A DNA stretch of 53,200 bases. Source: Selenomonadaceae bacterium. Its GTDB lineage: Bacteria; Bacillota; Negativicutes; Selenomonadales; Selenomonadaceae. A program made the translations under genes and the position numbers. Positions 1-53,200 of this stretch are shown here, in pieces. How positions within the stretch are numbered: the stretch's first letter is position 1; each line of letters begins with the position of its first letter. Location: contig JAFXTD010000052.1 of the NCBI GenBank assembly GCA_017535925.1, positions 1 to 53,200 on the forward strand, written 5' to 3'. The notes under the pieces are model-generated. The model did no database searches. It was not told where the DNA came from and worked only from the letters and a program-made list of their open reading frames with translations.

Positions 1-137
1 GTTGCGCCCAAAAGAAAAGTAGCAAAAGAAAAGGGCGTTAGTCCGGCGGATGAACATCCTGTTCATATCGCCGGCGGTCGTCATCCATGACGACCGGGTT
101 TTCACCAACCGCTACTTTTGAATTTACCAACAGCCCC
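1..137. repeat. MITE-like element, copy A (partial, inverted relative to copies B-D)
   Basis: The right end (about 117-137) reads TTTTGAATTTACCAACAGCCCC. It is the reverse complement of the left end of copy B at 7591, and similarity continues inward through a CGTCATCCATGACG palindrome-like stretch. It is followed by TA (138-139), which fits a TA target duplication. The other end lies outside the window. The interior has AAAAGAAAAGTAG motifs shared with the other copies. No coding potential is seen. Confidence 0.7.
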
Positions 138-161
138 TAGTTCCTACTTCCTAGTTCCTAC
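137..161. repeat. Heptanucleotide tandem repeat (CTAGTTC/CTACTTC)
   Basis: Three and a half 7-bp units (137-143, 144-150, 151-157, 158-161) lie directly between MITE copy A and the alaS ribosome binding site. This is one of several heptamer arrays in the window. Confidence 0.75.
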
Positions 162-178
162 AAAAGGAGGCAGATATT

Positions 179-2800
179 TTGAAGTACATGACAGGCAAAG
201 AAATAGCGGCGGCGTGGCTGAAATTTTTCGAGAGCAAAGGACATTTGGTTATGCCGAGCTTTTCGCTGATACCCGAAAATGACCCGACGCTTTTAATGAT
301 AGGTGCAGGCATGGCTCCGCTCAAGCCGTTCTTCACGGGCAAACTCAAACCGCCTTGTCCGCGAGTGACGACGAATCAACGTTGCGTTCGCACGGGCGAC
401 ATAGAAAACGTCGGAAGAACTGCGCGGCATCATACGGCGTTCATGATGCTTGGAAATTTTTCTTTCGGCGATTACTTCAAAGAGAGCGCGATACCTTGGG
501 CTTGGGAATTCTTAACGGAAGTTTGCGGCTTGCCTCGCGAAAAACTTTGGGTATCGATTTATCCGAACGACGACGAGGCTGAAAAAATTTGGCTCAAGCA
601 ACCCGGACTCAATCCCGAACACATCGTGCGGCTTGAAGATAATTTCTGGGAGATTGGTCCCGGTCCTTGCGGCCCCGATTCCGAAATTTATATCGACTTG
701 GGCGAGGAGCGCGGCTGCGGAAAAAAAACTTGCGCACCCGGCTGTGACTGCGACCGCTTCCTTGAAATTTGGAATCTCGTCTTCACGCAATTCGACAAGA
801 CGGAGGACGGCGAATACAAACCGCTTGAACATAAAAACATCGACACGGGCTGCGGGCTTGAGCGTTTGGCGAGCGTCCTTCAGAAAAAAAATTCCAACTT
901 CGAAACGGATTTGCTCTTCCCGATAATCGAATACGTCGAGCGCGTCAGCAACCTCAAATACGGCGAGGATGCCAAGAAAGATATTTCCATGAAGGTTATC
1001 GCCGACCATGCGAGGTCGATGGCATTCATGATTATGGATAAAATTTTGCCGTCAAACGAGGGGCGAGGCTATGTCCTGCGAAGAATTTTGCGGCGGGCGA
1101 TTCGTCACGGTCGTATGCTCGGCATTAAAGACGCCTTTCTTGAGGGCGCGATTGATTCCGTTGCGAAAATTTACGGCGACATTCCCGACTTCGAAGAGCT
1201 TGCCAAGAACGTTGCCTATATCAAAAAAGTTGTCCGCCTCGAAGAAGACAGATTCGCCGCGACGCTTGCGCAAGGCATGGAAGTTTTGACACGCGAAATC
1301 GAAAATGCAAAAGCTTTGGGCAAAGACGAACTCAACGGAGAAATTTGTTTCAAGCTTTACGATACGTTCGGTTTCCCTTACGAATTGACGGAAGAAATTT
1401 TGCAGGAGAATAATCTTGCGCCGGACAAAAAAGGTTTCGATAAGGCAATGGAGGCTCAACGTCAACGCGCCCGCGCAGCTCGTGCCGCGAACGAACGCCT
1501 CGACGTGCCCGATTTGCTCAACGTCGACACCGAACACCTCACTCACGACGAGACTTGCACCGCGTCGAAAATTTTTGCGCTGTGGAAGGACGGCAAGCTT
1601 GTCGAGGAACTTCACGACGGCGACGAGGCGGGAATCATTTTGGAATGCACACCGTTCTATGCGGAAGGCGGCGGGCAAGTCGGCGACGAAGGCTATCTTA
1701 TCGGCGAACTCGGCAAGATAAAAATTTCCAACGCGAAGAAACTTCCCGACGGCACGATTTATCACGAGGCTTACGTCGAAGAGGGTCAAGTCAAAGTCGG
1801 CGAGGTCGTCGAAATTAAAATCGACATTGACAAAAAACTTTCCTCCGCCCGCAATCACACGGCGACACATTTACTTCAAGCCGCGCTGAAAAAAGTTGTC
1901 GGCAACCAAGTCAATCAAGCCGGCTCACTTGTCACGCCCGAACGTTTAAGATTCGACTTTTCAAACTTTGAACCCGTCACGCCTCAACAACTTGCTGACG
2001 TTGAGGAGCTTGTCAACGAGGAAATTTTAAAAGCCGTCGACGTTGATATTAAGCAAATGCCGATTGACGAGGCGAAGAAGCTCGGCGCGATGGCTCTGTT
2101 CGGTGAAAAGTACGGCGATGTTGTCCGCGTCGTCAGCGTCGAGGATTTCAGTTGCGAACTTTGCGGCGGCTCTCACGTCAAGAACGTCGGGCAAATCGGC
2201 AGATTTAAAATCGTCAGCGAAGGCGGAATTGCGGCGGGCGTTCGTCGTATCGAGGCTGTCACGGGTCGTGCGGCAATTAAAGACGCTGTCAAACAAAACG
2301 AAATTTTAAATTCGGTCGCTGCGATTTTGAAAGTCCGTGCCGAAGATTTACCCGCGCAGCTTGAAAAAATTCTCGCCGAAGATAAATCCATGCGCAAACA
2401 ACTTGAAGAGGCTCAAAAGATTAAAGAACGTGCAGAGGCTCAAAAACTTTTGGTCGGCGTGGAAGAAATCGGCGCGTTGAAATATCTTAAAGGCGTCGTT
2501 CAAATGAAGACTCCCGACGAATTGCGCGGCATTGCAGATTTTCTTATCGACAGGCTCGAAGGCGGCGTTCTCGTGTTGGCGGCGGTCAATGACGGAAAAG
2601 TTTCGTTGGTCGTCAAGGCGGATAAGAAAGCTTGCGCGGCGGGCGTTCATGCCGGAAAAATCGTCAAAGAAATTTCCAAACTCATAAACGGCGGCGGCGG
2701 CGGGCGTCCCGATATGGCTCAAGCGGGCGGCAAAAATCCCGAAGGCATTCCGAAAATGTTCGAGGCTGCGAAAAATATTTTGGAAGGTCTCAAAAAATAA
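179..2800 (+). CDS. alaS: Alanyl-tRNA synthetase
   Basis: Cytoplasmic enzyme that charges tRNA-Ala and hydrolyses mischarged products. At 873 residues it has the usual full length. The order is class II catalytic domain, then the editing domain with the zinc-type motif HTATH (about residue 560) and the paired CELCGGSH motif (about 660), then a C-Ala domain with a glycine-rich GGGGGRPDMAQAGG segment near the end. The TTG start is chosen because AAAAGGAGG ends 8 bases upstream, whereas the next ATG (188) would be too far from it. A MITE and a heptamer array occupy the upstream region, so no native promoter or T-box leader is visible in the window. It stands alone and ends at a clear terminator. 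Confidence 0.97.
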   Translation: MKYMTGKEIAAAWLKFFESKGHLVMPSFSLIPENDPTLLMIGAGMAPLKPFFTGKLKPPCPRVTTNQRCVRTGDIENVGRTARHHTAFMMLGNFSFGDYFKESAIPWAWEFLTEVCGLPREKLWVSIYPNDDEAEKIWLKQPGLNPEHIVRLEDNFWEIGPGPCGPDSEIYIDLGEERGCGKKTCAPGCDCDRFLEIWNLVFTQFDKTEDGEYKPLEHKNIDTGCGLERLASVLQKKNSNFETDLLFPIIEYVERVSNLKYGEDAKKDISMKVIADHARSMAFMIMDKILPSNEGRGYVLRRILRRAIRHGRMLGIKDAFLEGAIDSVAKIYGDIPDFEELAKNVAYIKKVVRLEEDRFAATLAQGMEVLTREIENAKALGKDELNGEICFKLYDTFGFPYELTEEILQENNLAPDKKGFDKAMEAQRQRARAARAANERLDVPDLLNVDTEHLTHDETCTASKIFALWKDGKLVEELHDGDEAGIILECTPFYAEGGGQVGDEGYLIGELGKIKISNAKKLPDGTIYHEAYVEEGQVKVGEVVEIKIDIDKKLSSARNHTATHLLQAALKKVVGNQVNQAGSLVTPERLRFDFSNFEPVTPQQLADVEELVNEEILKAVDVDIKQMPIDEAKKLGAMALFGEKYGDVVRVVSVEDFSCELCGGSHVKNVGQIGRFKIVSEGGIAAGVRRIEAVTGRAAIKDAVKQNEILNSVAAILKVRAEDLPAQLEKILAEDKSMRKQLEEAQKIKERAEAQKLLVGVEEIGALKYLKGVVQMKTPDELRGIADFLIDRLEGGVLVLAAVNDGKVSLVVKADKKACAAGVHAGKIVKEISKLINGGGGGRPDMAQAGGKNPEGIPKMFEAAKNILEGLKK

Positions 2801-2820
2801 TTTCGGTCAATCAATCAAAA

Positions 2821-2850
2821 AAATCCTCGACAAAGCGTCGGGGATTTTTC
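2821..2850 (+). terminator. Intrinsic terminator after alaS
   Basis: Stem AAATCCTCGAC (2821-2831), loop AAAGC, return arm GTCGGGGATTT (2837-2847, one G-T pair) running into a T-rich tail. It lies between convergent alaS and the redox operon and may serve both directions. Confidence 0.8.
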
Positions 2851-2867
2851 TTTTGCAGATTTAAATT

Positions 2868-3626
2868 TTATTTCAGTGCCCGCGTCGGACAAACGCCTTT
2901 GCAACGTTCGCAACGCACGCACTCGGCGGAATCAAATTCTTTCGTCGGGTCGAGGTCAAGCGGACAAATTTTTTTGCAACGTTCACAACCGATACACTTA
3001 TCCGCCGCGAATTTGATTTGATAGAAGCTGTAACGATTCAGCAAGCCGTAAATCGCGCCGAGCGGACACAGCACGCGGCAAAAAAATCTGTGGACGACGA
3101 CGCAACCGATAATCACGGCGAGCAGGATAAAAATTTTCAGCGCGAATAATTTTCCGAGCACGTTGCGAAATTCTTCATGAGTTGCAATCAGCGGCAAGCC
3201 CGCCTCCAAAGTTCCTGCCGGGCAAATGAATTCGCAGAAGGCAGGCAAGCCGCTTGCGACGGGCAGAATCATCACGAAGAGTATCAACAGAAAATATTTC
3301 ACGCGCAAAAATTTTCGAGGCAAAAAAATTTTCGGTGACGGAATTTTATTCAAGAGCTCCTGAATAAATCCGAACGGACACAGGAAACCGCAGACCGCCC
3401 GACCCAAAATCAAAGCGATTAAAAGTATGACGCCCGCCGAATAGAAACTGCCTGCCTGCAATGCGCCAATCGGACAAGCAAACGCCGCCGCCGGACACGA
3501 CCAGCAGTTGAGACCGGGCGCGCAAAAATTTTTCAAACCGCCGCGATAAAGTTTGCCGCTCAAAAAATTTGTCGCGTGAGGATTCGTCAAGAGTGTCGCC
3601 GCAATCTGAATCAATCGCCGCTTCAT
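2868..3626 (-). CDS. Membrane-bound 4Fe-4S (NapH/YccM-like polyferredoxin) protein
   Basis: Predicted integral membrane electron-transfer protein of 252 residues. The N-terminal two thirds hold several hydrophobic helices, with Cys-Pro pairs of the NapH/NosR/YccM type (CGFLCPFG, FCEFICPAG, FCRVLCPLG). The C terminus carries two ferredoxin motifs, CIGCERCKKICP and CVRCERCKGVCP. The start is set at the ATG at 3626 because it overlaps the stop of the upstream CXXC gene (TGATG), which implies translational coupling. It is the third gene of a tight operon with that small CXXC protein and a TlpA-like thioredoxin, so a role in membrane redox or thiol reduction is inferred. The electron donor and the partner are unknown. 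Confidence 0.85.
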   Translation of the reverse strand: MKRRLIQIAATLLTNPHATNFLSGKLYRGGLKNFCAPGLNCWSCPAAAFACPIGALQAGSFYSAGVILLIALILGRAVCGFLCPFGFIQELLNKIPSPKIFLPRKFLRVKYFLLILFVMILPVASGLPAFCEFICPAGTLEAGLPLIATHEEFRNVLGKLFALKIFILLAVIIGCVVVHRFFCRVLCPLGAIYGLLNRYSFYQIKFAADKCIGCERCKKICPLDLDPTKEFDSAECVRCERCKGVCPTRALK

Positions 3627-3772
3627 CAGCCCAGCCCGATACACTCAAGACAAATGCGCGTTGCCTTCGAAAAGATTATCGACAATTCGCCGCGTTCAAT
3701 TCCGAACAAAATCATTGCCGCGCTTGCCAAAAAAATTATCAGTCTAATTGTTGAGAAGTTTTTCAAGTTCAT
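3626..3772 (-). CDS. Small CXXC-motif membrane protein (CD1871A-like)
   Basis: A 48-residue protein with one N-terminal hydrophobic helix (about residues 9-24) and a C-terminal CLECIGLG ending that contains a CXXC pair. Length, layout and ending fit my recollection of the clostridial CD1871A family of small CXXC proteins, found beside TlpA-like and 4Fe-4S membrane proteins. The ATG at 3772 lies inside the 3' end of the thioredoxin gene (29-bp overlap), and the stop overlaps the start of the polyferredoxin gene. This architecture makes a real co-translated gene likely despite its size. The function is not established. A thiol-disulfide relay between the two neighbours is an inference. Confidence 0.75.
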   Translation of the reverse strand: MNLKNFSTIRLIIFLASAAMILFGIERGELSIIFSKATRICLECIGLG

Positions 3773-4304
3773 CTTTGTAGCCTTTGACGTTCGCGCCGAT
3801 AATCGCCTTGCCGACAACTTCGCCGTTGCTGTTTATAAAAATCGTCGTGGGAACCGCCTCGACGTTCTCCATAAATTTCATAAGTTGCGCGTCGGGGATG
3901 ATGTTCACAAAGTCCGCGTCTGTCTCTTGAAGTATCTCTTGCGCCCGCTGAACCTGCACGGAATTTTCTGAAGCGTCACAGACCAGCCCGATAATTTGCG
4001 CGTCTTGAGGCAAAGTGCGAGCCATCTCTCCGAGTTCGGGCATTTCGGCGATACACGGCGGGCAGAACGTTCCCCAAATGTTCACGACGGTGATTTTTTT
4101 ATCCGCAAAAATTTTTTCCGTGACTTTTTCGCCGTCGGTTGTCTTGGCAGTGAAGTTCGGAATATTTTTGGCAACAGGCGAGGCTTGCGCGCTCTTGGAA
4201 GTTTCACGGGCAGAAGAGAGATTTTCGTCGTCGTCGTAATTCATGGCGAATATCGCGACACCCAGCAACACTACCACCAAAATTTCTTTCAAGGTGATTT
4301 TCAT
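3744..4304 (-). CDS. TlpA-like thiol-disulfide oxidoreductase, membrane anchored
   Basis: A 186-residue protein with an N-terminal signal anchor (about residues 5-22), a short linker, and a thioredoxin fold with the active site WGTFCPPC followed by the cis-proline segment VPTTIFIN. TlpA/ResA proteins reduce extracytoplasmic disulfides, often for cytochrome or other cysteine-containing proteins. The start is the ATG at 4304, because AAAGGAG sits 9 bases before it. Longer frames upstream lack a ribosome binding site. It is the first gene of the three-gene redox operon and is divergent from csaB. The physiological substrate cannot be read from the sequence. Confidence 0.88.
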   Translation of the reverse strand: MKITLKEILVVVLLGVAIFAMNYDDDENLSSARETSKSAQASPVAKNIPNFTAKTTDGEKVTEKIFADKKITVVNIWGTFCPPCIAEMPELGEMARTLPQDAQIIGLVCDASENSVQVQRAQEILQETDADFVNIIPDAQLMKFMENVEAVPTTIFINSNGEVVGKAIIGANVKGYKDELEKLLNN

Positions 4305-4390
4305 GTTAATCATCTCCTTTGCAGATATTCTAACATTCGCCTTGAATAAGCGCAAGCAGGGGAATTGCGGCGCGGGCAGAATAAAAACAG

Positions 4391-4410
4391 GAATTAGTAA
4401 TTAGGAATGG
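4391..4410. repeat. Degenerate heptamer repeat (GAATTAG/TAATTAG) before csaB
   Basis: GAATTAG (4391-4397), TAATTAG (4398-4404) and a partial third unit occupy the position where the csaB ribosome binding site should be. The only purine-rich stretch (AGGAATGG) belongs to the repeat. Confidence 0.5.
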
Positions 4411-4419
4411 TTGCGTGAC

Positions 4420-5505
4420 ATGAAAATTGTAATCTCCGGCTACTACGGCTCGAAAAACGGCGGCGACGAGGCGATGCTTGCGGCAATGCTTGAAGTCTTG
4501 CGCGAGGAAGTTTCCGATTTGCAAGTAACGGTTATTTCGCTCAATCCCGACTACACAAAAAGACGCCACAACGTCGACGCGGTGCCCATGCCGGATATTT
4601 TTTCTATCATAAAAAAAATTCGTGCGGCGGATTTGTTGATTTCGGGCGGCGGCTCACTTTTGCAGAACGTGACGAGCGGGCGCAGTCTTTATTATTACCT
4701 CGCGATAATTTTTTTTGCGCTTGCCTGCGGAAAAAAAGTCATGCTCTACGCTCAAGGCATAGGACCCGTTCGCGGCTTCTTGGCTCACAAATTCATGAAC
4801 TTAATCGTCAATCGCGTCGACCTTATCACCGTCCGTGACAGAGGCTCGCTTGAGGAATTGGCGCGGCTCAAGATAACTCGTCCGAAAATTTTTTGCACCG
4901 CCGACCCTGTCCTCGCGATAAAGCCCGTGCCTTTAGAATTCGGCAAAAAAATTTTGGTGCGCCATTCGACAAACGGAAACAAATTTATCGGCGTGGCAGT
5001 TCGTCATTGGCTCGGCTGGGAAAGATTTCAAACTGAACTCGCTCAAGCTCTCGACAGAATCATTGAGGCGACGGGCGCAACGATTGTTTTTATCCCGATG
5101 AAATTTCCCGAAGACATTCGCTCCGCCGTGTCGACTGCCGCGCTCATGAAAAAAAATTGCGTCGTGTTGGAGGAAGAATTTTCCACGAAAGAAATTTTGA
5201 GTGTCGTCGGTTGCATGGAAGTTTTAATCGGCGTCAGACTTCACGCGCTGATTTTCGCGGGCGTCATGGGCGTGCCGATGGTTGGCATTTCCTACGACCC
5301 GAAGATTGAACGTTTCCTCGATTCGGTCGGCGAAAAACCTTCGGGCAACATGGCGGACGTGACTGCCGATAAAATTTTCGACGAGACCTTGAAAAAATTT
5401 TCGGAACACAAAAATCCTTGTGACGAAAAACTTTTAAAGGAACTCGGCGAACTTGCAAGACAAAATGCCAAGCTTGCCGTCGAACTCGCGGAGGAAAAAT
5501 CATGA
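4420..5505 (+). CDS. csaB: Polysaccharide pyruvyl transferase CsaB
   Basis: Adds pyruvyl groups to a cell-wall polysaccharide, the modification that anchors SLH-domain proteins. In Negativicutes such anchoring helps tether the outer membrane. About 361 residues. It opens with the family-typical MKIVISGYYGSKNGGDEA and carries LISGGGSLLQN (about 75), YAQGIGPVRG (about 110) and the C-terminal GVRLHALIFAG and ISYDPKIERF segments. ATG 4420 is preferred over an in-frame TTG at 4411, because the purine run AGGAATGG is too close to the TTG. The gene is monocistronic, convergent with pilC, and ends at 5505. The stop overlaps a 21-codon ATG frame that I do not consider a gene. Confidence 0.93.
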   Translation: MKIVISGYYGSKNGGDEAMLAAMLEVLREEVSDLQVTVISLNPDYTKRRHNVDAVPMPDIFSIIKKIRAADLLISGGGSLLQNVTSGRSLYYYLAIIFFALACGKKVMLYAQGIGPVRGFLAHKFMNLIVNRVDLITVRDRGSLEELARLKITRPKIFCTADPVLAIKPVPLEFGKKILVRHSTNGNKFIGVAVRHWLGWERFQTELAQALDRIIEATGATIVFIPMKFPEDIRSAVSTAALMKKNCVVLEEEFSTKEILSVVGCMEVLIGVRLHALIFAGVMGVPMVGISYDPKIERFLDSVGEKPSGNMADVTADKIFDETLKKFSEHKNPCDEKLLKELGELARQNAKLAVELAEEKS

Positions 5506-5622
5506 GCGGAAATTTTTTTATGGGCAAGGCAATCGATAAGTCCGGTGAGCATTTGAAGAGAAATTAACCGTTTACCATCGGAAGTTTGGATAAAGCAGTC
5601 GTGTTTTAAATCGCTTTTAACT

Positions 5623-6819
5623 TTAAATTAAATTTGATACGTCCAAAATCGGCAACATGACTGCGAAGACCAAAGTTGCCACAATCAGCCCCGCGAGGAG
5701 CGTCCCGAAAATTTCTGCTTTGGCGGGAAGCGTGCGCAAAATTTCTTCGACTTCAAAGTCAGCCATCGATTCGCATTGGCGGAGCATGTTGACAAGTTCG
5801 CCGCCCGCCTCGCCCGTAGTGATTAAGCCGACGTACAGCGGAGGAAATTTTTCTTTTGCAACCAATGAGCCGAGACTTTCGCCGCGTTCGACGGAAAATT
5901 TTATATCGCTCAAAATTTTTTTCACGACAAGATTTTTACTTGCCGCCGCACAAAGTTTCATTGCCTCGTCGAGGGTAATGCCGCTTTCAATCAGAAAACT
6001 CAATCGCCCGAAAAAATTTCGCAACTCGACTTCGCGCAAGAGTTTGAATTTAAATTTAAGCTTGTCCAAAAAAAATTTCACTGCCTCCGATTCGTGAACA
6101 AGCCACGCGCAACCGACTGCCGTTAACAACGCCGCGATTATGATTAAGATAAAATTTTCCGTCAAAAATTTTCCGCCGCGCAAAAGAATCAGAGTCACGA
6201 GCGGGAGGTCGCCGCCTTGTTGTGCGAAAAAATTTTCGAAGATCGGCAATGTCACGTTGGTTAAAATTATCGTCACCGCGAACGCCGCCAGCAACACGAA
6301 CGCCGGATAATACATCGCGCCGCGAACTTTTTTCTCCGTTGAATAATTTCGTTCGAGTTGAATCGCCAAACTTTTTGTCACGTCTTGGAGGTTGCCGCTT
6401 CGTTCGCCGATTTCGACCGATTGAATTGCATCGCCGCCGAAAATTATTTCGTAGCGTTCAAGTGCCGCCGCGAAACTTTGACCTTCGCCGACAGCCGCAA
6501 CCATTTCCGATAAAATTTTTTCGGAAGGATGATTCTTAGCCGCGCCCGCCAAAGTCTTCAAAGAATCATGCAAAGTCATAACGCCGAGCATGACGCTCAA
6601 CTCGCGGAAGAAAATCGATTTCCATTGCCCGCCGAGTTTGAGCTTGAGATAAAAATTTTCTGCGGCTTGAAAAAAATTTGTTCCTGCCGGTTCAAGCTTG
6701 ACGACGGTAATTCCTTGATAGCCCAATGCGGCATAAGCCTCCGAATAATTTTCCGCCTCAAGCGTGCCTGTCTGTTCGACGGCTTGCGCGGTGTAGCCTC
6801 TGTATTTAAATTTTTTCAT
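5623..6819 (-). CDS. pilC: Type IV pilus/type II secretion inner-membrane platform protein PilC
   Basis: Polytopic membrane protein of 398 residues that couples the cytoplasmic ATPase to pilus assembly. It has two T2SSF domains (about 65-190 and 265-390), each followed by hydrophobic helices (about 170-195, 220-240 and 370-395), and motifs typical of the family such as GERSGNL and the second-repeat equivalent GEAGGEL. The start overlaps the stop of the Sel1-repeat gene by four bases (ATGA). It is the last gene of a minus-strand set pilT, Sel1 protein, pilC. A PilB extension ATPase and pilins are not in the window. Confidence 0.93.
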   Translation of the reverse strand: MKKFKYRGYTAQAVEQTGTLEAENYSEAYAALGYQGITVVKLEPAGTNFFQAAENFYLKLKLGGQWKSIFFRELSVMLGVMTLHDSLKTLAGAAKNHPSEKILSEMVAAVGEGQSFAAALERYEIIFGGDAIQSVEIGERSGNLQDVTKSLAIQLERNYSTEKKVRGAMYYPAFVLLAAFAVTIILTNVTLPIFENFFAQQGGDLPLVTLILLRGGKFLTENFILIIIAALLTAVGCAWLVHESEAVKFFLDKLKFKFKLLREVELRNFFGRLSFLIESGITLDEAMKLCAAASKNLVVKKILSDIKFSVERGESLGSLVAKEKFPPLYVGLITTGEAGGELVNMLRQCESMADFEVEEILRTLPAKAEIFGTLLAGLIVATLVFAVMLPILDVSNLI

Positions 6820-7571
6820 TCCTCAAGTCCCAAATCTGATTCAACTTGTCGCTTTGCCTCGTTGAGCATTCGTTTTATTTTCGGCAAGAGGGACGCCGCG
6901 AACGGGTCACGCTCTTTAATTTTTTTATAGGTTGCAACTTCAGACCGTGCAAGCATTTCCAAAGCCAAGTGAAGGTCTTTTTCCATGCCGATGCCGTAAA
7001 GCGCGCACTCCCCGATTCTTTTGGCAATGTCGGCGTATTCGGGATAAGTTTCATAAACTTCACATTGGGCTTGCCTGTAAAAAATCAATGCCATTTGCTC
7101 ATCTTTTTTGACGTAGCGACCGTAGCGGTACATGTCACCGATTTTGTAGAGAGCGTTGGCATCACGTTGAATGGCGGCGCGCATGTAGCAGTTGAAAGCT
7201 TTTTCGTCGTCAACGGGAATATCACGCCCGTAATAATAACAGTAGCCCAGATTCGTCCAAGCCCGAAGTTGAGTTTCTTCGTCGTCGGATTCCGTTGCTT
7301 GCTCGTAATATTTAATGGCTTTTCGATAGTCACGCGGGATAAAATTTCCTTCGTAATACATGGCTCCCAAATTTAATGCCGCCGTCAAATCGCCTGCCTC
7401 CAAGCAAGTTTCGTAGCCCTTTACAATTTTTTGAGCAATGTCGGGCGTCGCTTCTTCCTGAAATTTAAAATGATAGCTTTGAGCATATTCCATCATTGCT
7501 TCCAAGTCGCCGTCGGCAATTCTTTTTTCAAGCACCTTGATTCGATACTTATCTTTCTTTGTCATTCTCAT
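6816..7571 (-). CDS. Sel1-like (TPR-type) repeat protein
   Basis: A cytoplasmic-looking 251-residue protein with no signal or membrane segment. At least four Sel1-type repeats are visible, with the signatures NLGAMYYEG, NLGYCYYYGRDI, KIGDMYRYGRYV and RIGECALYGIG, each followed by an alanine-rich helix. Such repeats mediate protein contacts. The ATG at 7571 is chosen because GAGGA lies 8 bases upstream, where a longer frame has no such site. It sits between pilT and pilC and overlaps pilC by four bases, so a role linked to the pilus machinery is inferred from position only. MITE copy B lies just upstream. Confidence 0.85.
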   Translation of the reverse strand: MRMTKKDKYRIKVLEKRIADGDLEAMMEYAQSYHFKFQEEATPDIAQKIVKGYETCLEAGDLTAALNLGAMYYEGNFIPRDYRKAIKYYEQATESDDEETQLRAWTNLGYCYYYGRDIPVDDEKAFNCYMRAAIQRDANALYKIGDMYRYGRYVKKDEQMALIFYRQAQCEVYETYPEYADIAKRIGECALYGIGMEKDLHLALEMLARSEVATYKKIKERDPFAASLLPKIKRMLNEAKRQVESDLGLEE

Positions 7572-7590
7572 AATTAATTCCTCATTTCTA

Positions 7591-7730
7591 GGGTCTGTTG
7601 GTAAATTCAAAAGCAACGGTTGGCGAGTGCCCGACCGTCATGGATGACGCTGCAAAAGAAAAGTAGATTAAAAAATAAACGTCATTGAAACGCTCAATCG
7701 AAGCCGCCGATTGAATTTACCAACACACCC
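7591..7730. mobile_element. MITE-like element, copy B (complete, 140 bp)
   Basis: The ends are inverted: GGGTCTGTTGGTAAATTCAA on the left and the complement of GGGTGTGTTGGTAAATTCAA on the right. It is flanked by TA at 7589-7590 and 7731-7732, the duplication expected of IS630/mariner-type transposition. No frame inside encodes a transposase, so mobility would be in trans. The TA plus the first element base form the TAG stop of pilT. Confidence 0.75.
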
Positions 7731-8707
7731 TAATTCTCAATTCCCAATTGCTTCAACGCCGCGTCCATTGTCTGCATACCTTGTGCACGACCGCCCAATA
7801 TCACGTTCGGGAGTTGCATGTATTTGCCTTGACGAATCAGAGCTCGTGACGCAGGATTGGCGATTAAAACTTCCGCCGCGCAACGTCGACCGCTTGAAGT
7901 TTTGACAAGCTGTTGAGAAATTATCGCGCTGAATTCGTCGGCAAACAAATCTCGAATTGCATCGCGTCTGACAAGCGGGAACATTGTTTCGACGCGCATG
8001 GCAGTTTCCGCCGCCGAACGCGTGTGCAACGTCGCCAAAACCAACACGCCCGCTGCCGAAGCCTCAAGTGCCGCATGCATTGTTTCCGCGTCGCGTATCT
8101 CGCCGATTAATAAAACGTCGGGCATTTCGCGCATGGCAGTTCGAACAGCGTCCGCGAAGTTCAAAAAATCTTGTCCGAGTTCGCGTTGGCTTATGAAAGA
8201 TTTTTTTGCAACGTATTCAAATTCTATCGGGTCTTCAAGCGTCAACAGATGACACGGGCGAATTTTTATCAGCTCGTTCAAAAATGCGGCAAGCGTCGTT
8301 GATTTTCCCGAACCTGTCCTGCCTGTCACGAGGATTAAACCGTGCGCGGAATAGAAAAAATTTTTCAGTGCGGGCGGTGCGCCCAAATCATTGAGTGTCG
8401 GAATTTCTTTGGCGATAAGTCGAAAAGCAAGCGCGGGAAATTTTCTTTGATAATAGACGTTGACTCGGAAGCGGCGCGAAAGATTTTCCTCGACGTGTGA
8501 AAAATCAATCGCCAAATTTTTTTCGAGCTCCTCTTTGAGGCGCGGCGATAAAATTTCTTCCAAAAAGTTTTCGACTTCCCGCGCAGACAAAATTTCTCCC
8601 GCCGGAAAAATTTCTCCGTTCACACGAAAAAAAGGCGGCTGCCCGACCGTCAAATGAACATCCGACGCGTTGAGGCTCACCGCTTCTTGTAAAATTTTTT
8701 TGAGCAT
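7730..8707 (-). CDS. pilT: Type IV pilus retraction-type ATPase PilT
   Basis: Cytoplasmic hexameric secretion ATPase of 325 residues. Visible motifs are Walker A GRTGSGKST (about 130), the Asp box LLTLEDPIEF, Walker B DVLLIGEIRD and the His box TLHTRSA. Length and the absence of a long N-terminal domain favour PilT over PilB. The ATG at 8707 is preceded by AAGGAAG at a suitable distance. The 3' end is unusual: the last seven codons are a heptamer repeat (7731-7751) and the TAG stop is completed by MITE copy B. The native C terminus may therefore have been replaced. The PilT C-terminal region normally ends in a helix, and the present tail is KQLGIEN. Confidence 0.9.
   Translation of the reverse strand: MLKKILQEAVSLNASDVHLTVGQPPFFRVNGEIFPAGEILSAREVENFLEEILSPRLKEELEKNLAIDFSHVEENLSRRFRVNVYYQRKFPALAFRLIAKEIPTLNDLGAPPALKNFFYSAHGLILVTGRTGSGKSTTLAAFLNELIKIRPCHLLTLEDPIEFEYVAKKSFISQRELGQDFLNFADAVRTAMREMPDVLLIGEIRDAETMHAALEASAAGVLVLATLHTRSAAETAMRVETMFPLVRRDAIRDLFADEFSAIISQQLVKTSSGRRCAAEVLIANPASRALIRQGKYMQLPNVILGGRAQGMQTMDAALKQLGIEN
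7731..7751. repeat. Heptamer repeat forming the pilT 3' end
   Basis: TAATTCT, CAATTCC and CAATTGC are three 7-bp units that read as the last codons and stop of pilT on the minus strand. Confidence 0.55.
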
Positions 8708-8979
8708 TGAATTTCTTCCTTCAGACACGAACAAAAATTATCACAAAAATTTTTTCGCCGAGCGATTCGTCGCGATTGACTACCCAATAAAATTCGGCAG
8801 CGGGATTTATCGCCCAATATGTTCAAAAAAATACTGCGCGCATTTTGCAAATTATTTTTGATAAGCGTACCGCGTTCGTGCTCGGCGATAAAAGTGACGG
8901 ATTGCAAAACGTTCGCGGTGGACAACAGCTGTGCGCGGAATATTGTAATATGAATCGTCCAAGCCGTTTCCTCCGTTAT

Positions 8980-9032
8980 TTAGCTGTTAGCTGTTAGCGA
9001 TTAGCTGTTAGAAAAATTCTGACCACTGACCA
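8980..9032. repeat. Two adjacent heptamer arrays (TTAGCTG x4.5; CTGACCA x2)
   Basis: TTAGCTG at 8980, 8987 and 9001, with the variant TTAGCGA at 8994, then a partial unit. After a short A-rich spacer comes CTGACCA at 9019 and 9026. Two different 7-bp units lie side by side. Confidence 0.8.
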
Positions 9033-9039
9033 CTTTCTT

Positions 9040-9126
9040 TGGGCGAACAAAAGAAAAGTAGGTTCAATAAACAAAAATCATTGAAACGTTCAATCGAAGT
9101 CGCCGATTGAATTTACCAACACACCC
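9040..9126. mobile_element. MITE-like element, copy C (left end missing or replaced)
   Basis: The right part matches copies B and D through CATTGAAACG, CAATCGAAG and the terminal TTGAATTTACCAACACACCC, followed by TA (9127-9128). The left terminal inverted repeat is absent; heptamer arrays are found there instead. As in copy B, TA plus the outermost G form a TAG stop, here for the penicillin-binding protein gene. Confidence 0.65.
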
Positions 9127-11372
9127 TAATTTCTTCCTTTAGACGATTCGTCATCGAAGGAAGGCGCATTGTCAATCACGGGTTCAGGTTCCGGAACATG
9201 AACGGGTTCGGGTTCGCGGACAGGTTCGGGCTCTTGATAAACGGGCGCAGGTTCCGGCTCGCGAATCGGTTCGGGGGCGGGAGCAGGCTCAACGTAATCG
9301 GGCACACCTTCCGGCTTGCGCGTATAATCCGACTCTTGTTCACGTGAAGGTTCCGACTCACGTGAAGGTTCCGGCTCGTAATAATCTCTGCGCGGCGCAG
9401 GTTCTTCCTCGTAATAATCGCGGCGTGAAGATCGATTGTTGTCGCGGACTTCGTTTACAACATTTTTGCTTGAGCGTCTGTCTACAACCAAATCATCGAA
9501 GTCATGCGCGGGAACATTGAGCAAGGCGTTTTGCATGAAGTGGCTCCAAATTGTCGCGGGGAGGTCGCCGCCCGTAATTCCTTCAAGTTCGCTGTTGTCG
9601 TCGCAACCGAGCCACACGGAGGTAACGAGGTCGGGCGTGTATCCTACAAACCAAGCGTCGTGATAATCGCTGGTCGTGCCGGTCTTGCCTGCAGCGGGTC
9701 GCCCGATAGCCGCGCCTTTGCCCGTGCCTTTTGTGATAACGTCTTCCAACATGCTTGTTAAATCGGCAGCACTTTCGGGAGTGATAACCTGTCGTCCTTC
9801 GGGAACCACTTCATGAATAATGTTGCCGTTGCGGTCGAGGACTTTGGTTATCGCGACATGAGGAACATAAACGCCACTGTTTGCAAAAGTTCCGTAAGCC
9901 GAAGCAATTTCAAGAGGAGTGACGCCGCGTGTCAAGCCGCCGAGTGATACGGCAAGATTTGTGTCGTTCGGTTCGCCGCTCAAGACAAAAGTCGAAATGC
10001 CCATCTCTTGCGCGTAGTAAATCGCCTTGTCAATTCCGAGTGCCTGCGCGATTTTGACGGTGGGAACATTCATTGAGAAAATCGCAACGGTTCGGAGGGT
10101 GACATTGCCGCTGAAACGTCTGCTGTAATTTTGCGGAGACCAATCGCCAATTGTTATCGGGCTGTCTTCAATGACGGTGTCGGGTGTGTAACCGCTTTCA
10201 AGCCCGGCAACGAACACGAACGGTTTAAACGCGGAGCCCGGCTGACGTTCCGCCATGGTTGCACGATTAAATTGGTCTGTGCCTCGTCCGCCGACCATTG
10301 CTCTGATATAACCTGTCTTGGGTTCGATGGCGACGATTGCTCCTTGCGGCTGAACAATCCCGTTTACGTCTGTGTAGTATTCGGGCAGATAAATATTCAA
10401 AGCCTCTTCCGCCATGCGTTGCATATCCAAATCAATCGTCGTATAGACTTTCAAGCCTTCCTTGTAAACTGCATCCGCGCCGTATCTGTCGACGAGAAGT
10501 TGAGTGACGTATTCGATAAAATACATTGCGTCTTTGTGTTTTTCGGGAACGTTTTGAGGAGCAAGCACGAGTTCGGCATTTCGGGCGGCGGAAGCCTCGT
10601 TGTAGCTGATATAGCCGTAAGTCACCATTTGATTGAGGACGGTGTTGCGTCGTTCAATCGCGGCGTTTATGTTATTGAACGGCGAATAGTAATTCGGGCT
10701 CTTGGGTATGCCGGCAAGCATTGCGCATTCGCCGAGCGTCAAGTCCTCGACGTTCTTTCCGAAATAAGTTTTCGCCGCCGCCTGCACGCCGTAAGCTCCT
10801 TGACCGAAATAAATCTGATTGAGATAGAGCTCCAAAATTTCTTGCTTGGTGTATTGCTTTTCAAGTTGCAGAGCGAGGAAAATTTCTTGAATCTTGCGCT
10901 TGTAAGTTCTGTCTTGCGTGAGGTAAGCGTTCTTGGCAAGCTGTTGAGTTATCGTCGAGCCGCCTTCCGCAATTTCCTGCGAAATAATATTCGTGTAAGC
11001 GGCGCGAATCAAACCGCGAGGGTCAACGCCTTTGTGTTCGTAGAAGCGATTGTCCTCGATTGCGACGAAAGCGTTTTGAAGATTCATCGGGATTTGCTCA
11101 ATCTTGACGGGCACACGATTTTCCGTCGCGTGAATGATTGCAATTTCGTTGCCCGCCGAATCATAAATGTGACTCGACGCGGGCGGCAGAATATCTTTCG
11201 ACAAGTCCGCCTTGACGTTCATATTTGCCGTCACGAAACCGATACCGACCCCGACCGCCATCACGATTATAAAAATAATAAGTCCTATAAAAATTTTCAG
11301 GAACGTTGAAGATTTTTTCTTCGGCGCGCTCGGTTGAGGATTGCCGCCGCGTTCCAAATCTGTCCCGGTCAT
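9126..11372 (-). CDS. Class A penicillin-binding protein (PBP1A-type)
   Basis: Bifunctional peptidoglycan synthase of 748 residues, anchored by one N-terminal helix (about 25-50). The glycosyltransferase domain has EDNRFYEHKGVDPRG and GGSTITQQLAKNAYL. The transpeptidase domain has the SxxK box PGSAFKPF, the SxN box IFSMNVP and the KTG box AGKTGTTSDYHDAW. After about residue 625 follows a low-complexity tail of Glu-Pro and Arg/Ser-rich repeats (EPEPVREPEPVHVPEPEP), plausibly spanning the wall. ATG 11372 is chosen because AGGAGG lies just before it. The TAG stop is created at the junction with MITE copy C, so the natural tail may once have been longer. Confidence 0.94.
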   Translation of the reverse strand: MTGTDLERGGNPQPSAPKKKSSTFLKIFIGLIIFIIVMAVGVGIGFVTANMNVKADLSKDILPPASSHIYDSAGNEIAIIHATENRVPVKIEQIPMNLQNAFVAIEDNRFYEHKGVDPRGLIRAAYTNIISQEIAEGGSTITQQLAKNAYLTQDRTYKRKIQEIFLALQLEKQYTKQEILELYLNQIYFGQGAYGVQAAAKTYFGKNVEDLTLGECAMLAGIPKSPNYYSPFNNINAAIERRNTVLNQMVTYGYISYNEASAARNAELVLAPQNVPEKHKDAMYFIEYVTQLLVDRYGADAVYKEGLKVYTTIDLDMQRMAEEALNIYLPEYYTDVNGIVQPQGAIVAIEPKTGYIRAMVGGRGTDQFNRATMAERQPGSAFKPFVFVAGLESGYTPDTVIEDSPITIGDWSPQNYSRRFSGNVTLRTVAIFSMNVPTVKIAQALGIDKAIYYAQEMGISTFVLSGEPNDTNLAVSLGGLTRGVTPLEIASAYGTFANSGVYVPHVAITKVLDRNGNIIHEVVPEGRQVITPESAADLTSMLEDVITKGTGKGAAIGRPAAGKTGTTSDYHDAWFVGYTPDLVTSVWLGCDDNSELEGITGGDLPATIWSHFMQNALLNVPAHDFDDLVVDRRSSKNVVNEVRDNNRSSRRDYYEEEPAPRRDYYEPEPSRESEPSREQESDYTRKPEGVPDYVEPAPAPEPIREPEPAPVYQEPEPVREPEPVHVPEPEPVIDNAPSFDDESSKGRN

Positions 11373-11400
11373 ATTACCCCTCCTAAACGCCGCATATCTT

Positions 11401-11428
11401 ATCATAAATTGATTCGCCGCGTCTACAA
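11401..11428 (-). promoter_or_regulatory. Probable promoter of the penicillin-binding protein gene
   Basis: Minus strand: TTGTAG (11428-11423), 16-bp spacer, TATGAT (11406-11401), about 30 bases before the ATG. It is divergent from the dynamin-pair promoter. Confidence 0.45.
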
Positions 11429-11447
11429 AGCTTTAATAAAATTATTC

Positions 11448-11475
11448 TTGACAAACAGAGGCTTCCGAAGATAAT
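11448..11475 (+). promoter_or_regulatory. Probable promoter of the dynamin-like pair
   Basis: TTGACA at 11448-11453 is a perfect -35 box. A 16-bp spacer follows, then GATAAT at 11470-11475 (five of six matches), 33 bases before the first gene. Confidence 0.6.
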
Positions 11476-11508
11476 CTGTGAAAAAAATTTTTGCGAGGTG
11501 ATTTTTTT

Positions 11509-13941
11509 ATGTTGAGCTTTTGTCCGTATTGCGGAACGAAGATTCTCAATCGCGAAGTGAAATTTTGCATGAGTTGCGGCAAATCGTTGGCAACTTTCAT
11601 GAACGACACGTCGATTGAAAAAGAACTTCAAAGGTGTCGAGAGTCTGCCGAAGAAGGCTACAGCTTGGCAAGCCGCAAATACGACGAAATTAAAAACGCG
11701 CTGACAGAAGAGTCGCGGCGATTGTCTTCAGCCGGTACCGAACAAATTCTTTTTCCGCGAATCAAAAGTACCGAGCTTGTCGACAAGCAAAAGGAAGACT
11801 TGCGCCGCCTTACTGACAGCGTTTCTTTGATTCAAGCCGACATAAAAGCTTTACACGAACGGCAGAAAGATTTTTCAATCGTTGTTTACGGGCGGACAAT
11901 GACGGGCAAGTCAACGCTTATGGAAATTTTGACACGAGGCAACGGCTCCTCAATCGGTAAAGGTTCGCAACGGACGACGCGGGACATTCGCGACTACAAA
12001 TGGAACGGCTTAAAGATAATTGACGTACCGGGCGTTTGTGCATTCGGCGGCAATGAAGACGAACGCTTTGCATTGGAGGCAGCGAAGGCGGCGGATTTGA
12101 TTTTGTTCCTGCTGACCGACGACGCGCCTCAACCCGACGAAGCAGAGAAATTGGCACAGCTGAAGAAACTCGGCAAACCGATTCTCGGCGTGATTAATAT
12201 CAAGGTGGCATTTCAAAATTCGCGGCGGGCTTTGAACTTGAGTCGCTTGAAAAAAAGATTGTCCGACACCGAAAAGACTGAAGCAATCCTCAATCAGTTC
12301 AAGGAGTACGGCAAACGCTGTGACCAAGATTGGCGCGGGATAAAATTTGTTGCAACGCATTTGCTTGCCGCCTATGAATCACACCCTTGCAGAGGCAACG
12401 ACGCCGAAATTTTCGCGGCAAGTAATTTCGTTGAAGTCGAAAATTTTATCTTGGACAAGGTGAAAAACGACGGACGGTTCCTGCGGATAAAAACTTTCGC
12501 CGACAGCGTGGCGGTTCCCATGAGCAAAATTATTTTGGCAATCTACGAGCACAGCGGCGGCGCGTTGCGTGAAAGTCGTCTTTGGCTCGAAAAGCAAAAT
12601 GAACTTTGGACTTGGCGCGAAGATTTTGTAAAGCGTGTGCAGAAAAAACTTAATGAGCTTTACGATGAACTTTCCGCGACGTTGAAAAGTGAAATTCAAA
12701 AGTTTGCCGAAACTCATTACGAGGACGAAAAGATAAATCAGACTTGGCCTGCTCACGTCAAGAGTTTGGGCTTGGACACGCGCTATGAAAATCTTTTGAA
12801 GCAACTGGCAGGCGAATGCGAACGCAAGCGCAAGACCTTAAGCGACGAACTTACGCAGGAAATGCAATACGCCTTCAGCGGCAACACCAAGACAAATATT
12901 GAATTGGAAGGCACGACGGCTTGGGGCGAATACGGTGCGGCACTGCTCGGAGGCGTTGGCGGCGTCGGAGGTTTCATTGCTGCGCGAGCAATCGGTTTTG
13001 CGTTCCCGCCTTTGGGAATTGCACTTGCCGCCGTCAGTCTTATCGGTTGGATTATTTCGGACAGCAAGGAGGAAAAAATTCGCAAGGCAAAAGCCAAACT
13101 CCGCGAGGATTTAACGCCGCCGAGTTTTGAAATGCTTGACAAAATGCACGGTCAAATCGTTGACATCTTCAACAAAGAAATTTTGGACAAGGGCATTGAC
13201 GACTTCGGCGCGTTGCTCGGCGATTATGCTCACATGTTGGCGAGGCTCGGCTATTCTCAAACGAAGATGGCGAGGAAATTGTTTGACGAATTCAGCGACC
13301 TCAATATCAAACTTTTTGAAGAGGCGATTGCTTACAAGGGCGCGGGTCTTATCTCTTCCGTCAGCGATATTGCGCGTGTGCCCGGCAAAAGCATGGTTGC
13401 CTTCGCCGAACGTTCGAACTTGAACAGGCAAGAACTTTCCGCGCTTTTGGAAGAAGAAATTTCCGTCGTGAATGCCGCAAGCAAATCGCCCGATGCCGTC
13501 AGAAAAATTTTGGGTTGCGACTTGAAAATCGAAACTTATCCGCTCGATTACGACACCGACAACGCAAAAGCCAAGCGCACTTATGCCGCCTTCCCGAAAG
13601 GCAAAGTCGACGCGACGAAATTTAAAATCGCTCAACAAATTGCGGGCGTCCCGATTATCGCGAATCTTCCCGCGCCGAATTCCGGCAAGCCTCCGACAAC
13701 TCACAAGATGAATTTCAAATTCGATTGCGGCAAAGACTTCGGCGAAGACTTTAAAATTGTCGACAAAATGTTCGAAGACAACGTTCACAGCAAATTTATT
13801 AAAGACAAGCTGGACGAAATTGAAATTAAAGCAAACAGATTGCGCGACGCCGACGCAATGAAAAAACTTTCTTACTATTGGCGAAGAGTCGGTCAAGACC
13901 GGAAGGCGGCGAGGTGCTTCAATCGCGCCAAAGATTTTTAA
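11509..13941 (+). CDS. Dynamin-like GTPase with N-terminal zinc ribbon (pair member 1)
   Basis: An 810-residue protein. A zinc ribbon (CPYCGTK ... CMSCGK, residues 5-25) and a helical linker precede a GTPase domain with P-loop GRTMTGKST (about 127), the switch DVPGVCAFGG, and an N-I-K segment (INIKVAF) where the usual NKxD would be. A long helical stalk follows, interrupted by a hydrophobic glycine-rich hairpin (about 485-525) that could insert into membrane, then more helices. Bacterial dynamin-like proteins remodel membranes and often occur as heterotypic pairs. Start ATG 11509 has GAGGTG in front. The second GTPase follows after 22 bases with the same leader. Exact role unknown. Confidence 0.8.
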   Translation: MLSFCPYCGTKILNREVKFCMSCGKSLATFMNDTSIEKELQRCRESAEEGYSLASRKYDEIKNALTEESRRLSSAGTEQILFPRIKSTELVDKQKEDLRRLTDSVSLIQADIKALHERQKDFSIVVYGRTMTGKSTLMEILTRGNGSSIGKGSQRTTRDIRDYKWNGLKIIDVPGVCAFGGNEDERFALEAAKAADLILFLLTDDAPQPDEAEKLAQLKKLGKPILGVINIKVAFQNSRRALNLSRLKKRLSDTEKTEAILNQFKEYGKRCDQDWRGIKFVATHLLAAYESHPCRGNDAEIFAASNFVEVENFILDKVKNDGRFLRIKTFADSVAVPMSKIILAIYEHSGGALRESRLWLEKQNELWTWREDFVKRVQKKLNELYDELSATLKSEIQKFAETHYEDEKINQTWPAHVKSLGLDTRYENLLKQLAGECERKRKTLSDELTQEMQYAFSGNTKTNIELEGTTAWGEYGAALLGGVGGVGGFIAARAIGFAFPPLGIALAAVSLIGWIISDSKEEKIRKAKAKLREDLTPPSFEMLDKMHGQIVDIFNKEILDKGIDDFGALLGDYAHMLARLGYSQTKMARKLFDEFSDLNIKLFEEAIAYKGAGLISSVSDIARVPGKSMVAFAERSNLNRQELSALLEEEISVVNAASKSPDAVRKILGCDLKIETYPLDYDTDNAKAKRTYAAFPKGKVDATKFKIAQQIAGVPIIANLPAPNSGKPPTTHKMNFKFDCGKDFGEDFKIVDKMFEDNVHSKFIKDKLDEIEIKANRLRDADAMKKLSYYWRRVGQDRKAARCFNRAKDF

Positions 13942-13963
13942 AACTTTTTGCGAGGTGAACGAC

Positions 13964-15745
13964 ATGGAAGAATTTAAGCTTGTCAAATTCACGAAGGAAG
14001 GCGCAAAACTTCTGCGCGAGGTCACCGACGAATTTAAGCACCTCAAGATTGACGCCTCACGCCTGCCGAAAAATTTTTCTGACGACGGCAGCAAAATCAA
14101 ATTGGTTTTTATCGGACAATACGGCGCGGGCAAGTCGAGTATCATCAAAATGCTCACGGGTGAGGAGGTTGCAATCGGCGCGGCTATCACGACGCAAAAT
14201 TTCACGCCCTACGAATGGAACGGCTTGGAAATTATCGACACGCCCGGCATTCACACTTTGCTCCGCCCCGACCACGACGAGATAACTTACGAACAAATAA
14301 ATCATGCCGCGCTGTTGATTTTCGTCGTCACGAACGAGGGTTTCAGTCAACGCATGGGCGATCATTTCCGCACTCTTGCAATCAAACAGAAACGAGCCGC
14401 CAATATGGTTTTGGTCGTCAACAAGATGGACAGGACTGCCCTCGGCAATGTTCCCGAACAGCAGGAAGTCATTTACGAGGACTTGAAAAAAGTTACGAAG
14501 CCTCACGACCCGAAAAATTTATACCTGTCGTTTTTGGACACGGCGGCTTATTTCGAGGCACTTGACGAGGAAGATAAAGAAATCAAGGCGGAACTTTTTG
14601 AGTTGAGCGGGCACGATATTTTTGTCGAGAATTTAAATCGGTTCGTCGCGGAAAAAGGTGTCCTTCAAAAAATAAATCTGCCGCTGAACACAATCGCCGC
14701 CGAAATCAGAAATGCCTCACTTGGTTTGAGTGACGAGGCGAAAGCCGATTTGGAAGCTTACATTAAAACCGTCCGCAAGCGCAAAGAAATTTTCGTCGAC
14801 GGAAAAAATAATTGTTTGGCGGAAGTCGAAGAGCTTGTCGAAAGTTTCAAAAGTGCGCTCAAACGTTACGGCTTGGAAGTCGCCGAAGAAGTTTTAGATC
14901 AAAAGAGCGAGGAAGCTGCAAAAAAAATCATGAACGGCGCAGACGAACGTGTAAAGAAAATTGCCGCCGAATACGCCGCGCAGATTGACACTTGCACAAA
15001 AAATTTCATCGCGAAGACCGAAGCCGATATTAAAGCTTACGAGAGTTCGGATTTTGTTAAGCAGGTCAACGCGAATTTGCAAAAGCGTTTCGCCGCGCAA
15101 GGTGACGGTTCCGGCAACGGCATCGCTCAAGCTGTGGGCGGAGGCGGTGTGGCAGCCGGAGCACTTCTCGCCGGACAAGGTGCTCAATTCTTTGCGCAAT
15201 TCGCGATACCCGCCATTACCCCGCTCGGTCATTTCGTCGGCACGGCGGTCAATGTCGGTGTTCGAGTTGCCTTTGCTGATGAGTTGGGTTTGTTCACGGG
15301 CTTTATCGCAAATCAAGCGGGGAATTTTGTCAAGTCGTTGCCGTTCTTCCAAGCGGAATTGACTGCCGGACAAAGAGTCGCCTCGTTCATTGCGGGCAAT
15401 GCAAAAATACTCGGCGCGGGTTTGGCAGTTGCGGGAACGTTTTTTTCTCTCTGGCAAACCTATCGTGACGGAGAGAAAGCTGAAGAGCGCGAGCGGCAAC
15501 GTCGAGCGGCACGAGAAGATATAACGTCTGACTTCAACGAGGCTGCCGAAAAAATCGGAAAGAAAATGCTTGACACCGTGAATCAATGGCTGAAAGAAAA
15601 AGTTGACCCCGTTATCGCGTCGACCTTCGACGATAAAATAAAAGCGGTCGAGGCTCAAATGGCGAACGAAAAAATCAAGAGCGCGAAACTTTCCGAACTG
15701 CTCAAGCGAACCGAAAATCTTATCGGCGCGATTCAAAAAGCTTGA
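13964..15745 (+). CDS. Dynamin-like GTPase (pair member 2)
   Basis: A 593-residue protein without a zinc ribbon. The GTPase motifs are complete: P-loop GQYGAGKSS (51-59), DTPGIHTL (about 93), NKMD (about 150). The C-terminal half is helical, with a central stretch of small and hydrophobic residues (about 370-490, rich in Gly/Ala/Phe) that may be a membrane paddle, followed by a charged coil. ATG 13964 is preferred over the GTG at 13955 because GAGG lies 8 bases before it. It is co-transcribed with the larger GTPase and followed by a terminator, so the two form a self-contained operon. Membrane remodelling or defence roles are inferences from other bacterial dynamin pairs. Confidence 0.8.
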   Translation: MEEFKLVKFTKEGAKLLREVTDEFKHLKIDASRLPKNFSDDGSKIKLVFIGQYGAGKSSIIKMLTGEEVAIGAAITTQNFTPYEWNGLEIIDTPGIHTLLRPDHDEITYEQINHAALLIFVVTNEGFSQRMGDHFRTLAIKQKRAANMVLVVNKMDRTALGNVPEQQEVIYEDLKKVTKPHDPKNLYLSFLDTAAYFEALDEEDKEIKAELFELSGHDIFVENLNRFVAEKGVLQKINLPLNTIAAEIRNASLGLSDEAKADLEAYIKTVRKRKEIFVDGKNNCLAEVEELVESFKSALKRYGLEVAEEVLDQKSEEAAKKIMNGADERVKKIAAEYAAQIDTCTKNFIAKTEADIKAYESSDFVKQVNANLQKRFAAQGDGSGNGIAQAVGGGGVAAGALLAGQGAQFFAQFAIPAITPLGHFVGTAVNVGVRVAFADELGLFTGFIANQAGNFVKSLPFFQAELTAGQRVASFIAGNAKILGAGLAVAGTFFSLWQTYRDGEKAEERERQRRAAREDITSDFNEAAEKIGKKMLDTVNQWLKEKVDPVIASTFDDKIKAVEAQMANEKIKSAKLSELLKRTENLIGAIQKA

Positions 15746-15752
15746 AATTTTT

Positions 15753-15777
15753 TCCGACGGCGGTCGGATTTTTTTTT
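15753..15777 (+). terminator. Intrinsic terminator after the dynamin-like pair
   Basis: TCCGAC (15753-15758), loop GGCG, GTCGGA (15763-15768), then nine T residues. Confidence 0.8.
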
Positions 15778-15804
15778 GTGCTTTTCGGCGGCGGCGGTTA
15801 TAAT
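15776..15804 (+). promoter_or_regulatory. Probable addB promoter
   Basis: TTGTGC (15776-15781), 17-bp spacer, perfect TATAAT (15799-15804), 30 bases before the addB start. The -35 box lies in the tail of the preceding terminator. Confidence 0.55.
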
Positions 15805-15833
15805 TTGTAAAAAATTCAGCGGAGGGAAATTTG

Positions 15834-18800
15834 ATGGTTGAAATTATAATCGGGCGGGCGGGCGTCGGAAAAACTTTCGAGTGTTTGCGACAGGCAAAAA
15901 AAATTCTTGAGACCGAGCCGCTCAAGACCGAAATAATTTTTTTGTTGCCGGCTTATCAAACGTATCGTGCGGAATTGGAATTGGCGGCGTTGACGGGCGG
16001 AGCACTCAACACGCGCATGAACAGTTTCAATCGATTCGCAAGACAAATCCTCGACGAAATCGGAGGAGGATTGACACCGCGCATTTCTGAAATCGGTCGA
16101 AGGCTTCTCTTGAGAAAAATTTTGCTTAGACGAGACAAGGCGGGCGATTTAAAATTTTTCGTGCGCGCCGCCAAGCAACACGGCTTTGCAGAAATTTTGT
16201 CGGAAGAATTGAAAGAGCTGGGCACCTATTCAATCGACGCGGACAAATTGGACGAGGCGATCGACAAAATCGAAGACGCCGAACTCAAAGACAAGTTGCA
16301 CGACTTGAAAATTTTCGCGGAAGATTTCAAAGCGGCTTTGGCGGACAAACTCACCGACGACGAAAATTTATTGGCGCGGGCGGCGGAGTTCATGGAGCAA
16401 TCGCCCTCAATCGGCAGCGCGGAAATTTTTATCGACGGTTTTATTTTCTTCGACCCGCAACAACGAAATTTTTTGCGCAAGCTCTTCACCTGCGCGAGGA
16501 ACGTTCATATCACTTTGCCGATGGATACAAACCTCAACAGCCGCGAAAATCTTTCGGAGGTCGGGATTTTCAATCGCGCCTTTCAAACTTTCCGCATGCT
16601 GAAAAAATTTTCGGAGGAGGTCGGCGTCGAATTCAAAATCACACGCCTCGACAAGCCGCGCAGATTTTTATCGGAGCCTTTGAAAATTTTGGAGCAAAAA
16701 CTTTTTGAAAGGCAATGCGTAATGCGAAATGCGCAATTTCAATGCGTAACGCGAAATGCGCAATGCGTAATGGATTTAAAAATCGTCGCGGCGGTCAATC
16801 GTCGAGCGGAAGTCGAATACGTTGCGCGAGAAATTTTGCAGCTTGTCAAAAAAAATTATCGGCTGCGCGAAATCGGAATCGTTGCCCGTGACGAAAATTA
16901 TTTTTCGCTGATAAAACCGATATTCGAAATTCACGCGATACCATTTTTTATCGACAAGAAACGTGCGGCGGGAAATCATCCTTTGGCGGAGCTGATTCGT
17001 TCGGCTTTGGAAGTGTTGCGCGGCTGGCGAAAGGAATCTGTCTTCCGTTGCCTGCGAACGGGATTTTTCGACGTGCCTCAAGAGGAAATCGACCTGCTGG
17101 AAAATTACGTTATCGAGTTCGGCTTGAAGGGAGCGGCGACTTGGCAGAAGACTTGGGATTTGCGGCGGGTGAAGTCTTTGGATTATGCCGAACGCCCCGC
17201 CGAATCCGCAGAGCTTGAATACCTCGACCGAATCAACGCGATAAGGAAACAATCCGTTGCGCCGCTGATAAATTTTTCGGAACGCGTGAAGGCTTCGGAA
17301 AATGAAGTCGTCGAATTGGCAACGGCATTGTTCAAGCTGCTTGAGGAGCTTAACGTCTACGAAAAACTTTCGGAATGGTCGCAGGCGGAAGAACTTCGCG
17401 GCAACCTCGCGCTGTCGAGGGAGCATTTAAAAATTTGGGACGACGTGATAACTTTGCTTGAGCAAGTCGTCGACGCGCTGGGCGAAGACACAATCACACG
17501 AACGGAATTTGAATCGATAATCGGCGAAGGACTTGACGCTTTGGAAATGTCTTTGATACCGCCGGGCTTGGACGAGGTGACGGTCGCGCAATTCGACCAG
17601 AACTCTTTGCAAAATTCGCGAGCGATATTCGTCTTGGGCTTCGACTCGGAAAATTTTCCTCGAAAGGTCTCGGAAAAAAATTTACTCAACGACGCTGACA
17701 GAGTGCGGCTCAACGAGGCTGAACTTGAAATTTCATTGGGCGGCAAGGAACAGGCTTTGGCAGAAAAATTTTTGATTTATCGCGGATTGACAGAGGCGCG
17801 GGAGCTGTTGTACTTGTCGTATCCTCTTGCCGATTCGAAGGGCGAAAAAATTTCGGCGTCGTCGTTGCTGAATAAAATTCGCACAATCTTCCCGAATGCC
17901 GCGACGGAAACGGTTGAACTTGACGTGTTGCAAAATTTGGGCGAAGAAATTTTCACGGCGGGCGAACGAAGATTATCGGAGGAGACGGCTCACAGACTTT
18001 ACGCGCCGTCAAAAAAAATTCAAGCAACCGTCACGCGCTTTGAAAATTTCAACGAGTGCCCCTTCAAATATTTTTCGCGCTACGGGCTCAATCTTCAAGA
18101 GCGTGTCGAATACAAAATTCAGACGCCGGATATCGGAAGCATCCTTCACGCCGTCATGAGTCGTTTCGGTCGCGAATTGAAATCGGAAAATCGGCAATGG
18201 TCTTCGGTCGGTGAGGTTGAACTTAACGGGCGCGTCGAAAAAATTTTGGACAACATAACGCCGCGCCTCCACAACAAAATTTTATTGAGCACGAAGACTT
18301 TGGAACATCGCCGCGAGCGCATAAAAAAAGTTGCCGTCGAATCTTTGAGCCGCTTGATTGAATTGGATAAGGTGAGCGAATTTAATCCGACGATTTTCGA
18401 GGCGGGCTTTCATGACGAGAAAAAAATTTCCGACGTAACGATTGATTTAAACGGGCGCATTGACCGAATCGACTTGAGCAGTGACGGAAAATATTTTCTG
18501 ATTGTCGACTACAAGACCGGCAAGGCGAGCCTCAATTTGAAAAAAATTTTTCACGGCTTGAGCTTGCAGTTGGCGATTTACCTCGGCGCGGCGAAAAATT
18601 TTGAGGAAGTCGGCGGGCGCGAGGCGGGTGCCATGCTTTACTGCCTGCTGAAAATTTCCAACAAGAGCGGCAGAGACGATTCGGCGGCTTCGTTGGAGGC
18701 GGAGAAAGAATTGAAAATGCCGGGACTGATTCGCCTCGACGAAGAAATTAAAAACGCCGTCGACAGCACGGAAAAATTTGTTGCCTTCAAGAAAGATAAT

Positions 18801-19043
18801 CTGGTTGACCGCGAAGACTTTCAAACGATTATCGACTACGCGGAAAAGATTTTGGAGACGACCGCCGAAAAAATTTTGAGCGGCAATATCGAAGTCAAGC
18901 CCGCGAAATTTTCCGACGACGACGCCTGCAAGTATTGCCTCTATTCCGCGCTGTGCAATTTCGACAGAGCGACCGACGAAACTTTGACGGCGACCGAACT
19001 CAAGAAGGAGGAAATTATTTCGGCGATGAAAGAGACCCTTTAA
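15834..19043 (+). CDS. addB: ATP-dependent helicase/nuclease subunit AddB
   Basis: Subunit of the AddAB enzyme that processes double-strand ends for recombination. 1069 residues. It begins with the P-loop GRAGVGKT. The C-terminal RecB-type nuclease has IDRIDLSSDG and IVDYKTGKA, and iron-sulfur cysteines are placed as in the family: one in NECPFKYFS and three in CKYCLYSALC near the end. Start ATG 15834 has GGAGG 8 bases upstream. A block of 7-bp repeats (16714-16768) is embedded in frame and encodes a Cys/Arg/Asn/Gln-rich insert around residues 294-313, which looks foreign to the protein. The addA partner, usually adjacent, is not in the window; rpmB follows instead. Confidence 0.9.
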   Translation: MVEIIIGRAGVGKTFECLRQAKKILETEPLKTEIIFLLPAYQTYRAELELAALTGGALNTRMNSFNRFARQILDEIGGGLTPRISEIGRRLLLRKILLRRDKAGDLKFFVRAAKQHGFAEILSEELKELGTYSIDADKLDEAIDKIEDAELKDKLHDLKIFAEDFKAALADKLTDDENLLARAAEFMEQSPSIGSAEIFIDGFIFFDPQQRNFLRKLFTCARNVHITLPMDTNLNSRENLSEVGIFNRAFQTFRMLKKFSEEVGVEFKITRLDKPRRFLSEPLKILEQKLFERQCVMRNAQFQCVTRNAQCVMDLKIVAAVNRRAEVEYVAREILQLVKKNYRLREIGIVARDENYFSLIKPIFEIHAIPFFIDKKRAAGNHPLAELIRSALEVLRGWRKESVFRCLRTGFFDVPQEEIDLLENYVIEFGLKGAATWQKTWDLRRVKSLDYAERPAESAELEYLDRINAIRKQSVAPLINFSERVKASENEVVELATALFKLLEELNVYEKLSEWSQAEELRGNLALSREHLKIWDDVITLLEQVVDALGEDTITRTEFESIIGEGLDALEMSLIPPGLDEVTVAQFDQNSLQNSRAIFVLGFDSENFPRKVSEKNLLNDADRVRLNEAELEISLGGKEQALAEKFLIYRGLTEARELLYLSYPLADSKGEKISASSLLNKIRTIFPNAATETVELDVLQNLGEEIFTAGERRLSEETAHRLYAPSKKIQATVTRFENFNECPFKYFSRYGLNLQERVEYKIQTPDIGSILHAVMSRFGRELKSENRQWSSVGEVELNGRVEKILDNITPRLHNKILLSTKTLEHRRERIKKVAVESLSRLIELDKVSEFNPTIFEAGFHDEKKISDVTIDLNGRIDRIDLSSDGKYFLIVDYKTGKASLNLKKIFHGLSLQLAIYLGAAKNFEEVGGREAGAMLYCLLKISNKSGRDDSAASLEAEKELKMPGLIRLDEEIKNAVDSTEKFVAFKKDNLVDREDFQTIIDYAEKILETTAEKILSGNIEVKPAKFSDDDACKYCLYSALCNFDRATDETLTATELKKEEIISAMKETL
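16714..16768. repeat. In-frame heptamer array inside addB (AATGCGN)
   Basis: AATGCGT, AATGCGA, AATGCGC, a 6-bp AATTTC, AATGCGT, AACGCGA, AATGCGC, AATGCGT. It is read through in frame, giving a segment like QCVMRNAQ repeated with variation. No stop is created in the addB frame. Confidence 0.85.
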
Positions 19044-19127
19044 GCCGTGTTATTAAATTTGAATGTTTCTTTCCCGACAGTTGCTTTGGCAAAGACGTGG
19101 ACGACGATGGATTTTTTTTGGCAAGCC

Positions 19128-19156
19128 TTGCGCCGCGAAAGTTTCTGTGCTAAAAT
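19128..19156 (+). promoter_or_regulatory. Possible rpmB promoter
   Basis: TTGCGC (19128-19133), 17-bp spacer, TAAAAT (19151-19156). Weak -35 box. Confidence 0.35.
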
Positions 19157-19190
19157 GCGCGTGTCTTTTTTCAGAGAAGAGGTGATTCCC

Positions 19191-19382
19191 GTGTCAGCTT
19201 ACTGCGAAATTTGTCAGAAGGGCGCGATGTCCGGCATGAACGTGAGCCACTCGCACTTGAAGACCAAACGCAAATGGAAGCCGAATATTCAGCGCGTGCG
19301 TGCCATAGTCGACGGCAAAATTCAGCGCGTCAACGTCTGCACCCGTTGCCTCCGTTCCGGCAAAGTTCAGCGTGCAATTTAA
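19191..19382 (+). CDS. rpmB: 50S ribosomal protein L28
   Basis: A 63-residue ribosomal large-subunit protein. It is the zinc-binding type, with CEIC near the start and CTRC near the end, and the family core SHSHLKTKRKWKPNIQ. A GTG start at 19191 is chosen because GAGGTG lies 7 bases upstream and the protein then begins M-SAYCEIC as expected. Longer in-frame extension upstream has no homology. The gene is followed at once by a bidirectional terminator facing comM. Confidence 0.95.
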   Translation: MSAYCEICQKGAMSGMNVSHSHLKTKRKWKPNIQRVRAIVDGKIQRVNVCTRCLRSGKVQRAI

Positions 19383-19395
19383 TTCAAAAAAAATA

Positions 19396-19429
19396 AAACT
19401 CCTCGACTGCAAACGGTTGAGGAGTTTTT
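19396..19429. terminator. Bidirectional terminator between rpmB and comM
   Basis: AAACTCCTCGAC (19396-19407), loop, GTTGAGGAGTTT (19416-19427) with T tract on the plus strand and A tract upstream that serves the minus strand. Confidence 0.85.
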
Positions 19430-19435
19430 GATTGC

Positions 19436-20968
19436 TTAAGCGTCAATGTCAAAATCACTGCGCAATTTAATTGCCGAGCTGATTTGTTTGGCGGAAATTT
19501 TTTCCGAGCCGCCGTCCAAGTCCGCAATCGTTCGCCCGACTTTGATAATCCTGTCGTAAGAGCGGGCGGAAAGTTTTTTCGTTTCGAAGACATCCTTCAA
19601 AAGTTCTTCGGCTTCGGGTTCCAAGATACAAAGCTTTTGAATCAGCGCGTGAGTCATTTGCGCGTTGCAGAAGAGATGATATTTTTCGAGGCGTTGCGTC
19701 TGAATTTTTCTTGCCGCCGAAACTCTTTCGCGAATCACGCTTGAAGGTTCGTTCCTGCGTTTGGAGCTAAGCTCATCGTATTTGACACGAGGCACGCGAA
19801 TTTGAATATCGATTCGGTCAAGCAAAGGTCCCGACAAGCGGCGCGTGTATCTTTTAATGTCAAGCGTCGAACAGCGGCAAAAGTGATCGTTGTCGCCGTT
19901 CCACCCGCACGGGCAAGGATTCATTGCGCAAATTAAAATCATGCTTGAAGGAAAAGTCAAAGTCCCGCTCACTCGGCTGATTGTGATTTGTCTTTCTTCC
20001 AAAGGTTCGCGCAGAGCCTCCAGCGTCGATTTTTTGAATTCGGGCAACTCGTCGAGGAAGAGCACTCCGTTATGCGCGAGGGTGACTTGACCCGGTGTGG
20101 GATTGGTGCCGCCGCCGATTATCGCTGCAGTCGAGGCATCGTGATTCGGATTTTGAAAAGGACGTTTTGTCATGAGCCCGCCGCCTTGAGGAAGTTTGCC
20201 GGCAATGCTGTAAATCTTCGTGACTTCCAAAGCTTCTTCGCGAGTCATTTCGGGGAGGATTGAACTCATTCTTTTGGCAAGCATGGTTTTTCCGGAACCG
20301 GGCACGCCGACCATCAAGACGTTGTGACCGCCCGCCGCCGCTATTTCCAGTGCACGTTTCGCCATGAATTGCCCCTGCACGTCAGCGAAGTCGTCAACCA
20401 ACTCAACAAAACCTTCGGGCTCGTCTACGGGTTGAGGTATTGCAGGTTCAAGTTCAATTTCGCCGTCGAGGAAGTCGACCAGCTCCATTAAACTTTTCGG
20501 CGAGTAAACTTCAATGTCGTCGACCAACAAAGCCTCGTTGATATTTTCTTGCGCGACGATTATTTTTTTGAAGCCTTCCGCCCGTGCGGTTATCGCAATC
20601 GGCAAGACGCCCGTCACGCTCCGCAAAAGTCCTTCCAATGACAACTCGGCGACGAATAAAAATTCTTCACACACAGACGGACGCAATCGACCTTGCGCAG
20701 CGAGCAAACCTATCGCTATCGGCAAGTCGAGCCCCGCGCTTTCTTTACGGACATTTGCGGGCGCGAGGTTGATTGTGATTTTTTCGGTTCTCATGCGAAG
20801 TGACGAATTTTTTATTGCAGTCCGCACACGCTCCTTTGATTCGCGGACGGCAGTCGAAGGCAACCCGACAATATCAAAGGCGGGCATTCCGTTCGCGCTG
20901 TCGACTTCGACTGAAATTATCATCCCGTCAACGCCCTGCGTCGCCGCTCCAAATGTTCTTGCGTACAA
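19436..20968 (-). CDS. comM: YifB/ComM-family Mg-chelatase-like AAA ATPase
   Basis: A 510-residue cytoplasmic protein. ComM relatives are branch-migration helicases that help integrate DNA in natural transformation. The N-terminal ChlI-like domain has FDIVGLP and the Lon-like APANVRKESAGLDLP segment. The AAA core has Walker A GVPGSGKT (about 222), Walker B VLFLDELPEF, and the cysteine cluster NPCPCGW...CRC. The TTG start is supported by GAGGAG 8 bases upstream. It is last in the minus-strand run cca, glycosyltransferase, comM, with 12 bases between it and the glycosyltransferase. Confidence 0.93.
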   Translation of the reverse strand: MYARTFGAATQGVDGMIISVEVDSANGMPAFDIVGLPSTAVRESKERVRTAIKNSSLRMRTEKITINLAPANVRKESAGLDLPIAIGLLAAQGRLRPSVCEEFLFVAELSLEGLLRSVTGVLPIAITARAEGFKKIIVAQENINEALLVDDIEVYSPKSLMELVDFLDGEIELEPAIPQPVDEPEGFVELVDDFADVQGQFMAKRALEIAAAGGHNVLMVGVPGSGKTMLAKRMSSILPEMTREEALEVTKIYSIAGKLPQGGGLMTKRPFQNPNHDASTAAIIGGGTNPTPGQVTLAHNGVLFLDELPEFKKSTLEALREPLEERQITISRVSGTLTFPSSMILICAMNPCPCGWNGDNDHFCRCSTLDIKRYTRRLSGPLLDRIDIQIRVPRVKYDELSSKRRNEPSSVIRERVSAARKIQTQRLEKYHLFCNAQMTHALIQKLCILEPEAEELLKDVFETKKLSARSYDRIIKVGRTIADLDGGSEKISAKQISSAIKLRSDFDIDA

Positions 20969-20980
20969 AGTTCACACTCC

Positions 20981-22099
20981 TCAAGTTTTTTTGCCGAGTT
21001 CAGCTTCGAGTTGCGCAATTCGCTGTTGAGCCTGCGCGGCAAATTGATTAAATTTCTGAACGTTCATCCAATTAGTTTTCTGCAAGTTCATGACGTAAGT
21101 GCAGAGCAAGGATATTAAGACATCCTGCTCGCCGAATTTATCGCCGAACTCTTTTTTTATTGTCTCATAAATTTTAAACGGCGGCATCTGCCAGCTGTCC
21201 TTGCGGGGCGAAATAAATCTTCCCATTGCAAACCATTCCAGCAGGGTATATCGATAGCTCGGATTTTTTTGGAAAAAATCCAACTTACTCATCAAGTTGT
21301 CGAGACTTTTTATTCCAAGCAAAATCGGATTCGTCCAAAAGATTATTTTTTTTTCGGGAGTTCTTTTTCTTTGTCCGACAGATTCTTCATTGCTACGATA
21401 AAAATAAACGACATTCGGCACGCGTAAAAATTTCTTCGCGTAGAAAACCAAACCGAAAGTCCAAATGTCATCTTCGCTAATGGATACGTGCGGGAAAAAA
21501 ATTTCGTGCTCAATCATTAAATTGCGCCGCACCAATTTACACCACGGCGTCACCCAATATCTTCCCTGCATTATTCCCTGAATTCTTTCCGCCAAATTTT
21601 CCGTATCGAGCATCGGTTTATCGACAAATCCGCTCTGTCTTGAAATCAATTTGTAAGTTTTGGTTGCCGAGTTCAATTCAAAAAATTTTTCGCAATAGAC
21701 AACCTCGGCGTCAAAATTTTTGGCAAGCGTGTAAAGTTCCTCAAGCGCGGTTTTGGTAAGCATGTCGTCGGCGTCCATGAAGAAAATATATTCGCCGCGA
21801 GAAAGAGCCAAGCCTTTGTTGCGAGGCATTGCTCCGCTGCCGGAATTCTTTTCCATGTGCAAAAGAATCAATCGCCCGCCGAATTTCGGGATATAACTTT
21901 CGACAATCGCGCAACTTGAATCGGTCGAGCAGTCGTCAACTACGATAACTTCAAAAAATTGAAACGTTTGATTTAAAATGCTTTCCAAACAAGCGACGAG
22001 ATATTTTTCGGCATTGTACAGCGGAATGACAATCGTCACTGCAGGACAGGTAAACCGGGGGGGGGTGTTTATGTCAAACGAATTAAAGATGTCGGGCAT
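20981..22099 (-). CDS. Family 2 glycosyltransferase with poly-C tract near the start
   Basis: A 372-residue GT-A enzyme expected to add sugars to a surface polysaccharide or glycan at the cytoplasmic face. Motifs: VTIVIPLYNAEKYL (about 22-35), VVDDCSTDSS, the DXD-like FFMDADDM (about 110), and the acceptor-side SEDDIWTFG (about 215). The C-terminal third is less conserved and ends in a short coiled coil (FAAQAQQRIAQLEAELG). The ATG at 22099 has GGAGG in front. Nine consecutive C residues (minus strand) lie 35-43 bases into the gene, where slippage would switch it off. It is co-oriented with cca and comM. Confidence 0.88.
   Translation of the reverse strand: MPDIFNSFDINTPPRFTCPAVTIVIPLYNAEKYLVACLESILNQTFQFFEVIVVDDCSTDSSCAIVESYIPKFGGRLILLHMEKNSGSGAMPRNKGLALSRGEYIFFMDADDMLTKTALEELYTLAKNFDAEVVYCEKFFELNSATKTYKLISRQSGFVDKPMLDTENLAERIQGIMQGRYWVTPWCKLVRRNLMIEHEIFFPHVSISEDDIWTFGLVFYAKKFLRVPNVVYFYRSNEESVGQRKRTPEKKIIFWTNPILLGIKSLDNLMSKLDFFQKNPSYRYTLLEWFAMGRFISPRKDSWQMPPFKIYETIKKEFGDKFGEQDVLISLLCTYVMNLQKTNWMNVQKFNQFAAQAQQRIAQLEAELGKKT
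22057..22065. repeat. Homopolymeric G9/C9 tract in a glycosyltransferase gene
   Basis: Nine G residues on the plus strand (C9 in the gene), read as part of codons Thr-Pro-Pro-Arg. No other G/C run of this length was noticed in the window. Confidence 0.9.
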
Positions 22100-22112
22100 C
22101 AGCTGAACCTCC

Positions 22113-23339
22113 TCAAAAAATTTTCATATCAACAAATCGACGAATCCTCGCGACGTGAATCCAGTTGCCGACTTCCGCGCCTGTAAGTTCGGGCGGTGCG
22201 TCTTTGCCTCCGATTTTCAAAAGTTCGTCGATAATTTCTTGGGCGCGTTCGAGGTAAATCGGCAAGCCGTGATTGTCAATGCGGATTATATCGCAAAAAT
22301 CTTTCGCATTGATTTTCAAGCTATGCAACCTCAAGAGCAAGTCGACAATCTTTCCGGCTTTCTCAAGGCGCGGGGAGCGCATGTGTTCACGAATCACGAA
22401 CGCCGCAATTTTTTTCCATTCGGTCGGAAGCGTAATTCGTTTATTCATTTGTTTCAAAACTTCAAGCCCGCGTTTTTCGTGAAGGTAATGATGCGGCAAA
22501 ATTTCTTCGGGCGTCGTGCCTTTGCCGATGTCGTGCATGAGTGCTGCGAATCGGATAATCGGCTTGGGATTGATTGCGGCAACGTCGTCCACAATTTTCA
22601 GCGTGTGTTCGTAGGCGTCGCCTTCGGGATGAAATTCTTTCGGCTGAATTTTTCCGCGCAGTTGAGCAATTTCGGGGAAGGTCACTTCAAGCAAATTCGC
22701 CCGCTCCAAGCTCCTGAAAAAAATCGACGGCTTATCGGTTTTGAGCGCAGTTTCCAACTCGTTAAAAATTCTTTCGGTCGGTTCGTGCGAAAGTTCCTCG
22801 CCGCAAAGTTTCATTGCCTCGATTGTCTCTTCGCAGATTTCAAAATCGAATTGAGCAGCTTGCCGCGCCGCCCGCAATGCTCTGACAGGGTCGTCGGTGA
22901 AATGTTCGCTGACTGCCCGAATTTTTTTGTTGAGAACGTCTTCGCGCCCGCCGAAAGGGTCAACCAATTCGCCGCTCAAAATTTCAATCGCCATAGCGTT
23001 AATCGTCGTGTCTCGCCGATATAAATCTTGTTCAATCGTCACGTTCGGCGCGAACAAAATTTCAAAGCCGCGATAGCCCGTGCCGATTTTGCGTTCCGTG
23101 CGGGCGAAGGCAACCTCGCAAGGCGCGTCGTCAATCTCAATCGAATACACCGGAAAAGATTTCCCGAACTTGGGCGCGTCCGCAAAAACTTTATTAAAAA
23201 TTTTTTCGTCAAGCCCGGTGATGCAATAATCTTTGTCGTGAGCCGCCACGCCTCGAAATTTATCGCGAACCGCTCCGCCGACAAGATACGCCTTGCCGCC
23301 CGCCGCGCTGATTTTTTTTGCAAACTCAATTTCCGTCAT
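22113..23339 (-). CDS. cca: CCA tRNA nucleotidyltransferase / HD-domain protein
   Basis: A 408-residue class II nucleotidyltransferase that adds or repairs the tRNA CCA end. The head domain has YLVGGAVRD and the metal-binding HDKDY pair, then RRDTTINAMAI and the nucleotide-recognising DPVRALRAARQAAQFDF. A C-terminal HD phosphohydrolase domain follows (ALMHDIGKGTTP, about 275). ATG start with an upstream purine-rich site. It is the first gene of the minus-strand run with the glycosyltransferase and comM. Substrate specificity (A-adding, CC-adding or full) cannot be judged by eye. Confidence 0.92.
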   Translation of the reverse strand: MTEIEFAKKISAAGGKAYLVGGAVRDKFRGVAAHDKDYCITGLDEKIFNKVFADAPKFGKSFPVYSIEIDDAPCEVAFARTERKIGTGYRGFEILFAPNVTIEQDLYRRDTTINAMAIEILSGELVDPFGGREDVLNKKIRAVSEHFTDDPVRALRAARQAAQFDFEICEETIEAMKLCGEELSHEPTERIFNELETALKTDKPSIFFRSLERANLLEVTFPEIAQLRGKIQPKEFHPEGDAYEHTLKIVDDVAAINPKPIIRFAALMHDIGKGTTPEEILPHHYLHEKRGLEVLKQMNKRITLPTEWKKIAAFVIREHMRSPRLEKAGKIVDLLLRLHSLKINAKDFCDIIRIDNHGLPIYLERAQEIIDELLKIGGKDAPPELTGAEVGNWIHVARIRRFVDMKIF

Positions 23340-23420
23340 GGCAATCCCTCAAAAATTTTATTTCGAAAAGTTTATCAAGTTTACAAAAAAATCTCAAGTG
23401 CCGCAAATTTTTTCTTGACA

Positions 23421-23453
23421 CAAAAAAAGACACACCGCAATTTTCGATGTGCC
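23421..23453 (-). terminator. Intrinsic terminator after the IMP dehydrogenase gene
   Basis: Minus strand: GGCACATCG, short AT loop, CGGTGTGTC, followed by seven T residues (complement of 23422-23428). Confidence 0.7.
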
Positions 23454-23483
23454 TTGCCGTATAAAATTTTATCCTCTCAATAA

Positions 23484-24986
23484 TCAATCACTGATTCGGT
23501 CGCGCAAGATAACATCATGGCTACCGCCCTCAACAATGCTCGTCGCAGAGACCAAAGTTATCTTGGCTTTTTCACGAAGCTCCGCCAAAGTCAACGCGCC
23601 GCAATTACACATGGTCGAACGAATCTTTGCAAGCGTGCCGGTCATATTGTCTTTGAGAGAGCCGGCGTAGGGAACATAAGAATCGACGCCCTCCTCGAAG
23701 GAAAGTTTTTTGTCGCCGCCGAGGTCGTAGCGTTGCCAGTTGCGTGCGCGGTTGGAACCTTCGCCCCAGTATTCTTTGTAATACGTGCCGTTGATTCTGA
23801 TTTTATCGGTCGGGCTTTCGTCGAAGCGTGAAAAATATCTGCCGAGCATGAGAAAATCCGCGCCCATTGCAAGTGCAAGCGTCATGTGATAATCGTGAAC
23901 AATGCCGCCGTCGGAGCACACGGGGATATAAACGCCTTTCTCTTTGAAGTATTTGTCGCGGGCTTTGCACACGTCGATAACCGCCGTAGCCTGTCCGCGC
24001 CCGATACCTTTTGTCTCACGGGTAATGCAGATTGAACCGCCGCCGATTCCGACTTTGACGAAGTCAGCACCCGCGTCCGCCAAAAATCTGAAACCTTCCG
24101 CGTCGACGACATTACCTGCACCGACTTTGACATCTTCGCCGAAATTTTTGTGAATGTATTCGAGCGTTATCTTTTGCCATTCGCTGAAGCCTTCGGAGCT
24201 GTCGATACAAAGAACATCCGCGCCGGCTTTGAGGAGAGCGGGAACACGTTCGGCGTAGTCACGAGTGTTAATGCCGGCACCGACGACGTAGCGTTTCTTG
24301 CGGTCGATAAGTTCAAGCGGATTGGTTTTGTTGTCTGTATAATCTTTGCGGAAGACCATGTAGCGCAGGCGTTGTTTCTTGTCGACGAGCGGCAACATGT
24401 TGAGCTTGTGTTCCCAAATTAAATCGTTCGCTTTCGGGAGGGTCGTCGTGTCTGCGTCGGCGTAAATCAATTTTTCAAACGGCGTCATGAAAGTTTGAAC
24501 TTCTTCATCGCCGGTCATGCGCGTGATTCGATAATCGCGGCTCGTCACAATTCCCAAAAGTTTTCCGGTCGGTTTGCCGTCTTCGGTCACAGCCATTGTC
24601 GAATGTCCCGTTTCCTTGAGCAATGCAAGCATTTCATTGAGCGTCGTCGTCGGCTTGAGGTTTGAATCACTTGACACGAAACCCGATTTGTAATTTTTGA
24701 CGCGGGCGACCATAGCCGCCTGTTCCTTTATCGGTTGCGAGCCGTAAATAAAAGAGACGCCGCCTTCTTTTGCAAGTGCGATTGCCATTGTGTCGTTCGA
24801 GACCGACTGCATGATTGCCGAAGTCATCGGAATGTTGATTAAAAATTTGCAGTCTTCTCCGCGCCGAAATTTTACCAGCGGCGTAGACAAGTCGACATTC
24901 GCGGGGATGCAGTCTTTTGACGAGTAGCCCGGCACGAGCAAATACTCTCCAAAGGTGTGTGACGGTTCCTGATAATAAAATGCCAA
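23484..24986 (-). CDS. guaB: IMP dehydrogenase
   Basis: Catalyses IMP to XMP, the committed step of GMP synthesis. 500 residues from a TTG at 24986, which has GGGAGGG six bases upstream and gives the start [20 protein letters not shown]. The TIM barrel is split by a CBS-type insert (about 100-220). The catalytic loop is [12 protein letters not shown] with its cysteine, followed by the family [13 protein letters not shown] segment and the mobile flap near [11 protein letters not shown]. The start lies one base after the stop of the small upstream gene, so the two are probably coupled. A terminator follows. Confidence 0.92.
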
Positions 24987-24987
24987 T

Positions 24988-25320
24988 TCAATCCCTCCCA
25001 AAGTCTTGATTCATATCTACAAACTCAATGAGTTCATCGACGCTGTAACATTCAATGACGGTATCGGCAGTTTCTTTAAGCAGCTGTTGAAGTTTATGAA
25101 AATCTTCGTTCGGCGGGAAAGGCTCTTCGGCGTTTATGACGGCGGTCAAAGTTTCGGGGCGAATGTAGGCGGCGGGATAAAAATTTTTGTAGAGAATCAA
25201 ATTGCCCGCGACACCCGTCGACACGATTATAATATCGCCGTAAATTTCGTCGTTCAGAGCGCGGCTCGTCCCCACTTGAAATTTTTCAGTCAACGCGGCT
25301 TGAACTTCGGCTTTGGTCAT
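24988..25320 (-). CDS. Conserved-looking hypothetical protein upstream of guaB
   Basis: A 110-residue soluble protein with no membrane segment or metal motif. I do not recognise the family. The ATG is preceded by GGGAGGG at 8 bases, and the stop is one base before the guaB TTG, which argues for a real gene in a two-gene operon with guaB. The composition is ordinary, with a mixed alpha/beta look ([17 protein letters not shown] in the middle and an acidic C terminus). A role connected to guaB is only positional inference. Confidence 0.75.
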
Positions 25321-25400
25321 AACGCTTGCCCTCCCGCAAAAAAAATTTTTCGCATAATTCGGCGGCGGGTGCGATTTTTCCTGCGCGGCAACCGGAAATA

Positions 25401-25436
25401 AAAAAACCGCATCTCTTTTGTGAGACGCGGTTTTTG
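25401..25436. terminator. Terminator between the HD hydrolase and the guaB operon
   Basis: AAAAAACCGCATCTC, loop TTTTGT, GAGACGCGGTTTTT, with A run on one side and T run on the other. It would end the minus-strand HD hydrolase gene. Confidence 0.75.
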
Positions 25437-25450
25437 TTTTGAACCGGAAT

Positions 25451-26011
25451 TTACAAAGCGAGTTCGTCGGCGCGAGCGGTCATGCCTTTGATACAAAGTT
25501 CCATGAGCTTGCCGAGTTCCATGCCCAAATCATCTGCACCGCGCTGAATAACTTCACGGTCACATTTGGCAGCGAAACGTTTGTCTTTAAATTTTTTCTT
25601 GAGGCTCTTGACGGACATGCCCGCCATTTTTTCGGGGCGCATTAAAGCATAAGCATGAACGATGCCCGTGAGCTCGTCGACGGCGAACAAAGATTTTTGA
25701 CAATCGGTTTCGGGCTTAATCGTCGCGCCCGTCAAGCCGTAGCCGTGAGAAATTATCGTGGTGATGTCGTCTTCGGAAATGCCTTCGGGCTCAAGAAGTT
25801 CGCGGACGTGTTGACAATGTTCGTCGGGAAATTTTTCAAAGTCGACGTCGTGAAGATAACCGATAGCCGACCAATGCTCCTTGTCGCCGCCGAAGTGTTC
25901 AGCCAAAGCACCCATAGCCGCGCTGACCGCCGCCGCGTGAACGAATAAATGAGGCTCGGTCGTGTGCTTATGCAAAATTTCTTTTGCGCGTTCCAAAGTC
26001 AATGTGCTCAA
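25451..26011 (-). CDS. HD-domain hydrolase (HDIG type)
   Basis: A 186-residue cytoplasmic metal-dependent phosphohydrolase of unknown substrate. The HD signature is seen as FVHAAAVSAAM followed by IGYLHDVDFEKFP, with a later GIVHAYALMRP segment and a conserved C terminus (CDREVIQRGADDLGM). The TTG at 26011 is taken as the start because GAGGAG precedes it by about 10 bases. Longer frames would place the start inside that site. It overlaps the end of the upstream glycosyltransferase (stop at 26013-26015), so the two are likely co-translated. Confidence 0.85.
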   Translation of the reverse strand: MSTLTLERAKEILHKHTTEPHLFVHAAAVSAAMGALAEHFGGDKEHWSAIGYLHDVDFEKFPDEHCQHVRELLEPEGISEDDITTIISHGYGLTGATIKPETDCQKSLFAVDELTGIVHAYALMRPEKMAGMSVKSLKKKFKDKRFAAKCDREVIQRGADDLGMELGKLMELCIKGMTARADELAL

Positions 26012-26012
26012 T

Positions 26013-26951
26013 TCAAAATCTCTCCTCAAAAATTTTTAGCAAGTTCATGTGCAGTTCAAAGTTTTTTCGATTGTTCTTGGCTATCGTGTCCAAAATCAAT
26101 CCGCAGGTAAATGACAAAAGCGAGGCTATCATCAAAAAACCGCTGACGATAAGCGTCGGGAAACGAGGCACCAATGACGTTTGCAGATAATCATAAAACA
26201 CGGGCAAGAAGAGTATCATTGCAAAGAGTGCCAAAATCGCCGCGACTACTCCGAAAAATTTCAGCGGCTTGTAATCGCGATAAAGATTAAAAATCGTCAT
26301 GATAACTTTCGCGCCGTCAATGTAGGTGTTCAATTTGCTTTCGGAGCCGGCGGGTCTGTCACGATAATTGACGGGCACCGAACGCAGCAAAAAATTTTTA
26401 TCCAGCGCGTGAATCGTCATTTCCGTTTCAATTTCAAAACCCTTCGACAAGACGGGAAAACTTTTCACGAACAACAGACTGAAGGCGCGATAACCCGTCA
26501 TGACATCGAGGATAGGATTTTTCGGACGCCAAAACATATTTATGAATTTCCTCACCATGACGTTGCCGACGTTGTGGAAAGGGCGTTTGTTTTCCGTGAA
26601 GTACGTCGAGGAAAGTCTGTCGCCGATAACCATATCAGCCGCGCCGCTCAAAATCAAATCGCACATATCGCGGGCACTTTCGGCGGGGTAGGTATCGTCG
26701 CCGTCAATCATCAAATAACAATCGGCGTCAATGTCGCGAAACATCGTGCGAATCACATTGCCCTTGCCTTGTCGTGTCTCGTAGCGAACGATTGCTCCTG
26801 CGCGTCTTGATATTTCGTCGGTGCCGTCGGAAGAGTTGTTGTCGTAAACATAAATCCTCGCTTCGGGCAACGCGGCTTTAAAATCGCGAACGACTTTTTC
26901 AATCGTTTGGCTCTCGTTGTAGCAGGGAATGAGCACAGCAATTTTCGGCAT
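26013..26951 (-). CDS. Membrane glycosyltransferase (dolichyl-phosphate mannose synthase-like)
   Basis: A 312-residue family 2 glycosyltransferase. The catalytic domain shows VLIPCYNESQTIEKVV, VYDNNSSDGT and the DXD segment LMIDGDDTYPA. Two C-terminal hydrophobic helices (about 225-250 and 262-290) would anchor it. Proteins of this architecture transfer sugars to polyprenyl phosphate. ATG start with AGGGAGA upstream. It is first in a two-gene unit with the HD hydrolase. The acceptor and the pathway are not indicated by neighbours. Confidence 0.9.
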   Translation of the reverse strand: MPKIAVLIPCYNESQTIEKVVRDFKAALPEARIYVYDNNSSDGTDEISRRAGAIVRYETRQGKGNVIRTMFRDIDADCYLMIDGDDTYPAESARDMCDLILSGAADMVIGDRLSSTYFTENKRPFHNVGNVMVRKFINMFWRPKNPILDVMTGYRAFSLLFVKSFPVLSKGFEIETEMTIHALDKNFLLRSVPVNYRDRPAGSESKLNTYIDGAKVIMTIFNLYRDYKPLKFFGVVAAILALFAMILFLPVFYDYLQTSLVPRFPTLIVSGFLMIASLLSFTCGLILDTIAKNNRKNFELHMNLLKIFEERF

Positions 26952-26975
26952 AAAAAATCTCCCTTCGGTCGATTT

Positions 26976-27007
26976 TTAGTGATTAGTGGTTAGTGGTTAG
27001 TGGTTAG
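26976..27007. repeat. Heptamer array (TTAGTGG) overlapping the ecfA 3' end
   Basis: TTAGTGA at 26976, TTAGTGG at 26983, 26990 and 26997, and a partial unit. On the minus strand the units give the final codons and stop of the ECF ATPase gene. Confidence 0.85.
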
Positions 27008-27799
27008 AATTCTTTCTGCCTCGTCGAGTGTCAAAGCCGATTCGTTGAGTTTGAGCGTTCGCAAGAGTTGAGTTACGGGTGGCGGCTCCAAACCTGCGCG
27101 AGCCAAAATTTTTTCTTCGGCAAAAAGTTCACGGGGCGTTCCGATAAAAATAATTTCTCCTTGAGCGAGGACGACGACGCGATTTGCAAAGCGGGCAATG
27201 TCTTCCATGTTGTGCGAGACCAAAATTATCGTGACGCCCGAAATTTTTATTGCGCCGAAAATTTCTTTCAGCAGGTGTTCTTTGGCGGGCGGGTCGAGCC
27301 CTGCGGTCGGTTCGTCGAGGATTAAATATTTCGGTTTGAGTGCAAGAATCCCCGCGATAGCTGCGCGCCGCCTCTGTCCGCCCGAAAGTTCAAACGGCGA
27401 AACTTTTTTCAACGACTCGTCCAAGCCGACCTGCCGCATCGCCTCATCGACACGCGCAGAAACTTCAGCCTCACTCAAGCCGAAATTTTTCGGGGCGAAG
27501 GCAATATCACTTTCAACGGTTTCTTCAAAGAGTTGGTGTTCGGGATATTGGAAGACAATCCCGACGAGGCGACGAATTTTTTTATCGTCGACGCTCAAGC
27601 CGTCAATCTCAATCGAGCCGCTCTGCAATTTAATCAAGCCCGCGATAATTTGAATCAACGTCGACTTGCCGGAGCCGGTGTGACCCGCTATCGCCAAGAC
27701 CTCGCCTTGAGCAACGTCGAACGAAATTTTTTTCAGCGCGATTTTTTCAAAGGGCGTGCCCGTCATGTAAGTGTAGCTCACATCTTTAACGACAATCAT
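26990..27799 (-). CDS. ecfA: Energy-coupling factor (CbiO/EcfA-type) ABC ATPase
   Basis: A 269-residue ATP-binding subunit of an ECF importer for vitamins or metals. Walker A GHTGSGKST (about 38), Q-loop FQYPEHQLFEE, signature LSGGQRRR, Walker B YLILDEPTAGLDP and H-loop SHN are all present. ATG 27799 has AGGAGG at 7 bases. The transmembrane EcfT and a substrate-binding S component are not nearby, so it must work with subunits encoded elsewhere. The last residues (LTTNH) are encoded by a heptamer repeat, which suggests a rewritten C terminus. Confidence 0.9.
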   Translation of the reverse strand: MIVVKDVSYTYMTGTPFEKIALKKISFDVAQGEVLAIAGHTGSGKSTLIQIIAGLIKLQSGSIEIDGLSVDDKKIRRLVGIVFQYPEHQLFEETVESDIAFAPKNFGLSEAEVSARVDEAMRQVGLDESLKKVSPFELSGGQRRRAAIAGILALKPKYLILDEPTAGLDPPAKEHLLKEIFGAIKISGVTIILVSHNMEDIARFANRVVVLAQGEIIFIGTPRELFAEEKILARAGLEPPPVTQLLRTLKLNESALTLDEAERILTTNH

Positions 27800-27855
27800 T
27801 GCGTTTCCTCCTGCCAAGCGGTTTTGACGATACCACAACGAAAAATTTTTTGCAA

Positions 27856-27888
27856 TAAAAAATCCTCCGCCGCTTTCGACGAAGGATA
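27856..27888 (-). terminator. Intrinsic terminator after gyrA
   Basis: Minus strand: TCCTTCGTC, loop GAAAGC, GGCGGAGGA, then a T run (complement of 27856-27862). Confidence 0.75.
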
Positions 27889-27895
27889 AAATTTT

Positions 27896-30337
27896 TTATT
27901 CGTTCTTGAGAGTGACGGTCGCCAACGAGGCAACTTTGTCATCTTCCTTAGTCTTCATGAGGATAACGCCTTGCGTGTTTCGTCCGCGCAAGCCGATATC
28001 GTCAATGCTCGTGCGAATCACAAAACCTTCCGTCGTTATCAAAAGGAGCTCTTGGTCGGGCGTGACAACTTTTATTCCGACAACTTCGCCGGTCTTTTCG
28101 GTAACCTTCATGTTGATTAAGCCTTTGCCGCCGCGTCCTTGCGGGCGATATTCTTCGGTGGGGGTGCGCTTGCCGATACCTTCCTCACTGACCGTCAAAA
28201 CTTCCGCGCCGCGCCTCAACTTGTCCATGCCGATAACACGGTCGCCTCTTTTCAATCGAATGCCGACGACGCCGCGAGCGTTCCTGCCCATTGAGCGGAC
28301 TTCCTCTTCGGCGAAAGAAATCGTCATGCCCTGCGCGGTGCCCAAAATTACAAAGCGTTCGCCTTCCGTGAACTTCACGCCGATAAGTTCATCGTCTTTG
28401 TCGAGTTTGATTGCAACCATGCCGCGTTTCATCATCGAGCTGAATTCGCTGAGTTGAGTTTTCTTGACGATACCTTTTCTGGTCGCCATGAAAAGATAGC
28501 GTGTCGGGTCGAAGTCTTTAACTTTAATCAGCGCGGTGATTTTTTCTTCCGGCTCAATCATCAAGAGGTTGCTTATGTGAACTCCTTTGGCGGCGCGTCC
28601 CGATTCGGCAATTTGATACGCCTTGAGGTGGAAGACTTTGCCTTTGTTTGTGAAAAATAAAATCGTGTGGTGCGTCGTCGTGATAAGAATTTGTTCGACG
28701 AAATCTTCTTCCTTGGTGCCCATGCCCGTGACGCCGACTCCGCCGCGTTTTTGTTTCTTGTAGGTGGAAAGGTCGATTCGCTTGACGTAGCCGCCGTGCG
28801 TGAGCGTGACGACAATATCATCATCGTTGATTAAATCTTCCGCCTCGAAAGCTTGAAGTTCCTCGCCGATAATTTCCGTGCGTCGTTCGTCATTGAATTT
28901 TTCTTTGACCGCCCTCAACTCGTCTTTGATAATCCGCAAAATTTTTTGTTCGTCGTTGAGAATTTCTTCAAAGGTTTTAATCGCGGCGAGGACGTTATGA
29001 TATTCCGCGTCAAGTTTTTCACGCTCAAGCCCCGTCAATTTTTGCAAGCGTAAATCCAAAATCGCTTGAGCCTGCGCGTCACTGAATTCAAACCACGACA
29101 TGAGCTCGGCTTTGGCTTCCGTTGCGGAGGGGCTGTTGCGAACGATATTAATCACTCGGTCGAGACTCTTAACAGCTGTCGTCAAACCTTCCAAGATGTG
29201 AGCGCGAGCCTTTGCCTTTGCGAGGTCGAAACGTGTGCGGCGCGTGACAACTTCCTCTTGATGTTTTATGTAGTGATTGAGAATTTCTTTGAGGTTGAGG
29301 ATTTTCGGGCTGCCTTTGACGAGCGCAATCATGTTGACGCCGAAGCTGTCTTGCATTTGCGTATGCTTGAAGAGTTGATTCAAAATGATTTGCGGAGTCA
29401 CGTCGCGGCGCAAGTCTATTGCAATCCTCATGCCCTCGCGGTCGCTTTCGTCGCGCAAGTCGGTTATGCCCTCGATTGTCTTATCGCGGACGAGGTCGGC
29501 AATTTTTTCGATAAGCCTCGCCTTGTTGACTTGATAGGGCAGCTCGGTCACAATGATTCGACTTTTGCCGTTTGAACGTTGCTCGATTGTCGTGCGTGCC
29601 CGCATTTTGATTGAGCCGCGTCCCGTGCGATAGGCGTCGCGAATTCCTTCCTTGCCGATAATCAAACCTGCCGTCGGGAAGTCGGGACCTTTGACAATTT
29701 TCATAAGGTCGGAAACGGAAGCGTCGGGTTCGTCAATCAGATAAAGCGTCGCGTCGATAACTTCACCGATATTGTGCGGCGGAATGTTCGTCGCCATAGC
29801 AACCGCGATACCCGATGTGCCGTTGACAAGGAGTTGAGGAAATTTCGCGGGAAGGACGCTCGGCTCCTTGAGTGATTCGTCGTAGTTGGGAACGAAGTCG
29901 ACAGTTTCCTTTTCAATGTCTTGCAACATGAGCTCGGAAATTTTTGACATGCGGACTTCGGTGTAGCGCATGGCAGCGGCGGGGTCTCCGTCGACAGAGC
30001 CGAAGTTTCCGTGACCGTCGGCAAGCTGATAGCGCATTGAAAAATCTTGCGCCATACGAACAATCGCGTCGTAAACGGAAGTGTCGCCGTGCGGATGATA
30101 TTTACCCAAGACTTCACCGACGATGCGCGCCGATTTTTTGTAAGGCTTGCCGCTTGTCATGCCCGCCTCTTGCATTGCGTAAAGGATTCTTCTGTGCACG
30201 GGCTTCAAGCCGTCGCGAACGTCCGGCAGTGCGCGTGAAACGATAACCGACATTGCGTAATCTATGTAAGAAAATTTCATCTCGTGTTCGAGATTGACGG
30301 GGACAATCTTCCCCTGTCCAAAGTTCAATTCTTCCAC
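27896..30337 (-). CDS. gyrA: DNA gyrase subunit A
   Basis: Breakage-rejoining subunit of gyrase, 813 residues. N-terminal [20 protein letters not shown], then the quinolone-determining region [18 protein letters not shown], the catalytic tyrosine in [10 protein letters not shown], and a C-terminal beta-pinwheel containing the gyrase-specific GyrA-box-like QGRGGKG near residue 735, which separates it from ParC. The residue matching E. coli Ser83 is Thr and Asp87 is retained, so natural quinolone response may differ. GTG start with GAGG upstream. gyrB is not in the window. The downstream ecfA is separated by a terminator. Confidence 0.95.
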
Positions 30338-30394
30338 ACTCTCACCTCATTTTAGCTTTGACGCGGAAATTATAACACTCGCAAAAAGAAAAGT

Positions 30395-30829
30395 CTAACT
30401 TCCCAAAAAAAGCATAATCAACGCGCCGATAAAAAGCACGACGCTGAAACTGTGCAAGCCGTTTTGAACCGCGCGATTGTGTTTGCCGGCGAGGGCTCCT
30501 ATCAGCGGGCGCAACAAAAAAATCAACAGTGCACTTGAAAGAAAGAAGAGTGGCTTGTCACCTTCGGCGAGGCTGTAGACGAGCATGACGGCAGAAATTG
30601 CAACGCCGCTTGTCTCCGCGTGCGAAAGTTTCATTTTTAATTTTGTTTCATGCGGCAAAGATTTTTTCTTGTCCTCTTTGGCTTGAGTTTCGCTGTCGAT
30701 AAAATTTTTGCTGTGGAAAGTTTTCGGGCGCGTTTCTTTTTCAAGAGAAATTTTTTCCGCGTAGAGGTCTTCGTCTTCCGAAGTCTCTTCCGAATAAAGT
30801 TCGTCGTCGTTAAAATTATTTTTGTCCAT
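30395..30829 (-). CDS. Hypothetical membrane protein with charged N terminus
   Basis: A 144-residue protein. The first about 75 residues are highly acidic and then lysine-rich, with no predicted fold. Residues about 76-142 hold two or three hydrophobic helices separated by a short AGKHNRAV loop. The family is not recognised. ATG start with AAGGA in front, overlapping the stop of the upstream glycosyltransferase (the AAGGAATAAAATG junction), so it is translationally coupled. gyrA begins 57 bases downstream in the same direction. Confidence 0.7.
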   Translation of the reverse strand: MDKNNFNDDELYSEETSEDEDLYAEKISLEKETRPKTFHSKNFIDSETQAKEDKKKSLPHETKLKMKLSHAETSGVAISAVMLVYSLAEGDKPLFFLSSALLIFLLRPLIGALAGKHNRAVQNGLHSFSVVLFIGALIMLFLGS

Positions 30830-30830
30830 T

Positions 30831-32315
30831 TTATTCCTTGCAAATGCAGAAGGCTTGCGGCACGAGCAAATATTTTCCCGCCGAAGTCAACGCTCGAAAC
30901 ATAAATTCCGCGAGGTCGTCGTCAAAATTTATTTCGTATCGCGTCAAGAATTCGCGCCTGAAAATTTTCGTGTCAAGCCTTCCGCTCAATTTGTCTTGAA
31001 ACCATAAAAGCGCGCGGTTTTGTCGCGGCTCGTCAAAGAAAATCGGAGCATTGCTCTCAAAAATAAGCGCGTCGTCGAAAATAAATTTATCGTCTTTCAA
31101 ATGCCCCGCGAAGTGAATCACGTCCGCCTTTGAATCAATTGCAAGTTGCGCGATATTGTCCAATGCACCGGCTGTGAGAAGCGAATCGGCGTCCTTGAAC
31201 AAAATATAATCGCCGGTCGCCTTTTGCAAACCGAGATTGAGCGCGTCGAGTTCGGAGCCGCCGGGATAATCTATAACTTGAAAATTTGTCGGCAAAGTAA
31301 GATCTTCGACATGCAAGCCACGATTCATGATAATCAATTCAAAGTCGGGAAATCTTTGCGCAGAAATATTTTTGAGGCAAGCGTCGAGTCGGTCGAGGTT
31401 TTCAAGCAACATGATAACGGAAAGATACGGCTTGAATTCGGCAACTTCACGAATCAATTTTTCACGCAACGCAGGATATGTTTCAATGACTTGCCGAAGC
31501 TGAATGTCGTTTTGTGTTTTGTTTTTAGACCACAAAGTTTCCCCGTTGTTCTGTGTGTCAATGTCGACAAAAATTAATTCCTTTATTGCGTTGGGCGGAA
31601 CGATAATTTTCGTGCCGTTTAAGACAGCCATCGCCCAAAACCAAATATCGTCGGCGTTCGGCGAAAGTTTCTCAAAAATTTCACGCCGCGAAATATCTTT
31701 GTGGAAAAAACTCTTTTTTATCACGGCTCCGCCGCCGCTTGTGAAAAAGTTAATGCAACATTTTCGGGGAATAATATAAGGTTTTATTTCAAAATGCCAA
31801 GAAGTATAAGGAAACAGATTTCCGCGTTTATCAAGACGAATTCGATGGGCGCGGTGAGCAATGACACAGTCGGGATTTTCCAAGTGCGCATCGTAAAGAA
31901 TCTTGAGCCAATTCGGGCGATAGAAAATATCGTCGTCCGCCGTGACAATTATTTTGTCGGGATATTTTTCCAGCGCGGGAATTAATTTTTTATACGGGCG
32001 AAGATTTTCACACCAATCAATCGTCAAACCGAACTTTTGAAGCTCCAACAAATCACGCGGCAAATTTTTTTCGCGTTGAGGAAAAGAATCCTCGTCGAGC
32101 CACAGAATCAATTTGTCTGGCGGAAAAGTTTGATTGAGCAAAGAATAAATCGTGTACTTCACGTCATTGATTCGCTTGTCGTAAGAAGTCAACGACACGA
32201 TAACTTCCTCTGCTCGCGGCGAACGATTGAGTCCGATAAAATTTTTCGCGGTAATTAGTGCGTCAATCTCCTCTTTGTCAATTCCGATGCGTCCTCGTTT
32301 ATTAATTAGTCTCAT
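30831..32315 (-). CDS. Two-domain glycosyltransferase
   Basis: A 494-residue protein with two GT-A-like halves. The first (about 35-270) starts VIVSLTSYDKRI and has a DXD-type VTADDDIFY. The second (about 280-440) starts LSVIMLLENLDRLDACL and has LFKDADSLL. The N-terminal half resembles enzymes acting on surface glycans. The second domain has lost some of the usual spacing and may only bind nucleotide sugar. The ATG has GGAGG five bases before it, lying inside the last codons of cobA-hemD (14-bp overlap). The neighbours give no specific pathway. Confidence 0.8.
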   Translation of the reverse strand: MRLINKRGRIGIDKEEIDALITAKNFIGLNRSPRAEEVIVSLTSYDKRINDVKYTIYSLLNQTFPPDKLILWLDEDSFPQREKNLPRDLLELQKFGLTIDWCENLRPYKKLIPALEKYPDKIIVTADDDIFYRPNWLKILYDAHLENPDCVIAHRAHRIRLDKRGNLFPYTSWHFEIKPYIIPRKCCINFFTSGGGAVIKKSFFHKDISRREIFEKLSPNADDIWFWAMAVLNGTKIIVPPNAIKELIFVDIDTQNNGETLWSKNKTQNDIQLRQVIETYPALREKLIREVAEFKPYLSVIMLLENLDRLDACLKNISAQRFPDFELIIMNRGLHVEDLTLPTNFQVIDYPGGSELDALNLGLQKATGDYILFKDADSLLTAGALDNIAQLAIDSKADVIHFAGHLKDDKFIFDDALIFESNAPIFFDEPRQNRALLWFQDKLSGRLDTKIFRREFLTRYEINFDDDLAEFMFRALTSAGKYLLVPQAFCICKE

Positions 32316-33774
32316 GATTGCCTCCGTAAAATTTTTTTATCGCCTCGACCAAGCCGCCAATCGTAAATTCTTTCGCGACAACCGCAGCCGTCACTCCAAA
32401 GCTTTGCAGAGTTTGTGAAGTTATCGAACCGATTGCGGCGGACGGAATTTTTTTCAACCGGTCGACGCCGTAAGCCGCGACGAAATTCTTGACGGTCGAG
32501 GAACTTGTGAACGTCACCAAGTCAATCGAATCGAAGTCAATCTGCGCGGGAACTTCGGGCAAAGTTTTGTAAGCGGGAACGACTTCGACCTCCGCGCCGA
32601 AATTTTTAAGAGCGTCGGGCAAAACGTCACGAGCATCCTCCGCTCTTGCCAACAAAATTTTTTTCCCGCCGACGAAATTTTTCAAAGCTTCCGCCAAACT
32701 TTCCGAAACAAAATCTTTCGGCACAACGTCAGCGATTATCCCGAAGGTCAAAAGTTTTTCCGCCGTAGCCGAACCGATTGCCGCAACTTTATTCAGAGCC
32801 CTCGCGTCAAGCTTGTGAACTTTCAGCCGCTCAAAAAATTTTTCGACGCCGTTGACACTCGTGAAGATTATCCAATCGAAGCCGCGCAGATTTTTTATCG
32901 CCGCGTCAAGCAAGCGGAAGTTATCGGAAGGCGCGACGATTTTTATTGTCGGGCATTCGACGACCTCCGCGCCAAAATTTTTCAACGCGCTTGAAAGTTT
33001 CGAGGCTTGAGCACGTGCCCGCGTCACCAAAATTTTTTTCCCGAAAAGCGGACGCGTTTCAAACCATTTGAGTTGTTCGCGCAACTTGACGACTTCACCG
33101 ACGACGAAAATTGCGGGCGGCAAAATTTTTGCGTTCGGAATTTCTGCAAGCGTCGTGACGAAAACTTCTTGATTCGGCTTTGTTCCCCAACGAATCAATG
33201 CGGCTGGCGTATCGGGTGCTCTTCCGTGTTCGATAAGTTTCGTGACGATTTGCGGCAAGTTCGCGACGCCCATCAAAAAAATCAGCGTGTCGACCGCCGT
33301 AGAAATTTTTTCCCAATCGATTGTCGATTCGGGCTTGGTCGGGTCTTCGTGACCGGTGACGACCGCAAATGAAGTTGCAACACCTCGATGAGTGACGGGG
33401 ATTCCGGCATAAGCAGGGACGGCAATCGCACTCGTGACGCCGGAAATTATTTCAAACGGCAAATTGTTTTCGCGAAGATAAAGAGCCTCCTCGCCGCCGC
33501 GCCCGAAAACAAACGGGTCGCCTCCTTTGAGCCGCACGACGATTTTATTTTGCCGAGCCTCCTCGACAAGCAACTTATTTATTTCCGATTGCTTGAGTGT
33601 ATGAGAGCCTGCAGATTTTCCGACGTAAATTTTTTTCGCGTCGGCACAAAAATTTAAAATCGTGTCGTCGGCAAGTCTGTCGTAAATCACAACGTCCGCT
33701 GCCGATAAAACTTCACAAGCTTTGAGCGTCAACAAGCCCGCGTCGCCCGGTCCCGCTCCGACAAGATAAACCAT
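32302..33774 (-). CDS. cobA-hemD: Fused uroporphyrinogen-III methyltransferase / uroporphyrinogen-III synthase
   Basis: A 490-residue bifunctional enzyme at the branch point of siroheme and cobalamin synthesis. Residues 1-240 are the SAM-dependent methyltransferase (VYLVGAGPGDAGLLTLKA, VRLKGGDPFVFGRGGEE, SAIAVPAYAGIPVTHRG). Residues about 250-490 are HemD, with the loose motifs VEKFFERL and ITSQTLQSFGV. Fusion of the two activities is common in Firmicutes, including Negativicutes. ATG 33774 is chosen because GGAGG is 7 bases upstream and the protein starts exactly at the family motif; the longer in-frame extension has no homology. Other tetrapyrrole genes are absent from the window. Confidence 0.93.
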   Translation of the reverse strand: MVYLVGAGPGDAGLLTLKACEVLSAADVVIYDRLADDTILNFCADAKKIYVGKSAGSHTLKQSEINKLLVEEARQNKIVVRLKGGDPFVFGRGGEEALYLRENNLPFEIISGVTSAIAVPAYAGIPVTHRGVATSFAVVTGHEDPTKPESTIDWEKISTAVDTLIFLMGVANLPQIVTKLIEHGRAPDTPAALIRWGTKPNQEVFVTTLAEIPNAKILPPAIFVVGEVVKLREQLKWFETRPLFGKKILVTRARAQASKLSSALKNFGAEVVECPTIKIVAPSDNFRLLDAAIKNLRGFDWIIFTSVNGVEKFFERLKVHKLDARALNKVAAIGSATAEKLLTFGIIADVVPKDFVSESLAEALKNFVGGKKILLARAEDARDVLPDALKNFGAEVEVVPAYKTLPEVPAQIDFDSIDLVTFTSSSTVKNFVAAYGVDRLKKIPSAAIGSITSQTLQSFGVTAAVVAKEFTIGGLVEAIKKFYGGNHETN

Positions 33775-33957
33775 TTCCAATCCTCCGAAAATTTTTCCGT
33801 GATTATATTTCGCGCGGAAAATTTTTTCAATGCCAAAAATCTCTTCAGCGAATTTTATTTGACGGCGGAAAAATTTTTTACTAAAATTTGTAACGAAATC
33901 GGATTCACAACGTATAAAAGGCAAAAGAAAATTACAAACACAAAGGAGAAGATAAAA

Positions 33958-34296
33958 ATGGCAAAGGAAATTTTGAAGGACGAAATTTTGAAAGACGAGC
34001 AACTTGAGCAGGTAGCAGGCGGCTCTTGGAGTGAAAGTGTCGGCGATTTTTGCAACGCTTACAAAAGAAAATTGCCCGGCTTCGATAAAATCGACCCCTA
34101 CACCAATGAAGGCGTTGCATACTTGTTGCAAAACTGGACGGAAGGCGACAATGCCGTCGGTCAACTGAAAACCATGTTTGCACAACACGGAATCGAAATG
34201 ACTTACAACGGCAAACCTTTCGACCCGAACACTTACACCTACAAAGGCAAGTCAATCACTCAAGACGAGGCGTGGAAAATCATCGACGGCAAATAA
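33958..34296 (+). CDS. Orphan double-glycine leader protein (bacteriocin/RiPP-like)
   Basis: A 112-residue secreted-peptide candidate. The first 22 residues look like a double-glycine leader: charged and amphipathic, with an ILKDE unit repeated, ending LEQVAGG, cut after G22. Such leaders are removed by C39-peptidase ABC transporters. The mature part (about 90 residues) has one Cys, is rich in Tyr, Asn, Asp and Gly, and matches no family I recognise. AAAGGAG precedes the ATG. A weak TTGTAA/TATAAA pair lies upstream. It stands alone on the plus strand, with its own terminator and no transporter or modifying enzyme nearby. Confidence 0.75.
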   Translation: MAKEILKDEILKDEQLEQVAGGSWSESVGDFCNAYKRKLPGFDKIDPYTNEGVAYLLQNWTEGDNAVGQLKTMFAQHGIEMTYNGKPFDPNTYTYKGKSITQDEAWKIIDGK

Positions 34297-34315
34297 TTCA
34301 CAACTCTCTCGAAAA

Positions 34316-34352
34316 AAAATCCCTTCGGCGCAAAAGTCGGAGGGGTTTTTTC
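34316..34352 (+). terminator. Intrinsic terminator after the double-glycine protein
   Basis: AAATCCCTTCGGC, loop GCAAAA, GTCGGAGGGGTTT with G-T pairs, then a T run. Confidence 0.75.
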
Positions 34353-34376
34353 AATTGGGAATTGGGAATTGGGAAT
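34352..34376. repeat. Heptamer array (GAATTGG)
   Basis: CAATTGG (34352), GAATTGG (34359, 34366) and a partial unit, just after the terminator. Confidence 0.8.
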
Positions 34377-34446
34377 GAAAAATTTTTTTGCCAAGCGTGT
34401 AACAAAAAATCATAAAAAAAATTTTAAAGGCGATTGATTATTTTGG

Positions 34447-35895
34447 TTACCTCGAACGAATTTTTATATCCGGTATGGTTGATTGCCCGAACTCTCCAAA
34501 ATCCAAAATTCCCATTTGTTTTTTGATTACGCCACGCATTTCTTTGGCAGGGGTGAGACAATAGTTTTCAAAATCCGTTGCAACTATATCCTCAACAGAT
34601 TTCACGTGCGGAAATAAAAGTTTCAAGAACCCCGTACAGATTCTCTTGATTGCTTCGGTATCGCGAGTGGCGGCGTTTTTAGGCACTTCCAAGAATTGGT
34701 CGACTACTGCGCGATAGCAAAGTTCCTCACGCAAGGAGTGTACAATCTCACCGAAATATTCCGTGTTCAAAGCCCAACTGTCTGCTTTTAAGTTTTCGTT
34801 CATCTTCGGGATTGTCCAACCTTTGATAAAACCGTGAAACCTGTCCAACAGCGCGGACTCTTGAAAAATTTCCGGCAAGTCATTGAACATATTTTTGTTT
34901 TCATTCATCAGATAAGAATCAATGTTGCCGAGAAGAATTAATCCCGCATCCCCTGCGCCGCGTATGTCTCCGACGCGATAATCTCCGCTTTCCAAGTAGC
35001 CTTTCAGCGCGCCTTGCATTTCGAGAACGTCATTAAAATTTATACTTTGAATTTCGTCGAACGCAATGTAATCGTAGTGAGCAACCAAGCCGTGCGTCTT
35101 CTTGTTCATGTCATAGAACATTTTTGCACGAGTTACACTGCCGCCCGAAATCAGCCAGCCGTATTTGCTGATTTTTGAAAAGACATAGGACTTGCCCGTC
35201 TCTTTCGGAGCAAGTTCAATCAGATTCAGTCGCTTTTCGACAAAGGGCAACAGCCGTGTGAGCATGGAGAATTTTTGACTTTGCGTCTTGAATCCCGAAG
35301 CGTTATAGTCAATCGCGCCCAAGAGAATTTCTGTCCATTCTTCAAGGGAAAAATTTTTCCGTGCCTCTTTGTAATAATCCGCGTCGATTGTGTAAGGACA
35401 GAAGGGCACAAAGTCCGTAAGGTGAAAGATATTTTTTTTTGTCTTTAAATCTTCATGACAAGCAAGCTCGACGATTCCCCAAGCTTCGGTCGGCGACAAC
35501 AGGTACTTACTGTTTTTTTCGACGACATTCCAATCGGCAACGACTTCAGATTTTTTTTTCGGGAAAGAAAAATCCGGCAGACTGAAAAGAGCGCGGCTGT
35601 TGCCTGTGTCGAAGTCAATCTTCACTTTAGCCAAGAACCGAGCCGGCTTTCCGTAACGGAGCATGTTAATCATGTACTCGTTCCATTGTTCTTCTTTGGG
35701 AAGAATTTTTTTTACGTAGTCGGACATTTCCGCCGTGTCAATTTTCCCGTCTTCATCAGAAAAACGCATGACCAGCCAATCGCGCATGAAGGACGGCAAA
35801 CTCAATGCGGAAAAAAATTTTGCGTTGGCGGAAGATTTGTAGACGAGCATGTCGCCGAAATGTTTTTTGAGTTTCAATTCCAAAGCGTCATTCAA
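34447..35895 (-). CDS. brxL: BREX AAA+ protein BrxL (short form, no Lon protease domain)
   Basis: Last gene of the BREX set, 482 residues. BrxL is an AAA+ DNA-associated factor required for phage restriction. The core has a Walker A-like APKETGKS (about 229-236), Walker B YIAFDEIQ (about 276) and a sensor segment ILLGNIDSY (about 320). The C-terminal Lon-type protease half seen in 680-residue BrxL proteins is missing; the length matches the shorter BrxL subgroup. The TTG start is preceded by GAGGAGG at about 10 bases, so this start is somewhat uncertain. It follows pglZ by 18 bases. The frame is intact. Confidence 0.85.
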   Translation of the reverse strand: MNDALELKLKKHFGDMLVYKSSANAKFFSALSLPSFMRDWLVMRFSDEDGKIDTAEMSDYVKKILPKEEQWNEYMINMLRYGKPARFLAKVKIDFDTGNSRALFSLPDFSFPKKKSEVVADWNVVEKNSKYLLSPTEAWGIVELACHEDLKTKKNIFHLTDFVPFCPYTIDADYYKEARKNFSLEEWTEILLGAIDYNASGFKTQSQKFSMLTRLLPFVEKRLNLIELAPKETGKSYVFSKISKYGWLISGGSVTRAKMFYDMNKKTHGLVAHYDYIAFDEIQSINFNDVLEMQGALKGYLESGDYRVGDIRGAGDAGLILLGNIDSYLMNENKNMFNDLPEIFQESALLDRFHGFIKGWTIPKMNENLKADSWALNTEYFGEIVHSLREELCYRAVVDQFLEVPKNAATRDTEAIKRICTGFLKLLFPHVKSVEDIVATDFENYCLTPAKEMRGVIKKQMGILDFGEFGQSTIPDIKIRSR

Positions 35896-35913
35896 AATTT
35901 CGTCGCCTCCTCG

Positions 35914-37971
35914 TCAGATATCAAAGTTTTCATTCTTGGCAATGCCGCGTTTATTTTTCTTGGCGGGTTGGAAATTTTTTTGCGCCGAAAATTTTTCGCG
36001 CCGCTCAATCGTAATGACGGGCACCAAAATTTCTTCCAAAGTTGCCCCGCCGTGAACTTCACTGCCCGTTGAACCTCTTTGAATGAATCGCGAATAATCC
36101 GCGAAAATTATTTTGCCGTCATATTCCAAAGCGGTCGAAAAAATTTTCTCGTCACTTGCCGGTGCCTCGGCGAATCTTCCGCTTTTGTAAACCTGCCGCC
36201 CTTCCGCCGGAAAAGCCGTGTCGAATTTTGTTTGACGAGCAAGCACCGCCAAACGACTTGTCCCGTGATCCGAGCAAAGAATTATTTTTTTGAACGTATC
36301 CGCCGCATGCAAAAATTTTTCCTTGAGAGTCGCGAGGAATTCCAGTTCGCCCAAAATATTTTCGGGATAATTTAAATTTGTGTGCTTGAGCGTGTCGAGG
36401 TCAAGTACGCAAAAAATGTTCTTGCCCTGCAAAAAATCTTTGTTGTTTTCGGTGACGGAAGGCAGGTTGCAACGACCGACCCGATATTTGACGGAAAAAG
36501 TTTCCGAGAGCGGCGCAAAGTCTTCCGCAAAAAAATTAAGGTACTCCGCGCCGAGACCGTCAACAAACAAAAAAGCTGTCGCGTCCGAAGATTCTTCGCC
36601 GACAATTTGATTGCGCGAGGGCAAAGCGTAAATGTTCTTGGCGGTGTTCTTCGCGATTTCCGTGACGCGCCGATTAAAATCCTCCGTGAGATGATTTGTC
36701 ACTTTCAGCCAACGATAGCGGCGAAAATATTCTGCTTGCGCCGCCGTAAAAATTTCGTTGCCCGCGTTCGAAAGATATTTCGCAAGCGCAGGGAAAGTCC
36801 GTTGTAAAATTTCTCGTGCCGCGTCCAATTCGTTGAATCTGAATTTTTGCAGCGTCTCAAAAATCAAAAGGCGTTCGGCGTGTGAGTTATCCGTCAAAAT
36901 TTTCAGCGCGAGTCGTTTATCCGACAGCCGAACCCTTTCAAGAAAACTTTCGGGCGGAAGAATTTTCATCAGCGACAAAATTTCTCGTCGTTCGTCAAAA
37001 AATTTTTCATCGGCGCAAGAAAAAATCAGCTCGTAAATCTGCGTGACAAATTCTTTCGGCGAAGAAGACTCTTTCGCGCAACGAGCCGCATATCCGAAAT
37101 TTTTAACCTTGCAACGAAGCCACAGCAACCACTGCTGAAATTTTTCACGCTCGCCAAAATTTTTAAATGAACTCGTGCCGAAGCCGTCAACCGACAACGC
37201 CTTGCAAAAAGCGCGTTCGAAATTCCCTGTCGTCGCAATCAGTTCGGCAAGACGTTGCCAATCTTCTTCGCGCCCGAAAATTTTTTTGAACTCGGCGGGC
37301 AAAGCGTAATGGTGGCGAAGCAAGTCAAAGGCATTGGCGATAACTTTCACGTCGTCGAAAAATTTTTTGTCCTGAAAGTGGACGGCGTTTTCCGTGTACA
37401 AAGTCAGTGCCGCGTTCGGAGCCTTCTCCCAACATTGCAAATAACTTTTAAAGTTGTCAACGTGTTCTCCAACTGTTTTGAAGTGCATGGATTTTTGAAT
37501 TATCGTCAGCGAATAATCGTCCGCCGTGTCCGTTGAAGACAGCAGGATACATTCATTTTGGCGCGGGTCAGTAATTTTCAACGACAAGAAAAAACTTTTC
37601 AATCGGTACATCAAAAAATAAATTCTGAACGAGTACGTTTCGCCTTTGTACAAGTTCAGAAAACGTTTTATTTCCGGCTCCGCTTGGTCGTGATTTACGC
37701 GCAGATACTCCGACAGCGGCAGGACACAAATATTTCGAGTTTCCTTTTGCAAGTCGTTGCGCAGTTTCCGCAGATTTGGAAAAGTATCATCGCCGTTGCA
37801 ATAATCCGAGAGAAAAATAAAATTCGTCGCCAACGTGCCCAAAAAATTTTTCATCTCGAACCAGTCCGACAAGGAATCAACGTTAATGAATCGCACGGGG
37901 CTGAAAGAATTTTTTCCCATGTCGCGTTGCAAAAAATTTTTTAACTCGTTGAGACTTTCAAGAGTAATCAT
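35914..37971 (-). CDS. pglZ: BREX phosphatase-fold protein PglZ (BREX-4 type)
   Basis: A 685-residue alkaline-phosphatase-superfamily protein that belongs to the core BREX complex. The catalytic-fold motifs cluster in the C-terminal third: LFVDGLGAEYL (from 468), LCSDHGTSRLAVLA (about 567) and EVHGGATLEEILVPVI (about 638). The N-terminal part is helical and has no recognised motif. ATG with GAGG upstream, 10 bases after the brxC stop, so it is co-transcribed with brxC and brxL. The frame is intact. Assignment to type 4 rests on the brxP-brxC-pglZ-brxL order and the absence of a PglX methylase. Confidence 0.88.
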   Translation of the reverse strand: MITLESLNELKNFLQRDMGKNSFSPVRFINVDSLSDWFEMKNFLGTLATNFIFLSDYCNGDDTFPNLRKLRNDLQKETRNICVLPLSEYLRVNHDQAEPEIKRFLNLYKGETYSFRIYFLMYRLKSFFLSLKITDPRQNECILLSSTDTADDYSLTIIQKSMHFKTVGEHVDNFKSYLQCWEKAPNAALTLYTENAVHFQDKKFFDDVKVIANAFDLLRHHYALPAEFKKIFGREEDWQRLAELIATTGNFERAFCKALSVDGFGTSSFKNFGEREKFQQWLLWLRCKVKNFGYAARCAKESSSPKEFVTQIYELIFSCADEKFFDERREILSLMKILPPESFLERVRLSDKRLALKILTDNSHAERLLIFETLQKFRFNELDAAREILQRTFPALAKYLSNAGNEIFTAAQAEYFRRYRWLKVTNHLTEDFNRRVTEIAKNTAKNIYALPSRNQIVGEESSDATAFLFVDGLGAEYLNFFAEDFAPLSETFSVKYRVGRCNLPSVTENNKDFLQGKNIFCVLDLDTLKHTNLNYPENILGELEFLATLKEKFLHAADTFKKIILCSDHGTSRLAVLARQTKFDTAFPAEGRQVYKSGRFAEAPASDEKIFSTALEYDGKIIFADYSRFIQRGSTGSEVHGGATLEEILVPVITIERREKFSAQKNFQPAKKNKRGIAKNENFDI

Positions 37972-37981
37972 CGCGCTTACC

Positions 37982-40900
37982 TCAAGAATTTTTCAAAACC
38001 CGAATTCCCAACAGCGTATCTTTGACGATAAGTTCCTCAAGATATTTTTGCGCCTCTTCGGCGGACAGCTCACGAATTTTTTCACGGACAGCAGACAAAA
38101 ATTTTTCCCGATAATTTTTTTCTGCAAAGGCTCTAATCTGCGGCTCACAATTCTTTTTCTTGTCAAACCAAGAGTAAACGTCGCCGCCAACACACCGGCG
38201 CAAAATCCCGCGTAAATCTTTTGCGGTGACGACGACGGAATAATCTTCGCCGCAAAAATAATTCACGAAAGCCCGATTGCAAAAATCTTTATCGGCAAGG
38301 CGCGAAAGTTTATTGCTGCGAATAAATTTTATCGCCTTGTCAAGAGCCGTTTCATTCGCCAACTGCGACTTTTTGTTAAGCGCGGGAAAATATAATTGAG
38401 CCTCTTCCAAACAATCTTGAAAGGCGCAGAGGATTGGAATTTCATTTTGATTCGACCAATCGGCGGGCGAGGTCGTGCCCGTGACTTCTTGCCACGCTGC
38501 AAAAAATTTGCCGGTCTTTTCGTCTTGGCGGAACTTTTGCAGGCGCGAATTCATCTGCAGAATAAAATCGTCGCGTGTCTTGAAAAAAATTCCTGCGGGC
38601 GCATCACTGAAAAGTTTTTCGACAAGCTTTGAGTCTGTCGCGCCGTCAACAGATTCGGTCAAAGCTTTGGTAAAAAATTCAAATTGATTCTCGAAAAAAT
38701 CCGTGAACATCTGCGCCGATTGATTGATTTGCTCCGCTGCCCGGGCGAAATTTTTTTCGGTGTTGTTGCGAAGGGCAGAAAACATTTGCAACAAGCTTTT
38801 CAAGTTCGGCTGAAATTCTTCGACAACGGCACGCGGAATTCTTATCTTGTTGAGCTTATCGCCGAGAGCACGATAAGCTTCAGACAATTTTTTTTGCGGC
38901 GAGGAAAGGATAGAATTAATTGCCTCAATCAAACGCAACTCGTCAAAAAGATTATCAATCTGTCGGTTCACGTCATCAATCTTCCAAAGATACGCCGCGT
39001 CCGCCGAAAGTTTTTCATTGAGCCGCGAAAGATATTCGCCTTTAAGAAGGTCAAGGCGTCCGACGATTTTTATCAGCTCCGGTTTATACTGCGCGATATA
39101 AATCGTCATGCCCGCCTTGAAATTTTCTTCGCGCACGATATTTTTCAGCTCTTCGATGACAACAAGATTTTTGTCGTAAATGGAAAAAATATCGTCTGCA
39201 ACTTTCGTCACGTCACGACCTGCTTGAGGATTTATAAATTCTTCAAGCAAATTCAAAAAGCGCAGATAGGTTTCCTTTTGCGGAGCGTCAAAATAATTTT
39301 CCTCGACGAAATATTTCAGCGACCACAGCGGATAATGACTTTGCGTGAGACGAACTTTTATATTTTTCGCCGCGTCGTCCACAGAGTTAATTTTTTCTTT
39401 GGGCAGATTGAAAATATCGGATGTTATCCAACAAAATTTTATATGTTCGGGCGTCTGCTTGACGATAAATTTATCTTGCGCGCCGGGCAATTCCTTAACC
39501 GTGTTCACGATTAAATTGCAGAGCCGCTCGCCCGTCAAAGTATGGGTGTTGTTGTTGACATCGCGAACGTAAAAATTTTTGTCGGCATAATCTTTCATCA
39601 AGAGTGCAAAAAGAAAAACGGAGCCCGGGCATTTGAGCAAACCGACGGGAGGTTTTTTCAGCGCGTCCCAAATATCGCTGAAAGCTGTTTCGTTTTGTTG
39701 TGCCAAGCCGTTTTCAATGACGGTATCGACGACGAGTTTCATTTTGGAAATTACGTGCGAAGGCGTTGCCAACCAATATTTATCGCCGCCACGTTCGACA
39801 AGCTCACGGAACTTATCGCCAATCAAATTGAGCCAAGCGGAACCTCCTTTGATTCGTTCGCCGCTTACGGCATACTTGGCAACGGTTTCTGTCAAGCCGC
39901 TCGGCGCAAAAAGTTTATCGTTGATTGAAATTTCCTCAAGCCCGCTGCCGAAAAATTTTTTGTTCAATTCTCTAAGTTGCCTGACGAAATTTCCTTCGCC
40001 CGAAATTTGCACCGACTCTTCGGCGGAACTCCATACGCGCACGGTTGTCACGGCAAGCTGACGAATCCATTCTTTGACGAGGTCTTCCGCAGATTTTTTC
40101 GCAAGCTTAACTTGTCCCGCCTGATTCGGAACGTCTTTAAAGTAAAGCTCGCGGGCTTTGTTCTGAACAAATTTATCATAGCGTTGTTTCGTAAAAGGCG
40201 TGCCGGAAAAATCCGCAATGATACAGCGTGCCGGAAATCTCTCACGTATCTTTTGAATTGTTTGATTGACTTTACCCTGTTCGTCTTCGTCGGCGGCGAA
40301 AATATAAAACGCCAAAATTTGATTGTCCTCAAGATGAAAATTTGTCAAGCTTGTCTGCAAAAATTTTGTCGGCGAAATAATCTGAACGTCAAGACGATAC
40401 TTGAGATAATCCGTCGGTTTGAATTTTTCCGCCACGTCGTAAGAGTTATCTTTGATAACCGCGTCGAAAGATTTTTCACGGCGCACTCGCTCAAGGATAT
40501 TTTTCATGCGGTCGGGGTCGATTTGCGTGGTCGCCATTATGTAATTGGTGTCGTTGCCCTCTTCAAACGCGCTGACAATTCCTCTGTCGGCAAAATAATT
40601 CAGCGTCGGGCGAACTTCATTTTCAAGCGGCGTTCCTGCAAAGCAAGCGCAAATATTTTTCCGGGTCGAGCGCAAAAGCGAAGTTGCTCCGCCGCGCCCG
40701 CCGAGATTTTTCTGTTGCAGGGCAAACAAAATCAGCGTTGCCTTTAAAATGCGTCGCTGATTGTCGTTTTTGCAAGAGGGCGCAAAATTATTGTAATAGC
40801 CCAGTGCCTCTTGAAAATTTTTGTCGAGGTTGGGATTGTCCTCTTGGAAAAAGTAATCCCAAAGAAAATCCGTCGTAAGATAATTATCGCCGCCGTATTC

Positions 40901-41809
40901 AAAACCGTGACTGTCGATAAAATTTTTAAAAGTGCCGTTGCCCGCCGCGCAGAGAAATTGAAACATCGTGCGCTGATTCGAGCTTATGACTTGCGCGATA
41001 AATTTCAGAAGATAAGCGGCGTAAGGGTGAATCGGCAAAAGTTTTTTCATGTCGTCGAGTTTGATTGATTCGTCGCTCTTGATTATAAAATTCGCGGCGT
41101 CGCGCTGAACACTTTCCCACAGCTCAAGAGAAATTTTTTCCCACTCACTTTTCAAATCCGGTTCAATCATTAAAGCTTGCGCCATAAGTTGAAAAGCCGT
41201 GCTCTCCGCCAATTCAATGTTGGCAATTTTAAAACGCGCCTCAATAATTTTTCGTTGAGTGGAGTCGGTGATAAGCTGGTTTGCGTCGCTGTGCGTGATT
41301 AGGAAAAAATAAAAGCTCAACTCGGCGGCGTTTTGCGCAATTTCCTGCAAGCCCGTTATGTTGTTGAGGTTGTTGCGAAAGTACTCGGTGAACTCGTCCC
41401 AAATAAAAAAGACGGCGTAGAGATTATTTTTCTCGCGCACGTCTCGAAGCCAATCAATAACATCTTGCACAGACATCGACCAGTTATAGGATTCTTTTTC
41501 TGCCACGTCGGCAATGTCTTCAAGCAAATCAAGACGCTCTTGCCCTTCAAGCGTCTCCAAATCCGAAATGACTTCTTCGGGCGAGGAATACGCCAAAAAT
41601 TTCCCGCGATACTTTTTGAAGGCGGCTTGGAAATTAAAAGTGGCGTCGGGGTCTTTGAGCGTTGCCAAAACTTTTTCAAGGATACTTGCCGCGCCCGTGT
41701 AAGTGTAGCCGTTTTCGCGCAGGGCACGCTTGACGGATTCGATTATCGTGTTGAAAAGTTTGTAAAAAAAAAGCCGACTCGGTCGACGTATTTCATTGCG
41801 GATAATCAA
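37982..41809 (-). CDS. brxC: BREX P-loop protein BrxC, N-terminally truncated
   Basis: A 1275-codon open frame. BrxC is normally a large ATPase with an N-terminal Walker A of the GFFGSGKSH type. Here the frame begins after that point. A Walker B-like VFFIWDEFTEYF (about 137) and the following FFLITHSD are present, but I find no Walker A in this frame or within 300 bases upstream on this strand. The remaining about 1100 residues look normal, ending just before pglZ. The 5' end abuts a small unrelated gene with only a TTGA overlap, with a run of nine T nearby, so a deletion of the first 100-150 codons is likely. ATPase function is probably lost. Confidence 0.75.
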   Translation of the reverse strand: MIIRNEIRRPSRLFFYKLFNTIIESVKRALRENGYTYTGAASILEKVLATLKDPDATFNFQAAFKKYRGKFLAYSSPEEVISDLETLEGQERLDLLEDIADVAEKESYNWSMSVQDVIDWLRDVREKNNLYAVFFIWDEFTEYFRNNLNNITGLQEIAQNAAELSFYFFLITHSDANQLITDSTQRKIIEARFKIANIELAESTAFQLMAQALMIEPDLKSEWEKISLELWESVQRDAANFIIKSDESIKLDDMKKLLPIHPYAAYLLKFIAQVISSNQRTMFQFLCAAGNGTFKNFIDSHGFEYGGDNYLTTDFLWDYFFQEDNPNLDKNFQEALGYYNNFAPSCKNDNQRRILKATLILFALQQKNLGGRGGATSLLRSTRKNICACFAGTPLENEVRPTLNYFADRGIVSAFEEGNDTNYIMATTQIDPDRMKNILERVRREKSFDAVIKDNSYDVAEKFKPTDYLKYRLDVQIISPTKFLQTSLTNFHLEDNQILAFYIFAADEDEQGKVNQTIQKIRERFPARCIIADFSGTPFTKQRYDKFVQNKARELYFKDVPNQAGQVKLAKKSAEDLVKEWIRQLAVTTVRVWSSAEESVQISGEGNFVRQLRELNKKFFGSGLEEISINDKLFAPSGLTETVAKYAVSGERIKGGSAWLNLIGDKFRELVERGGDKYWLATPSHVISKMKLVVDTVIENGLAQQNETAFSDIWDALKKPPVGLLKCPGSVFLFALLMKDYADKNFYVRDVNNNTHTLTGERLCNLIVNTVKELPGAQDKFIVKQTPEHIKFCWITSDIFNLPKEKINSVDDAAKNIKVRLTQSHYPLWSLKYFVEENYFDAPQKETYLRFLNLLEEFINPQAGRDVTKVADDIFSIYDKNLVVIEELKNIVREENFKAGMTIYIAQYKPELIKIVGRLDLLKGEYLSRLNEKLSADAAYLWKIDDVNRQIDNLFDELRLIEAINSILSSPQKKLSEAYRALGDKLNKIRIPRAVVEEFQPNLKSLLQMFSALRNNTEKNFARAAEQINQSAQMFTDFFENQFEFFTKALTESVDGATDSKLVEKLFSDAPAGIFFKTRDDFILQMNSRLQKFRQDEKTGKFFAAWQEVTGTTSPADWSNQNEIPILCAFQDCLEEAQLYFPALNKKSQLANETALDKAIKFIRSNKLSRLADKDFCNRAFVNYFCGEDYSVVVTAKDLRGILRRCVGGDVYSWFDKKKNCEPQIRAFAEKNYREKFLSAVREKIRELSAEEAQKYLEELIVKDTLLGIRVLKNS

Positions 41810-42123
41810 AAATATTTCTGCCCAAAATCATTTAAAATTTCGTTGAAACGTTCGCGTTCGTTGTGATAAATATCAATAACCGTTCGATGTAATTTGCTTA
41901 CGTTTGACAAGCCCTCTTTGCCGTCAGTTGCAACGTATTTGATATTTTCAAAAATACATTGCATACCGTTCAGGTTACGAAATTTTTCGTCGTGTGCAAT
42001 GCCTAAAACGTCAGCGCGTCCGGTTAGGTTTCGTGAAAGTCTTTTCAGCTCGAAATTTAAATCGGCTACTTATACGTCGACTATTGCGACAACTTCTTCG
42101 AGTGACCATTTGATTCTTTTCAA
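41806..42123 (-). pseudogene. Small gene of unknown function with an in-frame TAA
   Basis: A 105-codon reading frame starting at TTG 42123, with GGAGG seven bases upstream. Codon 18 is TAA (42070-42072), after which the frame stays open to a TGA at 41806. The translation after the stop looks protein-like (LSRNLTGRADVLGIAHDEKF and GLSNVSKLHRTVIDIYHNE) and has the feel of the small N-terminal domain found in restriction and defence proteins, but I cannot name the family. It lies between brxP and brxC and may be the remains of a BREX-associated gene. Confidence 0.5.
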
Positions 42124-42140
42124 GTAGTGTCCTCCGAAAA

Positions 42141-44227
42141 AATATTCGTCAAGCGCATTCACGCAAAATTTCTTCGTCAAGTCAAAGCTTCGCGCTCGTC
42201 GCTGTCGTCAAGTAAATCTGTCAGCGTGAAACTGTAAAGATTTTCGGAGTGCTCGGCGAATTGATAGAGGCTGTATAAAATCACAAGCGGTTCGGGGTTT
42301 TGCCAAGCCGTTCGAGTGAATAGGAGAATTGCGCACAGTAGCTTTTAACGCTTTCAAGGCGTTTTTCTTTGTCGTGTCCGAATGAGAACTTTTGAACATT
42401 TCCAATAAAAAATTATTGTCGTGAGGTTCGTTGAAGTCGCAATTTTTGACGAACAGCCTGATAAGGTTGGAATAGTAAGCAAGATTCACGAAGATTATCG
42501 GCACCAAGCGAAATAAATTTTTCGACGACTTCAAGCGACAAATTTTTTTTGTCGAGAAGACCACCATGTTTGCTCCAAATCTTGAAGACGGGAATCATAA
42601 CTGTTAACTGTTCCGAGCTTATCAAAATTTTGAGGATTATCAAAGAAAATTTTTAGCCATTCTTTTTTTAGACCGAAACCTCTGTAGTCTGTCAATTTCT
42701 TTGTGTGCAAGTTGTAATATCTGTAACAGTGCCGACAATTTTTAATCTGCACATCGCCGGCGGTTATCGTCAAAGCACCGTGCGGACATTCTATCATACA
42801 ATCGCGGCAATTTCTACAATACGCCGCTTTATTTAAAACATTTTTTAGTTGCGAGAGGAATTTAATCATACGCCTATCAAGTTCCGGCACGCGCAGGGAA
42901 ATAATTTCTTTGTCGGCTTGAGTATCGACGTTGAAATTTATTGACGTGTCCTCATACTGCAAAGAGAATTTACTTGCTCCAACTTCGACAAAATCGCCGA
43001 GCACCGGCAACCACTTGCGCCACGAATAATTTGCATTACTGATTATAAAAGTGTATTGGTAACCGTCGCGAAGAGTTTCAATTTTGTTTTCGCCAATTAA
43101 CAAAGTTTTTCCGCTTCCTCGCGCTTGCCAACCTCTGTCTGAAAAATAATTTATCCAATCGTCATCATCTGCAAAATTTTTATTTGCCAAAGAACGCACA
43201 GTTTCAATATAAGGAGCCGTCTCTTTACCGTAATGATGATTTACTGTGCAGTCATACCACGTTGAAGACATCGGGCAAAGTTTGCAACCGACACGCCGCA
43301 AACCGTTTCGATAAGATTGACTGAACGGCAAATTGTTCGCGAACAGATACAAAAAAATTTCGGCGGTAGTCCAATTGAGAATCGGATAAAAATTTATCTG
43401 CGCGGGGTGCTTGCGGCTCACGGAAATACCGTCGTAAGTGGCGCGTTTTGCACTCTCTTCCTTGCGCACGCCGACAAAAGCCATTGCCTGAAAATTTTTC
43501 ACATCGGCAACGGAACAATGACGGCGGTCGGCAATAATCTCCTTGACCTTAAAAAGTGAAGGACTTGCCTTATGGACAGAACAACACCGGCGAATTTTTC
43601 GGGCGGGCGGCTCCATGAACTTCCAAGAGTCCAAGGCGTCAAAAGGAGCGCGCGCCGTATGCCATTTCAAATCGGAAAAAATTTTCTTCGTCTCTTCAAC
43701 GGTTTTATAAGTGTCGCTAAGTTCCATCGTCGTATCGCCGAAAATAACTTCAAACGAATCATGAGGCAATGCCCGCTGAACCAAATCCAACATTACCATA
43801 GAATCTTTGCCGCCGCTGAACGCCAAATAAAAAAGGTCGACTTTGTTTTTATAAGCTTTGAACGTGTCATAAATCTCCTTGAGTGTTCGTTGAATCATGC
43901 CGTTCATCAAGTTTTCGTTTTTGGCAATCATGGCTTTAATATCAACGGGCGACAGAGATAAATTCGGCGTAACATTTTTCATCGCGGGCAAGTCAAACAA
44001 ATTGCCGCCCTGTGTTTCGGCAACGAGCTCACCGCGATAAAAATAGCGACGACCTTCAGCCCAACAAAGCGGCTCTTTTGATTTCGGAAACTGCCAGCCG
44101 AAATTTTTATCAAGTTCGAGAAAATTCAGTTCTTCAAAAAAACGGGACGAACATCTTTAGTTAATCCCTCAATTTTCGGCGCAAGATTATAGCCGCCGGT
44201 GTCTTTGTCCCATTCATAATCATACAT
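42141..44227 (-). pseudogene. brxP: BREX-4 PAPS-reductase-like protein BrxP, frameshifted
   Basis: The largest intact piece (about 44130-42600) has the PP-loop SGGKDSMVMLD, GDTTMELSDTY, the cysteine site GCKLCPMS and a 4Fe-4S segment CRNCRDCMIECPHGA with CRHC. The N-terminal piece (MYDYEWDKDTGGYNL, start 44227) is joined only by a one-base correction at the seven-A run near 44136-44142. C-terminal pieces in other frames (MIPVFKIWSKHGG; NLAYYSNLIRLFVKN; TRTAWQNPEPLVILYSLYQF) continue the same protein down to about 42177. At least four frame changes are needed, so the gene is probably dead unless these are assembly errors. BrxP replaces the PglX methylase in type 4 BREX. Confidence 0.8.
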
Positions 44228-44232
44228 AAAAA

Positions 44233-46869
44233 TCAACTGCTTTCGCCCAAAAGTTCAAACGCCCTGCCGCCTTCAAGAAATTTCGGGAGCTTTTTACTGC
44301 ACAAGCCTTTTTTCTTAAGCCAATTAAAAATTTCTTTCGCGGAACGGAAAGGCTCTTTATTATGCTCGGCAATCAAAATCTTTGTCAAGAAAGATTGGAA
44401 GTCGTCTTCTGCAAATTCTTCCGACAAAAAAATTGTTGATGAAAAATTCGCTGACGTTGACGGTATTTTTAAACTGTAAGGCGCATTATCGGCGAGCGAC
44501 ACCACGCTTTCCAACAAAAAACTGTTCCAAGACGTTTCAAGTTGGGGCAACCATTCATAATCCTCAAAAGTTTGAGCCGCTTGCCAACCGCCGTTTCGCT
44601 CAACAGCTGATTGAATACTTTCCACGACTGCAGAAATAATTTCGTCCGTAACGCCGATTGATTCGGGGCGCATCAAAGTGAATTCGTCAACGCGAACAAA
44701 TTCCGGACGCAGATTGTCAATCAGATAAGTCCTCGCAACGTAATTGATTCCGTTTTCCTCACAAATGCCGAGTAGGTCTTCGATTGAAATTTCTTCCATG
44801 CTCTCCAAGAGGCAGAGCAAAAATTTTTTGTTGTTAATGTCTTTGATGTCCGCCGTGGAAATGTACGGGCGCGAAAAATTAAATTCGTCACGAAACATAT
44901 ATTGCAGGACGCCAAAAAGTTTGTTGTGGTTTTGAATTTCGTTGCGTGTCATGAAGTCGCCGAAACGTTCAAAGAATAAATCGAACAAGACACGCGAATT
45001 TACAGGCGTCGAACAATTTTGGCGGAGAAAATTTTTTATCGGCTCAAAATCTTCCGCTTGCAAGTTCAAATGAGTAGCGTGAATCAGAATTCCGTCGCCG
45101 ATACGAATGATTTCGGGACAACGCTCGACCAAAAAAGCTATATTAAAATCTTTTAACGAAATAAAATTTTCTTTAATCTCTTGCGCCGAAACTTCGCCGC
45201 GTTCTGCAACGAAATTGTCAAACTCTTTCCCCATGTCAATTTCGTCAGATTTGGTCAGATAATCTTTGCGAAGCGTATAGGGCAGATTGTGAACTTTTAT
45301 CACGCCTTGCAGAAAATAATGATTGGTGATTTGCGTGCCGGCAAAAATATTTTTAAGAGCGTCGAAAATTTCCTTGTAGAAAATTGCCGTGCGGTCAGAG
45401 CTGTCGATAAAATTTTTCACGCGCTCAATAATTTCCGGCGGCACTTGCAAAAAGTCGGAGAGAATATATTTTCCTCTGTCACAAAGCACACCGATTCTTC
45501 CGATTACAGCGTCGACGTTGTGTTGAGTAGGCAAAGTTTCTTCAGCAAAAATTTCTTTAAGGTAGCGCATGAACCGCAGATAAAAAGTTTCGACGGCGAT
45601 TTTGTAACCGTTCGGGAATCGCTCTTTTAAAATGTAACCGTATTTGAAAGTCAAAGTCAAATTTCTACGATGGAAAATTTTTCCGTTGCGCTTGTAGATT
45701 TTCGAGAGTTTAATCTTTATCAAGTTTCACGAGCCAAAATTGTAATGGTCTCTTCAAAAAATTTTTCTTCCATAATCTCAGGAAGATTTTTAATCTACGC
45801 TATATCGTCAAAGGCAACTTCCTCAGCAAAGACAAAAGCATTGACTTGAGCGTCGAAATGAAAAGTGCCTTTTGACAAATTTGTTTTGGCGTCGAAGAAC
45901 CAATGCATTTGCCCATCGACGGTGTCCAAAAAATTTTTGGCGTCGTTCAAAGTGAGAAAGGTTTTTCCGTCAGTCAACGCGTGCAGGAAAAAAAAAATTT
46001 TCTTTGTGTCGGAATGATGATTCATGAAATCTGTCGAATCCTTTCACGTGTTACACAAAAATTATTCCCAATATCTTCAAGGGTATCTCCTTTGGCTCGG
46101 CGATACACAACATTAAATTTGCGTTTGTCCTTGAATAAGGGGACAAAAATTTTTTTCGCGCAAGCACTCACGTCGAAACGAAGCTTATCTGTATCGAATT
46201 CAATCGAATTTTCGGCAAGGTATTCAGGCAACTCGGCAAGCGGCAAAAAAATCGGCGTTTTCCAAATCGCAGGCAAGCAGGAAAGGTCGCACGCGCTTAT
46301 CTTTAAATTCTTCAGGCAAGTCGCGAAAGGCATTTTTTATCATCACGGAATCGGAGAATAATCAATCTGCGGAGCATGATTCAAAGCTGCATTGCGCAAA
46401 AACTCGTCAATATCTTACGTGGGGTAAGGAATTTTTTCAGCGTCGCGATAAGATTGTCAAAGGAACCTTGACCAAAATTTTTCAAGCCCGAAAGTTTAAG
46501 CTCGGCAAGTGTTCTGTAACCATTGAAACTTAAACAATTGTGAACGCGGACATTAAAATCAAGTTCGGAAATTAAAATATTTTCATAGGGCGCGAGGTCA
46601 GTGATTTTAAAATAATCTTGCAAAATCACTTCCGAATCATCAAAAATATTTTGCCGCGGAGAAATTTTTTCGCCGGACTTCTGTTCTTGAAAATTAAGTA
46701 TTTTTTTAATCCGCTCAACTTGTTCACGCGGCGCGAAATATTCGGCACGATAAGCAATGAAATCTTCTCTGTCTAATTGGTCAACAAATCTCTTGCCCGC
46801 TTCTGTACAGTACCTGAGGAAATCTTCGTATCCGAATAATTTTTCTTCGATAAGATTATTATTCTGCAA
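44233..46869 (-). pseudogene. RNA-polymerase alpha-CTD / sigma region 4 chimera, broken into fragments
   Basis: About 880 codons spread over at least four frames. The 5' piece (start TTG 46869 with AGGAGGG) has an alpha-CTD-like helix-hairpin-helix segment: ISELDFNVRVHNCL, TLAELKLSGLKNFGQGS. A later piece (46333-46022) has a sigma-70 region 4 helix-turn-helix, TLEDIGNNFCVTRERIRQI. The longest piece (45723-44233, 496 codons) is of unknown fold. Frame changes fall near 46440, 46345, 46240, 46025 and 45740, several at A/T runs. It ends six bases before brxP, so it headed the BREX operon and may have been its regulator. Function inferred from domains only. Confidence 0.7.
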
Positions 46870-46956
46870 AAATACCCTCCTAACTTTTGCGCTAAAAAAA
46901 ATTATTGTTGAAAACTGTAACACATCAAAAAGAAATGATAAAATAGGAAGTAGTTC

Positions 46957-47142
46957 AATTAGGAATTAGGAATTAGGAATTAGGTGTCAGCTGTCAGCTG
47001 TCAGCTGTCAGGAAGGTGAAAGTCTGAAAGCTCTAAGCTGAAAGCTGAAAGCTCTAAGCTGAAAGCTGAAACCTGAAAGCTGAAAGCTGAAAGCTGAAAG
47101 CTGAAAGCTGAAAGCTGAAAGCTCTAAGCTGAAAGCTAACAA
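46957..47142. repeat. Compound heptamer block: AATTAGG x4, GTCAGCT x3.7, CTGAAAG x17
   Basis: Three different 7-bp units in succession: AATTAGG at 46957-46984, GTCAGCT at 46986-47011, and 17 contiguous units at 47024-47142, mostly CTGAAAG with variants CTCTAAG, CTGAAAC and CTAACAA. It ends just before the ribosome binding site of the AAA ATPase gene. Confidence 0.95.
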
Positions 47143-47160
47143 CTAAAAAGGAGTTTTTTC

Positions 47161-48342
47161 ATGAACTTGCAAGGATTAATCGTTTGCCGCAATCTGCTTG
47201 ACGAAAAAATTTTTGACGGCGCGGCTGACGAATTTGAAATTGCCTCACTGCTTGTCGAACGGGCGGAACGGCTCGGCTTGAGCGGCAATCTTTATCGGGC
47301 GTATTTGATTTATCTTTTGGCGCACGAGCCGAATTTAATTTCAACGACGCTTGAAACGAACGGCGGTAAAATCGGCGAGAGCCTCCGCGAAATTTTTATT
47401 CACGACGTGGAAATTTTGTTGCCGATATTGCGCGGCGAACTTTGGAGCAATTTAAAAATCTTGAACCTCTATAAGCCGACCGTTAAAAATTCTGACGAGG
47501 CGTTCAATGAACTTTTGAAGTGCTTGGAAAATTTGTTTGACGCCGAAAAAATTTCCGTTGCCTTTATCGAACACTGGCGACGCTTCGGCTACGGCGACAT
47601 TGCCACTTACCGCGCCTTCCGCTGGGATAAAGAACTTGTCGGCGTTCGTCATTTTGAAACGATTCGCCTTGAGGATTTAATCGGCTACGTTCACCAAAAA
47701 GAACTTCTCAAAGGCAACACGACCGCTTTTGTCGAAGGCAAGCCCGCCAACAATGTTTTGCTCGTCGGGGCACGCGGCACCGGAAAATCTTCGGGCGTCA
47801 AAGCTCTGGTCAACGAATATTATCAGCAAGGACTGCGCCTCGTTCAAATCACAAAGCCGCAACTGAAAGCCCTGCCCGAAATCATGGAGACGTTGCGAAA
47901 ATTTTTGAGCAAGCGGTTTATAATTTTCTTGGACGATTTATCTTTCGAGGAGTCGGAGGCGGAATATAAATATTTGAAATCGGCGATTGAAGGCGGCGTC
48001 GAATCGCGTCCCGAAAATGTTTTAATCTACGCAACGAGCAATCGGCGGCATTTGATTCGCGAAACTTGGCGCGACCGTTCTGACGAGCAAGACGAACTTT
48101 ATCGGGACGACAGCGCGAACGAAACAATTTCCTTGTCCGACCGCTTCGGCTTGATAATTCACTACTACGCGCCGACGCAGGCTGAATATCTTGAAATAAT
48201 TCGCAGCATGTTGAAACGTCGAGGCATTGAACTTGATGCGGAAACATTGAGGCTTGAGGGCTTGCGTTGGGAAATGTCGCATTCGGGACGCAACGGGCGC
48301 ACGGCTCAACAATTCGTCAATCACTACTTGGGACAACGATAA
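47161..48342 (+). CDS. DUF815-family AAA ATPase
   Basis: A 393-residue cytoplasmic ATPase of unclear function. The N-terminal about 190 residues are helical. The AAA core has Walker A GARGTGKSS (about 203), Walker B IIFLDDLSFEE (about 260), a sensor ATSNRRHLIRE (about 295) and the C-terminal SHSGRNGRTAQQFVNHYL typical of DUF815. ATG start with AAGGAG 8 bases upstream. The 186-bp heptamer block lies directly in front, where a promoter or leader would be expected, so expression may depend on repeat number. It is convergent with the metallophosphoesterase gene. Confidence 0.85.
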   Translation: MNLQGLIVCRNLLDEKIFDGAADEFEIASLLVERAERLGLSGNLYRAYLIYLLAHEPNLISTTLETNGGKIGESLREIFIHDVEILLPILRGELWSNLKILNLYKPTVKNSDEAFNELLKCLENLFDAEKISVAFIEHWRRFGYGDIATYRAFRWDKELVGVRHFETIRLEDLIGYVHQKELLKGNTTAFVEGKPANNVLLVGARGTGKSSGVKALVNEYYQQGLRLVQITKPQLKALPEIMETLRKFLSKRFIIFLDDLSFEESEAEYKYLKSAIEGGVESRPENVLIYATSNRRHLIRETWRDRSDEQDELYRDDSANETISLSDRFGLIIHYYAPTQAEYLEIIRSMLKRRGIELDAETLRLEGLRWEMSHSGRNGRTAQQFVNHYLGQR

Positions 48343-48430
48343 AAAAAATGCCGACGTGAGTCGAACACAGAGGCTTGAACGAAAATTTGAATTGCATACA
48401 CAGGTGTCGAATGCGCCTGAAATACCGCAA

Positions 48431-49657
48431 TCAGCTTTTCTTAAGAGTGAAGTTGTCCAAAATTTCTCCGTCGACAGTTTGAGCCGTCAAATTTATTTCC
48501 GCAGCGTCAATTTCAAGCGCGACGAAACTTTCGGGCTCCTCGCGCAGATTTCTATAAGTCACGTCGTCAATCGTCGAATGCGGCTCAACATATTTCTGGT
48601 CGCCCGCTCTTCCGCACAAAATGTAAGTCGTGCCTCGTGAAGATTTTTTTTGAGCAAAAATTTTTCCGCGATTGCGATAGGTGTGCAAGTGCCCCGTGAA
48701 AACCAAATCAATCTCCAGCTCGTCGAACAGCTCCAAAAATTTTTCGGCAATGTCGTTGAACTTGTACTGCGCGTAGTCGTAAATGTCCTTGTGCATGAAA
48801 ACAATCTTCCACGGGCGATTGGCGTTGGCGGCGTCGCGTCGAAACCAAAATTCCTGCGCGGACTGCATGCCGGGATTGAGCGCGTCGAGTTCGGCAAATT
48901 GCGTATTCAAAATAAAAAAATGAGCCGCGCCGTAATCGAAGGAATAAAAATATTTTTCAAAGTGCTTGGCGTTGTTGGCGGGCAAGTCGAATTGATTCAG
49001 GTAGCCCGTCGGCAAAGCGTTGAACCAATCGACGCCGTAGCATTCGTGATTGCCCATGACCGGCGCGAAAATTTTTCCTTCCAAAAGTTTTGCGGCAGCG
49101 AGGTGCCAAGCCCGCCATTGATAATCCGCCTCGCCGTTGTCGACCAAATCCCCCACGACCGTGACAAGCTCCGCGTCGGGGAATTTTTTTTGCGCAGTGT
49201 CAGCCGTCCGTTGCCAAACTTCATAATGCTCACATTGAGAATCCGCGAAGATTATCATTTGAAATTTTCCGTCGCCCGAAGTCCTCAAGTCTTGCCAAGA
49301 AGTCGCCCGCTCGCCCGAAACGATTCTGAATTTGTAAAGACTTTCGGGCTTGAGATTTTTCAACGCGCATGAACAAATTAAATCGCGCTGATTGACTTGT
49401 GCGAAGTGAGCCGCCTCCTCGCCGACAAGTTGCCACTCCAACAAAAAATCTTCCACAGAATCTGCCTGCCACATTATCATTCGCGAAGACCTTGAATCTT
49501 TCGTGACGACCTGCCGCAAAAATTTTACGCTCGTCAAAGGCTCGTAACCGTCTTGCGGCGTGTGAAGTTTTTCAAGCCGCGATGCCTCCGCCAATTTCGG
49601 GAAGTAAGCTCCAAGCCCAAGCGCGATTAAAATTTTTATGAAGAATCTTCGGCTCAT
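48431..49657 (-). CDS. Tat-exported metallophosphoesterase
   Basis: A 408-residue calcineurin-like phosphoesterase. A twin-arginine motif SRRFFIK is followed by a hydrophobic stretch, suggesting folded export. A fibronectin/purple-acid-phosphatase-like N-terminal domain (about 40-130) precedes the catalytic domain with FADSQCEHYE, VVGDLVDNGE, MGNHECYG, FMHKDIYD and FTGHLHTYRN, which supply the expected metal ligands. ATG 49657 is chosen because GAGG precedes it and it overlaps the stop of the thioesterase gene (ATGA). It is co-transcribed with that gene. The substrate is unknown. Confidence 0.88.
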   Translation of the reverse strand: MSRRFFIKILIALGLGAYFPKLAEASRLEKLHTPQDGYEPLTSVKFLRQVVTKDSRSSRMIMWQADSVEDFLLEWQLVGEEAAHFAQVNQRDLICSCALKNLKPESLYKFRIVSGERATSWQDLRTSGDGKFQMIIFADSQCEHYEVWQRTADTAQKKFPDAELVTVVGDLVDNGEADYQWRAWHLAAAKLLEGKIFAPVMGNHECYGVDWFNALPTGYLNQFDLPANNAKHFEKYFYSFDYGAAHFFILNTQFAELDALNPGMQSAQEFWFRRDAANANRPWKIVFMHKDIYDYAQYKFNDIAEKFLELFDELEIDLVFTGHLHTYRNRGKIFAQKKSSRGTTYILCGRAGDQKYVEPHSTIDDVTYRNLREEPESFVALEIDAAEINLTAQTVDGEILDNFTLKKS

Positions 49658-50055
49658 TCCAAACCTCTCGCAAGCCGCGCAGAATATTTTTCGGGCAGGC
49701 GGCAAATCTTTCCTCCGCTCGTGAAGACGTTCGTGGAAGTGCCTTCCGCCAAAATTTTTTCCTCGCCGCGTTTGCGAATCTCATAACGAAATTTCATCTT
49801 CGCCTTAGTCAAAGCTTCCGCCGCCGTCAAAATTTCCAACTCGTCATCAAATTTCGCGGGCGCATGAAATTTCGCATTGACCTCGATAATCGGAAACAAA
49901 ATTCCGTCGCTCATCAATTCGTTCAAGTCAATTCCGAGCTCACGCAAAAATTCAACGCGCCCCGTTTCGAACCAGCGAATATAATTTGAGTGGTGCACAA
50001 TTCCAAACGTGTCCGTATCAAAAAATTTCACGCGATATTTTGTCGTAACAATCAT
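49654..50055 (-). CDS. YbgC/FadM-type acyl-CoA thioesterase
   Basis: A 133-residue hot-dog-fold thioesterase. The active-site motif is FDTDTFGIVHHSNYIRWFE, with the catalytic Asp at the second D. The rest follows the family pattern of a central beta sheet (KFRYEIRKRGEEKILAEG). ATG 50055 is preferred over the GTG at 50064 because GAGG lies right before the GTG and 8 bases before the ATG. It forms an overlapping pair with the metallophosphoesterase gene. Confidence 0.9.
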   Translation of the reverse strand: MIVTTKYRVKFFDTDTFGIVHHSNYIRWFETGRVEFLRELGIDLNELMSDGILFPIIEVNAKFHAPAKFDDELEILTAAEALTKAKMKFRYEIRKRGEEKILAEGTSTNVFTSGGKICRLPEKYSARLARGLE

Positions 50056-50207
50056 TGCCTTCACCTCAACGAAAGTATATCACATTGGCATTCGCCATTC
50101 TATAATCGCAACAAGAAAAATTCATCCGATAATCTGTCGGGTACTTTTTTAGCAGAATTGGCTAACTATGTGACAGATTAAGAAATTGTTCAAAGCCGCC
50201 GCGTCGA

Positions 50208-50804
50208 TTATGATTCAGTCATCAAAGATTTGTCCGCTTCGCCGGGCGTCTGCTTTATAATATCCTTATAAGTTACACCGGCTGTTATACGATTAATGGT
50301 CGCACGGCTCACGTTAAATTTTTTTGCCAATTCTCTGCTGTTCAAACCATCAGAATTTTCGCGGATATAAACAATCTCTTGAGCGTTAAGTTTTGCGTAA
50401 TGACTTTGTGTGTGCCACGATAAACTTTGATTAATCCGAGTTTATATCGAGTGACCCAATCAAGATTTTGTCGCCGTTTCGGTGGTCGACTTCCCGTTTA
50501 TTTTCGGGATTGTCGATAAAAGCTTGAGCAACGAGAATGTGAACTCCAAAGTTTTTAGAGCGTGTTGGTAAATTCAAAAGCAGCAGTTGGCGATTGTCAG
50601 CTGTTAGCGATTAGCTGAATAGAATTTTCTAACAGCTAACAGCTAATAACTAACAGCTACTTTGGGTGCCGGCAAAGAAAAAGTAGATTCAATAACAAAA
50701 AGTCATTGAAACGCTCAATCGAAGCCGCCGATTGAATTTACCAAAAGACCCCAGCCAATGTGAATTTGACCGCCGACTTTATCGGTTCGGACAATTGAAT
50801 CCAT
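50208..50804 (-). pseudogene. Decayed NUMOD/HNH homing-type endonuclease, interrupted by MITE copy D
   Basis: It starts at ATG 50804 with an AAAGGAGCGATTTTT leader almost identical to that of the intact HNH gene at 52092. After a short start (MDSIVRTDKVGGQIHIGWG) the frame runs into MITE copy D. Beyond it are VHILVAQAFIDNPENKREVD and HRNGDK (HNH metal site), then a frame change (NLDWVT), and a C-terminal helix-turn-helix SRELAKKFNVSRATINRI, matching the same region of the intact paralogue (ALARKFNVSKNTI). The gene is clearly inactive. Confidence 0.75.
50558..50752. mobile_element. MITE-like element, copy D (195 bp) carrying heptamer repeats
   Basis: Left end GAGCGTGTTGGTAAATTCAA preceded by TA (50556-50557). 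Right end is the complement of GGGGTCTTTTGGTAAATTCA. The interior contains two facing heptamer arrays (GTCAGCT/GTTAGCG units, then AACAGCT units), which could form a hairpin, and the AAAGAAAAAGTAG and CATTGAAACGCTCAATCG parts shared with copies B and C. It is inserted in the dead HNH gene. The right flank is not TA, so the duplication is imperfect. Confidence 0.7.
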
Positions 50805-50920
50805 AAAAATCGCTCCTTTATGTCTTGCTTTTACACACTTTTGACTCGCGCTTCAGCGTGCGGTTGATTGAAATGAAGTTGCGGGTCAATTTCTTTTTCA
50901 TTCAAGCGTTGGATTAGGAA

Positions 50921-50954
50921 AAGGAGCAGAGAAAACTTTTCAACCTTGCTCCTT
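50921..50954. promoter_or_regulatory. Inverted repeat in the leader of the transporter gene
   Basis: AAGGAGCA (50921-50928) and TGCTCCTT (50947-50954) form a perfect 8-bp stem. The loop contains a GAAAACTTTTC palindrome. The transporter ribosome binding site follows. It may be an operator or an old terminator; there is no T run. Confidence 0.4.
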
Positions 50955-50982
50955 GTCTTCGATTAGAGGGGAGGTTATCCTA

Positions 50983-51516
50983 ATGGCGGAATCAGGTGAA
51001 TATCGCTCGACACTTACGCGAATCATGATTATCGCGACACTCGGCGGACTTTTATTCGGCTATGATACGGGCGTTGTCAACGGAGCATTGCCTTTCATGG
51101 CGGCAGAAGACCGGCTCAATCTCGACCCGCTTCAAGAAGGTATGGTCGTTTCGGCATTATTGGTCGGCTCGGCAGTCGGCTCGTTTTGCGGCGGCAAGCT
51201 CGCTGACTATCAAGGGCGCAAGACGAATATTCTTTGACCGGCAGTCATCTTTTTTGTATCAACGTTGGGTTGCTCACTTGCGCCGAGTTTCCACGTCATG
51301 TTGGTATCGCGTTTCGTTTTGGGCTTGGCAGTCGGCGGCGCATCGGTCACGGTTCCCGCTTACCTCGCAGAAATTTCACCGACCGAACGTCGCGGACGCA
51401 TGGTTACTCAAAACGAACTTATGATAGTCACGGGACAATTTCTCGCATTATTTGTATGTAACGTAGTTGACCACGTTAAAGATAGTATTTTTGCTCACGT
51501 TGAATTTTCTTGCTAA
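50983..51516 (+). pseudogene. MFS sugar/inositol transporter, truncated, with an in-frame TGA
   Basis: The start ATG has GGGGAGG upstream. The first three to five helices are recognisable: GGLLFGYDTGVVNGALPF, GSFCGGKLADYQGRK, then after a TGA at codon 85 (51235-51237) the same frame continues SRFVLGLAVGGASVTVPAYL and ISPTERRGRMVTQNEL, all sugar-porter signatures. Family members are about 450-480 residues. Here similarity stops at FVCN (51462), exactly where the minus-strand HNH gene ends. The remaining two thirds of the transporter are absent. It precedes a sugar isomerase gene, so the pair was probably an inositol or sugar uptake operon. Confidence 0.8.
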
Positions 51517-52092
51517 AGCATTTGAGCCGAATTTACGATGACGTGGAATGTAATGTACCCGAATATAAAAAACTTGTTCAGCCGTCAGTTTTGAATGAGG
51601 ATTATCGCAACCGTTTTTATTATCATAACTTCCTTTTTGAACCGCGTACGCAGTATTTTCTCGATAAGTTACCCATTCAAGATTTTCAACTCGATTGTTG
51701 CTTCTATTACCGTCACGATGATGGACGACGGGTTTGTCTTCGGGATTCGGTAAGAACATTCGCGCAACGAGCGTGTGGACTTTAAGGCTTTTCCGAATTT
51801 TGTTTATATCAGTCAAAACTACAAATGCATATCCTCCTCTGTTGACGCCGGGCGTGAGCAACTTCTCGCCTATTCCATAGAAACTCTTGACGCGCTCCAA
51901 GTTGCTGACCATGTAAAGTCCTTCGTAGCCACCAATATCGCGCCACTCTTCGTGCTGTAAATTGTCGATTTTAGTCAACTCATAACGCAACTTGTGCCAA
52001 TTCGACAACGTGAATTCGACAGCCGACTTGAGCGGCTCGGATAATTCAGGCAGAGCTTGCAGAAAAATTTCCTTTGCTTCGTTTACATTCAT
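51448..52092 (-). CDS. HNH endonuclease with NUMOD4 domain (homing-type)
   Basis: A 214-residue predicted DNA endonuclease, probably phage- or intron-derived. It contains a NUMOD4-like EEWRDIGGYEGLYMVSN (about 70), an HNH metal site VVHHRDGNRSNNRVENLEWV (about 140), and a C-terminal helix-turn-helix (ALARKFNVSKNTIFNVV) for DNA recognition. ATG 52092 has AAAGGAG 8 bases before it; an upstream extension has no site. It is oriented against the transporter remnant, and its last codons lie over the point where that gene's similarity ends. A broken paralogue with the same leader lies 1.3 kb upstream. Confidence 0.85.
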   Translation of the reverse strand: MNVNEAKEIFLQALPELSEPLKSAVEFTLSNWHKLRYELTKIDNLQHEEWRDIGGYEGLYMVSNLERVKSFYGIGEKLLTPGVNRGGYAFVVLTDINKIRKSLKVHTLVARMFLPNPEDKPVVHHRDGNRSNNRVENLEWVTYRENTAYAVQKGSYDNKNGCDNPHSKLTAEQVFYIRVHYIPRHRKFGSNALARKFNVSKNTIFNVVNYVTYK

Positions 52093-52247
52093 AAAAATCG
52101 CTCCTTTGTGCTTGACGCAGCACGCCGAAACGCTTACAATCAGAAAAACTATTTGACTTGGCGTTTCGTGTGCTTTTAGATTTCTTGACGAAACTAATTT
52201 AGCACAAAGCGGGCGACAGGTCAATTTTTGTTGGGAGGTTTATTGAA

Positions 52248-53200
52248 ATGGAATTATCAATTTGCTCGGACGTTTTCGGCAAGATACCGTTTGGCGAAAT
52301 GCTCGACAAAGTCAAAGCTTACGGCATCGGCGCAGTTGAAATCACGACAGGCGGCTGGGGCGGTTGTCATTACGTTCCCGCGGCTCGTGACCTTTTGGAC
52401 AACCCCGCGAAGTTGCAAGCCTTCAAAGACGAACTCGACAAACGCAACATTGCAATTTCCGCGCTCAACTGTTCAGGCAATCCGCTCGTCAACAATCCTA
52501 TGGGTAAAGCTCACAGCCAAACGATTCATGATACGGCAGAACTCGCGGGCAAACTCGGTGTCAAAACTATCGTCACGATGTCGGGACTGCCCGAAGCCAA
52601 AGCCGGTGACGTTACTCCCAACTGGATTACTTCGACAATTTCTTGACCGGAATATGACGGCGTGAATTACATGGTTGAAGCAGTCAAGTATCAATGGGAA
52701 GTCGCGGCGAAGTGGTGGAAAGAGTATGCTCAATTCGCCAAAGACAACGGCGTCGAAAAAATTGCCATCGAAGAATTCCCCTGCCAACTCGTTTACAACG
52801 TCCGCAGTTTGAATAAGCTCGTCGAAGTCGTCGGCTCTGAACTCGGCAAGATGATAGGCATGAACCTCGACCCGTCGCATTTGATGATTCAAGGTGCCGA
52901 ACCGATTGCCGCCGCTCGCGCACTCGGCGAAAAGATTTTCTACATTCACGGCAAAGACGCCCGCATTGAACGCTACAAAGCAGACGTTGACGGCTTGCTT
53001 GAAAATCTTCCCGTCGATAAATCGGCAGAGCGCACGTGGAATTATGTAGCGGTCGGTTGCGGTCGTGACTTGCAATGGTGGAAAGAATTTTTCTCGGTGT
53101 GCCGCATGACAGGCTACAACGGTTACGTTTCACTCGAAATGGAAGATTTAACCATGAGCGTCGAAGCCGGCTTGCAAACTTCGATTGACGCTTTGAATCA
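52248..53200 (+). pseudogene. Sugar phosphate isomerase/epimerase (TIM barrel) with an in-frame TGA, runs off the window
   Basis: Xylose-isomerase-like TIM-barrel protein of the IolE/IolI type. ATG has GGGAGG upstream. MELSICSDVFGK, VEITTGGWGGCHYVPAARD and ALNCSGNPL precede a TGA at codon 133 (52644-52646). The same frame then continues without interruption to the window end with IEEFPCQLVYNVRSL, GMNLDPSHLMIQGAEP, YIHGKDARIE and YVSLEMEDLTMSVEAG. In relatives I recall, a Trp is expected near the TGA (a TGG to TGA change would explain it). The metal-binding residues all lie after the stop, so without readthrough the product is inactive. The 3' end is outside the window. Confidence 0.75.

Follow-up and report, generated by a model that had tools for sequence, protein, structure and literature searches.

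Tandemly repeated heptamers are known from several groups of bacteria, those of Calothrix under the name STRR. Earlier interpretations of dispersed bacterial heptamers include G-quadruplexes, sites for an RNA-binding protein and products of slippage. For slippage, a polymerase preference for 7-nt loops has been hypothesised (Mrazek 2007, cited in PMC4679880 and in PMC4692102). The best match to the locus described here is found in Xanthomonas and Nostoc, for which an arm layout of the G-rich heptamers GGGAATC and GGGGA(C/T)T has already been published (Rehm et al., 2015; PMC4692102). According to that study, the Xanthomonas heptamers are dispersed, about 90% intergenic and most often four units long. 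In both genera the inverted pairs have a convergent orientation, with the nearer ORF positioned 5' of the repeat independent of the orientation of this ORF. The study describes one G-tract motif per genome studied, proposes G-quadruplexes and reports 83% of the sites as common to two species (PMC4692102).

Direct repeats of TAACTGA represent a second system and have been described in Beggiatoaceae, some Cyanobacteria and Bacteroidetes (MacGregor, 2015; PMC4679880). Like the repeats analyzed here, they are reported upstream of start codons in two to six copies, with indels between two Cyanothece strains mostly in 7-nt steps and with mixed heptamers in Microcystis. The same account describes one favoured unit, related heptamers that are rarely repeated and few repeats with a canonical ribosome-binding site (PMC4679880). 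The Calothrix heptamers and GTGATTA of Helicobacter pylori are cited in PMC4692102 as tandem heptamers that were not characterised further; GTGATTA is a rotation of TTAGTGA, which is present in the genome studied here (canonical AATCACT). For DRT10, a preprint describes a telomerase-like synthesis of tandem repeats with a fixed length of 9 nt, which needs a reverse transcriptase (PMC12632851).

The window, the whole stretch of 53,200 nucleotides that was analyzed, is contig 51 of a genome (G000) of 2.59 Mb (2,589 kb) in 76 contigs, whose completeness of 91% sets the scope of the gene-absence results given below. The host, a gut bacterium, probably belongs to the Selenomonadaceae, judged from its relatives: one gene is 97% identical at the protein level to that of the nearest named relative, an 'uncultured Selenomonadales bacterium' (L009), and further relatives are labelled Selenomonadaceae, several of them of ruminant origin. 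For comparison we used a close relative, G066 (about 95% identical in aligned blocks, range 90-98%), and a genus search over 66 genomes including G000. Genes were called by the longest-ORF rule.

The arrays identified in the window (Table 1) bear out the original prediction's list of sites with two exceptions: its site 4391 is weak (about 2.9 imperfect copies), and its site 7731 (TAATTCTCAATTCCCAATT) is unsupported, as no TRF row appeared there at score 30. Two more exact two-copy rows, at 34495 and 42598, are near chance, and Rfam gave no match in the window at gathering score. A MITE-like repeat with ends like GGGGCTGTTGGTAAATT occupies positions 1-132, 7589-7742 and 9034-9129, has dozens of partial matches in G066 and often adjoins or splits heptamer arrays.

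Table 1. Heptamer arrays and associated features in the window.
Feature	Position	Strand	Remarks
Period-7 array CTAGTTC/CTACTTC	136..161		directly 3' of MITE-like repeat end (1-132), directly 5' of AAAAGGAGG; absent from G066
Weak array	4389..4408		identical copy in G066
G-rich arm TTAGCTG, then C-rich arm CTGACCA	8978..9034		absent from G066
AATGCGN element	16712..16772		in frame inside 1070-aa ORF 15831-19043; G066 lacks the element, its frame there is intact
C-rich array CTAACCA (TTAGTGG on + strand)	26976..27009	-	upstream of gene 26013-26951
Fixed ribosome-binding-site module TCGACCGAAGGGAGATTTT	26954..26972	-	between array and start codon of gene 26013-26951
G-rich array AATTGGG	34351..34378		
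Composite array AATTAGG x4, TGTCAGC x4, AAGCTGA x about 17	46957..47137	+	stops directly upstream of the SD of DUF815 gene 47161-48342
C-rich array CTAACAG	50629..50659		degenerate TTAG arm on its left

With a minimum of 8 matched bases, the window contains 12 exact runs for period 7 (1.45 expected), none for periods 5, 8 and 9, and 7, 4 and 4 for periods 3, 4 and 6. Arrays in G000 were sampled over 453 kb of the 2,589 kb; 400 kb of this, outside the window, consisted of 20 stretches from six contigs, which were picked for length and were known via AATTAGG matches. When at least 10 matched bases were required, the 400-kb sample had 101 exact runs for period 7 and a shuffled copy a single one, with 0-6 runs for each of periods 2-6 and 8-13. 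Periods 14 and 21 were strongly raised (49 and 47), and periods 15, 18, 24 and 27 slightly (7-15). Chains of a 4-mer with at least 4 copies numbered 224 at step 7, compared with 0, 1, 5, 0 and 0 at steps 5, 6, 8, 9 and 10 and 0 after shuffling; the step-7 chains mostly have 3-6 copies. The sharp 7-bp periodicity of G000 is genuine. The excess over the neighbouring periods, on which the original prediction had staked itself, is present (101 versus 3 and 1 at periods 6 and 8 in 400 kb), and the period is indeed fixed inside this genome.

The idea of a different unit at each site holds in part: many units exist, but the 101 arrays of the 400-kb sample represent only 21 canonical units, the top four of which account for 57 arrays. 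Most units combine a fixed core with variable bases (TTAG-NNN, GGAA-NNN, AATGCG-N), and AATTAGG can also be read as TTAGGAA. Four successive TTAGNNN units matched G000 281 times (overlapping matches counted), the backwards control 6 times. Stop codons on both strands were present in 65 of 110 arrays, fourfold the 16.3 expected from shuffled units. For the C-rich strand, 71 arrays contained stops (25.8 expected), while the G-rich strand alone was near expectation (78 versus 69.5). The C-strand excess stays when the 41 distinct units of five genomes are each counted once (19 versus 7.9 expected). As TTAG/CTAA cores carry stops on both strands, at least three copies at step 7 stop translation in every frame, and all three forward frames are stopped by 53 of 85 elements, versus 22.9 expected under a shuffle null that ignores the period. 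Not all arrays conform, as 45 of 110 are without both-strand stops. Taken together, unit families and stop-codon bias show that the sequence is free only to a limited extent.

The arrays are found mainly between genes: 93 of 117 lie in gaps, 18 inside called ORFs, which make up 0.87 of the sample, and 6 lack a gene on one side. They occur singly or in pairs, a pair consisting of a G-rich arm, a short linker and a C-rich arm. In the two-array clusters of five genomes, the order was GC in 64 cases, CG in 0, GG in 5 and CC in 4; counting neighbours within all G000 clusters, larger ones included, gave GC 29, CG 1, GG 4 and CC 1. Single arrays outside ORFs (24 arrays in ORFs were set aside) were distributed accordingly, with G-rich arrays nearer to the left gap edge 41 times and to the right one 12 times, and C-rich arrays nearer to the right gap edge 25 times and to the left one 17 times (Fisher p 3e-4). 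Exceptions make up 29 of these 95 arrays, and the C arrays alone merely lean (25 to 17). All gap types follow one rule: the G-rich strand begins at the ORF edge and points into the gap. We read the arrays as arms of an intergenic element, with the G-rich arm at the left and the C-rich arm at the right edge of the gap. Stop-codon ends have 157 array edges within 60 nt, and 105 of these edges fall between -20 and +9 nt; this evidence is partly circular because a stop-rich array ends any frame entering it. A distance of 10-29 nt separates the array's other edge from 68 of the 108 start codons in the vicinity, leaving room for an SD.

The predicted likeness to cyanobacterial heptamers is upheld; Nostoc has this layout. 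With the Xanthomonas and Nostoc systems, as described in PMC4692102, G000 has in common the period-7 excess, the mostly intergenic location, few units per array, inverted pairs in one order and a G-rich strand starting near an ORF edge. It differs in its many unit families, in 43 of 110 arrays without GG in the unit, in fast turnover, in a fixed SD module and in a period-8 relative. The likeness we claim is one of layout. G-tract units suited to G-quadruplexes, which belong to the published explanation and not to the layout, do not describe the arrays of G000 in general. In contrast to the TAACTGA system, many related units are repeated (21 in 101 arrays) and the arrays abut SDs. Among open-licence papers, our literature searches found none on intergenic tandem repeats in Selenomonadaceae and none on Shine-Dalgarno sequences together with tandem repeats in Negativicutes.

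The best explanation, to which we assign a probability of about one half, is that the heptamer runs would be fast-changing arms of a dispersed intergenic element. It would join the observed period, order, place and unit bias with the step changes, the block swap and the module linkage described below. Several counts speak against it: the 45 of 110 arrays without both-strand stops, the near-expectation stops on the G-rich strand, all-frame stops in no more than 53 of 85 elements, the 18 of 117 arrays inside ORFs, the 29 of 95 edge exceptions, the one CG neighbour pair, and a species with the module and no array (G044, below). Such an element would tend to fill the spacer from the stop codon of one gene to the ribosome-binding site of the next. 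Replication slippage by 7 bases could grow, shrink and homogenise the arrays and thereby spread mutations through them, and non-allelic conversion or re-insertion may at times replace arms in blocks. Selection would keep the layout rather than the sequence: stops in all frames where coding ends and, before the start codon, a clean SD with no stray SD-like G-rich sequence. Slippage does not account for a step of 7 in place of 5 or 10; steps of 7 and 8 shift the frame with each unit, as would 5 and 10.

Slippage could also act on its own. If the arrays were neutral heptamer microsatellites, formed by slippage favouring 7-nt loops and surviving only where genes tolerate them, the sharp period, the changes by whole units, the location mostly in gaps and the patchy occurrence among species would follow. 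Neither the G-then-C order (64 to 0) nor the both-strand stop bias is predicted by neutrality, and the same applies to the swap of two arms at one site, the period-8 relative and the tie to a fixed module, so that we regard this explanation as rather unlikely.

To follow the turnover of the proposed intergenic element, we compared 18 G000 clusters whose flanks were both anchored in G066. Seven of them are the same or nearly so, one shows a change in copy number, one is partly shared, one is replaced by another family and eight are absent, two of the latter falling in one replaced block. Each of the nine G066 clusters anchored in this way is matched by a G000 cluster, in one case from another family. 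In the family replacement at L048 8158-8228 (compared with L132), identical flanks enclose two arms of AATTAGG type in G000 and two of AATGCGT type in G066. Changes in 7-nt steps, as originally proposed, were found twice: the three tandem copies of one segment at L033 8016-8366 have arms differing by whole units, and the array at L048 6806 has about 6 units in G000 and about 2 in G066. The layout is kept and the wording changes, and layout seems to outweigh wording.

Spread of one sequence, which the original prediction had rejected, does take place. Chains of TTAG units (excluding TTAGGA) number 40 in 453 kb of G000 and 2 in 330 kb of G066, or 88 and 6 per Mb, compared with 90 and 61 per Mb for GGAAT/C chains and 26 and 39 per Mb for AATGCG; the TTAG units are a lineage burst in G000. 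One pair of elements on different contigs is 95% alike over 77 bp, linker included, and the 19-nt module described below recurs in 24 of 66 genomes. Furthermore, the linker GAAGGTGAAAGTCTGAAA is shared by composite TGTCAGC-/AAGCTGA-type blocks at six places in two species. These are the composite array of the window, contigs C29, C32 and C58 of G000, and contigs C211 and C173 of G040, with the block on C211 being 95% alike over 146 bases. An array precedes the DUF815 gene in 4 of 30 species read (60 genomes matched, 30 fetched), each time with another unit. AATTAGG arrays were also seen at the end of contig C7 and the start of C32 in G000, and at the starts of G013:C39, G052:C23 and G056:C16. 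Since this affects several assemblies, the assembly may break at such arrays and the counts may be too low.

A fixed component of the system is the 19-mer TCGACCGAAGGGAGATTTT, which in the window stands before the glycosyltransferase-like gene 26013-26951. We found it as an exact match in 24 of the 66 genomes of the genus (backwards control 0), with 20 copies in G000. All module loci sampled (30 of 30) have a start codon no more than 9 nt downstream. When one array criterion is applied on all sides, 19 of the 20 copies in G000 and 20 of the 28 in other genomes have an array in front of them, compared with 35 of 350 other genes of G000 (p 1e-16 for the G000 copies); a stricter array criterion gave 18, 15 and 29, respectively. 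The module was first noticed beside arrays, which concerns 3 of the 20 exact G000 copies, and the other 17 were obtained via the pattern alone. The 48 distinct module loci include 16 that form seven groups of orthologues; in each group the module is retained in 2-4 species and the arms differ, and in one group the module stands without an array in G044 (L218). At L044 11543, G000 and the orthologous gene of the more distant G035 have element and module, and G066 has another SD, which would reflect either loss in G066 or repeated gain. Downstream of the module lie ordinary genes, among them those for EF-Ts, histidyl-tRNA synthetase, ThiC, porphobilinogen deaminase, adenosylhomocysteinase, nickel hydrogenase and MotB, with 4 of the 19 genes covered by the Pfam scan (of 20 downstream of G000 modules) lacking a match. 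With its changing arms at orthologues, the module offers a natural series for studying the role of the arms in translation and the reason for a step of 7.

The claim is confined to this specific 19-mer, since a general leader of A-tract, SD and T-tract was not enriched with arrays in G000 (5/50 versus 20/303 without array, p 0.37); the corresponding numbers were 0/24 versus 10/243 in G066, 3/32 versus 2/82 in G190 and 0/25 versus 10/125 in G199. We do not claim an RNA structure for the module: its fold of -6.3 kcal/mol (z -1.6) is equalled by 11 of 200 shuffles, and one compensatory variant (2/37, in a set retrieved largely through exact matching) adds too little. For phages, an exact-match search of viral_contigs gave 0 hits, and Rfam returned only miRNA-family matches far below gathering scores for 15 of the 20 G000 module loci. 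In open-licence papers we did not find the exact 19-base ribosome-binding-site module 3' of heptamer arrays in print, and the single match to its inner 13 letters was an aptamer study, by its listing unrelated.

Combining module and arms, we tentatively consider a more specific and less certain version of the intergenic element, a self-renewing cassette. It might consist of a fixed translation-start module and, in front of it, two polar heptamer arms that are repeatedly rewritten, with period, order, stops and place kept and a wording that is each species' own, in one group also of 8 letters, and could serve housekeeping genes as all-frame stop and ribosome-binding spacer.

Insertion offers another route to such copies, if a mobile palindromic MITE-like element with heptamer arms, in some copies with a ribosome-binding site, moved between genes. 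The eight of 18 anchored G000 clusters absent from G066, together with counterparts for 9 of 9 G066 clusters, fit this idea, as do the 95%-alike pair with its linker at unlinked loci, the element with module at L044 11543 where G066 has another SD, and the dispersal of the module over 24 of 66 genomes. We still judge it unlikely: no terminal sequence is constant across families, and the sites read show no clear target-site duplication, the flank comparisons with G066 giving one possible 6-bp duplication by eye (L034 13253) and otherwise unclear results. Moreover, orthologues carry element and module in the same interval with different arms, an interval that repeated insertion would need to hit exactly.

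A structural element, with the arms forming a G-quadruplex or an RNA hairpin or terminator, is very improbable despite the inverted pairs and the existence of G-tract units, as the pairing advantage of an element's own arms disappears within families and 43 of 110 arrays have no GG. Over all 29 pairs, own arms paired better than arms of other elements (-20.1 versus -15.7, permutation p 0.015), and 20 of the pairs were of one family (10.9 expected). Within families, own arms reached -25.2 and those of other elements -26.9 (p 0.94, n=20), indicating that the arms share a family and not a matching partner. The nine mixed-family pairs paired weakly (-3.7 to -16.0).

Two enzymatic origins were rejected as well. 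A reverse-transcriptase origin (telomerase-like or DRT10-like) finds no RVT_1 (PF00078) match in G000 at 91% completeness; among array-rich genomes, PF00078 matched 0 times in G039, G040 and G056 and twice in G061, and it occurs in 21 of the 66 genomes of the genus, which are incomplete. For a REP/RAYT system, the Y1 transposase PF01797 is likewise at 0 in G000 at the same completeness and occurs in 7 of 66 genomes. As general explanations, G-quadruplexes, pairing between arms, REP-type transposases and reverse transcriptases have all lost weight through these tests.

Returning to the arms of the intergenic element, the fixed period of the original prediction holds within G000 and not beyond the species. 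In G199 we observed 28 overlapping matches to TTAGNNNN at step 8, which correspond to 19 sites by our own count from the match list (control 0), and in G190 9 matches (control 3); altogether, such matches are present in 3 of 12 genomes searched. The 8-bp repeats of G199, for example TTAGGTGG and TTAGGTTG, have the paired layout of the period-7 elements and occur alongside period-7 families, as seen in stretches that, like four stretches of G190, were picked around period-8 matches. Many units in one layout together with an 8-bp relative separate layout from sequence, which makes the earlier ideas about dispersed heptamers testable.

Ten genomes of the genus were sampled for exact period-7 arrays. 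G039 yielded 7 (40 kb) and G025 4 (7 kb), G033 and G036 had a single one each, and none turned up in 40 kb each of G003, G055, G064, G018, G048 and G034, where a looser scan gave at most 1 weak cluster. TTAGNNN chains are rare in other genera of the family, with any found in 5 of 30 genera, G000's genus counted. In the phylum, they occur in 18 of 198 other genomes (79 matches versus 6 in the control). A minor observation concerns L020, a locus of G199: successive stretches at 12366-18922 resemble one part of the window's gene 20981-22099, as if the gene had multiplied there.
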